Assembly (NCBI GenBank): GCA_033398695.1 | Contig: CM065805.1 | Location: 167,625,787-167,689,786, forward strand | Length of the DNA: 64,000 nucleotides | Reading direction: 5' to 3' | DNA from: Orobanche coerulescens | Taxonomy: Eukaryota > Streptophyta > Magnoliopsida > Lamiales > Orobanchaceae | Shown: positions 1 through 64,000 of the stretch, piece after piece | How the letters are laid out: each line of letters begins with the position of its first letter | How positions within the stretch are numbered: position 1 is the first letter of the stretch | Program-made: the position numbers and the translations under genes | The notes under the pieces: model-generated | Told to the model about the DNA's origin: nothing | Database searches by the model: none | What the model saw: only the letters and a program-made list of their open reading frames with translations

Positions 1-22
1 TTTGCGATAAATGGAGGCATGA

Positions 23-2446
23 TGTAATAGTATATCAGATACCTATCTTCATATTATCTACGTATTTAGATCGAGACGGGAGTATGATCATTTTCATTGT
101 GATTGATAGCCTTGTACTGGGAGTATCATCTTTGGATCGTGTTAGACTTGTTCACTTCCACATTCGTATGATATGTCGGATCATTCATCAGTCGTAGCGA
201 GGAATCGGAATTATCGGATTGATTCACCTTGGCCAGCATCGAGTTACGGCCGTAAGGTTCTGGGCTTCGGCCGTAAGTCAGCGGGTACGGCCGTAAGGCT
301 GGCCGGTTACGGCCGTAAGTGATCCAGCAGGCTACCCAGGCACTTTGGCCGAAGGTGAGTACGGCCGTAAGGAAGATGAGATACGGCCGTAAGTGGTGTT
401 CGTATATTTCGGGTGTTGTCGACCAAGGGTGACTTACGGCCGTAAGGGTTGCGGCATACGGCCGTAAGTCGAGGCAGGTACGGCCGTAAGACTTGGCCGG
501 ATACGGCCGTACGTTGCAGGAAGGATGTCTGGCCATTTTTGACGAAGGCGGGTTACGCCCGTAAGGTTGGCCGGATACGGCCGTATCATCCGAGTTACGG
601 CCGTAAGGTGTGCGGTACGGCCGTAAGCTGTCGGCGGGTGTTTTTGACGAAGGCGGGTTCGCCGTAACTCGAGAGCGATTCTGGCCGTAAGTCTCGGCGA
701 GCTTTCGGACGAAGCCGAGTTACGGCCGTATGAGTTGGCGATTACGGCCGTAAGGCCGTTGACTTGGAAAGTTACGGCCGTAAGAGGGCCGAGTTACGGC
801 CGTAACTTCCGGCGATTTATAGTTTGGCCGGGACACTTTTTCCTCATTTTCTACATATTCACTTCTTCTTCCATTTTGTCCGAGAGAGAGCTTGGGGAAA
901 GAGATTCTTCCTTCATCAAACACTTGTGTACTTGAGTTTCTTCATTTCCATTCGATCATATAGCTCGGATACTCGTTTTAACTCGTGTTCTTCGGATCGA
1001 AGTGGTTGGATCTTCTAGAGGTAATTTCTTCAACATCTTGGATTTCGATTTTGTGTTGAGATATGATGTTTTGGACGTTATAATCATGTTATATGAAGGG
1101 ATATGTGTATGATTATGAGTTTGTATAAGGATTCATTGGATTATTGAGGGATTATTCAAGAACACTTTGAATATCGAGTTGGATTTGGAGATTTTCGACT
1201 AATTGTTGTTATAATCACGTTTTTGGATATTCGTTGTGGATAATTAATCGTATTGAAGATGTTTTGTTGGTTTGAAACACTTCTTGTGGGATTTGGTATT
1301 GGTATATTGAGGTTTGATTGTAAACAATCGGAGTTTGGACGCAACGTGTTTGATTTAATGCCTCAATGGACTTGGTTTAGTCGTATCGACGTGTTGAGTT
1401 CGTTATATTCATGTTTGTACGTATATTAATCGGATTATTGGTTATTGAATTGTTCAAGGTTGTTCGAGCGACCGATATCTCAATTAGGACATTGTTCGTG
1501 GAAGGATAATTGTCACCGGTGTTGAGTAAGTTAATTCTTACTCGGTTAAAAGGATATTCATACCTTTTGTTGTTGATCATTCATAATCATAACTCATTCA
1601 TCATTGTATTAATCATATTAAAACTTGTTATTGTCAATTAATCACTTGATCATAAGGAGCAGCGGTTCCAATCTTTTCGTTGAGCTATCATTCATTTCAT
1701 TATTACTCTCATCTCGGTGAGTCATTCTTGGCCTTGTCTAATTATTATTCATTGATATTCATTATGGTCATTCTCGTTCATATGACCTTCGGGTTCATAT
1801 TGCGTGGCCGGGTGTGGTGTGGAATTTTTAGTCGGGCACACGATGGTTATTGTATTGGGTTCAGATACATTAGACCGTGCACACGGTCATATTGTCTCGT
1901 GAGACTAATTAGGTACACGGACGGATGTTGTACACTTGCACGAGAACATTACGGGCGTACTATGATACTCCTCTTCAGCGTAATTCATAATTAAGAATAT
2001 TTCATAACTTCGGTTAATTCATGATTGTGTAATTTCAACTCTTGAGGATTGTTGTTCATTTAATCGACCCATTTGGGATTTTGTTTTTCGTGTCGTGGCA
2101 AGGCAAACGCACGGGAATAGCGAGTTGATGTCGAGGAGTCCCGGTGATACTAGTAGGGGGCCCCGATCTTTCAGTTATTCATGTTATTGTCCTTTATTTT
2201 CCGCTGCAGACTTTCATTTGAATACTCCGTTTCATCCAGTGTGGTGTATTTTATCTTCATATAAAATACACTAGTATTCGGTATTGTCCTGGTGTGTTGT
2301 AACTAAACTCCTCATCGGAGTAATTATTGTTGTAATGTAGTTCGGTACTACATTTATCCTGTATAATTCATTTATTTTCAATTGCCTGGTGGGTCCCAGT
2401 TGGGGATCTACGGCACTGTATTATCCTCCTAGTTTGGGGTGTTACA
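23..2446 (+). mobile_element. Chromovirus-type LTR (probably a 3' LTR)
   Basis: This is a Ty3/gypsy LTR on the plus strand. It probably starts at TGTAATAG (23) and certainly ends at GGGGTGTTACA (2446), about 2.42 kb. Bases 1-22 (AAATGGAGGC within) look like the end of a polypurine tract, which would make this a 3' LTR whose internal region lies outside the window. The U3 holds the palindrome array at 240-815, followed by a TATA-like ATTTATAG. From about 1377 to 2446 it is clearly related to the inverted LTR at 43620-45982: the GAGCAGCGGTTCC stretch is shared near 1656, and so is the terminal block ending TAGTTTGGGGTGTTACA. It lies directly against RNaseH coding sequence of another element, so it looks inserted. 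The left boundary is inferred; the right one is secure. Confidence 0.75.
240..815 (+). promoter_or_regulatory. Array of about 20 CTTACGGCCGTAAG palindromes in U3
   Basis: About 20 copies of the perfect palindrome CTTACGGCCGTAAG, or one- to three-base variants, are scattered at irregular 20-50 bp spacing (for example near 244, 287, 307, 361, 382, 433, 453, 478, 595, 615, 741, 773 and 795). The bases between copies are not conserved. A TATA-like ATTTATAG begins at 815, immediately after the last copy. The placement suggests an enhancer of the LTR promoter; that role is an inference. Each palindrome contains two CpGs separated by two bases. Confidence 0.8.
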
Positions 2447-2986
2447 TTTTTACCATCCGGTCAAGGCAAATGCAGTAGCGGATACGTTGAGTCGTAAGCC
2501 GATATCAGTTCAAATGTTAGACGTACTTATGCTTCAAGGGAAGATCCGATAAGAATTAATTAGTCAGAACATCGAGGTTTGACTTCAGAGAATTCAAGGT
2601 CAGTTATGTGCGTTAGAAATCACTTCGTCCTTGATCGATGACATCAAGGCGAAGCAGTTTGAGGACCCATTTTTTGTTCAATTGAGGGAGGATATAAAGA
2701 GGGGGAAAGCCCCTAGATTTGTGACTCAAGATGATGGAGTTATGATATTTCGGGGAAGATTGTGTGTAATGTGTGATATTGAGTTCAGACAAAAAATTCT
2801 GAGACAAGCTCATACTACACCTTATTCCATACATCATGGTACAAGTAAAATGTACAAGGATGTAAGGAGTAACTTTTGGTGGAGTAACTTGAAGAAGGAT
2901 ATCAGTGAGTTTGTATCGAAGTTTTTGACCTGTCAGCAGGTTAAGATCGAGCATCAGTGAACCGAGAGTTATTGCAACCACTTCCT
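2447..2986 (+). pseudogene. Old chromovirus RNaseH end and integrase zinc domain
   Basis: Reading on the plus strand from 2452, the sequence encodes the end of RNaseH (a YHP-KANAVADTLSRK-like motif), a linker with stops near 2549 and 2573, and then, in the open stretch 2631-2960, the N-terminal integrase domain. The zinc-binding signature is visible as AHTTPYSIHHG followed by the C-x2-C pair in FLTCQQ. A stop falls right after VKIEHQ, and LLQPLP can be read in a shifted frame before homology ends at 2986, where the next LTR begins. The order RNaseH then integrase and the wording of the motifs fit a Tekay-type chromovirus. It is a degraded host sequence for the neighbouring LTR insertions and cannot be functional. 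Confidence 0.85.
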
Positions 2987-4955
2987 TATAATATCCGCAT
3001 TTTTCTTTCCTGGTATTTCATTTTTGGTGTATTTTTTATTTTCAGTGACTCGCTTTTAACCTTATTAACATTTCGAGAATATTTAATACTGGACTTTTTG
3101 TCATCCGGGCTTGTTTCAGACCTATTATACTCAATTCCATGTTTATTGCCTTTCCACCGCTTTTCATTCGATTCTAGTAATCGTTGTTCGGAACAGCCGT
3201 TTCGAGCTTGCCGCAAATCCAATTTATGTTATTATGCATGTTGTGAGATTCCATTTGATGTTTCGATCGTGTTTCGTGTGTTTCAGGTGTTTGAGCCGTT
3301 CGGTATCCTGATGCCTAGCGCGCGCTATTATTGTTGTATAGCGCACGCTAGTACCTCTTAGTAGCGCACGCTAGCGAGTCGGGCGCAGCAGTGGCAGTAA
3401 GATGTTTCTGCTCTCTGCTCTGTGGACGAGCAGCTTAGCGCACGTTAAGATTTTGTCTTCGCGCACGTTATGGTTTAGGCTTAGCGTGCGCTGGGTGTGC
3501 GGTAGCGCACGTTAATATGGCAGTCCAGAACTGGGCAGAATGTTTCTGGACTTGGCCTGGTGTCTAGGTAGCGCACGCTATAGCCCGATAGCACCCGCTA
3601 TCGAGGGGCTATTAGAGCATGCTATCCTCTGGTAGCGCACGCTAACGGGCCAGAACCGTAGGTTGTGGACTGGTTTTTAGCTGGGTAGCACACGCTAACT
3701 CTAATCGTTAGCGCACACTAAAACTCTCTGGCTATATAAACCAGAGAGTTGGCCCAGATTTGTCACTTTTTCATTTCTTTCTCTCTCTCCGGTTCTTGGT
3801 CGATTCTTGGGTGATATCCCGCGATTCAAAGTCCTGCAACTCCTAGCTAACATATTTCTTGAGTTCTTGGTGTATATTAACAACACCAACACTTATTCTT
3901 CATCCTTAATCCAAGGTAATCTCCTAGAACCCTATTTTGGGATATTTTGGGGTTTTTGAGTTTTTGTCCGATTCGTTCCGTATCGTTGATTAATCCATGA
4001 TGTATATGATTAATCTTTGTAGTATTCTTATTCTCTCTACGATGTCATGGTAAGTTTCGTGGTATTTGTGGAATCAAGAGGGTTCTGTTGCGATCCGTCC
4101 TCGTCTTTGTTTTGTACGAACTTACATGAATCATAGGTGGGGTTTCGAGTGTTTTCCTTTATTGTTATTCTTTTCGAATTGGTTGTGATGGTGTTTGACG
4201 AATTGTCTAGGTCCGATGTGTCCAATTTCTCGCAACCGCGATTGTTTCCTTCTGTCTTTTCGTCGTGATATCGAGGCAAGTACCCTTAATGAACTTACAT
4301 GCTTAACATGGTAGTATTGCATGAGTAACGTGTGTGTGTGTATGCTCAATACGGGTTAGATCTGATGAGATCTCGGTAGGGGTCCACAGAGGGGTGGATC
4401 GACGAGCTTTGCTTTTAACCACTACGGGTTAGATCAGACAGGGTCTCGGTAGGGGTCCACAGAGGGGTGGATCAACGGTTAATTGTGGTGCATTTTATAA
4501 ATGTGTTCTGGATTTTGGTGTTTCCGGAAATGTGTGTTTCAAATTATGTTTTCTTGTTATGAATTTTAGGTTATGTTCAGCCGGACGATCGAGCACTGGG
4601 GTAATACGACGATGTTGGCCAGGGTTGATGACGTGTGCAATTGAGTCTCTTTATTTCCGCTGTCCTTTTTAATGCGGATTGCTTTCTTTAAACTTGTGAA
4701 CTTATAGAACGTACTCGCGAGTACTTAGGTATTTCTACTGGGATTATGGTTTGTATTATTATATGTTATTTATGATTGTCACTGATGTTTGTTTTGCCGG
4801 TTATACCGGACATTTCATTTATTTTTGTTCTGGTGATGTGTGTTTTCTCGCTAACCAAGATAATTAGACGAGCGGTATTTCTTAATTAGCCTAGTGGGTA
4901 CCATGTAGGGGTCCACGACACTGTAATATTCCCTGAATATCTTGGGGGTGTTACA
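2987..4955 (+). mobile_element. 5' LTR of a second chromovirus
   Basis: The LTR starts at TATAATATCC (2987; the family start is TGTAATATCC, so TG has become TA) and ends GGGGGTGTTACA at 4955. The end is followed, after five bases, by an iMet-type primer site. Length is about 1.97 kb. It contains the palindrome array 3317-3725, a TATA box CTATATAAA at 3732-3740, a TG microsatellite at 4331-4342 and a 72-bp period direct repeat (4351-4400 and 4423-4473, with TCGGTAGGGGTCCACAGAGG shared). The last ~70 bp resemble the ends of the other chromovirus-type LTRs here. It interrupts the integrase remnant on its left. Its 3' LTR is not in the window. Confidence 0.85.
3317..3725 (+). promoter_or_regulatory. 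Array of about 13 TAGCGCACGCTA near-palindromes
   Basis: About 13 copies of TAGCGCACGCTA or close variants (TAGCGCGCGCTA at 3317, TAGCGCACGTTA, TAGCACCCGCTA, TAGCACACGCTA) lie in U3 at irregular spacing. The last copy (3708) ends about a dozen bases before the TATA box CTATATAAA at 3732. The outer five bases on each side are inverted repeats (TAGCG / CGCTA) and the central two bases vary. A regulatory role is inferred from this placement. Confidence 0.8.
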
Positions 4956-4960
4956 GAAAA

Positions 4961-4980
4961 TGGTATCGGAGCACTAGGTT
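4961..4980 (+). other. Primer-binding site, iMet-tRNA type
   Basis: TGGTATCGGAGC begins five bases after the LTR end. It is one base from TGGTATCAGAGC, which is complementary to the 3' end of plant initiator Met-tRNA and is the usual primer site of chromoviruses. It shows that the element reads on the plus strand. Confidence 0.85.
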
Positions 4981-5006
4981 TATGGATACCTAGGCTTGTC
5001 GGTTAA

Positions 5007-6351
5007 TTGGGTCTAGTTGTGTTTTGTTTTGCACATCGTCACCCCGCTGCCATTATCTCGGTACTTCCAGTGCTCGTAAGTTTTCCTTACTCGATTTTTT
5101 GCTTCCTTGTATCGTACTTCCGATTCTTGAACTGTGACTGTTTTCTTCTCGTACTTATCTTCGAGTTGCTTTTGCTACCTCTTATCTCCAGTATAGATGC
5201 TGGAAAAGGTCTTGGACGCAGTTGGGGACGTGGGGCAGCCAGTGAGGCGGCCACGTCACACGATTCTAGGGCTGGTAGTACTGATGGTCATCAGATTCAT
5301 AGTGCTACTCAAGAGGGCGCAACCGGTGGTGGCGCCGACCTGGGTGTTGCAGCTGTGATGCAACAAATGGTGAACTAAATGGCTGCGATAGCTCAGGTGG
5401 TTCAGAACCCGACTCTGGCCCATGCTACTCGGGGCATAGCAGATCGTTGGATTCAGGATATCATCAAGATGCATCCTCCTCAGTTTTCGGGGGCTTCTGA
5501 CCCGATTGGTTGGGAGGGGTGGATCAAGGAGATATCCAAGGTCTTTGTTGCCACCAACTGTCCCGAGGATTGCAAGGTCCCTATTGCCCAGTACTTTCTC
5601 ACTGGGGACGCTACTGACTGGTGGGAGGCTGTTGAGCCTAAGCACCATGTTGCTTCATGGGTCGAGTTCAAAGACCTGATGGAGACCGAATATTGCCCGT
5701 GGCCAGTTAAACAGGCTCGAGTCCATGCTTTTTATGAAGCTCAGCCTCGGGATATTCCTGTTTCTCAAGCTATTGTTGATTACAACCGGGAGTTGGGTTT
5801 CGTGAAGTCCCAAGTTAGAGAGTAGAGCGACAAGATTTTCCACTTTTCAGACGGATGAAACTAAAGATTCGTGACTACATGTCTGGGCTCGCCTGCACCA
5901 CCTTGAAGGATTACTTGCATACGATATGTCTTTGACGGCCAGTGTGGCGGCTCGTGAGAGCAAGAAATAGAAGTCCGTCGGAAATTTTTTGGGCCACAAG
6001 GGTGGAGGTCAGCAGAAATATCAGTCTGCTAACTTTTCCGCTGGTGGTGGTCCAACTCGTTCTGCTGGGGGTTTCTGTGGGGCTTCCAGTACTCCTTCCC
6101 GTGATGTGAAGTGTTTTAACTATGGCCGACCGGGCCACATCAGTCGAAATTGTCTAGGTCCTTTGCTGACATGTAATCGGTGTGGCCAGCCGGGCCACAA
6201 GGCTGCTTTCTGTGCTGATAGAGAGAGAACTCTTGGTGCCCAGAGTTCCTTCCCAGCGCCTAGGGAACCAAGTGTGAACCAATGGTCGTTTGCTTCTCAG
6301 TCTCTGCCGAGTGCCAGTCGAGGGAGAGGTCGGGGTCAGCCCGCTAGAGGG
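5007..6351 (+). pseudogene. gag: Broken chromovirus gag with two zinc knuckles
   Basis: The capsid-like region is at 5379-5825 (HPPQFSGASDPIGWEGWI and the WWEAV motif of plant retrotransposon gag). It is in frame with the upstream stretch 5007-5375, from which it is parted by one TAA at 5376, probably a former glutamine codon. A TAG at 5823 and a frame change follow. The nucleocapsid part at 5989-6351 has two knuckles. The first reads CFNYGRPGHISRNC and has lost its second cysteine (Tyr instead). The second, CNRCGQPGHKAAFC, is a complete C-x2-C-x4-H-x4-C. The gag is cut by the hAT insertion at 6352 and resumes at 7263. Gag forms the particle that packages the element RNA; this copy cannot make it. 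Confidence 0.85.
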
Positions 6352-7254
6352 TAGACCTGGCAAAAGTGGCCCAAGCCCATGGGCCGGCCCAGCCCGTTCA
6401 TTAAAAATTGGGCTTTGGGCTTTAGTTTTTTAGCCCAAAAAAATCTAGGCATTTTTGGCCCGCCCGTATTTTGGCCCAGCCCAAAAAGGCCCGGCCCACG
6501 GGTGCCCAACAGCCCGTAAGAAACTTATATTATAATTATAATTAAATGTATTTTAATTAGTTTATTGGTTAGGGTTACTTATTATATCGCATTCGCCGCT
6601 TTGCTGTCTTCTGCTCAACAACAAGAGTTGACAATCACTTTCTTTCAAGTTACACTTCTCACTCACTTCTCTGCAAGTTTGCAACACCTCTGAACAACAA
6701 AAATCTTTCTTTCACTTCTTAGTTCTCAATCTTTCATTCACCTTGAGTCCGACTCCGTCTGTCCGTGACCTCCATCGGTATCGACCATTCTGTCAACCGT
6801 GTGCTTCTCAGTTATGAACTTCTCCCTTTTTTGCAATCGCCAGCGAACCAGCACCGGTCCTCTCCTCCTCGTCGTCGCGGCCAAAGCAGTGGTACAGGTA
6901 CTGGTCGTGTTTTTGTTTGTTTTTAGTTTGTGATGAGCAGTTCCTCTCCATCGTAATTTCTACCTTTTGTTCGTGTGTTTGATTTTGTTCCGTCATTTCT
7001 TTCGACTTTCAGTAGCTTCTTTTTTTGTTCCTGGATTTTATTTTTAGTTCAAAAAACTCTAATTATCTTGCAGTATAAACTTCCAGTGCAGGGGTCGTTT
7101 TGGCCCATAGGCTGGGCTAGGCCCACTCGGTATGGGCCATGGGCCTCAATATTTAGGCCCAAAAAATCCTGGGCCTTTTTGGCCCAACCCAAAATTAGCC
7201 CGCCCGTTGGCAGCCCAGCCCATTTGGGCTGGCCCAGCCCGTTTGCCAGGTCTA
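6352..7254. mobile_element. Non-autonomous hAT transposon, 903 bp
   Basis: The ends are perfect 13-bp inverted repeats, TAGACCTGGCAAA, followed by subterminal regions rich in GGCCC/GGGCC on both sides (about 160 bp each, roughly inverted). The element is flanked by a perfect 8-bp target duplication CTAGAGGG (6344-6351 and 7255-7262), diagnostic of hAT. The inner ~550 bp holds a CT-rich leader-like sequence but no transposase, so it would depend on an enzyme made elsewhere. It has inserted between the gag zinc knuckles and the protease of the chromovirus. The precise duplication suggests a fairly recent insertion. Confidence 0.95.
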
Positions 7255-7262
7255 CTAGAGGG

Positions 7263-7658
7263 GGAGCTTCCAGTGTCAGCTCTACCCACCAGCGTGTTTA
7301 TGAGATGAGGAGGGTCGATGATACAGCCGCCACCATGGCCACAGGTACCGTTCATATTCAGTCTCATCCTGTCAGTGTGCTTTTTGATTCGGGTGCTTCG
7401 CATTCATTCATCTCTATGGAGTGTGTGCGCCGTTTGAGTCTCGACCGTTTGATGCCTTGTGAGCCTCTCATCGTTAAGCTTCCTAGCGGTGATAGGATCG
7501 TTGGTGATCAGGAGGTCCGAGACTGTTCTGTGTTTATTTGTGAGATGGCTTGGCTCTCTAATCTTATTGTTGTACGTATTGAGGGTGAGGATTTGATTCT
7601 CGGAGACGATTGGCTCGAGCGGCATGGTGCAATCATGAACTACCGCACGAGAATCATC
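7263..7658 (+). pseudogene. Chromovirus protease fragment
   Basis: The open frame continues the chromovirus polyprotein after the hAT insertion. It encodes an aspartic protease with the catalytic motif LFDSGASHSFIS (Asp near 7386) and, about 80 residues on, LGDDWLERHGA, a typical end of the retropepsin fold in this group. The enzyme would cut the Gag-Pol polyprotein. Reading stops because a copia LTR begins at 7659; the reverse transcriptase and integrase of this element are not seen in the window. Confidence 0.88.
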
Positions 7659-9498
7659 TGTTAGGAATATATGCCCTCGAATGCCACTCAGAGGATGAGA
7701 GAGTGAGAGCAATTGTATTTTAATTATGAGTAATATATTTAATAAGGCAATTATTATTTCTATATTATTGCATATCACTGGCATTGTGATTTGGTATATA
7801 GAATAATAGTCCTTGCATTTGAGAGTGAACATTCTACTCCTTATGGAGATAAGGAGATAGGCACTAGAAGTGTTTAGAGCTAGAATGCTTAACTAGTTCG
7901 CAAGTCGATAAAACTTAACAGGACATTAAGTTTTAATGAGACTTGTATAACTGATGCTAGGACGTGTGCACGTCTTGATAGCATAGTTATAAGTATATTG
8001 GTGGGACCAGTATACTCGAACACGACTCATACTCGATTCAGTCACACGGTATTCACTCTCGGAGAGTCGATGACGAATCGAAAGGTTGTGATAGTATACG
8101 TGGACCTTTGACTTGAGGGTTCAGTAGAAGATGTGCCTGTGACGATTAGTTTGTCATTAGAGTAGTTAGATTCATTTGCTTAATTGCTGAGTCTACCTCG
8201 AAGTGCGGACTATACGGGCAGGTAGCAGTCTTTACTATACGCCAAGAAAGGATTCTATCTCTTGTTAGTGAGCAGGCGAATGTCCTATACGGTTAATGGC
8301 GAATAAGATCATAAGTCTTTGGCCAAAGCATTCTGATATAGTCGTATTAGATACACTATTAATCAGTCGGTCTTGATTTGCATTAACACATGTATAAAGT
8401 CTAGTCAACAGTAGGGTCTAACTTTACCGTGACTCAAAGATTTGACCGGGACATCTGATGAAGGGTCTATACGTATGTGGTATTCATGACATAATGGTTC
8501 TGGAATGATTCGTTCATTCGTTCTCAGTCGGGGTTTACAGTGCGGTCCGCTAGGCTGGCTAAGTGCTGCCCGCACTCATTGATTCCTCCCAATGTCGGCT
8601 GAGACGAACCTACGGAGTCGCGCAACAGGATCATTGACGGATAAATATGAATTAATAATCTCTCTTATAAGATTAGATATTAGTGATTTATTGGATAAAT
8701 CTAATAGCGGTCTTATGAATTGTAAGTAGGTTACTGGGTGATTACTTTAATTCATAAATTATATTTCTTAGAGAAATGTATATTTGTGTTTGATATAACT
8801 AATTAATTGGATTAATTAATTAGTATAACACATTGGAAATAAAACGGATTCAATTGACGGACATCCGATTCACGAGGGATTCGTTTGACGAACATCCAAT
8901 ACACGAGCCGAATTAACTCTACCCGTTTCTTGGAAGATTCCTATAAGTCCCCCCCTCCTCTCTACTTTGTCTCTCTCTCATTATATTATATACTTTTGGG
9001 GTCATGTGAGGTGTAGAGATGCTTTTAAAAGCATCTTCTACATGTGAGGCTTGCATAATTGTGAAAAGAAAGTCTTTTCAATCATAAAGTCTCCTTCTTC
9101 CTTCCCCAAGTGTATTTTCGTTTTTTAGAGAGCTTCAAGAGTGAGAAAAATTATCTACAGCATATTCTTGATCTTAGAGACAAGTTATTAGTAGAAAAGA
9201 TCGAGAGAAAAAATTCCTACAAGCTTCCCTAGCCGCATTCTTAGAGAAAGGAAGTTTGCTGATTTTTCCGTCAAGTTCCGGCGTGTGAAGTAGAGACGTC
9301 GTGCTTTCGGTGTTTGGAACGAAGGGCTCTTCATCATCATCATCATCATCATCATACGAAGATTTTCAGAGACATCAAAGGTATGGGACTTTGATTCCTT
9401 GATCTTCGTATTTCTTTTCGTATATACGTTACTTGATCGATCCTCTTAGGGATTCCGTTTATTCTTCCGCTGCGTTTATTTTCTGTGGAATCCCAACA
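7659..9498 (+). mobile_element. 5' LTR of a Ty1/copia element
   Basis: The LTR begins TGTTAGGAATATATGCC and ends TGGAATCCCAACA, about 1.84 kb, with matching TGTT...AACA ends. It is followed at once by GTGGTATAGGAGCGAGG, a diverged iMet-type primer site (9499-9515). A CAT microsatellite of about eight units lies at 9331-9355. The LTR interrupts the chromovirus protease. The matching 3' LTR is not in the window. Confidence 0.85.
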
Positions 9499-11182
9499 GT
9501 GGTATAGGAGCGAGGTCAAATATATCGTATATACAATCATATTTGCATTTGGAATGTTATTTGATGATGTTTATGATTTAGAATCATAATAGATATAATC
9601 GAAGAAATTTAATCGTTCGTAGTAAGTCAAGTTTTGACTATTTTATGTGAATTATAAATCTGAAAAATTTGATTTTTGTTGATTTATAAGTTCTTCATGA
9701 AGTTAAGAAACTTTTTCTTTTTGTAAGCGAGTCGAAAAAATGAGAAAAATGGGGGTTAAATACGAATACCGCGAAGACGCAGATTGCTGCAGTGACTTCT
9801 GGGCTGGCATGCGGCCGGCCGAGAGTGACTCGGTAGGCTACTGTAGCAGCTCGGCCAGCCTGCCGGGCAGTGGCCGAGAGTGACTCGGTCCGGGCGGTTC
9901 TCGGGTTTTCGGCCCGATTTTGAATCGGGCCGTGGGCTGGGCCTGATACCGGATTTTCTGGGACTCCATTTTTGTGTTTATATTTCGTTGTAATAATTTA
10001 CAGAATTTAAATTGGATTTAATTGGATTTAATAAAATATTTGGAATATTTTTTTTATTAAGGGAAATTATTAGACGAGAATATTGTTTTGGCCGGATTAC
10101 TTTGAACGGATTAAAATGACGATTATAAATATTAATTTGATTAATATTGTAGAAATTAAATAGAATTGGATTAATATATTAATTGATTATCATTTATCGT
10201 TACATGTTGTATGGAATGCCTTATGTGATGGTGATATAGCTCGTGGACTTAGTTGTTGATTTGTTCGATTCGATATGGTTGTAAAGGCCGTTTTGAGCCT
10301 ATTTATTTTTACTAGAAAATATGTATAATAGGACGTATTGTTCAATGATGTAATTATTCATATGGCTATGACGAAGACCAAAGACGACCGACTAGAAGAC
10401 GAAGAATCAATACTGTATTTTTCCTTTCTTTATTTGGCTTGGCCCAATACTTAGGAAAAAGTCCATGAGCTATATGTTGGTAGTAACTAGGTTGCTATTT
10501 ATTGTTTTTCATTTTGAATGATTGACAAACCACAAACCGCGCTTATAAACGGATTAATGTGCAAAGTGTAACATATAATCGCGTTAATACTCCCACTTAC
10601 AAACACTAAGTTATAAAGGTTACGAGGTTTCCTACCCTCCATCAAACTCATGGAAAATTGAAATCTAAACCGAATATTATTCTTCCAGTATGTCGGGTAA
10701 TATTTTTGGGTAAAGTTGATAAATTCCTAGAGTGCATTAGATGCCTTTGGTTGTGACAAATCAAACCCCTATAAACCGTATGGGTTGCCGGGTAAGATTC
10801 AATTGTCAGACTAATAGGAGTTGACGGTTTAAACTTAGATAGTTCAGCGAGCCATAGAAGCCGAATGGGTTGAGGGCAAGTGAACTAGGGGTAAAATAAG
10901 ATCGAATCATCCATTAGATGGGTTGGTATTAGACACCACTTTATAAAGAATAATAGAATATAAACCGTATGGGTTGCCCTCTATTAAACTTTGTAAAGAA
11001 ATCGATCACCACTATGAAGTCACCCAAGACTTCCGGATTTAACATGGGAGTGTGTAAATATCGATAAAATAGTGGGAGCCGAGTTATGAATAAAGAAAGT
11101 CCTTAAATTCTTTACTCGGATCATAATTAAACAAACACTAACGAATCTCAAATTATTCTCTGCAGTTAACAAAACTCTTAAT
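9499..11182 (+). other. Untranslated leader of the copia element
   Basis: There are 1.7 kb between the primer site and gag with no supported ORF. It contains a GC-rich patch (9770-9960) with repeated GGCCGAGAGTGACTCGGT, an AT-rich stretch (9970-10200), and two copies of AAACCGTATGGGTTGCC (near 10776 and 10963) with a shorter variant near 10863. Long leaders are common in plant copia elements; no function is visible here. Confidence 0.6.
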
Positions 11183-12805
11183 ATGACAATGAACCCACTC
11201 GTTATACTACTTGAAAAGAACGTCCTGACTGGTCCGAACTATGTGGACTGGCTTCGGAACTTGAGGATTGTCCTAACTATGGAAATGCTGGGATACGTCT
11301 TGGAGGCGGACATCCCAGCGGCTCCTACAAGAACCCGAGCCAATCAGGAAGATGTCGATGCCCATGAGAAATGGGTAAAAGAAGACATAAGAGTGTGAGG
11401 GTACATGTTAGGCTCAATGACCAATGAGCTTCAACGTGCCCATGAAAAGATGACATCTTCACGAGCCATCTTAGCGCACCTTGCTGAGCTCTATGGAGAG
11501 CATAGCCGAACTGCTAGATATGAGATATCAAAGCAATTATTCGGCACCAGGATGAAGGAAGGAGAGAGGGTTGGGGACCATGTCCTCAAGATGATCTCGA
11601 TGATTGAGAGATTGGAAGCTCTTGATTTTCAGATGCATGCATCTCTCCAAACTGACCTTATCCTGCAGTCACTTCCTGACTCCTTTTCACAATTTGTCAT
11701 GAACTTCAACTGCAATGAGATTGCATGTAACTTAGCTTGGCTAATGAACAAATTGACGACTGCCCATTCTCAGATGAAGACAAAGGGAAAGGGATCTGCA
11801 CTTGTGATTTCTTCTGGGACTTGGAAGTCCAAGAATAAGAAGAAAAAGAACAAGAAGCAGTTAGGTCCAATAGCCAAGATTGACAAGGGAAAGGGCAAGG
11901 CCCCAATGGTTCAAAAGAGCAAGGGGGCCAAGAAAATGGATGTATGCCTCAACTGCGGTGAGCTAGGCCACTGGAAGAGGTACTGTCCAAAGCTTGACCG
12001 TAATGCGCCTTCAGGTACAGAACTACTAGTTTTAGAAACAAATTGTTCTGTAACTGTATATTCTACTTCTTGGATACTTGATTCCGGTGCGAGTTCTCAC
12101 ATTTGTACAATGAATTAGGATCTGGAACGAAGTAGGAAGCTGGATTCAGGGGAGGTGATGGTCACCGTCGGAAGTGGGCATAGTGTTGAGGCTTCTGATA
12201 TCGGATCCCTTATGTTGGATTTAGAATCTGGTTTTATTCTTACTTTAGATGATGTACTTGTTTTGCCCAAGGGGCACAAGAATATTGTATCAATTCCGGT
12301 CATGGACCGAAAGGGATTTCACTTCTTTATTGGAGATGGGTCCTCTCGTATTTATTTCAGAAATAAATTGGTTGGTACTGCTACATTATTAAATGGTTTG
12401 TACCATTTAAATTTAAAGAATAAAACAACTGTGAACACTATAACTAGGAAGCGTGGTAGGGATTAAACGAACCAAGAACTTAAGTGGCATCTTAGACCTG
12501 GTCATATCGGTCAGACCAAGGTTCATAAAATGGAGAAAGATGGGCTTACAGGTCCATTGGGATCAGATCCCTATCCAACTTGTGAATCTTTCCTTCAAGG
12601 CAAAATGACTAAGTTACCCTTCGCAGGGACTTTTGAAAGAGCTACTGAAAAACTTGGATTTATCCATACCGACGTCTGTGGCCCTTTTGAAGTGGCACGA
12701 GACGGCTTTCAATATTTCATTACATTCACTGATGACCATACCAGGTATGGATTCGTGTACTTAATGAAACATAAGTCTGAAGCTTTTGATAAATTCAAGG
12801 TCTAG
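11183..12805 (+). pseudogene. Copia gag-protease-integrase, one frame with stops
   Basis: One reading frame runs through the whole stretch, broken only by in-frame stops at 11396 (TGA), 12116 (TAG) and 12464 (TAA). It starts with a copia gag (LTGPNYVDWLRNLRIVL) and reaches a zinc knuckle CLNCGELGHWKRYC near 11946-11987. Protease follows with WILDSGASSHIC near 12075, then the pre-integrase region KWHLRPGHIG, and finally the start of the integrase core (GFIHTDVCGPF, first catalytic Asp). Homology ends after SEAFDKFK at about 12800, where the Tat-like composite is joined. Reverse transcriptase and RNaseH are absent. All three stops could be C-to-T changes of CGA, CAG or CAA codons. Confidence 0.9.
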
Positions 12806-13762
12806 TGTCAGAGGGAACATTCGGCACCGGGTCGCGTCCGATGCCCCACACCCGGTCATGTAGATGTTGAACTTCATTAGGTGCGTCTGGGGGTCCGATC
12901 GCCCCTCGTACATGGGTGTTTGCGGGGGAGCGATCTGTCTTTGCCGCACGGGGCGAGCTCGATGTCGATCGCGAGCGGCTCGCTCGGCTCGGCGATTGTC
13001 TTCATGGCGCCTGCCCCGGATTGCAGGAGCGCCTTCACGTCGTCGAGCTGACGTTGCAATGCGGCAATCGCCGTGGCTCGGCTGCTTGCTGATCGGCTTT
13101 GGGAGCGGGGGCCGAGGCGATCGTGTGCGATCTCGGACTCGGCTGCCGCCCGACCTCGGGAATATGGCGAACGGGAGCCAGACGGCTGGGTTGCCTTCTG
13201 GGAGCCGGGTAGGCCGAGCTCCTGGTGACGGACTCAAACTCCGTCGTCTCGAAGTCAGGCCGGGCGCCCGGTCTCAGTCGGAGTCACCGCCCGAGCGATC
13301 GAGACGAGACGTGCCCCAGTGCCGAGCGCCTCTTCTTGCGGGCGAGAGCCTCACAGCGATCGCTCGGCGATAATGCCTTGTGCTTCGCTTTGACTTCGGC
13401 GGGAGGCCGAGGGGTGATAGCGAGGAGGTGCGTCGAGCACTCCGTTGCTCTGAAGGCGGCTATGGCCTCTTCGATCTGCTCATTAGTCCAGGCCGATCGG
13501 CGAGAGGCTCGGGCCGCCGTCCGGGGCGGATCGAGCGTCTCGATCGCGGCCGCCTTCCACCATCGGTGCGGCTCGGACTAGGGCGGAACAGGGGTCCGCC
13601 GGGTGGTCGGCGGCTTTCTTCGACGCGGAGGCTAAGACATGATTTGAAGGATTTCTTTGAAGTGCGGTGAGTGTCACTTCAAGTATTTGCCAGAACAGTG
13701 AGTGTTCTTGGGACGGTAGGAATAAAAATTTGAGGTTGGATCCCCCTTCTTCTAGCGCCAAT
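12800..13762 (-). pseudogene. gag: Inverted Tat-like gag leader fragment
   Basis: Read on the minus strand from the primer site (CTAGCGCCAAT region at 13751-13762), this stretch is a diverged copy of 16548-17575, including the KKAADxPA segment and the FNIYMTGCGASDATRCRMFP segment. It is broken by frameshifts and ends at about 12800 against the copia integrase, where GTCTAGTGTC of gag meets copia sequence. A 60-bp segment present in the plus-strand copy (near 16980-17040) is missing here. It is a relic and not translatable. Confidence 0.8.
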
Positions 13763-14729
13763 TGTTGCCCAAAATATTTATCCGAAGATTAATCTGCTGG
13801 AAGACGGACAACAAACAACAATTGCGGGAGCACTTCCGAGAGAAGATAAATAATACAAGATTTGCGGGTTTGTTAGGCCGGGCTTGAATGCTCTCGCGAG
13901 ATGATATTAATACAAATATTCGTGGATACAAGTATTAATGAGAGAAATCTAAATACAATGAGTGTAAAAGACTCGTTAATCCGGCTCTTGAGCGAAGCTC
14001 GGTGTTCTTCGTCCCGCCGATCGTGCATGCGATGAGAGGCCGGAGAAGTAAGACCGAATGAAAGCATTGCCAAGAGTTGGAGATAGCCAAGTGCAATGTG
14101 TTTTGCTTGTGATGTATCTTTGAAATGCGAGAATGCCGAGAGAGTGCGAAGAATTTCGGTCCTTGGACAAGTCTTTGGGAGCCTTGTATATATAGGGCGG
14201 CCAAGGTCTGTCCTCTGGCGGGCGATCGCCTTCCGGCCATTATAATAATCTGCCGATCGTCTGTGCCAATATTATAATGGGGCGATCACCAGGCCGTCGG
14301 ACAAAAGTCGAGAAGAGGTGGCGCCACTGGGTGGTCAATGAGGAGCCGGCACGCGTCCGAGTCGGCCAACATGCGGCCTACCGGCTTTCGGCGAGAATCA
14401 ATGGTCACATGCGGCCCTACTTGCGGCTTTCGCGGCTTGTCGGTGGTGGAGAGATTCACGCCAGTGTGGTCAATGACCCGAGATTCGCGGATCTTGTCTC
14501 GGCCCTTGCACGTGGTGCCAGTCTTAAGGTTCGGCCTTTGCCGACTGGATGGCCATCGGTGCTGATCGACATGAGGCGGTCGTCTCTAGCTGGTCATCAG
14601 AGATCGCCATCGGCCAGTTGCTGAGGGTCGGCATTTGGTCGGTCACCAAGGGTTGGTCGGCAAGTGCCGAGAGACGGTCGGTCTCCAAGGGTCGGTCGGC
14701 AAGTGCCGAGAGATGATCATCTCCAGTGT
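13763..14729 (-). mobile_element. 5'-truncated Tat-like LTR, minus strand
   Basis: On the minus strand this matches the last ~970 bp of the LTR at 18789-20066: the CTGGTCATCAGAGATCGCC block near 14590, a TATA region near 14190 (TATATATAGG on the plus strand), and the end TATTTTGGGCAACA at 13763. The first ~290 bp of the LTR are missing. At 14729 it passes, after GATGATCATCTCCAG, straight into inverted RT sequence. The adjoining primer site sits at 13744-13762. Confidence 0.82.
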
Positions 14730-16117
14730 CTTTTTCTGTGTGGAAAGATGTGTGTTTTATGTCTTCCTCCGCCATTGGGATTTGATGATATCCGGCGAAG
14801 GCATCCATAAACGACATCATTTCGCAACCTGCCGTGCTATCGACCAGGTGATCGATATGAGGCATCGGGAAGTGATCTTTTGGACATGCCGCGTTGAGGT
14901 CGGTGAAGTCAATGCATAATCTCCGAGGCGATTGGCTTTTTGGCGAGCACCGCGTTAGCGACCTTGTGGTTAAATGCGTGGCTACTCCGATCAATTTGTT
15001 GTTGAGTAACTTCTGGACTTCTATGTCGAGCGCCGCGTATTTCTCGGCACCGAACTTCCTACGCTTCTGGTGAACAGGCTTCATTGCCCGGTCGATCTTC
15101 AGATAATGGCAAGCGTGTTCGGGACTTATGCCAACCATATCTTGATGCGACCAGGCAAAGACTCCGATGTTCCTACGTAGCAAGTTGATCAGATCCCCCT
15201 TTAATTCGTGGTCGATGCTTGCGCCGATCTGTACTTCCCGTTCTGGATGATCCGGATCCATCGTAATACTTTCCAACTCTTCGACAGCCACGGTCGCCTC
15301 TCGTTTGGTACGATCTCCGGACTCGGTCCTTAGATCGGTGTCGAGACTTGGCTCGAAACCGATCCTTGGCTCGATGTCGTCCGTCAATTGATGAGAGATG
15401 GCGTCCCCTGAGTCGGGTTGGAATGAAATGTTAGGCTCGTCGATCTCCATGGGTTGATCGTCGGTCGCTTCAATGTTACATATGGTACGGGAAGTATTGA
15501 AAGAAGTAACAACATAGGAGTAATTCAAACATCTCTTTGCCATTAGTTGATCTCCTTTTACAGTACCGACCGTCCCATCGGCAGTGGGGAATTTGATACA
15601 GTAAAAGAAAGATGAGGCGACCGCCTCAAAGGTTTCTAAAAAGGGGCGACCTAGGAACCCATTATAGATGCTGGGCCTATCTATGATTACAAAGCTTAGG
15701 TTCGTAGTAATCCTAACCTTGGGATCATAAAAGCATACTAGCTCAACGGAGAGCTTGATCCTCCCGTAGGCTTGGACTGTGTTGTCGCCGAACCCTTGGA
15801 GCACGGTGTCGAAAGGCTTGATGAATTTGATTAAGTTGCCGAGTTGGTCTAGGGCGGATTTGAATATGATGTTGCAAAAACTCCCATTGTCGACCAACAC
15901 GCGATCGACCGTCTTCCCAAGGATGCAAGCGGAGATTACTAGTGCATCCTCTTTGGGACATTGCACTCCCTCCCTGTCCTTGTTGGAAAAGGTGATGAGC
16001 GCGTCTCTTGAGATGGTCGGCTCCGGAGGTACTACTACATGGACTTCGGCGAAAGCCCTCAGCTCGGCTTTTCGCTTTCTGTTTGACAGGGTGGAAACCG
16101 GGGAAAGGCCCCCGAGG
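14730..16117 (-). pseudogene. Tat-like protease and truncated reverse transcriptase
   Basis: On the minus strand an open frame encodes a Tat-type protease, with RVLVDNGSFCNIIF (DNG in place of DTG/DSG, as is usual in this clade) and GFLGRPFLETF. A linker and the reverse transcriptase front half follow: VHQKRRKFGAEKYAALDIEV, CIDFTDLNAACPKDHFP and SFMDAFAGYHQIPMAEED. The frame then runs into LTR sequence at 14729, before the YxDD active site, so no enzyme can be made. At the other end (16117) the frame continues backwards into the LTR end, which supplies an artificial N-terminus (MPRVGDSQVQ). The junction lies in a shared GGCTCCCA word, which suggests joining at microhomology. Confidence 0.88.
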
Positions 16118-16547
16118 CTCCCACCACTTGTCCAAGGACCGAAATTCTTCTGCACTCTCTGGCATTCTCGCATTTCAGCATACATCACAAGCAAAACACA
16201 TTGCACTTGGCTATCTCCAACTCTTGGCAACAGCTTTCATTTGGTCTTACTTCTCCCGGCCTCTCTCATCAGACAGACGATCGGCGGGGACGAAGAACAC
16301 CGAGCTTCGCTCAAGAGCCGGATTAACAGAGTCTTTTTACACTCATTGTATTTAGTTTTCTCTCATTAATACTTGTATCCAGGAATATTTGTATTAATAT
16401 CATCTCGCGAGAGCATTCAAGCCCGGGCCTAACAAACCCAGCAAATCTTGTATTATTTATCTTCTTTCGGAAGTGCTCCCGCAATTGTTGTTTGTTGTCC
16501 GTCTTCCAGCAGTATTAATCTTCGGATAAATATTTTGGGCAACAACA
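16118..16547 (+). mobile_element. Partial Tat-like LTR (R-U5 end), plus strand
   Basis: This matches the last ~430 bp of the LTR at 18789-20066 almost base for base, ending TATTTTGGGCAACAACA. It is followed by TTGGCGCTAGAAGAAGG (16549-16565), the primer site that marks the start of the plus-strand internal region. Its upstream two thirds are replaced by the inverted protease-RT block. Confidence 0.85.
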
Positions 16548-17716
16548 ATTGGCGCTAGAAGAAGGGGGATCCAACCCTCAAATTTTTATACCTACCGTCC
16601 CGAAGAACACTCACTGTTCTCGGGGCAGATACTTGAAGTGACACTCACTGCACTTCAAAGAAATCCTTCAGAAATCATGTCTTCCGCCTCCGCGTCGAAG
16701 AAAGCCGCTGACCAGCCAGCCAGACCCCCTGTTCCGTCCCAGTCCGAGCCGCAGCCGATGGTGGAAGGCAGCCGCCGCGGTCAGAGACGCTCGATCCCGT
16801 CCCGGGACGGCGGCCCGAGCCTCTCGCTCGATCAGTTCCGGACCAATGAGCAAATCGAAGAGGCCATAGCCGCCCTTCAGGAGCGACAGAGTGCTCTCGA
16901 CGCACCTCCTGCTATCACCCCCTCGGCCGCCTGCCGGAAGTCAAAGCGGAAGCACAAGGCATTACTGGCCGAGCAATCGCCAGGTAGAAGGGCGTTAAGC
17001 TTCTTTACTTGTAAGTAGATTTCAAAATTCACTATAGTTGGAACCTCTCGCCCGCAAGAAGAGGCGCTCGGCAGCCGGGGCACGTCTGTCTTCGATCGCC
17101 TGGGCAGTGACCCGACCTGGCGACCGGGGCAGTCCGGCCCCAGCTACGAGACGACGGAGTTTGAGTCCGTCACCAGGAGCTCGGCCTACCCGGCTCCCAG
17201 AAGGCAACCGGCCCGCTCCCGCTCGCCATATTCCCGAGGTCGGCAGCAGCGGAGTCCGGAGATCGGTACACGATCGCCTCGGCCCCCGCTCCCAAAGCCG
17301 ATCAGCAAGCAGCCGAGCCACAGCGATTGCCGCATTGCAACGTCAGCTCGACGACGTGAAGGCGCTCCTGCAATCCGGCAGCGCCATGAAGACGATCGCC
17401 GAGCCGAGCGAGCCGCCGCGATCGACATCGAGCTCGCCCCCGTGCGGACAGATCGCTCCCGCAAACACCCATGTACGAGGGGCGATCGGACCCCGACGCA
17501 CCTAAGGAAGTTCAACATCTACATGACCGGGTGTGGGGCATCGGACGCGACCCGGTGCCGAATGTTCCCTCGACACTAGACGACCTCGCCCACCGGTGGT
17601 ACACCTCATTGCCACCTCGGTCCATTGGCTCCTTTAACGAGTGGCGCACGTCTTCACGAACACTTCGCCACTCGCAGTCGTCGCCTGAAGGTCGCCGCAT
17701 GATGCGAATCAAGTAG
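16548..17716 (+). pseudogene. gag: Tat-like gag, degenerate
   Basis: After the primer site, open stretches in shifting frames encode a gag leader (MSSASASKKAADQPA near 16678 and a QIEEAIAALQERQSAL helix near 16855), an Arg/Ser/Pro-rich middle (17038-17460) and the capsid-type core. The core is seen as CGASDATRC (reading near 17530) and HRWYTSLPPRSIGSFNEW near 17590-17645, the most conserved part of plant retrotransposon gag. Several frameshifts and a stop after 17000 make it non-functional. Only the plus-strand copy keeps the WYTSLPP block. Confidence 0.8.
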
Positions 17717-18788
17717 GGAGAATAAGAGTCGACTCGGACTACATCGGCCAGGGTAGACGGGATCATCCTCACCGGCGAGCCCGTAGCGATGAGACCGCCC
17801 TCTACGCGGTCTAGGAGGATTTCGGGGTTTTTCGCCTATGTTCGGGCATCTCACGAAGAACCAACCTACAACCTACGCAGCCTTCCGGCTAGAGCGGCAG
17901 ATTTTCCGGCGAGGCAAAGGTTCCTTCTTAGCTCGTGAGCGGCGCGCGATCGGCACCGGATGACGATCTCCCGCCCGATCGCCGATATCGACCTACGAAT
18001 AAAGCGATCGGCGGCCGGCGACGATCGACAAGTCTTCCGCCCGATCGCCGATCATCACGCTACATCATCGGCAACCGGAGGGCACGATCGCCATCTACAC
18101 CGGATTTAACATGAGGAACTAAGGCTCGCGATCGCCTCCACCGCACATCATAAAGCCATGGCCCCGCGATCGATGGAACCGCCGCCCGGCCACGCAAGGT
18201 CCCTTTCGGCCGAGATCGCCTGCCCTTCGTTTAAATACGAGGCCGGCGTAGTCTAAGGGCTCTCCAACATTAATCAGTGGACATATGCCACAACCCCCGT
18301 CTCAACGTACACCGTCGAGGTCGGCCATCTCCATGGCTGGCCGAGGTGGAAGCAGAGCTAACAAGCCGCGGGCGTGGAGTTGATTCATCCGACGCTGCCC
18401 CGCGCAAGGACTCCTCTAGACCGAGACTGCACGCCCTTCGTTTAAATACGAGGCGAGGCGCAGCCTAACAGAGGACCCTCATAATAAAGTGAGTCACGAG
18501 ACACTCAATGTCTTCGCGCACCAAGACACGGTCATGGAGTCGGTCCATCGATCTCCGCGACTATGCACGATTCCTCAAACAAGCGAAACCACCAAGTTTC
18601 CGAGGGGGATCGGCCAATGTTGTTTTTTGCAGGTACAAGACCGAAAGATAGCTAGCCAATCGACCACGATAGCCCAAGTCCGAATCCTAAGTCAGCTCAG
18701 CAAGATCGCTCGTCCTCTTCCTTACACGATCGCCAGCAAGAACCACCTCGCCCCATGTCTTCAACATAGGATCAAGCTGGGGGGCAAT
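17717..18788 (+). other. Degenerate Tat-like internal region and polypurine tract
   Basis: No ORF is supported. The stretch is rich in GATCGCC words and holds two copies of CGTTTAAATACGAGGC (near 18227 and 18438). It ends with the polypurine tract AGCTGGGGGGCAAT just before the 3' LTR. Protease, RT and integrase are missing from this strand, so the plus-strand unit alone is a deletion derivative. Confidence 0.65.
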
Positions 18789-20066
18789 TGTTGTGTCAAG
18801 AATTAACACTTTCCGATCGGCGATCGCCTCGGAGGTCGGGCGACCGAGTCATTGCCGAGCGACCGAGCCACTGCCGAGCAGCCTAGGCAGAACTGCCGAC
18901 CTCGACCACGCGACCTAAGCCTTAGCCCAACGGACAAGCTAAATCGGCCAACCGAAGGTCCCAGGACAAGTCCCGGTGCCGAGCGATCGACCTCAGATAC
19001 GATCGCCTCTCGGCACTCGGCGACCGACTCCTGGCGACCGTCTAGCGAACGATTCTCCCTCGGCACCTGCCGACCGACCGACTGGAGACGATCATCTCTC
19101 GGCACTTGCCGACCGACCCTTGGAGATCGACCGTCTCTCGGTACTTGCCGACCGACCCTTGGTGACCGACCAAATGCCGACCCTCAGTAACTGGCCGATG
19201 GCGATCTCTGATGACCAGCTAGAGACGACCGCCTCATGTCGATCAGCACCGATGGCCATCCAGTCGGCAAAGGCCGAACCTTAAGACTGGCACCACGTGC
19301 AAGGGCCGAGACAAGATCCGCGAATCTCGGGTCATTGACCACAGCCTGGCAGAATCTCTCCACCAGCTGACAAGCCGCCGAAAGCTGTCAGTAGGGCCGC
19401 ATGTGACCATTGATTCCGCCGAAAGCTGTCAGTAGGGCCGCATGTTGGCCCGACTCGGACGCGTCTTTGGCTCCTCATTGGACCACCCAGTGGCGCCCGG
19501 CCTCTTCCTTCGACTTTTGTCCGACACCAGGTGATCGCCCCATTATAATATTGGCCGTGAGACGATCGCGATTATTATAATGGCGGAAGCGATAGCCCGC
19601 GGAAGAGCGAGGACCATTGCCCCTATATATACAAGGCTCCCAGCACTTGTCCAAGGACCGAAATTCTTCTGCACTCTCTGGCATTCTCGCATTTCAGCAT
19701 ACATCACAAGCAAAACACATTGCACTTGGCTATCTCCAACTCTTGGCAACAGCTTTCATTCGGTCTTACTTCTCCCGGCCTCTCTCATCAGACAGACGAT
19801 CGGCGGGGACGAAGAACACCGAGCTTCGCTCAAGAGCCGGATTAACAGAGTCTTTTTACACTCATTGTATTTAGATTTCTCTCATTAATACTTGTATCCA
19901 CGAATATTTGTATTAATATCATCTCGCGAGAGCATTCAAGCCCGGGCCTAACAAACCCGGCAAATCTTGTATTATTTATCTTCTCTCGGAAGTGCTCCCG
20001 CAATTGTTGTTTGTTGTCCGTCTTCCAGCAGTATTAATCTTCGGATAAATATTTTGGGCTACAACA
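18789..20066 (+). mobile_element. Full 3' LTR of the Tat-like element, 1278 bp
   Basis: The LTR begins TGTTGTGTCAAG right after a polypurine tract and ends TTTTGGGCTACAACA. It carries a TATA box (CTATATATACAAGG at about 19623), a 42-bp period direct repeat (CCGCCGAAAGCTGTCAGTAG near 19376 and 19418) and many GACCGACC/GATCGCC words in U3. It is the reference copy against which the two partial LTRs at 13763-14729 and 16118-16547 are recognised. Confidence 0.88.
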
Positions 20067-20833
20067 GAGCTAAGGCCGTCGAGAGTTCGGATCTCAAGCT
20101 TAAGTTATTAGGGTGGTGGCAGTCGTGGGCGGTATGCCCATCGGCATGTGTATACCAGCGGTATACACCATTGCCACCTCGGAGGTATGGGCTAGAGGTA
20201 TGGTTCAACGGCAAACATTGCCTCGAAGGTATGAAGGAAAGCATGCACTAGAAATAAAAAACAAATAAATAAAATGTGGGAGGTATGAAAAAAGCATGGT
20301 TGCCACTAAAAATGGGTTGGGAGGTATGAAAAAAGTATGAATGAGGTGGAATGATATTATTGGTGGATTTGGGAGGTATGGATGATTTCGGAAGCATGAC
20401 TGCCACCATCCTTATGTGCTTAAATAATACGTAAATGTATCAATATTCCTATTAGGCCCGAATGAGTAATTCTACAATCATATAGCTACAGTGAGACTAC
20501 AATACTCATTTGGTCGATTACGTAATATACTAATATGCTTTTTATGCAAGTATTCATATTATATGATTAAAATAGTGCTCATATTATATGATTACAATAA
20601 TACTCAGTTTGTGGAGCACATGAGTATTATTGTATTCATTTTGTCGAGCACATGAATACTACTACGAGAAAAAAGAAAACATAATTGTCTCTTAACTTTT
20701 CAGCCGCTCGCTTGCCAATTATTCTATTTTGATCCATAACTATCACAGTGTCCAATTTTAGTCAATTTTCGCCTACAAAATGGTAACAACGTTGTTTCGG
20801 ATCATATGTTAATCAAGCTTGAATTTGGGTCAA
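20067..20833. other. Intergenic sequence around a MITE
   Basis: There is no ORF apart from chance ones. Outside the MITE the stretch is AT-rich, with short repeats of an ATATTATATGATTA type (20560-20600) and two related GAGCACATGAGTATTA/GAGCACATGAATACTA words (20615, 20645). Copia integrase does not resume here, so the left flank of the Tat-like composite is not matched on this side. Confidence 0.5.
20111..20411. mobile_element. Tourist-like MITE, 301 bp
   Basis: The inverted ends are GGGTGGTGGCAGTC and its near-complement GACTGCCACCATCC, flanked by a TTA duplication (20108-20110 and 20412-20414). A 3-bp TTA/TAA target is typical of PIF/Harbinger. The inside repeats GGGAGGTATGAAAAAAG-like words and has no transposase. 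Confidence 0.8.
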
Positions 20834-22060
20834 CACTACAAGAAAAACGCAATCAGACAACACTAATCAGACAACAGTCGGTCGAAAAAGTGTTGGCTGA
20901 AATTAACAGATAACGGTTTATTTTTATCCTCGAAAAAATATTGTAATCCAAGTACATTACAACGGTTTAAAAATCATTGTCTAGAAAAACCAATCAGACA
21001 AGACTTTTTGTCAGTGGTGTTGTACAAACTCGAAGGATTAGACAACCGTTTTAAAAATATATTGTGGGAATTAGCTTAAGACAAAGCCACGTTAAACCGT
21101 TGTTGAAATAAGACAAGTGTTTTTAACTATGCTTGTTGTATTACATTTCACACAACGTGTCATAAAACGGGTTTGTATATTAAACCGTTGTCTTCAACAC
21201 TTTCATACAAGCTTTTGTAAATTCAAACTGTTGTCATAAACTTATTTATACAAGCGTTTTATAAATAAACTGTTGTCTGCTGTGACAGCACGTGATTTAT
21301 TTCTCTCTCTGTGTGTATTTATTTGTGTAGTGTTACTCTTTCTCTCTCTGTGTGTATTTATAAATAAACTGTTGTCTGGCTTCCTTTGTTAGCTGAGAAA
21401 ACCTGAATATGTGTAATGTTACTCTTTCTCTCTCTGTGTGTATTTATTTCTCTCTCTCTAAAATATTGTAATCTCAGAATTATGCTTAACCTTTGAAGAA
21501 AAGGTTTCTCCCCGATTTATAGAAGGGAGGGCCGTCTGTCCTTAAGATCGTTTCCTGATTTTAGGGAAGATCCCGGATATTCAGGGATTCAGGCTGCAAT
21601 TTCCCATCCCTGGATATCCGGGATTGGGACTATGGTTTACCAGTCCCTGATTCTTTGGGATTCTGTCAGGTAGGTCAAGATTTACCTTTTCGAGAGCTCA
21701 ACCTTCATGAGCCCGGCGATTCCCGACCCCGGGTATGACTTGGCAGGTCGATTCATATTATAAAGGGCCACTTAGGTCGGGACACTCTTATCTAAGTCCA
21801 TAGGTCGGCGAGGCCTCTGAGGTCGGCACACTCTTATCTGAGGCTATAGGTCGGCGAGACCTCTTAGGTGGACACACTCTTATTTGAGTCCATAGGTCTG
21901 CGAGACCTATTAGGTCGGCACACTCTTATTTGAGTCCATATGTCGGACTTAATTCGTTTAGGTCTCCCCTCATTTATTCAGATATCGGTACGCCGGTTTA
22001 TATTGGGCTTCTTTACCGGGTTTTTAGGAAGCATACATTTGTCGTCCTATCAACTAGTTA
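20834..22060. repeat. CACTA left subterminal region and foreign patch
   Basis: Bases 20834-21460 hold repeated AACCGTTGT / CAGACAA words and a duplicated TCTCTCTGTGTGTATTTAT segment (near 21303, 21342 and 21430). From about 21490 the composition changes to a GC-richer sequence with about four copies of a 62-bp-type unit containing GTCGGCACACTCTTAT (21770-21955). This patch resembles a fragment of another LTR but was not identified. No gene is seen. Confidence 0.6.
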
Positions 22061-22069
22061 CGACTATGA

Positions 22070-24665
22070 GTCAATTTAGTAGTTTCCTACTAAAATCTCA
22101 AATCAAATAATTTTTTTTGTTTTGAAAATTTGGCAATATCACTCCATTAGATATATCTTGACATCTGTATAGTTGGATCATCGAGAAATACTTTCTAAAA
22201 AATCAAAACGAAAATCCAAGACAAAGCACTAGTTACAAGTATTAGTCAATTTAGTAGTGGTTTGCTAAGATACCAAACCAAATTAATTTTTTGAAAGTTT
22301 GGGAATATCACACAATTAGGTATATGTTAACATCCGTACGGTTGGACCGTCTAGAAATATTTTTACGAAAATAGAAACAATAATCCGTGAAAAGCACTAG
22401 TTAATGTACTAGTTCATTTAGTAGTGGTTTGCTAAGATCTCAAATCAAATTAATTTTTTATTTTTTGAAAATTTGGGAACATCACTCAATTAGATATATC
22501 TTGATATTTGTACGGTTGGATCGTTGATAAATATTTTAAAAACATAAAAACAATAATCCGGGACAAAGCACTAGTTACTAGTACTAGTCAATTTAGTAGT
22601 GGTTTGCTAAGATTTCTAACCAAATTAATTTCTTATTTTTTGAAAATTTGGTAACATCACTCAATTACATATATCTTGACATCTGTACGGTCGGATCATC
22701 GATAAATATTTTTAAAAAAATAGAAACAATAATCAGTGAAAAGCACTAGTTAATGTACTAGTCAATTTAGTAGTGGTTTGGTAAGATTTCAAATCAAATT
22801 AATTTTTTATTTTTTGAAAATTTGGGACCATCATTCAGTTAGATATATCTTGACATCCGTACGGTTGGATCGTCGATAAATATTTTTTAAAAAATAGAAA
22901 CAATAATCCGTGAAAAGCACTAGTTACTAGTACTGTCAATTTGGTAGTGGTTTGCTAAGATCTCAAACCAAGTTAATTTTTTATTTTTTGAAAATTTAAG
23001 AACATCACTCAATTAGATATATCTTGACATCCATACGGTTGGATCATCGACAAATATTTTTTAAAAAATAGAAGCAATAATCCGTGAAAAGCACTAGTTA
23101 CTAGTACTGGTCAATTTAGTAGTAACATCTCAAACCAAATTAATTTTTTATTTTTTGAAAATTTGGGAACATCACTCAATTAGATATATCTTTACATTCG
23201 TACGGTTGGATAGTCGATAAATATTTTTAGGAAAATAGAAACAATAATCCGTGACAAAGCACTAGTTACTAGTACTAGTTAATTTAGTAGTAGTTTACTA
23301 AGATCTCTAACCAAATTAATTTTTTATTTTTTAAAAATTTGCTAATATCACTCAATTACATATATCTTGACATCCGTACGGTCGGATCATCGATAAACAT
23401 TTTTAAAAAATAGAAACAATAATCAGTGAAAAGCACTAGTTAATGTACTAGTCAATTTAGTAGTTGTTTGGTAAGATCTCAAATCAAATTAATTTTTTAT
23501 TTCTTGAAAATTTGGGAACATCGCTCAGTTAGATATATCTTGACATCCGTACGGTTGGATCGTCGATAAATATTTTTAAAAAGTAGAAACAATAATCCGT
23601 GAAAAGCACTAGTTACTAATACTGTCAATTTAGTAGTGATTTGCTAAGATCTCAAACCAAGTTAATTTTTTATTTTTTAAAAATTTTGGAACATCACTCA
23701 ATTAGATATATCTTGACATCCGTACGGTTGGATCTTCTATAAATATTTTTAGGAAAATAGAATTAATAATCCGTGAAAAGCACTAGTTAATGTACTAGTC
23801 AATTTAGTGGTGGTTTGCTAAGATCTCAAACCAAATTAATTTTTTATTTTTTTAAAATTTGAAAACATCACTCAATTATATATATATTGACATTCGTACG
23901 GTTGGATCGTCGATAAATATTTTTACGAAAATAGAAACAATAATTCGGGATAAAACACTAGTTACTAGTACTAGTCAATTTAGTAGTGGTTTGCTAAGAT
24001 CTCTAACCAAATTAATTTTTTATTTTTTGAAAATTTGGGAACATCACTCAATTACATATATCTTGACATCCGTACGGTTGGCTCGTCTATAAATATTTTT
24101 AGGAAAATAGAAACAATAATCCGTGAAAAGCACTAGTTAGTGTACTAGTCAATTTAGTGATGGTTTGCTAAGATCTCAAACTAAAATAATTTTTTATTTT
24201 TTGAAATTTTGGGAACATCACTCAATTAGATATATCTTAATATTCGTACGGTTGGATCGTCGATAAATATTTTAAAAACATAGAAACAATAATTCAGGAC
24301 AAAGCACTAGTTACTAGTACTAGTCAATTTAGTAGTGGTTTGCTAAGATCTCTAACCAAATTAATTTTTTATTTTTTTAAAATTTGAGAACATCTCTCAA
24401 TTACATATATCTTGACCTCTGTACGGTTGGATGATCGATAAATATTTTTTAAAAAAATAGAAACAATGATCCATGAAAAGCACTAGTTACTAGTACTAGT
24501 CAATTTAGTAGTGGTTTGCTAAGATATCAAACCAAATTAATTTTTTAGTTTTTCAAAATTTGGGAACATCACTCAATTAGATATATGTTGACATCTGTAC
24601 GGTTGAATTGTCGATAAATATTTTTGCAAAATATAAATAAAAATCCATGAAAAGCACTAGTTATA
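22070..24665. repeat. ~173-bp AT-rich tandem repeat, about 15 copies
   Basis: About 15 head-to-tail copies of a 168-177-bp unit are present. Landmarks recurring once per unit are AAGCACTAGTTA (near 22228, 22395, 22567, 22743, 22916, 23091, 23260, 23435, 23607, 23778, 24127, 24304, 24479 and 24653), GGTTTGCTAAGAT, ATCACTCAATTA and GTACGGTTGGATCGTCGATA. Two unit types alternate in part: CTAGTTACTAGTACTAG and CTAGTTAATGTACTAG. It lies inside the CACTA left arm. Confidence 0.92.
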
Positions 24666-25559
24666 ATTGATATAATTTGAAATAGGTGCAACATGAAAGA
24701 ATAAATAAAAATAAAATACAATTGTCTAAATGAGTAGTTTTAATTGTAACACCCCCAAAACCGACCAGGAATATTACAGCGCCGTGGGCCCCATATTGGA
24801 ACCCACAAGGCTAAAATCATTTTCACAAACGTTTAAAAATGTCAAAAAGCCCTTTGAAAGTACACACACACGCAGCGGATAAAGACATAATTAATTACAT
24901 TTGCAGCGGAATTAGAAAACCAGAAAAGAATACACAGTCCCAACAACTACGCTATAGCCAGTATCACCGGAAAGCTCATCCCTTCACGACCGCTACTAGC
25001 TCGAACTCCGAGTACCTAAAAGATAAAGCCCACGACGGGGTCAGCCATAATACTCAACAATGATAACGATCACATCACAAAAACAATTACATATCAATGT
25101 AATCTACAGAGTAAGAACATTCCCAATGTATTTTACCGAAGTAACCTTACCAACCTGTCATGACCATAACAATCAATTCTTACCATATCCCACGCCTCGT
25201 GTCCTTAATTAATGAACGAATTCAAGGTAATCACCCGTATCCGAAATGATACCAAAATTCCCAAACTTATCATATCTCAATATAGAATGATCTGGCCAAG
25301 ACTAACTCTATCGGCTGGGTCGCGCAATCAGGTCCCAATACTGATAGAAACTGATGTCACATGGCACACCTGTAACCCAACTGTTCCGAGACAATAGCAA
25401 GTCCCGAATATCAATACAAAGCATGAATGCTCACACAATCAATAATGATAAACAATCGATGCATCACAATGGAAATATCAATGACATGATATTTCCACGC
25501 AAGATCGACAAAGGATCAACCACGGACGAGAATACCATGATCTGGTAACTCCAACAAGA

Positions 25560-25790
25560 TCAACGAAGGATCAATAACCGAGAATACCGACGACACGGTG
25601 AGGATCAATGAAGAATCAATAACCGAGAATACCGACGACACGGTAAGGATCAATAAAGAATCAATAACCGAGAATACCGACGACACGGTAAGGATCAATA
25701 GAGAATCAATAACCGAGAATACCGACGACACGGTAAGGATCAATGGAGAATCAATAACCGAGAATACCGACGACACGGTAAACTCTAACA
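25560..25790. repeat. 45-bp tandem repeat inside LTR A
   Basis: About five units of the type GGATCAATAAAGAATCAATAACCGAGAATACCGACGACACGGTA are present, described here by their key words AATACCGACGACACGGT and GAATCAATAACCGAG. Since 45 is a multiple of three, they stay open in both directions and produce repetitive false ORFs. A second copy lies at 30118-30348 in LTR B. More diverged units extend to about 26080. Confidence 0.85.
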
Positions 25791-28140
25791 AGGTCAATAA
25801 GGACCAACAACTGGGAATACCAACGATGCGGTAAATTCCAACAAGAGCAATAAGGAATCGACAACCGAGAATACCGACGACACGGTAAACTCCAATAACA
25901 TCAATCAAGGACTAATAACCAAGAATACCAACAGTGAGACAACTCCCAAACGGAATCAATAAGGATCAATAACGAACGAGATTACCAATGATAGGGCAAA
26001 CTCCAAACGAGATTAATAAAGGATCGATATCAATGAGTTGACCATCGATATGGTAACTCCGAACGAGATTAGTAAAGGTTCAACGGCGACAGATACACGA
26101 GAGAATGAAATCGTCCACCATATACAAATTATATATACAGGGTTTCAAAGACAACCCGAATATCGAACAGACCCAATTATACATGGACTGTGAACGACCA
26201 ATCAATAAGACTCAAGATGGACGTCACGATACATTCGATCCGGACATGTGTCCGTGTACAAGCCAACCACGGGTATTGATCAATACACGCCTGGTCTCGT
26301 ACCTAATCAGCCTCACGAAGTACGTCTCGTGTGCACGGTTCAATATGAGGTCGAAACCAACACATGCTACACGTGCCCGTCCCGAAAATCCTACACATGA
26401 ACGATCAGAACGTATCTGACTCCAGATATGCCACAATACAACATGACAACAGATCTCGAAGAAACGCATATCCAACAAGGATCAGAAGATTTTCCAAGAG
26501 GGCAACAATAACTCGATCATGAAAGACCGACACGACCACACTGTCGTATTCCGTCAGACAGTAGTCCACAGCATGCTCAACAATGCATATAATAATAGAA
26601 TATAAACTCCCAAGGCAGCAGCCAAGGGTCACGGAAGCATCTACTCACGAATACTCCGGACAATATCACATAAACTCCCAAGGCAAAGAAATGAGGGTCA
26701 CGGAAGCATCTACTCAGGAATACTCCGGACATAGGTGCCATTTAGGTCTTATCCCCTAACACATTTCCATTCGGGTACCATACAGGTTTTATCCCCAACA
26801 CATCGGCCCCACAGATGACGGCTCAAGAAAGAGCACTTCACAAAACGTAACAAACAATGGTGCACATCACCGCATGGAATATCAACACACACATGCAATA
26901 ATGCAACATGATGATTATCATAATCTAACAATATTAATTTACCTCAATCTGGAGACTCTAACCTTTCCACGACCAACCGTCGTGAACGAATACACGGTTT
27001 ATCCGACAATCCAAAATGATGTACAGTCCATAACAAATACCCAACCACCACCCCGAGTTCAACATCGACACGATAACTAACCTTGATATCCAACTTGTCA
27101 TGCAATAGACCAAATTATAGTTCACGTTCCCATTTCCATTAGACATCCTTAAAATCATATACATTATGATTTATCTTAGTCCAAAAATACCATACATACC
27201 ACCAATCCGACAATTCATATATTCCATAATACCATTGCTATATGAATCATAAATGAAATGAAAATGAAATCATTTATTAACATTATGAACTGAGCAAGCA
27301 TAACTTGCCTCGATACCAATTCGATGAAGTTATTACTAGTCCCGTCGTCTTCATCTACAAGCTCCGCAGCCCCGACTCACCGCAGCACAACGGTTAATAT
27401 CAACGATCATCTAACGCAACCTAATACAATAATCAATCAATGATACGTTCGATAACAATCAACAACCGGTATAATCGACCAATCAAACTCAACGGTATCT
27501 CGATCATACGAAATCAAACCATATCAACTCTTATCAATACGAATACAAGCCGAATTTCGATAATCAATAGTTCTATCAACGTCTACAACATTCTTGGTTC
27601 CAACTTAAATCTTAAATTCGGATTTACACGGCTCATTCTTGCAAATTCATAGGAATACAATTACCGGCTATCATCATGAATAATCATATACCAAAATTAA
27701 CCGTAATCCTTACAATTTACGGACATATATTATTCAAGAATTCTTCAAGAACATGAATTAGTCCATAATCATATTTGAAGCTAACAAAACGACGTAATTG
27801 GATGTGTTCTAACATCTAATCATCATCTAATCCATAATCCAAGGCATGTATCATTTTGTTCTTCAATATACGATTCATATAATCTCAAAATCATAACATC
27901 AACACTAACATCAAAATCCGAATTCAAGGAGTAGAGTTCATCAACATACCTTTTGAAGATGAATAACACAATCAAACATTTCCAAAACTCCAAGAACTCC
28001 AAGTTTCAAGCTTCCAATCATCCTTATCAAAGTCTTAACAAGGGTATGAGGGTCTGAAATGGGTTTGAGAGTGAAGAGGGACGATTAGGGAAGGAGGAAA
28101 TGTGTTTACTTACGTGAGGAAATGAAAGTCCCGTCCTTAT

Positions 28141-28557
28141 TTTATAAACTGTGCATCTCGTTACGTACGTTAAGTTCCAACATTAACGTACGTAAGGACT
28201 CTAACGTACGCTATATGTCCTATATAGCGTACGTAATCGCCATCCAGGGTAACTGTACTATTTTGCACCTTGCGTTACGTACGTAATACCATCACCATAG
28301 CGTACGTAATGTAGCAGTTGACTTGCTACAGTATCAACCCATATTACGTACGTAATATGCCATGCATAGCGTACGTAATGCCGAAGTTGACTCGCCTGTC
28401 CACATCCTGCGCCGAAAGCAGCCAACACCGGGTCCCACCTGCCGACCACGGCTCGATCCTATCTGAATCCCTTCTTAACGTACGTAATGTACATTCCTTA
28501 ACGTACGTTAATTCTGCTTGCTTACGTACGTAAGTCTCCTTACATAGCGTACGTAAT
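28141..28557 (-). promoter_or_regulatory. Array of TTACGTACGTAA palindromes and TATA word
   Basis: About 12 copies of TTACGTACGTAA, TAACGTACGTTA or AGCGTACGTAA-type words lie at 28161-28557. On the minus strand they lie just upstream of TTTATAAA (28141-28148). The same architecture is seen in the other chromovirus-type LTRs here with different words. The copies in LTR B (50541-50937) and in the duplicate (62681-63068) are partly shortened to ACGTCGT. Confidence 0.82.
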
Positions 28558-28919
28558 GGCTTTCATACTTAGCCATTTCTGCCCCTGTCTGACATCTCAA
28601 TATACTGAATACGTACACGCGACATACTGAATACATATGCTCATTCCGATATCATTCTCATACGATACTTCTGATGCACGATACCTCGAATACAACTGTC
28701 GACCAAGTAGGGCAATCATACAAATACTCATACGGTATATCCGATATCGAAATCACATCAAGCATGTAATATCCTAGAATCAAAATAACCTCGATATACA
28801 TACTGGCACGGCTGTCACGGTTTACAAAATTATCCCCTCATATCGTGTCGGTCCCACTGCATAAGACATCCCGTATAAAATAATGCGAAAAATCCATAGT
28901 GAAATTCTAGGATATTACA

Positions 28920-29305
28920 TATACACCCACTTAAATAAGTTTCGTCCTCGAAACTCAACACTGTCATAATCGTATCTCAATCCCGAAATATCTCAAAATC
29001 ACGACACCATACTCAAGTAATCATCATCAAATCAAATAATCAAGAACATACTTACAGTCCGTGAAGTCGATGATCTTCCGTGATACCAAAGATACGACTC
29101 CCATACAAAGTCTCAACACACTAACAACACACCGACATCGCAAATACAAAGAATTTGAAAATATTTAAAAATTTTGAAACCTCCAAAATCGGTTTGACTC
29201 AAAAGTCGAAAATCATTTCCAAAAGTCACGCTACTACCGCACTCTAGAGAGCCACATAACACACACGCCCGGTTTTACGAAACCTAAGCTCCGATACCAT
29301 TTTCT
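28920..29305 (-). other. 386-bp internal region with PPT and primer site
   Basis: At the low-coordinate end, reading on the minus strand, AAGTGGGTGTAT precedes the 3' LTR as a weak polypurine tract, with the CGAGGACGAAACTT word beside it that is usual at the end of chromovirus pol. At the other end TGGTATCGGAGC (minus strand, 29289-29300) is the iMet-type primer site, six bases from LTR B. The 350 bp between have no ORF. Confidence 0.85.
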
Positions 29306-31535
29306 CGTAACACCCCAAAACCGACCAGAATATTACAAACACTGGGCCCCATATTGGAACCCACAAGGCTAAAATCATTTTCACAATCGTTTAAAAATGT
29401 CAAAAAGCCCTTTGAAAGTACACACACACGCAATGGATAAAGACATAATTAATTACATTTGCAGCGGAATTAGAAAACCAGAAAAGAATACACAGTCCCA
29501 ACAACTACGCTATAGCCAGTATCACCGGAAAGCTCATCCCTCCACGACCGCTACTAGCTCGAACTCCGAGTACCTAAAAGATAAAGCCCACGACGGGGTC
29601 AGCCATAATACTCAACAATGATAACGATCACATCACAAAAACAATTACATATCAATGTAATCTACAGAGTAAGAACATTCCCAATGTATTTTACCGAAGT
29701 AACCTTACCAACCTGTCATGACCATAACAATCAATTCTTACCATATCCCACGCCTCGTGTCCTTAATTAATGAACGAATTCAAGGTAATCACCCGTATCC
29801 GAAATGATACCAAAATTCCCAAACTTATCATATCTCAATATAGAATGATCTGGCCAAGACTAACTCTATCGGCTGGGTCGCGCAATCAGGTCCCAATACT
29901 GATAGAAACTGATGTCACATGGCACACCTGTAACCCAACTGTTCCGAGACAATAGCAAGTCCCGAATATCAATACAAAGCATGAATGCTCACACAATCAA
30001 TAATGATAAACAATCGATGCATCACAACGGAAATATCAATGACATGATATTTCCACGCAAGATCGACAAAGGATCAACCACGGACGAGAATACCATGATC
30101 TGGTAACTCCAACAAGATCAACGAAGGATCAATAACCGAGAATACCGACGACACGGTGAGGATCAATGAAGAATCAATAACCGAGAATACCGACGACACG
30201 GTAAGGATCAATAAAGAATCAATAACCGAGAATACCGACGACACGGTAAGGATCAATAGAGAATCAATAACCGAGAATACCGACGACACGGTAAGGATCA
30301 ATGGAGAATCAATAACCGAGAATACCGACGACACGGTAAACTCTAACAAGGTCAATAAGGACCAACAACTGGGAATACCAACGATGCGGTAAATTCCAAC
30401 AAGAGCAATAAGGAATCGACAACCGAGAATACCGACGACACGGTAAACTCCAATAACATCAATCAAGGACTAATAACCAAGAATACCAACGGTGAGACAA
30501 CTCCCAAACGGAATCAATAAGGATCAATAACGAACGAGATTACCAATGATAGGGCAAACTCCAAACGAGATTAATAAAGGATCGATATCAATGAGTTGAC
30601 CATCGATATGGTAACTCCGAACAAGATTAGTAAAGGTTCAACGGCGACAGATACACGAGAGAATGAAATCGTCCACCATATACAAATCATATATACAGGG
30701 TTTCAAAGACAACCCGAATATCGAACAGACCCAATTATACATGGACTGTGAACGACCAATCAATAAGACTCAAGATGGACGTCACGATACGCTCGATCCG
30801 GACATGTGTCTGTGTACAAGCCAACCACGGGTATTGATCAATACACGCCTGGTCTCGTACCTAATCAGCCTCACGAAGTACGTCTCTTGTGCACGGTTCA
30901 ATATGAGGTCGAAACCAACACATGCTACACGTGCCCGTCCCGAAAATCCTACACATGAACGATCAGAACGTATCTGACTCCAGATATGCCACAATACAAC
31001 ATGACAAGAGATCTCGAAGAAACGCATATCCAACAAGGATCAGAAGATTTTCCAAGAGGGCAACAATAACTCGATCATGAAAGACCGACACGACCACAAT
31101 GTCGTATTCCGTCGACAAGAGTCCACAAAGATGCTCAACAATGCATATAATAATAGCATATAAACTCCCAAGGCAAAGAACAAGGGTCACGAAGCATCTA
31201 CTCAGAATACTCCTGACAATATCACATAAACTCCCAAGGCAAGGTAGAGGGTCCCCAAGCATCTACTCAGGAATACTCCGGACATAGGTGCCATTTAGGT
31301 CTTATCCCCTAACACATTTCCATTCGGGTACCATACAGGTTTTATCCCCAACACATCGGCCCCACAGATTACGGCTCAAGAAAGAGCACTTCACAAAACG
31401 TAACAAACAATGGTGCACATCACCGCATGGAATATCAACACACACATGCAATAATACAACATGATGATTATCATAATCTAACAATATTAATTTACCTCAA
31501 TCTGGAGACGCTAACCTTTCCACGACCAACCGTCC
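29306..31535 (-). mobile_element. LTR B of the large-LTR element, first part
   Basis: This copies 24745-26991 of LTR A, including the 45-bp repeats (30118-30348). Its terminal base pair is changed (CG in place of TG at 29306). It stops where the SIRE-like copia enters; the last five bases CGTCC (31531-31535) are the copia target duplication. The uninterrupted sequence is seen in LTR A at 26980-27000. Confidence 0.9.
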
Positions 31536-32706
31536 TGTTGGCCACTTAAGTATACTGGATACAGTTTGGAAAATCGTTTAAACAACAAACTGTATGGAAT
31601 CTAAATCTGAGTGCGTAGCGGAAGTCTTGGATACAGTTAGTTGCCGTGGATACAGCAACGACGTATTAGGTGTATACTTAATATATCACGCTTATTTCAA
31701 ACAAGAAAAGGTAAGGTAAATAACACGGTAATTTAAGTTGTTCGAGGTAAACCCCTCTACGTCCACCGGTCCTCCACACAGAGTAAAAGTTTATTATATA
31801 ATTCTGCGTACACAACTACGTAATTATAAACAAACCTATCCTTGTATCGTTCACACAGATTGATACAAAGAATGTCGCTTTCAACCGTTCACACAGATTG
31901 GTTAAAGCTTCCTTCTTGACTAGCTTCTTCACACACAGTTCCAAAGCTTCGTCCTTATTCGTCCCACACAGGTCAGAATAACTTGTTGAGTTAACACAGA
32001 GATCGGTTTTTACACAGAGGGAAAAGGTAGGTAAACAGGTAAGAACAGCTGATTTGAATATAAAGATCTTGAGATGATGATAGTCGTTCTTGATGTTGAG
32101 CACTGTATATCTCTTTCGTTCTAACTAGCAGTATGCTTTGGAGATATGTTTGCTCAGATGATAACTTTGATAGCTTGAGTATTAGGTTACTTGGGTTCGT
32201 TCAGTTGTCTGGTTGGTTGGTTGGTGGTTGATCTTCAATGTCTTCAAGGATATATATAGCCTCTGAAGAAAGTATCCGTTGAGATGTCCGTTTGAATAAG
32301 ATTTCCTTCAACGGGAATATGACATGATCCGGATTTCATGATTCTCAAGATTCGAAGATCGACGTATTTAAATACTTTATCCTTGAGTATTTAAATACTT
32401 CTTTGTTCAACGGGACTTGACTTGTGTTCTTTCTTGTCCTTTTGTGAATCAGATGGAAGATGATCGTATTTAGAGCATCGAGACAGCTTCCATACTTGAT
32501 CTTTTACAAGTCTTCTTGCATCTTGACGAGCTTCACCGATGCCGATTCGAGGCGTGTTTTCGATATAGGATAAAGCCTTGAAGCCTCGATACGCTTCTTA
32601 TCGTATATTTGGCATATATGTCAAAACCTTCTCAATAACAAATAACGATTGATACAGGATCGGGTATCCCTACTGATTCGATCTGAGGTGATTGTTTTTC
32701 CCAACA
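31536..32706 (-). mobile_element. 3' LTR of the SIRE-like element
   Basis: 1171 bp. The plus strand shows TGTTGGCCACTTAAG at the left edge and GTTTTTCCCAACA at the right. Next to it (32707-32722) the minus strand has CAAAAGGGAAAT, the polypurine tract. Compared with the 5' LTR it differs mostly at CG and CAG/CTG sites and in small indels. Confidence 0.9.
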
Positions 32707-33234
32707 ATTTCCCTTTTGACAATTTGCCAAGACTAACTTACTTCAACTCTTCGAGTCTTCTTGATGATGCCAAAACCTTCTTCATGAAGCATTCTTCTTC
32801 GATGACTTCGGCATTTCTTGGTCTTTTGTCAATAGGTCCGACTTAGTGACTTAGTCTACAATAATGAACCGCTCGCAGCATGTTCGATACTGATTTGAGA
32901 TTTATTACAACTTAAGCTTATGATTGCGCGAGCACAATCTTACAATGTATTCTAAGTTTACAATCAAACTATGAACTGTTCGTAGACTAGTTCGCATGCC
33001 TTATTTTTCAATCAAGTTTGTCTAACTTGAGATTCCTATCAAACAATTTTAAGTAATCATACATAAACACAAGATTACGAGTTGTAATCTTTCAAGACAA
33101 ACAAACTATTTTATTGATATTCAAAATGATTGAGTACAAAGTTTGTCAAGAATAGAAATTACAAAAACAAAAATAATATACATAAATTTCATCTCCTCAT
33201 CTATAATCCGCATGCCTCCATGGTCTCTTTCTGG

Positions 33235-36155
33235 CTCATTCTCGCGCCGCGCCACCAGCTTTGAAGTGAATCATTGCCTCGTTCTGGTAAATCGCTCTTC
33301 CTTCATATGAACGATCAAAGGCAAGTATCCAATCTTACGGATGGGTGACCCGATCTCCTCTTCTATGTTTTGATTTCATTTCGACTTGGAGAGGGAGCTT
33401 ACCTACTTCTAGCATCTTTGAAAATTTATCCACGCCTCCGCTAACGTTTTAAAATTTTTGAAGATGGCGGATTCCCGATGAGTCCGAAAAATATCTCATC
33501 GCTCATTCTTCCTCCAAAGGCTTCACTTCTTCGGCGGTTGGGTTGTGGTTGGTCGGCAGACGTATTTCCGAAGGTCTTTGGATAAGATTTTGCCAAGGGA
33601 CATTTGGGTCATGGAATTCGGTCTGAGCCCGAAATTCTAAAGCTTTGGGATTGAGGTGCTAGCTTGTTCAATTCGGCATGATATCGCTCTGAGCACCTCA
33701 AATTCCCTTTCTGTTGCGTCTTATTCTCCTTGCGCCTTCTCGTGCCTCTTCCCCCTTTTTGGCTTCATCAAGACTGTGCAGGATTTCAAGAGCGGCGTCC
33801 TGTTTGGTCTCGATGTTGTTTATTCTTTCAACAAGGGAGGAAAGAGTCTGCGACATTTCTTGAATGCTTTTGTCGTGCGCACGCAGCTTGAGAGTCGTTT
33901 CTCAATCATTGCACAGCGGTCTTGGCTTCAGAATTCTTGTCTTTGAAGCTTCCTCCTTCAAATAGCTTCTCTTGTTTATCTTCCATGATCTTCAAGGCTT
34001 GCTTGAAAACTTCGCGTAAGGATGAATGCCGACAACTCGAGATACTTCATGTTGAAGAGTGGTCATTTCTTCTACGGCAGAGGTGTGCATCCAATTCTGC
34101 CTTTTCAATGTAAGATAAAGTGTTAATCGCATCTTGGATAAATACACCAAGTCCAAGAGCTCGCAGGCGCTCTTTACGTGCAGCAGAGATAGGAGAGTCA
34201 GGCTGGGCGAAGTCTTCAGCACAGTTCAACCTCCTTACATTCACGGATGGACGTGAAGTAAGTTGGACATCCTTAGGTTCGTTACCGTCCTCGGATTCCA
34301 AGGTTGCAGGGGCGGGGGCAGCTTCTTGTGGTACGGCGACGCTGGTTCGGAAGCGTCTGTGGCGAAGGTTCTTGGCAGATATGGATGCGGGAGGGATGAA
34401 TCCTCCTGTTGGCTTGCGAGAATGGCTTCTTCGGTCGCAATGTGCTCGGGTGCCTGCTCCAAAATTTCTTGATCTTCCTCGACCGAGGGACCGATTCCTC
34501 CCAGTCGGGAATGTTCTCCTACGTGGCGAAGGTGGATTGGCTTGGTTAGAGGGTCCTTCGTCTTTTCCGGGTGGAGAGGCGTCTCGGCTTCACCTCTTCA
34601 CGGCTCATTCTCGACTGCTTGAAGAGCATCGTCGTCATCGTCCGAGTCGGCATCGTCGTCGCTTGGATTAATGGGAGAGTCCTCCGACTTCTTCTTTCCT
34701 TTTCTTCTCGCGTCGATTTGTGCAGCAGTGGCTTTCAATGAGGTCTTTGCAAGAGGCGTTGTCCCATCGTAGCAGGCCTCAATTTCGATTAGTCTACATT
34801 TCGGAGACGAATCGCTCTTCGTGGCTCCATTCGCTCCAATTGTACAAGATGTCGACGAGCTAGCCTATAGCCTTTCCATTGCAGAATCTTTCGTACGCTC
34901 GTTCAATTTGAACCGAAAGAAGTGTTTGATTTATGATTGAGTCGGGAGGGACTTGAATCACGCCTGAGACGCTGCTTTGAGGATTCCAGATGTGTATGGG
35001 ATCCTGCACTAAGATGGACTCCTGCAGGGATGGTGCCCGAAGGAAATTGATCCTGCACGGTGTGGGATCCCGTAGAGGAGAGGTAGCTTTTGGCTCGAAT
35101 GGGCAGCCGACGTGCTAACGTCTTGAATGTTGGCGCATGTCTCTATCCGTCGTAGCCGCCAAAGGCTCGGGATCTACTATCGATGCAAAGGAGACACCTC
35201 TTCCACAGGGGTGGGCCCCAGGGTTCTTCGGGGTGGGCCACGGGCGAGACATCCTCGGAGTGCTTGGTTTTGATTTTTGAGAGCCTCCGAGTCTCTTCTT
35301 GGACTTCTCACCACAGAGTGCTTCTTCGTGAGAACGCTTGCGCTTCTTCTTTGAGGATTCCATTTCGGGACCTTCACGGTTACATCTCCGGGGTTGTCGA
35401 AATAGGCATGTGCCTGGTTTGCGGATGGTTGGCATGCATGGTGCTCGTTATAAGCGATGGGCTTGACGCCTCCTAAATATATCCGTGAGCTATTTTTCTT
35501 GGCATCGGCGGATTGCATCACTCCGCACTTCGCCGATGTAGTTCAAGATTAAACCAAATGATTTCTTTTGGGTGGCGGGCTTGCACACCTCTTCTTGAAG
35601 TCGTTTCAAAATGATTTGGCACCAATTGACCTTTTCACAGTCAAAATAGCTACCATCATTCTGAACCTTAGATTCGTGCACATCTCGAACGCACCGGTTC
35701 GATTTTCAATGATTCTCGAAGTCATGCGATAAACGAAATAAAGAAGAAAATTTTTCTTGTGACAAGTGGTTGTCACCATGTCAACCACTTTGGACCTCGT
35801 AAAAGTCCATAAAACTTGGTAATCAGCTCTTGAGACCCGAACGTCTCAAGTGGTCCATGGTCGCCGTCGGCGGGCGACTGTAGATTTTCTCGAGTAGGTC
35901 GCTATTGATGCAGATTTGCACTCCTTGGATCAAGCGGTGATGTCGCAACATGTCCTCCCCTGGCTAGTGACAAAACGAACGGCGGCGTTGAGGTAGAATT
36001 CCTCAACCGGATGGGCGTCGTATTTGTCGGCGGTTTTGCTCCCGGCGATAAAGACCTTGTTGCTCAAGACGAGTAATAATATACTCCATTGGTTCGGTGT
36101 CGTTGATTTCGGAGATGATACGCTCGATGATGACAGTTTCGAGAAGATCCGCCAT
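33235..36155 (-). pseudogene. SIRE-type env-like region, broken
   Basis: An ATG at 36155 on the minus strand opens MADLLETVIIERIISEIND and continues, after a frameshift near 36090, as KVFIAGSKTADKYDAHPVEE. Further recognisable pieces are VDMVTTTCHKKNFLLYFVYR (near 35780), SFGLILNYIGEVRSDAIRRC (near 35560), a Lys/Arg-rich part (35115-35435) and a predicted coiled coil containing VERINNIETKQDAA near 33820. It ends at a TGA near 33236. The position between RNaseH and the 3' LTR matches the extra env-like ORF of SIRE elements. No signal peptide or clear membrane segment can be read because the frame is broken many times. The function in these plant elements is not established. Confidence 0.7.
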
Positions 36156-36970
36156 CAATGATGTGGAGGTTTTCTTCGTAATGGGGAAGAAGATTGACTA
36201 GCTATGGATGTTTTCTTAAAACGAAGGCGGAAGAAAACAAGAGAAATTTGCAGTGATTATGCGGAAAATATGTAGTCGCTTGCTTGAGATCTCTTGTAAT
36301 TGCGTAAAGCGTAAAGAGTCTCTAATGGCGTATCTGATCCTTTTATACTGGGCGGCGAAATAGGGTTTTGCAGAGTACGAATGGTCGATTTTAAGGGATG
36401 GGAACCGGTTTTGAAATCGACGGCCGGGATGGATTTAGTGTAACTGCACGCTAATCCATTAAAAGGTTTTAAAATACAATGGTCCCACTTCGACATAGGT
36501 TGATTACCCTAAATGCCTAAAACGGCGGTTTAAAAATAATAAACAATTTAAAAACATCGCGGCTTTTGAGATTCAGTTGTCCAGATGTCGTGTAAGGCAT
36601 TTAATGAACATGACGTTTGACATAAAAACAGGGCACGTGGACAAAAAATTATTTTTAAAAAGGAAATAATATTATATTACATACTGAATCAAAATCCTAT
36701 AGTATGTGCTGTTCTCCGCGTCGATACAGCGTTCCCCCTTAAAAAGGTACTAATATGTTTTGAATTCCATACAGCAATATTTGGATTAATGCTGTATTCA
36801 TGGGTCCTACAGTATTCCCCCTTAATTATTGCACACATCAGCTGTAGGATTCATATGCCTTCGTTCGCTACGATCGTATTGTTGTTTCGAGTGTACAGAT
36901 AATTAATGTTGAATCAGTATTCACGGGTCTTACAAAGATTCCCCTCAATTGTTGAGTAAAAACAAGAAAT
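36156..36970 (-). other. Spacer between pol and env-like region
   Basis: No supported ORF. It is AT-rich, with repeated CAGTATTCCCCCTTAATT/ACAGCGTTCCCCCTTAAAA-type words (36725, 36818, 36935). On the minus strand these are purine-rich AAGGGGGAA tracts, possibly internal polypurine-like sites. Confidence 0.5.
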
Positions 36971-39900
36971 TTACTTACAGGAGTCCGCCGTAGTATCCCC
37001 ACTTGTTCTTAGCATGTTGAATCTTGCCGTGTCGAGAGGCTTGGTGAAAATGTCGGCCACCGGATGTCCGTATGAACCTTTTCCGGCGAACATCCTTGTT
37101 CTCGACATGATTTCGATAAAATGATGCTTCATGTTGATATGCTTAGTGCGCGAGTGCAAACAGATTGTGCGTGATTGCAATTGCACTCGTGCTATCACAC
37201 ATGATGGAGTCTCTCTAGCATCGATTCCATAATCGACGCTTGTTGCCGCATCCAAAGGATTCGCATACGGCAGCCTACCAAAGCAGATAGTACTGATTCA
37301 CCGTGGAAAGAGAATTTGCCAATTGCTTCTTACCGAACCAAGATACGAGTCTAGGTCCGAGAAAGTGACAAGTTCCGCTTGTACTCTTCCTATCTAGCTT
37401 GCACCTCCGAGATCTCGAGTCGTCAGATCCAACTAAATCGAATCCGCCTTCCTTAGGATACCACATCCCGCATCGATCGCCTTTAACGTATTTCGTGATT
37501 CGCTTAGCTTTATTGAAGTGTGATTCCTTAGGTGCAACTTGGTATCTCGCACACACTCCAACAAAGAATCGATATCGGGCTCGCTAGCCGTTAGGTACAG
37601 GAGCGAACCGATGAGCTTCTGTAGAGTGATTGGTCACCGGCTTTCGGCTTCATCAAGACTAATTTGCACGGAAGTGCTCATGGGGTTAGCGAAGATTTGG
37701 AATTGTTCATTCCAAATTTGTTGAGAAGCTCCTTGCCGTATTTCTCTGGTTGATGAATATACCAGTAGGCAATCGCTTTACCTGCAAACCTAGGAAATAA
37801 CTAAGTTCCCCATCATACTCATTTCAAATTTGCTTTGCATGAGATGTGAGAACCTTTAACATAGAGCAAGGTTAGTTGAACCAAAAATAATATCATCGAC
37901 ATAGATTTGTACCATTAGAAGGTCATCACCTTCCCGTATCTTGAACAAGGTTTTGTCTACAGACCTTTCTCAAATCCGTTGTTGGTTAGATACTGGGACA
38001 AGGTTTCGTACTGTGCTCTAGGGGCTTGTTTAAGTCCGTACAGGCTTTCCTTAGCCTCGTAAACTAGATCGATACCGTCTGTGTTGGCAAACCCCGGTGG
38101 TTGTTCAACATAAACTTCTTCGTAAGCTCTCCATTCAGAAAGCACTCTTGACGTCCATTTGGTATACGATAAAACTCTTATGGGCGGCAAAGGCTAAAAA
38201 TATCCTAATGGCTTCTAGTCTCGCTACAGGCGAAGGTTTCATCATAGTCGATTCCTTCTTCCCGACAATAACCTTGTGCTACTAGTCTGGATTTGTTCCT
38301 TATGATAAGTCCATTTCCATCCTTTTTGTTTCGAAATACCCATTTGGTTCCTATAACCGATTGGTGTGTCGGCCTGGGTACAAGATACCATACATTGTTT
38401 CTTTCAAACCGTTAAGCTCTTCTTCCATAGATGTTATCCAATGAGAGTTGTTAAGAGCGTCTATGGTCGAAACAGTTCTGATCGGGCTAAGAATACAACG
38501 ATAGTGCACATATTGAGTCTCCTAAGTTCGTATTGAGATTTCCATTCAGAAACCGTGAGACTTCAAAGATTAGATTCTTCTTGTGCACAAAGTACATTTC
38601 TTTGTGTACTGTATTCTCCTACGAGTAGAAACACCGCATTAATGTTTCCAATGATCAGCTCTTGGGTGATCTCTCAACCATCTTCGGTCGGGTTCTAGTT
38701 CAGATCCCGCATCAGACGAAGTTTCGTGGGTACAGGCTTGTACAATACGCCTTCATCCACATCGATTCTTACAGCTGCGGGGTTGATTTCTAAATCAACT
38801 ACAGGTTCTATGAGTGTAGGTGGATCTAAGATAGATAGATGGTGAATTTCCTGAGTGATATCATCTACTCCTGTAGGGTCATGGTGTGGTTCGTCGAACA
38901 CTACATGAACTGATTCCTCGATCGTTAGCCTCCTTTTATTAAAGATTCTGAAAGCTTTGCTGACGGAGGAGTATCCTACGAATATTCCTTCATCTGATTT
39001 TTCATCAAAGGTTCTAAGTTGGTCCTTCCCATTGTTCAAAACATAACACCTGCATCCAAAAATGTGAAAATACGAAACTAATGGAGTTTTGTTATTCCAT
39101 ACCTCGTAAGTCGCTTTGTTGTGGTGCTTGTTGACGATACAATGGTTTTGAGTGTAGCACGCCGTATTGGTTGCTTCACCCTGAAACGCTGTGGCAATTT
39201 GCTTGCGGCAATCATTGTCCTTGTTGCTTCTTTCAACGCCCTATTCTTTCGCTCGGCAACACCATTTTGTTGAGGTATACGGGCGGTGAGTATTCGTCCG
39301 TATTCCATTCTCCGAACAAGATTGCTCTATAAAGCGGTTAGTAAATTCAAGACCTCTGTCGGAACGAATGCACACGATACTCGATGCTTTTTCATTCGCA
39401 ACTTTCTCAGAGCTCGGGCGGCACAGATGTTGTTTCCTTCTTCTTGCTAAGAAAGATCGTCCAAGCATACCCGGAATAATCATCAACAACAACCATGCAA
39501 TATTTCTTACCTCCCAAACTTACTCGGGTCTACAGGACCGTAGAGATCCATGTGTAGCATTTCCAACACTCTTTGGGTTGAAAGGTAGGATTTGCTTTTC
39601 GTGGTTGACTTGATTTGCTTGCCTTTCGGCATGGTCCGCAGACGCCGTCCTTCTTGAATGACACATCCGCAAACCTCTAACCATACCTGTCTTGAAAGCT
39701 TGTTGATCGTCTTGAAGTTGACGTGAGACATCCTCTTGTGCCATAGCCACTAAGATCTGCAGTGCCTTTGGCAACAAAACATGGAATTGAGGAGCTCATA
39801 GGCTTCGATCAAGAATGTACATATTACCCGATCTCGCTTCCTGTAAGCACAACTTCCTTGGTTTGGGTGTTCTTGACTCTACAAATGATCTATATAGAAT

Positions 39901-40130
39901 TTCACCGAGAACCGTTTATCACAGAATCGGCTAATACTAAGTAGATTATACCGTAAGCCTTCAACATATGCAACATCGGTGACCTTGAATTTCCCGACAA
40001 GTAGGTTTCCTTTCCTCTTGTTCTTCCTTTAGACTTATCACCGAAGCGAACTTTCGGACCGCGACCTTCTACAAAATCGATAGCTTGCTCCTGTCTCCAG
40101 TCATGTGACGAGAGCATCCACTATCGAAGT
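36971..40130 (-). pseudogene. pol: SIRE-like pol: protease, integrase, RT, RNaseH
   Basis: Reading on the minus strand from 40130, recognisable pieces appear in this order. First come the protease flank (VEGRGPKVRFGDKSKGR) and the pre-integrase region (MSHVNFKTINKLSRQ, DLYGPVDPSKFG). Integrase follows (IRSDRGLEFTNRFIEQ with its catalytic Asp, then PQQNGVAERKNRALKEATRT with the catalytic Glu) and its C-terminal part (SDEGIFVGYSSVSKAFRIFN). The RT has LYGLKQAPRAQYETLSQYL, and its active-site words YVDD are readable at 37892-37903. RNaseH (SRTKHINMKHHFIEIM, VADIFTKPLD) ends at 36971. Frameshifts occur every few hundred bases. The missing bases are often single, so some may be assembly errors. 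Confidence 0.88.
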
Positions 40131-42418
40131 ACTGTATCCTCCTCTAGAATGTCCCGTAACAAAGAAATTAGGTAGATTTAGGTCCCCTTTGATTTTTGGG
40201 TCCATATATGTTAGTTCCTTTAGGTACCCATTTTCCGACAGAATTGGTTTACTATAGGATGTACTCAGACAAGATTGCGGTATCTACGGGGCATATCCGT
40301 AGTTGTTATAATCACGATAATTATTATGCATGTAAAATTCGTGGTTATTATTATTATTCTAGACGAGTGCCGTCTAGGAGGTGGAGCCATTTTCTTAGGC
40401 CTAACGACTTGTCTTCCGGGTCTCCACTGGATTCCCAATGCCGTTGTTGATACCGAATCGCATCTGCCGTCTTGAGGGATAACGGGGCTCTGTATCCAAT
40501 ACCTAGGCGCACTGCATCGAGTGTCTTGTTGTGCGGGCCTTTGCGGTTGATACCGTCTTCTTTACGAATGACTGTCGGCTTTGATGATATGCTTGTGGAG
40601 CATGCCGTAGATTACGCCTTCGAGTGGTTGATGGTTCCACTGTCTCGAATAGTAGAGTTGAGGGGCGGAATTGCGGCTTTCGGTTTCTCGGTACAGCGGG
40701 TTCCTTTATGGGACTAAGAGTATCTTCGATTCAGAATGTGTTCCACACTCTTGACGAACACAAGACTAGTTTTACCTTTATTCGAACATGAGCCGTATCC
40801 TAAGCCACTTTTATCATGAGCATGTTGCCCAGGTGCTCTAATTTCTTCCATTCTTTTGGACGATTTTTCAAAAGACTTGAGAATGGTCTCAAGTTCGCTT
40901 TCGCTTCTCGAGAGTTGTAATTTTGGTTTGTAGTAGAGCCAAATCATTTGTCTTGCTCTCATTATGGGTTTTAATCGCATTTAGTTCATGAGCAAGTTGA
41001 TGATTGCTCTCCATGAGTTTTTCAAAATCGACCTTGCTGGTTTCACAATCAAGAGACATATTTTCATAGTTTATTTTCAAAGAAGTCATTTTCATCTTTC
41101 AACTCTAGATTTGTTAATTGAAGTCAGATATTCTCGCTTTTAAAGTCTCATGGGCTTTTTGAAGGTTTATGAATTCATTCATCATATTTCCGAAAGTATG
41201 AGATGCATTAGGTGGAATAACTGAGGTTGAACTTACCTCATCGTCGCTGTCTTCACCTTCTGAACATCTTTGGCCATAAAGCACATGTATGCTTTATCAT
41301 CGAACTCATGGTCAGATGAATCACTTTCGATGACCACCAAGACATTCTACCGATTTTGATGGTGTGGGGAGGCTTCTGATTCTCCAATCAGGGCCTTGAG
41401 CTTGTCTTTCCAAGCACGTCTTCTTTCATCTCTCTCTTGTTGCTCGGCCTCAGGCAATCTTTGGACTTTGGGATGAGGACATTTGTTTGCATAATGGCCT
41501 GGTTTCCTGCAGTTATAGCATAGGTTAGCATCACTAGATGATGTTTCGGTACTTACCTTGTTGACAGGTTTGGGCCTGTAGGGAGTCTTTCCAGACTGTT
41601 TGATGAACTTTTTGAATTTATGCATTAGAAGCGCCATTTCATCTTGTGACAGGATGTCGTCATCCGCCGCTCTTGTGACCGGGCTTCGACGAGCTAGGCA
41701 TCTTTGTGTCGACGGTTCGATACGAATGAGAGTCGTGACTTTTGAAGGAGATTCTTCGCTTTCTCTTCTCACAATGTCATACTCAAACGCTTTAAGGTCG
41801 AGAAGAGATCAAAAGTGGATATTTCATTAAGATTACGGGATACACGCATAGTTGTGGTCTTAATGTCCCATCGGGCCGAGAGATCCAAAATTTTTAAGTT
41901 CTTCTCCTTTTGGGTGTAAATCTTGCCCAACGCTTCAAGTTCACCAACAATACCAAGAACTGAGGTCAAGTTCCTCAAGTGTTTCCGTTGGTTTCATTTC
42001 AAAAGATTCAAATTCTTTGAGTAAGTTTTGAAATCTTGTTTTCTTTTGAGAGCCTGGTTCCCTCACAAATTAACTTGAGTTTATCCCAGATTTCTTTGGG
42101 TGTTTTGCGACTCTTTACCTTTGAGAACGTGCCTTTGTCAAGAGTGACAAATAACGCGTTCTTAGCCACGTTGTCGAGATTGGCTCGCTTCCTTTCATCG
42201 GTTGTCCATTGCTCGCGTTCTTTCTCGAGCATTTCAAAGATGGGCTTGGCCCTCAATCCTGCGGCTGGATTGACCTTCATGATCTTGATCGGACCATCCT
42301 GTATAACAAAAATCATCTCTTCGTGCATTGCTGCAAGATGAGCTTCCATTCTAATTCTCCAGTCGTCAAATTCGTTAATAGAGAACATAGGGACTTTGTT
42401 AATCATAGAAGTATCCAT
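40131..42418 (-). pseudogene. gag: SIRE-like gag with coiled coil and zinc knuckle
   Basis: The ATG at 42418 on the minus strand opens MDTSMINKVPMFSINEFDDW and is followed by WRIRMEAHLAAMHEE and IWDKLKLICEGT, typical of copia gag. After a frame change comes a linker, then the zinc knuckle CYNCRKPGHYANKC near 41485-41530, and then a long helical part with heptad-like spacing (40714-41095, FEKLMESNHQLAHELNAIKT). A gag this long with a coiled coil after the knuckle is characteristic of SIRE elements. Several frameshifts make it inactive. Bases 40131-40700 hold the gag-protease linker without a clear motif. Confidence 0.85.
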
Positions 42419-42507
42419 ACTGATAATATAGGAATGAAAGAAACTGTTTTGAAGATAAGTGATTTGAATCTGATTCGGTTGAAAAGAAATACGACTGATT
42501 CTTTTTA

Positions 42508-42529
42508 GAATCAACCGCTACGATACCAC
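42508..42529 (-). other. Primer-binding site of the SIRE-like element
   Basis: On the minus strand, TGGTATCGTAGCGGTTGA starts about two bases inside the 5' LTR boundary at 42531. The first seven bases match the iMet-tRNA complement. Confidence 0.75.
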
Positions 42530-42530
42530 T

Positions 42531-43619
42531 TGTTGGCCACTTAAGTATACTGGATACAGTTTGGAAAATCGTTTAAACAACAAATTGTATGGAATCTAAA
42601 TCTGAGTGCGTAGCGGAAGTCTTGGATACAGTTAGTTGCCGTGGATACAGCAACGACATATTAGGTGTATACTTAATATATCACAGTTATTTCAAACAGT
42701 AAAAGCAGAAGGTAAATAACACAGTAATTTAAGTGGTTCGAGGTAAACCCCTCTACGTCCACTGGTCCTCCACACAGAGTAAAGTTTATTATATAATTAC
42801 ACGCACACAACTACGTAATTATAAACAAACCTATCCTTGTATCGTTCACACAGATTGATACAAAGAATGTCGCTTTCAACCGTTCACACAGATTGGTTAA
42901 AGCTTCCTTCTTGACTAGCTTCTTCACACACGCCCAAAGCTTCGTCCTTATTCGTCCCACACAGTCGAATAACTTGTTGAGTTCACACAGAGCTCGGTTT
43001 TTACACGAGGTAAAAGGTAGGTAACTGGTAAGAACAATGACTTTGAATATCAAGATCTTGAGCTGATGATAGCTGTTCTTGATGTTGAGCACTGTATATC
43101 TCTTTCGTTCTAACTAGCAGTATGCTTTGGAGATATGTTTGCTCAGATGATAACTTTGATAGCTTGAGTATTAGGTTACTTGGGTTCGTTCAGTTGTCTG
43201 GTTGGTTGGTTGGTGGTTGATCTTCAATGTCTTCAAGGATATATATAGCCTCTGAAGAAAGTATCCGTTGAGATGTCCGTTTGAATAAGATTTCCTTCAA
43301 CGGGAATATGACATGATCCGGATTTCGCGGGATTCTGAAGATTCGAGACCGATGATTTAAATACTTTATCCTTGAGTATTTAAATACTTCTTTGTTCAAC
43401 GGGACTTGACTTGTGTTCTTTCTTGTCATTTTGTGAACTGTATGGAAGATGACTGTATTTAGAGCATCGAGACAGTTTCCATACTTGATCTTTTACAAGT
43501 CTTCTTGCTGTACTGACGAGCTTCACTGATGCTGATTCGAGGCAGGTTTTCGATATAGGATAAAGCCTTGAAGCCTCGATACAGTTTCCTTACTGTATAT
43601 TTGGCATATATGTCAAAAC
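42531..43619 (-). mobile_element. 5' LTR of the SIRE-like element, larger part
   Basis: This matches the 3' LTR from TGTTGGCCACTTAAG to ATATGTCAAAAC, then is interrupted by the chromovirus at 43620 with target duplication AAAAC (43615-43619 and 49271-49275). The LTR resumes at 49276 and ends at 49355. Confidence 0.92.
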
Positions 43620-45982
43620 TGTAACACCCCAAACTAGGCGGATATTACAGTGCCGTGGACCCCCGACTGGGACCCACCAGGCGAATGAAGATGAATGAAT
43701 TACATAGGTAAATGTAGTACCGAACCACATTACAACATCAATTACTCCGATGAGGAGTTTTATACAACACACCCAGGATAAAAATAGAATACATGTGTAT
43801 TTTATGTGACGATAAAATACACAACACTGAATGAAATGAGCATTCAAACGGAATGTATGCAGCGGAATAAATAAAGGAAACATAAATGACTGAATAAATG
43901 ATCAACAGCATCGGGGCCCCTACTAGTATCACTGACTCCTCGCCACCGTGCTCTCCCGTGCTTTAGCCTTGCCATGACTAAAAACAATATCCCCGACGGG
44001 CCGCCATACGTAACAACAATCCTCAAGGGTTGAAAATACACAATCATGATATATCCGAAATTATGAATTATTCAGCCGAAACATACGCAATCAAACATGC
44101 TATATGAATCGACTAATCAAGACGGCTCAAAGGAATGGCGCCACACTACGTCCGGGATGGAAATGTGTCCGTGCACAAGCCACCAACGATCAAACACGCG
44201 TGGTCTTGTACCTAATCGCCTCACGAGCAATCGACTGTGCACACCCAATGTGAGGCCACCAACCAACACACGACTATAATGTGCCCGACATGAAAATCCT
44301 ACACATACCAACGCACGCCAAGATGACCCTAATGCCACAATATGACAAAAGTGACAATGAAAATGAATAATGACTCACCAAGATTGAATGATGGTGAAAT
44401 GAATGATAGCTCAATGAAATGATCGGAACCGCTGCTCCTTATGACTGAGGTGATTAATTGACAATGACGAGTTTTGATACGATTAATACAATGATGAATG
44501 AGTTATGATTATGAATGAACAACGACAAAAGGAATGAATATCCTTTTAACCGAGTAAGAATTAACTTACTCAATACCGATGATGAATGTCCGTCCACGAA
44601 CAACGTCCTAAATGAAATATCGGTCGCTCGAACAACCTTGAATAACACAATTACCAATAATCCGATCATTACGCAAATCAAAAACGATCATAATCGACTC
44701 AAACATCGACACAACAATATCCGAGCTCGAATGAATCGAAACCAACTCCAAGATGAGTATTTCAAACCATCAAAACACTTTCAAGGATATCAATAATCCA
44801 TTAGGAATCCATAACTCATGATTACAACAACATCAATCGGAAAATCCCCAATTAACGAAGTCAACCCCAAGGGTTCTTGAAATAATTCGAAAATAACCAT
44901 TAAATCCGTAGGAATATGTTTATACAAGTTAGATAATCCATAACTAACATATTCCAATGATAATCCAAGCTTACGAAGAAATCGGAAGGAAAACCCCAAA
45001 AATCAAATTCTAGATCCAAGAGATTAATACCTTTGATTCGATGTGATGAAGATGATGAAATAATGATCAATCGAAAGATGAGCTTGAAGATGATGATTGA
45101 TGATTACACCTCGAAGAATCCTCTCGAATCGCTCGAAATCGCCCAAAACTACCGAAGGAATGAAATGAGATGAAAATGACGAACTCGACTAAACTGCCCA
45201 ATTTATACTCGGTCCGAGGTTAGCGTGCGCTAGCCTTGTGCATAGCGTGCGCTAACGAGTAATTTGGGTAGTCCGGTACCTTGTCCGAACACGGTAGCGC
45301 GCGCTACGTACCTATTTGTAGCGTGCGCTACGGCCATACTACTAGCGTGCGCTAATATCCATTGTTAGTGTGCGCTAGCGAAATATTTGACGCCCAGTAC
45401 TGGAGTCCAGAAAACTGTCTGACCTCTGATCTGACCCCGATAGCGTGCACTACAACCATTGTTTAGCGTGCGCTAATATATCGGTTGCGTACGCTAACAA
45501 CAATGCATAGCGTGCGCTATGAAATAATCGATGCGATCCGGTAGCCCGGACTCAACGATCCGTCCCTAGCGCGCTACACCTCATATTAGCGTGCGCTACT
45601 TCAACCCACTAGCGCGCTACTTACCATTCGTAGCGTGCGCTACTTATAACTCACTGCGGTCGGTACCTTACGGCTGTGGTAACCTTAGCGTGCGCTAAGG
45701 CTGAGTGGTAGCGTGCGCTATTTATACCCAATTAGCATACGCTAAAAGGAGTATGTAGCGTGCGCTACTCCTCACGCACAGCTCGCAACGAAAATGACAA
45801 TGATGATAAACATGGCACGAAACTCCAATCAGATTAGTGATGAATGACGATTGATACACGATACAATTACTCTGAATGATGAATACCATGACTGAATATG
45901 AGTGACAAATGATCAATAATGAATGAAATTACTGAGTATCAATTACTGAATGATAATTACTGAATTACAACTGGGTATTACA
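43620..45982 (-). mobile_element. 3' LTR of the deleted chromovirus
   Basis: 2363 bp. The minus strand begins TGTAATACCCAGTTG and ends CTAGTTTGGGGTGTTACA. U3 has a palindrome array (45221-45767) followed by GAGTATAAAT (45201-45210), the TATA word. Its R-U5 part is homologous to the LTR at 23-2446. A poly-C/G run and TTTTAAGG (45983-46000) form the polypurine tract. Confidence 0.9.
45201..45767 (-). promoter_or_regulatory. Array of about 18 TAGCGTGCGCTA near-palindromes
   Basis: Copies of TAGCGTGCGCTA and variants lie in U3 (45221, 45243, 45297, 45320, 45345, 45366, 45441, 45461, 45506, 45583, 45630, 45684, 45708, 45732, 45756 and others), just upstream (minus strand) of the TATA word. Two copies near 45568 and 45610 are shortened to TAGCGCGCTA, losing exactly the two central bases. 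A further truncated piece of the array lies at 48958-49042. Confidence 0.82.
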
Positions 45983-46020
45983 TACACCCCCCCTTAAAAG
46001 AGTTTCGTCCCTGAAACTAA

Positions 46021-48954
46021 GGGTCAAACAACTCGGGATAACTCTCCCGCATACTATCCTCGGTTTCCCAAGTAGCCTCTTCGACTCCGTGTCTAGACCA
46101 CTGAATTTTAACCAAAGGAATCGTCTTATTCCTCAATTGTTTGATTCACCGCTCTAAAACTCGTATAGGACGTTCCTCATATGAATGATCATCGGCAATC
46201 TCGATTTCATAGAACTGAAGTATGTGACTCGGGTCGGCAACATACTTCCGCAACTGAGAGACATGAAACACATTATGCGTTCGGCTCAACGCCGGAGGTA
46301 AAGCCAATCGATAAGCTAACTCGCCTACTCGATCCAAAATCTCAAACGGTCCAATGAATCTCGGACTCAACTTCCCTCTCTTCCCAAAACGGAAGATACC
46401 ACGACTCGGGGATACCTTGACCAACACGTGGTCACCTGCCTCGAACTCTAATGGTCGACGACGGTTATCTGCATATGATTTCGCCGACTGAGTCATCAAC
46501 AAACGACTCGATCAAAGCTACCTTCTCACGGGCGGCTATAAGCATATCGGGCTCGGTGCCCAATGATTCTGATAAGTCGTCCCAACACAACGGAGATCGA
46601 CAACGACGACCATACAAGGCCTCGTAAGGTGCCATCTTGATCGAAGCATGCCAACTATTATTATACGTGAACTCGATCAATGGTAGTTGGGCTTCCCAAT
46701 CGTCTTTCCAATTGAGGACGCATGCCCTCAACATGTCCTCTAAGGTCCGAATCGTCCTCTCGATTGTCCGTCTGACCGAGGGTGAAAAGCGATCGAGATT
46801 AAGCCGGGTTCCCATAGCTCGATGAATCGATTTCCAAAATGCGACACAAACCGTCCGTCACGATCGGAAACGATACTTTTAGAGTACCGTGAAGTCGACT
46901 ATCTCTTTGATGACCGGTTGAGCAAGTCTCTGGGACCCCACGTTTCCTTGATCTCCAGAAATGAGCCGATTTGGTTAAGCGGTCCACGATCACCCGGATC
47001 GTGTTCATGCCACGACGACTCGTCGGCAAACTCGTGATGAAATCCATAGAAATGTCTTCCCACTTCCACTCGGGAATAGGAAGAGGTTTCAACATACCCG
47101 CCGTCGCCGATGTTCAATCTTAACTTGTTGTGAGTTAAGCATCTCGAAACAAATTCGCGACTTCTCGCTTCATATTACTCCACCGGTAATTTTGTTTCAA
47201 GTCCTTGTACATCTTGCTAGACCGGATGAACAGAATAAGGGTAGCATGAGCTTCTCTCAAAATAGAGTTTTTCAACTCGTCAATCGCGGCACGCACAACC
47301 GATTCTTAAACCTCAAAAGTCCATCCTCGTGGACCACAAGTCCAGGGCTTTCCCTGAGCCACATCCTCTCGGATGCGCAACAATGATGGGTCCGAACCAC
47401 GATTCTCTCGGATTTCCTCCTCGAGTGACGATGAAATCTCTAACATACAAAGCCCCCGAACTCGCTCGGCTGCACTCGATCTCGGGTCTAAGGAATTCTC
47501 TTGAAGCTCCTTCGAATCATTAAACGGGCAAGCATGCTCTGAACGGACTTACGACTCAAGGCGTCGGCGACAACATTCGCCTTGCCGGGTGGTAAAGGAT
47601 CTCGATATCATAATCTTTGATTAATTCCAACCACCGCCTCTGGCGCATATTTAACTCCTTCTGAGTAAATATATACTTTAAGCTCTTATGATCGGTGAAT
47701 ATCTGACAGGTAACGCCATAAAGATAATGACGCCAAATTTTCAAAGCGAACACCACGGCTGCTAGCTCCAGGTCGTGGGTTGGATAATTAATCTCGTAAG
47801 GTCTCAATTGCCGTGAAGCATAGGCAATAACCTTCCCGTTATGCATAAGTACACATCCGAGACCCTGTCCGGACGCATCACTAGAGACCACAAATCCTTC
47901 CGTCCCCTGCGGCAAGGAAAGTACAGGTGCTGACATTAACCGGCTCTTGAGTTCCTCAAAACTCCGTTGACACGCGTCGGACCACGTGTATTTCTTATCC
48001 TTCCGCAAAAGGTTCGTTAAGGGTTGAGCGATTCGAGAAAATCCCTCTACAAATCGCCGATAATAACCCGCTAATCCGAGGAAACTTCGGATTTCCTTAA
48101 CATTCTTCGGAGGTAGCCAATCTCGAATAGCCTCCGTCTTCTGAGGATCGACGCGAACTCCGTCTGATGAAATTACGTGTCCGAGAAACGTCACTTCGGA
48201 CATCCAAAACTCACATTTGGAAAACTTCCCATAAAGTTGTTCTCGCCTCAACACGTCGAGAACTAGATGAAGGTGAGACTCGTGTTCCTCCCGGTCACGA
48301 GAATAAATCAAAATGTCATCGATGAAGACAACAACAAACCGATCCAAAAAGTCGATGAAGACCCGATTCATTAACTCCATGAATACTGCAGGTGCATTAG
48401 TCAATCCGAACGGCATAACCACAAACTCATAATGACCATAGCGCGTGCGAAACGCTGTTCTCGCGATATCCGACTCTCGAATCGCATCGATGATATCCGG
48501 ATCTTAAGTCGATCTTGGAAAATCGAAGCTCCTGAAGTTGATCTAAGAGATCATCAATACGGGGTAAGGGATACTTATTCTTGATCGTCACCCTGTTCAA
48601 CTCCCGATAATCAATACATAAGCGAAATGAACCATCCTTCTTCTTGACAAACAACACTGGTGCTCCCCACGGGGACGCACTCGGTCGGATATAACCTTTC
48701 TCGAACAACTCCTCAAGTTGGTTCTTTAATTCCTGCATTTCGGTCAGGGCCATCCGGTACGGTGCCTTCGATATCGGGGACGTACCAGGCTCCAACTCAA
48801 TCGTGAATTCCACATCCCTCTGTGGAGGCAAGCCAGGTAACTCGTCTGAAAAAACATCGGCATATTCCCTCACCACCGGGATATCCGTCAATATTACTGA
48901 TGATTTCTCGGTTTTGGCCATATAGTCCAGTACCTTCTGGACTGCAGCCAGGGT
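46021..48954 (-). pseudogene. pol: Chromovirus pol: RT, RNaseH, integrase, chromodomain
   Basis: On the minus strand the RT starts with [18 protein letters not shown] and [20 protein letters not shown] one-base frameshift lies near 48490. The RT then continues with [20 protein letters not shown] and the active-site word FIDD (48315-48326). RNaseH has [20 protein letters not shown]. The next motif YHP is followed by a frame change where a GGG run appears one base short (near 47580). Integrase pieces follow: [40 protein letters not shown] with the catalytic Glu, and THNVFHVSQLRKYVADPSH. A TGA at 46146 separates it from a chromodomain (46021-46145: IPLVKIQWSRHGVEEATWE). The chromodomain and wording fit the Tekay lineage. 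Chromodomains are known to guide integration to heterochromatin. Confidence 0.93.
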
Positions 48955-49270
48955 AACCTTAGCGTGCGCTAAGGCTGAGTGGTAGCGTGCGCTATTTATA
49001 CCCAATTAGCGTACGCTAAAAGGAGTATGTAGCGTGCGCTACTCCTCACGCACAGCTCGCAACGAAAATGACAATGATGATAAACATGGCACGAAACTCC
49101 AATCAGATTAGTGATGAATGACGATTGATACACGATACAATTACTCTGAATGATGAATACCATGACTGAATATGAGTGACAAATGATCAATAATGAATGA
49201 AATTACTGAGTATCAATTACTGAATGATAAATACTGAATGATAATTACTGAATTACAACTGGGTATTACA
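48955..49270 (-). mobile_element. Start of the chromovirus 5' LTR (U3 fragment)
   Basis: Almost identical to 45683-45982. It is joined directly to the RT region through the shared 13-mer AGTCCAGTACCTT (about 48936-48948). This is the only remnant of the 5' LTR. Confidence 0.88.
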
Positions 49271-49360
49271 AAAACCTTCTCAATAACAAATAACGATTGA
49301 TACAGGGATCGAGTATCCCGGCTGATTCGATACAGGGTGATTGTTTTTCCCAACACGTCC

Positions 49361-51291
49361 TGAACGAATACACGGTTTATCCGACAATCCAAAATGATGT
49401 ACAGTCCATAACAAATACCCAACCACCACCCCGAGTTCAACATCGACACGATAACTAACCTTGATATCCAACTTGTCATGCAATAGACCAAATTATAGTT
49501 CACGTTCCCATTTCCATTAGACATCCTTAAAATCATATACATTATGATTTATCTTAGTCCAAAAATACCATACATACCACCAATCCGACAATTCATATAT
49601 TCCATAATACCATTGCTATATGAATCATAAATGAAATGAAAATGAAATCATTTATTAACATTATGAACTGAGCAAGCATAACTTGCCTCGATACCAATTC
49701 GATGAAGTTATTACTAGTCCCATCGTCTTCATCTACAAGCTCCGCAGCCCCGACTCACCGCAGCACAACGGTTAATATCAACGATTATCTAACGCAACCT
49801 AATACAATAATCAATCAATGATACGTTCGATAACAATCAACAACCGGTATAATCGACCAATCAAACTCAACGGTATCTCGATCATACGAAATTAAACCAT
49901 ATCAACTCTTATCAATACGAATACAAGCCGAATTTCGATAATCAATAGTTCTATCAACGTCTACAACATTCTTGGTTCCGACTTAAATCTTAAATTCGGA
50001 TTTACACGGCTCATTCTTGCAAATTCATAGGAATACAATTACCGGCTATCATCATGAATAATCATATACCAAAATTAACCGTAATCCTTATAATTTACGG
50101 ACATATATTATTCAAGAATTCTTCAAGAACATGAATTAGTCCATAATCATGTTTGAAGCCAACAAAACGACGTAATTGGATGTGTTCTAACATCTAATCA
50201 TCATCTAATCCATAATCCAAGGCATGTATCATTTTGTTCTTCAATATACGATTCATATAATCTCAAAATCATAACATCAACACTAACATCAAAATCCGAA
50301 TTCAAGGAGTAGAGTTCATCAACATACCTTTTGAAGATGAATAACACAATCAAACATTTCCAAAACTCCAAGAACTCCAAGTTTCAAGCTTCCAATCATC
50401 CTTATCAAAGTCTTAACAAGGGTATGAGGGTCTGAAATGGGTTTAAGAGTGAAGAGGGACGATTAGGGAAGGAGGAAATGTGTTTACTTACGTGAGGAAA
50501 TGAAAGTCCCGTCCTTATTTTATAAACTGTGCATCTCGTTACGTACGTTAAGTTCCAACATTAACGTACGTAAGGCCTCTAACGTACGCTATATGTCCTA
50601 TATAGCGTCGTAATCGTCATCCAGGTAAAGCTGTACTATTTTGCACCTTGCGTTACGTCGTAATACCATCACCATAGCGCACGTAATGTAGCGGTTGACT
50701 TGCTACAGTAACAACCAATATTACGTACGTAATATGCCATGCATAGCGTCGTAATGCCGAAGTTGACTCGCTGTCCACATCTGCGCGGCGGCCAACACCG
50801 GGTCCCACCTGCCGACCACGACTCGATCCTATCTGAATCCCTTCTTAACGTACGTAATGTACATTCCTTAACGTACGTTAATTCTGCTTGCTTACGTACG
50901 TAAGTCTCCTTACATAGCGTACGTAATGGCTTTCATACTTAGCCATTTCTGCCCCTGTTTGACATCTCAATATACTGAATACGTACACGCGACATACTGA
51001 ATACATATGCTCATTCCGATATCATTCTCATACGATACTTCTGATGCACGATACCTCGAATACAACTGTCGACCAAGTAGGGCAATCATACAAATACTGA
51101 TACGGTATATCCGATATCGAAATCACATCAAGCATGTAATATCCTAGAATCAAAATAACCTCGATATACATACTGGCACGGCTGTCATGGTTTACAAAAT
51201 TATCCCCTCATATCGTGTCGGTCCCACTCTGTACAGTACATCCCAGATAAAATAATGCGAAAAATCCATAGTGAAATTCTAGGATATTACA
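49361..51291 (-). mobile_element. LTR B of the large-LTR element, second part
   Basis: This continues LTR B after the copia insertion, copying 26992-28919 of LTR A. It ends GGATATTACA at 51291, followed by the TTAAT duplication. The palindrome array lies at 50541-50937; several units read ACGTCGT where LTR A has ACGTACGT. Confidence 0.9.
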
Positions 51292-51296
51292 TTAAT

Positions 51297-51753
51297 GCAA
51301 TTAAAATCATTATTTGATATGTCATTAGGCAATTAGGTAATTTTAAGGAACCATTGTGTTTATGAAATCTTAACAACATATTCAAAATAAAAAACAATTG
51401 TGTTTGATAAATTCTAACAACATGTTTTAAATGAACAACACTTGAGTTATAAGCAAACAGACAATGGACAAATTCTACAAAAATGTTGTGTATTTTTTTT
51501 TTGACAAGTGTGTATTGTTCTAAAACTATTGTGTAGCATCCCAAACAACAATGGTTTCTAAGTGGAGTGTTGTTGTTTCTGGCTATTACACAATGGTGTT
51601 TAGAGATGATGTCGTTGTGTCTCACTCTTTCACACAACAGATTCTATACCGTTGTCTGATGCAGGTAAGAGACGGCGTATCAATAGACAATGGAAAAACG
51701 AGGAGTTCGTCAACGGGCAACAACCGTTGTCTGATGCAATTTTTCTTGTAGTG
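51297..51753. repeat. CACTA right subterminal region
   Basis: About 450 bp with repeated ACAATGG / CACAAC / GTTGTCTGATGCA words in both orientations, ending TTTTTCTTGTAGTG. Such repeats bind transposase in characterised CACTA elements. The long minus-strand ORF here reads through these repeats and is not a gene. Confidence 0.8.
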
Positions 51754-51989
51754 CAAATAAAACGACATCCTTTTTTTTTTTCAAGTGAAATTGCACAAAG
51801 GGATCAAAAGTGCGCGACCTATACCTAGCCCTCGGGGCAATAGTTATTTGAGGAATGAAATCGGATGACAAGGAAGTCACGTGACAACAAAACTTTTTTT
51901 TTCTGGGTTGAAATATATTAGTAAACTTGATTTATAAAATATTTTGCAAAAAAATGTTCTAGAATATAAAAAGATAAAATAAGAAAAGG
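51754..51989. other. CACTA flank
   Basis: Begins with the CAA duplication and a poly-T run (51771-51781), then AT-rich sequence. No gene is seen. The first ~125 bases recur at 63896-64000. Confidence 0.6.
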
Positions 51990-52737
51990 ATGAATCGAGA
52001 AAGAAACAGAAGATTAAAAAGAGGATGGGAGTATGGATTGAATTTAAATTTTAAGTATGAGAAATGCATACCTTTTGTTTTTTTCCGTGGTCTTTTGGGA
52101 CATGGTGTAAGGTTCTGCTCAGTGGTTCTAGACTCCACGCTTGAGCCTCATGAATACCCGTTTGGCTCGTGGTTACGTGCGGTGCCACGGCGGACGAATT
52201 TAACTATTGGTGAGAAGTGGATAGGTCGGAAGGTCGTTGCACCGGTTGAACAAGGGGATAATAGCCGACGTGAGTGGAGTCGAGAATGATGCTCTGTTTG
52301 TTGATCTTAAGCATAAATAAACGAACTTCGGATGTTGTGATTGACTATGAGCGAGTGCTGCGAAGGAGATATTAATGACGGACGAGTCACAAAATGGGGA
52401 TGTGGCGGGTCTTGGTTTCCGTGCCCGCCGAGATCAATGAGTACCTTATCTTTGGGCTGCCGAGTGCAGGCAACTCAGAGACAGTTCAAGAAATCTTAGA
52501 CATGACGTCTAAGAAGAAGCCCATGTTTGTGATTCTTATTGAAACTAAAGCTACGAGACAAAGCGAGAGAAAGTGAGAGTGAAGTTGCGGTTTGAAGGGC
52601 TCTTTTATGTGGAGCCGAGGGGTTTTAGTGGCAGAATGGCTCTATTTTGGCGGGATAGGGGGTGGCTAGTCTCATAAGCTACTCCAAGACTCATGTTGAT
52701 GTGCAGGTTAGTATATCAGGAAAAGAGAGTTGGCGAT
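51990..52737 (+). pseudogene. L1-type LINE: ORF1 end and endonuclease start
   Basis: Bases 51990-52289 encode the end of a plant LINE ORF1. The zinc-knuckle-like part reads YEKCIPFVFFRGLLGHGVRF, in which an expected cysteine before GLLGH is arginine, followed by YPFGSWLRAVPRR. Bases 52394-52737 resemble the start of ORF2, the endonuclease: GNSETVQEILDMTSKKKPMF and ILIETKA (metal-binding Glu of the EEP nuclease fold), then RVKLRFEGLFYVEPRGFSG. The frame has a stop at 52574. It breaks off at SGKESWR, where a Tat-like LTR enters, and resumes at 60425. ORF1 binds RNA and ORF2 nicks DNA and reverse-transcribes; neither is intact. Confidence 0.82.
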
Positions 52738-53488
52738 TGTTGGTAGTCGATCCGTCTTGGCGTCCACCTAAGCGCCTCGGGCGTCGAGCAGTGAGCGATC
52801 CGAGCTGACCGGTCATAAACTTGATCGTTTCTCGGGGTTCGCACAAAGGGCCGGACCGGGCAGAGACCTTAGAGCCGACCCGGAATCCGGACCAGAAAGG
52901 CCGAGCAGACCCTATATGAAAACACCATAATCACGAATAAAGCCGACCCAGTAGCGGGAGGTCAAGGGCCGACCTCATTGTCGGTCATGTATAAATATCG
53001 AAAGCCCGAAGAACAGGCAGACAGGACGGTAAGTGAGAGTTGTCATATCCCTACACAAAGCACACTTGAGAAGACGACACGTGTCAAAGGAGTCACCTCC
53101 ATCGCGACACATGTCATCAGCATATTCATCCCAATCGTTCTACTGTCCTCTCATGAATGGCTGGAAACACCTATATATATGCCAGGAGAAGGCACAAAAA
53201 GAGGACTTTTGGAAAAGCTAAAAAAGAGAGAGAGAGAGAGAAAGAGAGATAAGAAAGAGAGAAAAGAGAAAAGAGAAAAGGATAAGACTTGTAATTAACA
53301 AGCACCAGCTGTACGGACAAGCCAAAATATTTTCGGCCCGGCTCTACTCTTTATCAAGATCATCAATAAACATTTAATGGTCCAATATTTTTAATTCTGT
53401 TTATACGTCCCTCTTATTAGTTTCTACGTGGCTTCGATCCATTCGTCCAGATCAGTACACGTGACGTTGACCAAATCAGATGTCAACA
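52738..53488 (+). mobile_element. 5' LTR of the Tat-like element
   Basis: 751 bp, closely matching the 3' copy. It contains CCTATATATATGCC (TATA box, near 53170), a GA-rich microsatellite (53222-53280) and the end GATGTCAACA. The ORF near 52978 is a read-through of this LTR and also occurs in the other copy, so it is not evidence of a gene. Confidence 0.88.
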
Positions 53489-54778
53489 GATTGGCGCTAG
53501 AAGGAGGGCCGCACAACCTACGCTTTTCTCGTTCATATTGCAAGTCAATCCTATGCTTTTCTTTAAAAGATTTCTTGTTAAGTATAGGATTCTCCATCTC
53601 TAACCACAAGTGACGAATTACCATCAGGCCCGTCCAAAGGGCCCGTTATGCGATGGAGGACACCGTTATGAGGTATACACGCTAAGAAGTTCTCTATCAT
53701 GCATGGACGTATCGGACTATTCTTAGTGTGCACAGGACGAACACGGCTTCGCGCCAAACTGCAATCAGCACGCAGATGTTTTGAAAGACAGTCTGATGGC
53801 GGAGCATTTTGACACACCTTGTGTTCATCCGGAAATAACCACGCCCACCAAGGGATGGTAAGATGAAAGCATAGGAATCATCGTAACTACGAGTCGAAAG
53901 CATAGGAATCATCGTAATATGAAGTTGAAAGCACAGGAGCCATTGTGACCACGGGCTCCTGCTCGACTCGGCTGACCCCTGAGAGGTCATAATTTGAAGG
54001 ATATTGAGCGTCGCTCAAAATTCCAGGGAAGGTCTCAAAGAGTCCTCGTGTCCTTCAAATTAAAGTTGCAGTCAACATACACTGCAACATCTGAAAACTC
54101 CTTCGGAATTTCCATCCACCCGCGAGGTCCTGGTACTCCGACGGTAATGGACCCGCTGAAAGCATCTCCAAGTATTGAGCCATGTGTTAGAAGAGCCGTG
54201 GCGGCCCTTACCGAGGGTGGAAGTCAAAGCAAAAGTAATCCATAAAGGAGGTTTCCCATAATCACCCGACCGGCGATCGTTAGGAGGCCACCGCGAGACT
54301 CAAAACTCCAAGTGATGAAAAAGCCGTGAAAATGGAAAATCCCGGTGAAACTAAAATGAGCGAGGAGTAATGTAAGAAAAGAGGGGCCGACCGACCGAGT
54401 CACCGTCTTTGCGACGGCCGACCCAAGAAGAATCCCGGGCGTTCTACGATGACCCGGTCGAAATTGGGATACACCCATAGGAGAAGTCGTTTCAAAGAAC
54501 AAGGTCAATATGACCCGAGAACTTGGACCTCGTCGTCGAAAAGGCGGAACGTATTCTACGAAACATCCGAGGATTATCAGAGTTTCCAGGCTAATGACCT
54601 CATTGTTAAAATAAGCACTGGGGCCCGATACGGGACCTCCTGAATCCCAGTAACGAAGCCCGTCAGAACGGAGGTTGCTAGCTAAAATATGTAAGTGACC
54701 AAGGGTCAATTCATTTGTTGAATGCCATTAGGGTACAGTCAATAAAATTTGATTTTATGTTCACCTCGGAAACAAAAT
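53489..54778 (+). other. Gene-free internal region of the Tat-like element
   Basis: It follows the primer site. Open stretches are short, on both strands, and match no gag, protease or RT motif that I can recognise. It contains a repeated GAAAGCATAGGAATCATCGTAA word (near 53863 and 53896). The gag-pol genes expected here have been lost. Confidence 0.6.
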
Positions 54779-55104
54779 GCACTATAAGACCGAGTTCGCC
54801 TCGGCACCTCGAATGACCGGCTCCTCCGGCACTATAAGACCGAGTTCGCCTCGGCACCTCGAATGACCGGCTTCTCCGGCACTATAAGACCGAGTTCACC
54901 TCGGCACCTCGAATGACCGGCTCCTCCGGCACTATAAGACCGAGTTCACCTCGGCACCTCGAATGACCGGCTCCTCCGGCACCATAAGACCGAGTTCGCC
55001 TCGGCACCTCGAATGACCGGCTCCTCCGGCACTATAAGACCGAGTTCACCTCGGCACCTCGAATGACCGGCTCCTCCGGCACTATAAGACCGAGTTCGCC
55101 TCGG
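54779..55104. repeat. 50-bp tandem repeat, type A, about 6.5 copies
   Basis: The unit starts CACTATAAGACCGAGTTCGC and ends GACCGGCTCCTCCGG, 50 bp, with almost no differences between copies (mainly TTCGCC/TTCACC). It carries the inverted words CCGAG...CTCGG. Confidence 0.95.
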
Positions 55105-55194
55105 CCCCAGGTTTCGAGGAAGAGATCAAAAGTTCCAACCACTACGCTTCAAGAGGTAAATATCCTGTGATATTATGATCTTTATTAGGATATT

Positions 55195-56955
55195 GATTTC
55201 ACCAAGAATATAAGACCGAGGTCGCCTCGGCACCTTATAAGACCGGTCCACCCGGCACTAAAAGTCCGAGCTCGCCTCGGCACCTTAAAAGACCGGTCCA
55301 CCCGGCATTGAAAGTCCGAGCTCGCCTCGGTACCTTATAAGACCGGCTCCTCCGGCACTATAAAACCGAGCTCGCCTCGGCACCTCAAAAGACCGGTCCA
55401 CCCGGCATTGAAAGTCCGAGCTCGCCTCGGCACCTCAAAAGACCGGTCCACCCGGCACCGAAAGTCCGAGCTCGCCTCGGCACCTTATAAGACCGGTCCA
55501 CCCGGCACTAAAAGTCCGAGCTCGCCTCGGCACCTCAAAAGACCGGTCCACCCGGCGTTGAAAGTACGAGCTCGCCTCGGTACCTTATAAGACCGGTCCA
55601 CCCGGCATTGAAAGTCCGAGCTCGCTTCGGCACCTTATAAGACCGGCTCCTCCGGCACTATAAAACCGAGCTCGCCTCGGCACCTCAAAAGACCGGTCCA
55701 CCCGGCATTGAAAGTCCGAGCTCGCCTCGGCACCTCAAAAGACCGGTCCACCCGGCACCGAAAGTCCGAGCTCGCCTCGGCACCTTATAAGACCGGTCCA
55801 CCCGGCACTAAAAGTCCGAGATCGCCTCGGCACCTCAAAAGACCGGTCCACCCGGCATTGAAAGTCCGAGCTCGCTTCGGCACCTTATAAGACCGGCTCC
55901 TCCGGCACTATAAAACCGAGCTCGCCTCGGCACCTCAAAAGACCGGTCCACCCGGCATTGAAAGTCCGAGCTCGCCTCGGCACCTCAAAAGACCGGTCCA
56001 CCCGGCACCGAAAGTCCGAGCTCGCCTCGGCACCTTATAAGACCGGTCCACCCGGCACTAAAAGTCCGAGCTCGCCTCGGCACCTCAAAAGACCGGTCCA
56101 CCCGGCATTGAAAGTCCGAGCTCGCCTCGGCACCTTATAAGACCGGCTCCTCCGGCACTATAAAACCGAGCTCGCCTCGGCACCTCAAAAGACCGGTCCA
56201 CCCGGCGTTGAAAGTACGAGCTCGCCTCGGTACCTTAAAAGACCGGTCCACCCGGCACTAAAAGTCCGAGCTCGCCTCGGCGCTTCAAAAGACCGGTCCA
56301 CCCGGCATTGAAAGTCCGAGCTCGCCTCGGCACCTTATAAGACCGGCTCCTCCGGCACTATAAAACCGAGCTCGCCTCGGCACCTCAAAAGACCGGTCCA
56401 CCCGGCATTGAAAGTCCGAGCTCGCCTCGGCACCTCAAAAGACCGGTCCACCCGGCATTGAAAGTCCGAGCTCGCCTCGGCACCTCAAAAGACCGGTCCA
56501 CCCGGCACCGAAAGTCCGAGCTCGCCTCGGCACCTTATAAGACCGGTCCACCCGGCACTAAAAGTCCGAGCTCGCCTCGGCACCTCAAAAGACCGGTCCA
56601 CCCGGCATTGAAAGTCCGAGCTCGCTTCGGCACCTTATAAGACCGGCTCCTCCGGCACTATAAAACCGAGCTCGCCTCGGCACCTCAAAAGACCGGTCCA
56701 CCCGGCATTGAAAGTCCGAGCTCGCCTCGGCACCTCAAAAGACCGGTCCACCCGGCACCGAAAGTCCGAGCTCGCCTCGGCACCTTATAAGACCGGTCCA
56801 CCCGGCACTAAAAGTCCGAGCTCGCCTCGGCACCTCAAAAGACCGGTCCACCCGGCGTTGAAAGTACGAGCTCGCCTCGGTACCTTAAAAGACCGGTCCA
56901 CCCGGCACTAAAAGTCCGAGCTCGCCTCGGCGCTTCAAAGGACCGGTCCATCCGG
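55195..56955. repeat. 50-bp tandem repeat, type B, about 35 copies
   Basis: The unit is 50 bp: CACTAAAAGTCCGAGCTCGC ... CCTCAAAAGACCGGTCCACC, with variants in two positions (ACTA/ATTG/ACCG and CTCAAAA/TTATAA) and an occasional GGCTCCTCCGG type like array A. Blocks of five or six units recur at 250 or 300 bp spacing. Tandem arrays in the region 3' of pol are known for Tat elements and can seed satellites. Confidence 0.95.
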
Positions 56956-57106
56956 CAGAAAAAACGGCGGTCTGACCAATAGGGCCCAAACACAAAAAAG
57001 CAACAAAGGCCACAAAAAGATCTTATTCACTCAAAATAAGCTCCATACGGAAGAAATTAAGGAAAAGTGACACGCAGGCCATACATGGAATAAAATAAAA
57101 AAAAGT

Positions 57107-59274
57107 CTACTCGGCCTTGTCCTCCTGATCGGCCGCCTGAGAAGACTGCCCCCCACCTCCGCCAGACGCGGTCTCCTCCGGATCTTCGACAGCCTCGGCG
57201 GCCTTCGCCTCATCATCCCCGAGAGCTTCAACCTTCAGATCGGCCGCCTGGGACTTTATGTAGGCCTGGACTTCCTCAACGGTCTTCCCTTCCTTCATGA
57301 GATCCAACATCTCATAACAAGTAGAAACATAGTTAAGGTTGATCAACTCCTCGTACTCGGGCGTCTTTTGAAAAGCAGCCGCTCCGTCAGTAATGCCCCT
57401 GTCGTAACCCGCAGATTCGCAAGTCCGAACCCGCTCGGTCAGTTGTGCACCTATGTGAAGGCCGCTGGGGAGCTGACTGCCTCAGCTGGGAAACATAAAA
57501 AGGCAGAGGCCGATCTGAAGGCCTTACAGGAGGAACACCATCTCTGCCCTTCGCTTATCAAATCTTTGGAGGAGGAGATGGCTTCTCTGAAGGGTAAGAT
57601 GGAGCTTCTGGAGAGCGGGGCCTTTGAGGCCGACATATGGAAAGGGAAGGCTGACGAGATGGCCACGGCGGCTGGGAAGGCGCAAAAACAGTGCCTGGAC
57701 ATCAGGGCCGAGTACGAGGCTCGCTTGCAAAGCGCTAAGGCCCAAATTGAGCATTCCCAAAATGAATCTGCTCGACCGGATCCATATCGTTGGTCACCAT
57801 CTCCATCTTTGGCGTCCAGCCCAAAAGGCGAACATGGCTGGACTCAACCACCGAGGGGGGGACACGATCGAGCAGTTCGGCGGTGGGAGTGGCTGCCTGG
57901 ACGTAGTCGAGGAACCAGCGTGGTCTCCGCCCTTTCATCCGGGCACAAGGCTCTTCCCGATCCTTATTCATCGGGAGATAGTGGCCCTCCAAATCAATTA
58001 GGGGCTCCTTACCCTTTGCCCGGCTTTGTCGGCAGGGCTCAAACGAGCACGACGATCTCGGGAAGGGGAAACCCTCGGCCCTGGTCATGTTATCCTCGAG
58101 CTCGGCCTCTACTCTCTTAGTTTGCCCGCACGCTCCCTACGCTCGGCGGCCTCTGCGGCCGGCCTCGCCACCACTGCGGGCGTCTCTTTCCGTCGATCGA
58201 GCTCCTACCCTTGGGGCTGGATGAAGAAGAAATATCAAAAAAAAAAAAAAAAAAAAGAGGCTACCAGATGAAGACATTCTTCGGGTTAGTGGATCGAAGC
58301 CCATGACCAGAGATTGTCCTCGGTAATCAAAAGGTAGGACTTCCTCCGATCAACGGGAAGATCCAAGAGCCGTTTCAACCCGTCGTCGAACAAGGAGGAG
58401 GTCTCTGGCCGGAATACGTTCGCACAAACAACAAATTATGAGCGTCGACAAAAAGGTACAGCAGCGAAGAACACAACACTTACTCATTTTGGCAACAAAG
58501 TCTTCGGGGACCCGGAGCTCGGCGTCCATCACGCCAGGTTCCCACTCATCAACCGAGCTCAACCACGGTCCCCCCACATAGAACCACTGGTCTTTCCAGC
58601 TATGTATGGTCTCCGGCACCTCCACCAAATCCTTATACATCGCGTCTTGGTCACAAATAAAACCAGTAGGAACCGGATCGGCCGACCGACCTCCATAAAA
58701 AGAGACTGTTAATCTCTTGGCCAGGCTCGGGCCACCCATGCTGACTAAAAAGAATTAAAAGACCCACCATCCGGGCCCAAGAATTCGGGTGAATTTGGGC
58801 AATGCAAAGGCCCCACTGCCTCAACCACCGGGAAAGAACCAACGGCAGAGGGAACCTTAGCCCAGACAACAGAGAGCGGTAGTACACCGCCGTGCATCCA
58901 ACAGGAGGGGTGTGGGGTCTCTCCTCTGGGTTCGGAACAAACATCCGCACCATCGCGGGTATCTTAAATCGCCCCCGCCAAGCCTCCAACTGCCCATCAG
59001 TGACCATGCTGCATATCGAGGCCGAATCCCATTCCGCCTCGACAAAAGGAGACGACCGAGGCCGAACCCAGCCCCCGATCTCGCCACTCGCCGTCAACGA
59101 CGTCGCCACCTCCACGTCTCCAGAAGTTGCATCCCCCGAATCCGGCGACCTTGCGACCTCGCCTCCATTCTCATCGCTCCAGTCAACGGGAGCATCACCT
59201 ATCGACAAATCTGCCACTCCCGTACGGTCTGGGGACACAACCGCCTCCTCCGTCGTATTCCTCCGCTCCGACAT
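57107..59274 (-). pseudogene. Antisense extra ORF of the Tat-like element, rearranged
   Basis: On the minus strand, an ATG at 59274 opens MSERRNTTEEAVVSPDRTG. A domain typical of plant 'putative gypsy-type transposon' proteins follows: MVRMFVPNPEERPHTPP, YRSLLSGLRFPLPLVLSRWL and IHPNSWARMVGLLILF. After a frame change it continues with TIHSWKDQWFYVGGPW (near 58600). The C-terminal end is at 57107-57434 (YEELINLNYVSTCYEMLD ... a Gly-rich tail, stop at 57107). The coiled coil that should precede it (AEADLKALQEEHH, SLEEEMASLKGKMELLE) is instead readable on the plus strand at 57440-57770, so that piece is inverted. A TATA-like word sits at 59411-59420. Extra antisense ORFs are known in Tat elements; their function is unknown. 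Confidence 0.75.
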
Positions 59275-59666
59275 CGTAAAATAAGAAAAAAGAGGAGGAA
59301 GAGCAAGCTTACCGGGGAAGTCTGCGAAACCCGAAAAGAAGAAGAATTGCCGGAAAAAGATCTCTCTCTGCAGTAAAAATGGCGAAGGAAGCAATGAAGA
59401 AGAATACACTCTATATTTATGGGCATTAATTACTAAAGCGGCGATTCATAATCATCGCAAGAATTAAGAACGCGTAAGACACCGCGACGAATTACATCCC
59501 GCCACGCGTCCCCCTCGCTGTGACTCTTGGAGATCCCGAAGTCAAATCGATGCGACTCTCGAAGATATGACCCTTCAAAGGATCTTATCCACCTCCAAAT
59601 CGGACCGACCTCAATCTGAGACGATTCCAGCACCGGCCAACCCACGACCACAGACTCGGGGGCCCT
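59275..59666 (+). other. Upstream region of antisense ORF and polypurine tract
   Basis: This holds the leader and possible promoter of the antisense ORF (minus-strand ATAAATATAG from 59420) and, at its right end, ACTCGGGGGCCCT, the plus-strand polypurine tract next to the 3' LTR. An A run of about 19 bases lies further left at 58236-58256. No other gene. Confidence 0.6.
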
Positions 59667-60419
59667 TGTTGGTAGTCGATCCGTCTTGGCGTCCACCTAA
59701 GCGCCTCGGGCGTCCGAACGGCCGAGCCGATCCCGGAGCCAGACCGGTCATAAACTTGATCGTTTCTCGGGGTTCGCACAAAGGGCCGGACCGGGCAGAG
59801 ACCTTAGAGCCGACCCGGAATCCGGACCAGAAAGGCCGAGCAGACCCTATATGAAAACACCATAATCACGAATAAAGCCGACCAGAGTAGCAGGAGGCTG
59901 AAGGGCCGACCTCATTGTCGGTCATAACAGATAAATATCGAAAGCCCGAAGAACAGGCAGACAGGACGGTAAGTGAGAGTTGTCATATCCCTACACAAAG
60001 CACACTTGAGAAGACGACACGTGTCAAAGGAGTCACCTCCATCGCGACACATGTCATCAGCATATTCATCCCAATCGTCCTACTGTCCTCTCATGAATGG
60101 CTGGAAACACCTATATATATGCCAGGAGAAGGCACAAAAAGAGGACTTTTGGAAAAGCTAAAAAAGAGAGAGAGAGAGAAAGAGAGATAAGAAAGAGAGA
60201 AAAGAGAAAAGAGAAAAGGATAAGACTTGTAATTAACAAGCACCGGTATGCGGACAAGCGAAATATTTTCGCCCGGCTCTACTCTTTATCAAGATCATCA
60301 ATAAACATTTAATGGTCAATATTTTTAATTGCTTTATCGTCCCTCTTATTAGTTTCTCGTGGCTTGATCCATTCGTCGAGATCGGACACGTGGCGTTGAC
60401 CAAATCGAGGACGGCAACG
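59667..60419 (+). mobile_element. 3' LTR of the Tat-like element
   Basis: It matches the 5' LTR from TGTTGGTAGTC on, with scattered changes. The last ten bases are degraded. It is followed by the GCGAT duplication and LINE sequence. Confidence 0.9.
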
Positions 60420-60424
60420 GCGAT

Positions 60425-60684
60425 TAACGGATTTTATGGTTGCCGGAGAGAAGTCGGAGGCGGGAATCATGGGATCTTATATGGTCATTAAAGTCTAAAT
60501 CAACACTCCCTTAGCTCATTATAGGGATTTTAATGACTTACGGTCAGACTGAAAAAGGGGTCCATATGCTCATCTGGAAAATCTTCTACGAGGCTTTAAT
60601 TCAGCTTTAGAAGATTGTGGAGTGGCTGATATCGGTATGAGAGGCTATCCATATACGTGGGAACGACATCGAGGGTTTAATTCA
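60425..60684 (+). pseudogene. L1-type LINE endonuclease, second part
   Basis: This continues the LINE interrupted at 52737. A readable endonuclease stretch (SWDLIWSLKSKS, then HLENLLRGFNSALEDCGV and GYPYTWERHRGFN) runs to about 60684. The motif GYPYTW is typical of the end of the EEP nuclease domain. There are at least two frame changes and one stop (near 60511). The reverse transcriptase that should follow is absent. Confidence 0.82.
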
Positions 60685-60790
60685 GCCGTTGGATCACACA
60701 CACCCGCACGGGTGTGTGTGTGCGCGTGGCGGATCCAACGCACAGCGGTGCACAGCACCATGCTGTGCACCGCAGAGGATCCAGATCCCA
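60685..60790. repeat. Cluster of strong hairpin-forming palindromes
   Basis: GTTGGATC ... GGATCCAAC brackets a CA/GT hairpin (CACACACACCCG / CGGGTGTGTGTGTG). It is followed by a 13-bp perfect inverted repeat GCGGTGCACAGCA-CCA-TGCTGTGCACCGC (60743-60771). It ends the LINE homology. The family is not identified; a small palindromic mobile element or an insertion scar is possible. Confidence 0.6.
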
Positions 60791-61042
60791 ATTTATATAA
60801 TGGAGTCAAGTCGATGGTACACTATAGATTTATGAATAATATAAATATATTTCGGGAATTATTATTCCCGTGATGTATCTTACCTAATACTGGTTGTAGA
60901 TACATAGATGGAAGGTTTTAGATCCTTCTAGAGGTAGTAGGATCCTATTAGATGTCTTACCTTATATAGGAATCCTATGTATGGAAGAACTCTCATTGTA
61001 ATGCCTATATAAAGGCTCCTCTATCAGTGTTATGAATACGCG
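60791..61042 (+). other. Unassigned sequence with LTR-like promoter
   Basis: AT-rich, with CCTATATAAAGGCTCCTC (TATA-type, near 61008) in a setting common in copia LTRs, and an inverted GGGAATTATTATTCCC word near 60855. No gene. It ends abruptly at 61042, where chromovirus LTR sequence begins. Confidence 0.45.
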
Positions 61043-64000
61043 TGCGCTACTTATAACTCACATGCAGTCCAGTACCTTCTGGACTGCAGCCAGGGTAACC
61101 TTAGCGTGCGCTAAGGCTGAGTGGTAGCGTGCGCTATTTATACCCAATTAGCGTACGCTAAAAGGAGTATGTAGCGTGCGCTACTCCTCACGCCACGACT
61201 ACTTGCGAAAATGACAATAATGATAAACATGGCACGAAACTCCAATCAGATTAGTGATGAATGACGATTGATACACGATACAATTACTCTGAATGATGAA
61301 TACCATGACTGAATATGAGTGACAAATGATCAATATTGAATGAAATTACTGAGTATCAATTACTGAATGATAAATACTGAATGATAATTACTGAATTACA
61401 ACTGGGTATTACAAAAACCTTCTCAATAACAAATAACGATTGATACAGGGATCGGGTATCCCGGCTGATTCGATACAGGGTGATTGTTTTTCCCAACACG
61501 TCCTGAACGAATACACGGTTTATCCGACAATCCAAAATGATGTACAGTCCATAACAAATACCCAACCACCACCCCGAGTTCAACATCGACACGATAACTA
61601 ACCTTGATATCCAACTTGTCATGCAATAGACCAAATTATAGTTCACGTTCCCATTTCCATTAGACATCCTTAAAATCATATACATTATGATTTATCTTAG
61701 TCCAAAAATACCATACATACCACCAATCCGACAATTCATATATTCCATAATACCATTGCTATATGAATCATAAATGAAATGAAAATGAAATCATTTATTA
61801 ACATTATGAACTGAGCAAGCATAACTTGCCTCGATACCAATTCGATGAAGTTATTACTAGTCCCATCGTCTTCATCTACAAGCTCCATGACCACGACTCA
61901 CCGCGGCTGGCGGTTAATATCAACGATTATCTAACGCAACCTAATACAATAATCAATCAATGATACGTTCGATAACAATCAACAACCGGTATAATCGACC
62001 AATCAAACTCAACGGTATCTCGATCATACGAAATTAAACCATATCAACTCTTATCAATACGAATACAAGCCGAATTTCGATAATCAATAGTTCTATCAAC
62101 GTCTACAACATTCTTGGTTCCGACTTAAATCTTAAATTCGGATTTACACGGCTCATTCTTGCAAATTCATAGGAATACAATTACCGGCTATCATCATGAA
62201 TAATCATATACCAAAATTAACCGTAATCCTTATAATTTACGGACATATATTATTCAAGAATTCTTCAAGAACATGAATTAGTCCATAATCATGTTTGAAG
62301 CCAACAAAACGACGTAATTGGATGTGTTCTAACATCTAATCATCATCTAATCCATAATCCAAGGCATGTATCATTTTGTTCTTCAATATACGATTCATAT
62401 AATCTCAAAATCATAACATCAACACTAACATCAAAATCCGAATTCAAGGAGTAGAGTTCATCAACATACCTTTTGAAGATGAATAACACAATCAAACATT
62501 TCCAAAACTCCAAGAACTCCAAGTTTCAAGCTTCCAATCATCCTTATCAAAGTCTTAACAAGGGTATGAGGGTCTCAAATGGGTTTAAGAGTGAAGAGGG
62601 ACGATTAGGGAAGGAGGAAATGTGTTTACTTACGTGAGGAAATGAAAGTCCCGTCCTTATTTTATAAATCACAGATCTGCTACGTACGTTAAGTTCCAAC
62701 ATTAACGCACGTAAGGCCTCTAACGCACGCTATATGTCCTATATAGCGTCGTAATCGTCATCCGTGGTAAATGTACTATTTTGCACCTTGCGTTACGTAC
62801 GTAATACCATCACCATAGCGTCGTAATGTAGCAGTTGACTTGCTACGGTATCAACCCATATTACGTCGTAATATGCCATGCATAGCGTACGTAATGCCGA
62901 AGTTGACTCGCCTGTCCACATCCTGCGCCGAAGCGGCCAACACCGGGTCCCACCTGCCGACCACGACTCGATCCTATCTCGATCCCTTCTTAACGTCGTA
63001 ATGTACATTCCTTAACGTCGTTAATTACGCTTGCTTACGTCGTAAGTCTCCTTACATAGCGTCGTAATGGCTTTCATACTTAGCCATTTCTGCCCCTGTT
63101 TGACATCTCAATATACTGAATACGTACACGCGACATACTGAATACATATGCTCATTCCGATATCATTCTCATACGATACTTCTGATGCACGATACCTCGA
63201 ATACAACTGTCGACCAAGTAGGGCAATCATACAAATACTGATACGGTATATCCGATATCGAAATCACATCAAGCATGTAATATCCTAGAATCAAAATAAC
63301 CTCGATATACATACTGGCACGGCTGTCATGGTTTACAAAATTATCCCCTCATATCGTGTCGGTCCCACTCTGTACAGTACATCCCAGATAAAATAATGCG
63401 AAAAATCCATAGTGAAATTCTAGGATATTACATTAATGCAATTAAAATCATTATTTGATATGTCATTAGGCAATTAGGTAATTTTAAGGAACCATTGTGT
63501 TTATGAAATCTTAACAACATATTCAAAATAAAAAACAATTGTGTTTGATAAATTCTAACAACATGTTTTAAATGAACAACACTTGAGTTATAAGCAAACA
63601 GACAATGGACAAATTCTACAAAAATGTTGTGTATTTTTTTTTTGACAAGTGTGTATTGTTCTAAAACTATTGTGTAGCATCCCAAACAACAATGGTTTCT
63701 AAGTGGAGTGTTGTTGTTTCTGGCTATTACACAATGGTGTTTAGAGATGATGTCGTTGTGTCTCACTCTTTCACACAACAGATTCTATACCGTTGTCTGA
63801 TGCAGGTAAGAGACGCGTATCAATGTATTAAATGGAAAAACGAGGAGTTCGTCAACGGGCAACAACCGTTGTCTGATGCAATTTTTCTTGTAGTGCAAAT
63901 AAAACGACATCCTTTTTTTTTTCCAAGTGAAATTGCATAAAGGGATCAAAAGTGCGCGACCTATACCTAGCCCTCGGGGCAATAGTTATTTGAGGAATGA
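61043..64000. repeat. Second copy of the nested block from 48.9-51.9 kb
   Basis: Four consecutive pieces repeat an earlier region in the same order and orientation: chromovirus LTR start (61043-61413), SIRE-like LTR end (61414-61498), large-LTR element LTR (61499-63432) and CACTA right end with flank (63433-64000). The offset is about 12,142 bases. It includes the junctions created by three nested insertions, so it was copied after they happened, or it is an assembly duplication. It continues past the window end. Confidence 0.9.

What the first reader, a model, noticed from the sequence alone, without database searches (positions are those of the whole stretch)
240..45767. One palindrome grammar, four different words, in U3 of chromovirus-type LTRs
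Four LTR types carry a cluster of 12-20 short palindromes just upstream of the TATA box: TTACGGCCGTAA (240-815), TAGCGCACGCTA (3317-3725), TTACGTACGTAA (28161-28557) and TAGCGTGCGCTA (45221-45767). Sequence, orientation and spacing differ, but all fit TWRCG-NN-CGYWA: two inverted five-base half-sites two bases apart, each with a CpG. Changes in one half-site are mirrored in the other. This suggests selection for a dimeric, CpG-sensitive DNA-binding factor, or a cruciform/methylation function, with the exact word free to change per family. I know of no described system that matches this; that is not proof of novelty.
Basis: partly seen in the sequence, partly recalled or inferred. Interest (0 to 1): 0.88.

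Follow-up and report, generated by a model that had tools for sequence, protein, structure and literature searches.

The report
Swappable palindrome cassettes in plant retrotransposons
An abundant group of plant jumping genes carries, just before its start signal for transcription, rows of short mirror-image DNA words that look like docking sites for a paired protein, and close relatives can have the whole row replaced by one spelled differently, which resembles something known from another group of plant jumping genes but adds an unusual turnover.

Summary
TWRCG-NN-CGYWA occurs 61 times in the window (shuffled mean 0.88) and at 2,615,881 sites in the 3.65-Gb source genome, against 46,903 for the reversed control. 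In 264 kb (20 systematically spaced 10-kb samples plus the window) the spacer is 2 in 265 cases, 1 in 17, 0 in 6, and 0-8 for other spacers. Neighbouring boxes mostly start 23 bp apart, and 264 of 265 boxes lie in clusters. Arrays lie in U3 of chromovirus-like Ty3/gypsy LTRs.

Corrections: words B and D are reverse complements, so three words, not four. Half-site mirroring holds between families but not box by box (185 mirrored; within-array shuffle 180.7). Some related LTRs carry palindromes outside the grammar. Four LTRs share their 5' end (72-83%) and post-TATA DNA (69-84%), yet in 5 of 6 pairs their array cassettes align no better than shuffles.

Best reading: U3 enhancer cassettes of multimerised dimer-binding sites, like Sirevirus repeated-motif boxes (Bousios 2010) but in another superfamily and with whole-cassette turnover. 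No binding factor is identified. New variant of a known kind.

The parts
244..805 (+). Array A, word TTACG-GC-CGTAA (8 exact, 7 one-off; 16 TACGGCCGTA cores)
817..822 (+). TATA-like element after array A; LTR continues to TGTTACA at 2440-2446
3316..3725 (+). Array B, word TAGCG-CA-CGCTA; TATATAA at about 3733
4949..4972 (+). End of LTR B (TGTTACA) and a primer-binding site resembling initiator-Met tRNA (1 mismatch; PBS letters recalled)
5379..7664 (+). Pieces of gag (PF03732), CCHC knuckle (PF00098) and protease (PF08284) downstream of LTR B
28161..28557 (-). Array C, mixed half-sites TTACG/TAACG/TAGCG with TA centre; TATA on minus strand at about 28150-28141; LTR start 28919
45221..45767 (-). 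Array D, word TAGCG-CA-CGCTA read towards the promoter; TATAAAT on minus strand at about 45207-45201; LTR start 45982
46020..46145 (-). Chromodomain-like piece of the D element (PF00385, E 3.9e-4, below the Pfam cut-off)
46146..46511 (-). Integrase-terminal SH3_Tf2-1 domain (E 1.7e-28) of the D element
47556..48503 (-). Ty3/gypsy-type reverse transcriptase / RNase H of the D element
48960..49041 (-). Truncated D-type array (4 boxes), LTR start 49270
50539..50926 (-). C-type array copy (9 exact boxes), LTR start 51291
61102..61183 (-). Truncated D-type array (4 boxes), LTR start 61413
62703..62894 (-). C-type array copy (4 exact boxes, 7 with a 1-bp central deletion, some of them beyond these coordinates)

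Best explanation
The arrays are U3 enhancer cassettes of chromovirus-like Ty3/gypsy retrotransposons. Each box is a 12-bp inverted pair of half-sites TWRCG, two bases apart, bound by a dimeric, sequence-specific DNA-binding protein (inferred). Boxes at 23-bp pitch next to TATA give dense binding that drives LTR transcription, and the CpGs make binding methylation-sensitive (inferred). The half-sites TAGCG, TTACG and TAACG are probably interchangeable for one factor or family, because one array mixes them (inferred). Related LTRs have the whole cassette replaced by an array of another CpG palindrome while keeping the LTR ends and post-TATA DNA. The replacement is shown in the sample; recombination as its cause, and evasion of small-RNA silencing as its driver, are inferred.
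For: Spacer exactly 2 (265 against 0-17 for the other spacers from 0 to 20) and 23-bp pitch (adjacent starts: 81 at 23, 22 at 24, 10 at 22, 8 at 21). Near arrays, 49 of 82 one-off variants are CpG transitions and only 3 break W/R/Y/W at positions 2, 3, 10, 11. Boxes outlast linkers: D family box CpG 92.8% against linker 70-73%; C family (5 copies) 97.9% against 65-72%. TAGCGTACGCAA sits at one site in 5 of 5 D-type copies, so boxes are not simply homogenised. Oriented centre CA 90, TG 4 over 19 LTRs; TATA-like sequence within 10-19 bp after the last box in 14 of 19 (permissive pattern, no shuffle control). Mixed half-sites. Cassettes within the shuffled score range between alignable flanks in 5 of 6 same-backbone pairs.
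Against: No binding, expression or methylation data, and no candidate factor. Several word classes on one backbone cannot all suit one factor of TWRCG specificity. The two A-type copies show no clear excess conservation of boxes (box 84-86%, linkers 79-87%), and among the young copies C, F, H boxes (91-99%) are no better kept than linkers (92-96%) because box centres carry 1-bp deletions. Non-orthologous boxes are already 90% alike against 93.6% for orthologous ones, so box-anchored alignments may flatter box identity. The sixth same-backbone pair (L018, L028) scores 18 against a shuffle maximum of 15, and the L012-L010 cassettes 31 against 16. By word count against shuffles the array of L024 is marginal (5 against a maximum of 4) and that of L016-4804 absent (4 against 4). 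The TTGACY core is only 1.8-fold enriched in cassettes. Arrays also fold strongly as RNA.
Confidence: 0.55

Rival explanations
1. The arrays matter as RNA: the U3 of the 3' LTR folds into hairpins that feed small RNAs (silencing hot spots), as proposed for maize Sirevirus palindromes.
For: Arrays fold better than shuffles: z -4.4 (D), -6.5 (C), -9.0 (A), -3.5 (B). Maize Sirevirus palindromes are small-RNA hot spots (PMC5311732; PMC10760457; passages). Fast cassette turnover fits escape from small RNAs.
Against: Any cluster of inverted repeats gives such z-scores. The commonest word has an unpaired oriented centre (CA 90, TG 4), asymmetric neighbours point the same way (77 against 5), mixed half-sites break stems, and mirroring is no better than a within-array shuffle. 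Exact spacer and W/R limits are not needed for hairpins.
Confidence: 0.2
2. The boxes are targets of a sequence-specific anti-silencing protein (VANC-like) that removes methylation, encoded by transposons or host.
For: [quoted passage not shown] RdDM and VANC share noncoding targets (PMC10398659, passages). The boxes are oriented, CpG-bearing and turn over as cassettes.
Against: No VANC-like gene was searched for. VANC targets lie in tandem repeats, whereas TRF finds only short stretches here. The VANC21 motif lacks CpG and palindromy.
Confidence: 0.12
3. Cruciform or methylation-signal structures whose letters matter only through pairing and CpG content.
For: The word classes seen are short CpG-bearing palindromes.
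Against: No box-by-box covariation, mixed half-sites, oriented centre, W/R enforced.
Confidence: 0.06
4. Neutral by-product: words spread by slippage or conversion inside U3 and are carried along by element success.
For: 2.6 million copies could follow from element copy number; TRF sees 22-23-bp arrays in parts; boxes and linkers decay alike among C, F, H and in the A family.
Against: In older D and C comparisons boxes outlast linkers, and a position-specific variant persists; spacer and W/R positions are strict.
Confidence: 0.07

Closest known systems
Sirevirus LTR repeated-motif (RM) boxes (Bousios et al. 2010, PMC2829016; abstract and passages read)
   Same: Many copies of a short palindrome per LTR, word specific to each family, CpG-rich cluster shortly upstream of a conserved TATA box, flanking sequence divergent.
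   Different: Sireviruses are Ty1/copia; these are Ty3/gypsy with chromodomain-like integrase ends. The Sirevirus core is CGG-CCG in 12 of 13 listed words; TAGCG-CA-CGCTA and TTACG-TA-CGTAA lack it (TTACGGCCGTAA contains it). Strict 2-bp spacer, 23-bp pitch and whole-cassette replacement were not in the passages read.
Palindromes of maize Sirevirus LTRs as small-RNA hot spots (Bousios et al. 2016; paper not held; known through passages)
   Same: Rapidly evolving palindrome clusters in the cis-regulatory part of the LTR.
   Different: Different superfamily; small RNAs not measured here; oriented centres argue against a purely structural role.
VANC anti-silencing targets of VANDAL transposons (PMC5735166, passages)
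   Same: Short motifs arrayed in one orientation in noncoding regions, turning over between related elements.
   Different: DNA transposons, tandem repeats, motif YAGTATTAY without CpG or palindromy; known TE-encoded binder.
CACTA/En-Spm subterminal TNPA sites (recalled, not read)
   Same: Arrays of CpG-bearing short sites bound by a protein, methylation-sensitive.
   Different: DNA transposon ends, no LTR.

Membership tests
Ty3/gypsy chromovirus | Ty3/gypsy reverse transcriptase / RNase H | tested here: met
   D element PF17917 4.9e-32, PF17919 1.5e-28, PF00078 1.8e-20
Ty3/gypsy chromovirus | Chromodomain at the integrase C-terminus | tested here: inconclusive
   PF00385 E 3.9e-4, 5.3e-5, 4.9e-4 in D, L017, L027, all below the Pfam cut-off of 25.1 bits; SH3_Tf2-1 adjacent in D at 1.7e-28. 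A C-type array in L019 follows a like region
Ty3/gypsy chromovirus, Tekay/Del clade | Position in a reverse-transcriptase tree | not tested
   The clade name is recalled; no tree was built
Sirevirus RM boxes | Host element is a Ty1/copia Sirevirus | tested here: not met
   Coding pieces next to arrays B, D and L019 are Ty3/gypsy type; array A was placed by LTR likeness only
Sirevirus RM boxes | High-copy palindromes upstream of a TATA box in the LTR | tested here: met
   19 LTRs with 3-17 boxes; a TATA-like sequence within 110 bp of the last box in 18 of 19 (permissive pattern, no shuffle control)
Sirevirus RM boxes | Core CGG-CCG signature | tested here: not met
   Only TTACGGCCGTAA has it; TAGCGCACGCTA and TTACGTACGTAA do not
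Sirevirus RM boxes | Multiple polypurine tracts and poly-C integrase signal | not tested
   none
VANC anti-silencing targets | Cognate VANC protein that binds the motif | not tested
   No search for such a gene was made
VANC anti-silencing targets | Motifs in one orientation | tested here: met
   CA 90, TG 4 towards TATA
VANC anti-silencing targets | Motifs lie in tandem repeats of longer units | tested here: not met
   TRF finds only short 22-23-bp stretches in the window arrays

The most novel reading that the evidence does not exclude
Plant chromoviruses use plug-in U3 cassettes: each is an array of one dimeric, methylation-sensitive binding word, and related elements repeatedly replace the whole cassette by recombination, which changes both the activating factor and the small-RNA target at one stroke. 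It would be a modular arms race in the regulatory DNA of one of the commonest plant genome components.
Probability: 0.3. Interest if true: 0.85.

Novelty: new variant of a known kind. Interest (0 to 1): 0.62.

Why it matters
Millions of copies of one strict dimer-type motif in a genome are a large reservoir of possible regulatory sites and a natural experiment on binding specificity. If cassettes really swap between relatives, one can ask directly whether retrotransposons change their switch to escape small-RNA silencing. It also suggests that the Sirevirus-type palindrome promoter is not confined to Ty1/copia.

Tried and rejected
Rejected: four independent words (B and D are reverse complements). 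Rejected: box-by-box mirror covariation. Tried: the motif words in the paper library (33 papers hold one of five words, 20 listed, none of those 20 titles is about LTRs). Tried: palindromes in chromovirus, gypsy or Tekay LTRs (8, 2, 15 of 21 and 8 papers listed): apart from the Sirevirus papers none looked like such a report by title and start of abstract; PMC6911290 (passages) concerns insertion targets. Considered from memory only, no call: NAC, BZR, SBP and other plant factor sites; none seemed to fit all half-sites. The TTGACY core is only weakly enriched. Tried: pairs of TAGCGCACGCTA 9-13 bases apart in viral contigs, 0 matches. Tried: naming the species through RT relatives and Panax papers (listing only); not settled. 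Error found and corrected: searches used L010 in the wrong orientation (guessed from a TATA pattern); one search repeats the C-family conservation with the orientation given by its LTR start. L017_394 fell out of the alignment through my trimming (6 informative rows of 7). Dropped by my filter: LTR starts with fewer than 3 boxes or a first box beyond 400 bp, among them L017-9489, L025-4219 and window 63432 (first box at 538-551). Not answered by the busy server: genome counts for TARCGNNCGYTA, TTRCGNNCGYAA and GTGCCGCGGCAC.
Full report
OBSERVATION. The window holds 61 matches to TWRCGNNCGYWA, in the four reported blocks and four partial ones; dinucleotide shuffles give a mean of 0.88 per window, maximum 4 of 50. 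In the 3,646,015,169-base source genome there are 2,615,881 sites (the pattern is its own reverse complement) against 46,903 for the pattern read backwards. I took twenty 10-kb stretches at 20 and 90 Mb of contigs C1-C10 and pooled them with the window: 264 kb, 265 boxes. The sample alone has 1,020 boxes per Mb, about 1.4 times the genome mean. Inverted TWRCG-Nk-CGYWA gives 265 at k=2, 17 at k=1, 6 at k=0, and 0-8 at each k from 3 to 20. Adjacent boxes start 23 bp apart in 81 cases, 24 in 22, 22 in 10, 21 in 8. In a word-blind list of 5-2-5 inverted 12-mers of the 200-kb sample, the five commonest other than TA repeats are these words; GTGCCGCGGCAC (7) comes next. There are 32 clusters, one of them a single box; 264 of 265 boxes are in clusters of three or more.

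THREE WORDS, ORIENTED. TAGCGCACGCTA and TAGCGTGCGCTA are reverse complements. Using only the LTR start TGTAATAYC to set direction, and keeping LTRs with at least 3 boxes and a first box within 400 bp, 19 LTRs (181 boxes) have centres CA 90, TA 61, CG 11, GC 11, TG 4, CC 2, GA 1, AA 1. The asymmetric centre thus points one way relative to transcription. The first box lies 155-365 bp from the LTR start. A TATA-like sequence (permissive pattern, no shuffle control) follows the last box within 110 bp in 18 of 19 and within 10-19 bp in 14. Three LTR-start matches with a first box at 538-551 bp were dropped by the filter.

HALF-SITES. 185 of 265 boxes have identical half-sites against 114.6 in a global shuffle, but a within-array shuffle gives 180.7 and 13% of 2,000 shuffles reach 185. 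Genome-wide the R position is G/G in 1,404,097, A/A in 769,995, hence mixed in 441,789 by subtraction; independence would give about 1.23 million (my arithmetic). The association therefore comes from families having their own word, not from paired change in single boxes. The matching genome test for the W position did not complete. C-type arrays mix TAGCG, TTACG and TAACG, and one cluster (L023 7631) has TAACG/TTACG in 9 of 10 boxes.

CONSTRAINT. Among 82 one-off variants near arrays, 49 are CpG transitions, as expected from deamination of methylated CpG; 3 break the W, R, Y or W rule at positions 2, 3, 10 and 11. In five D-type copies box CpGs are 92.8% identical, other fixed sites 93.5%, centres 87.0%, linkers 70-73%. 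In five C-type copies the values are 97.9%, 88.4%, 81.0% and 65-72%; adding the more distant L019 gives 92.8%, 82.8%, 80.8% and 57-64%. Pairs with linkers at 49-60% keep boxes at 77-94%; pairs with L019, linkers 32-46%, keep boxes at 68-83%. TAGCGTACGCAA sits at the same place in 5 of 5 D-type copies. Against this: the two A-type copies show no clear excess; among the young copies C, F and H boxes (91-99%) are no better kept than linkers (92-96%), owing to 1-bp deletions at box centres; and non-orthologous boxes are 90% alike against 93.6% for orthologous ones, so box-anchored alignment inflates box identity to some degree.

ELEMENTS. The D element has Ty3/gypsy-type RT/RNase H, SH3_Tf2-1 and a chromodomain-like end below the Pfam cut-off. 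Array B is followed by an LTR end, a primer-binding site, gag, CCHC and protease pieces. A C-type array in L019 follows an SH3/chromo-like region 75-80% identical to that of D elements; its own Pfam SH3 match is partial and below the cut-off. Array A was placed by LTR likeness. Named RT relatives include Tanacetum, Solanum, Hibiscus, Helianthus and Cucumis (120 listed of 8,000 scored). The species is not identified.

CASSETTE TURNOVER. Other CpG palindromes occur in related LTRs: CCGTGTCG-NN-CGACACGG in L028-3857 and GTGCCGCGGCAC in L023+706 (both above shuffles by commonest 7-mer, 8 against 5 and 10 against 5), and decayed GTGCCGCGGCAC-like words in L024-4367 (5 against 4) and L016-4804 (4 against 4, not above). 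L020 (TAGCG word), L018+8169 (TTACGGCCGTAA), L028-3857 and L024-4367 share the first 120 nt (72-83%) and post-TATA DNA (69-84% over 635-1469 nt). In all 6 pairs these flanks score far above shuffles, while the cassettes score within the shuffled range in 5 of 6; L018 against L028 scores 18 against a maximum of 15. L028 matches L018 from just after TATA (82% over 810 nt) and L020 further down (90% over 1,071 nt), itself a mosaic sign; such likeness beside unalignable cassettes is hard to explain by slow drift. L010 shares its first 342 nt with L012 (80%, TAGCG word) but its array region with window LTR 28919 (72%, C words); the L012-L010 cassette segments as I cut them still score 31 against a shuffle maximum of 16. 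The exchange mechanism is inferred.

MECHANISM. Strict spacer, strict W/R letters, mixed half-sites, one-way centre and TATA-side position are what a protein dimer site would leave; hairpins or cruciforms would need mirrored arms and no fixed direction. Linkers also hold GTCCAGAA (10 seen, 0.17 expected), GTCCAGTA (9, 0.23) and GTTGACTT (10, 0.32); these were picked as top 8-mers, partly from copies of one family, and the TTGACY core as such is only 1.8-fold enriched (23 in cassettes, 2.0 against 1.13 per kb). I read the cassette as a composite enhancer. The factor is unknown.

KNOWN KINDS. Sirevirus repeated-motif boxes have the same layout (passages). The 2016 maize paper was not held; passages report that its palindromes are small-RNA hot spots. 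VANC targets (passages) are the closest arms-race parallel. In the held library (5.39 million open papers) my searches for such arrays in chromovirus, gypsy or Tekay LTRs listed no report that I recognised by title or start of abstract; subscription papers are not covered.

Noticed in passing
50539-50990 and 62640-63130 against 28161-28557: C-type copies F and H carry the same 1-bp deletion at the box centre (CGTACG to CGACG) in 3 and 7 boxes while the CpGs stay intact: either a hot spot of change or a base-calling artefact at methylated CpG.
   Followed up: partly
48924-51858 and 61066-64000: A 2.9-kb mosaic (97.7% identical) joins a truncated D-type LTR start with four boxes to a C-type LTR, in two places; the second runs to the window end.
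   Followed up: partly
22053-24663: About 15 copies of a 174-bp satellite-like repeat.
   Followed up: no
54779-56957: Two blocks of a 50-bp tandem repeat, 6.5 and 35 copies.
   Followed up: no
L025:9520-9810: Array of AACAGCGG-like words in both orientations beside a CACTACAAAA-like end (recalled CACTA signature), probably a CACTA transposon subterminal region.
   Followed up: no
L022:1925-2100, 5583-5730, 9705-9885: GTGCCGCGGC-type boxes in pairs 18-23 bp apart near a gypsy-type gag gene (PF03732), possibly a gag-only element.
   Followed up: partly
12800-14727 against 16115-20066: Several inverted and direct duplicated blocks, 90-98% identical, around an open frame of 570 aa.
   Followed up: no
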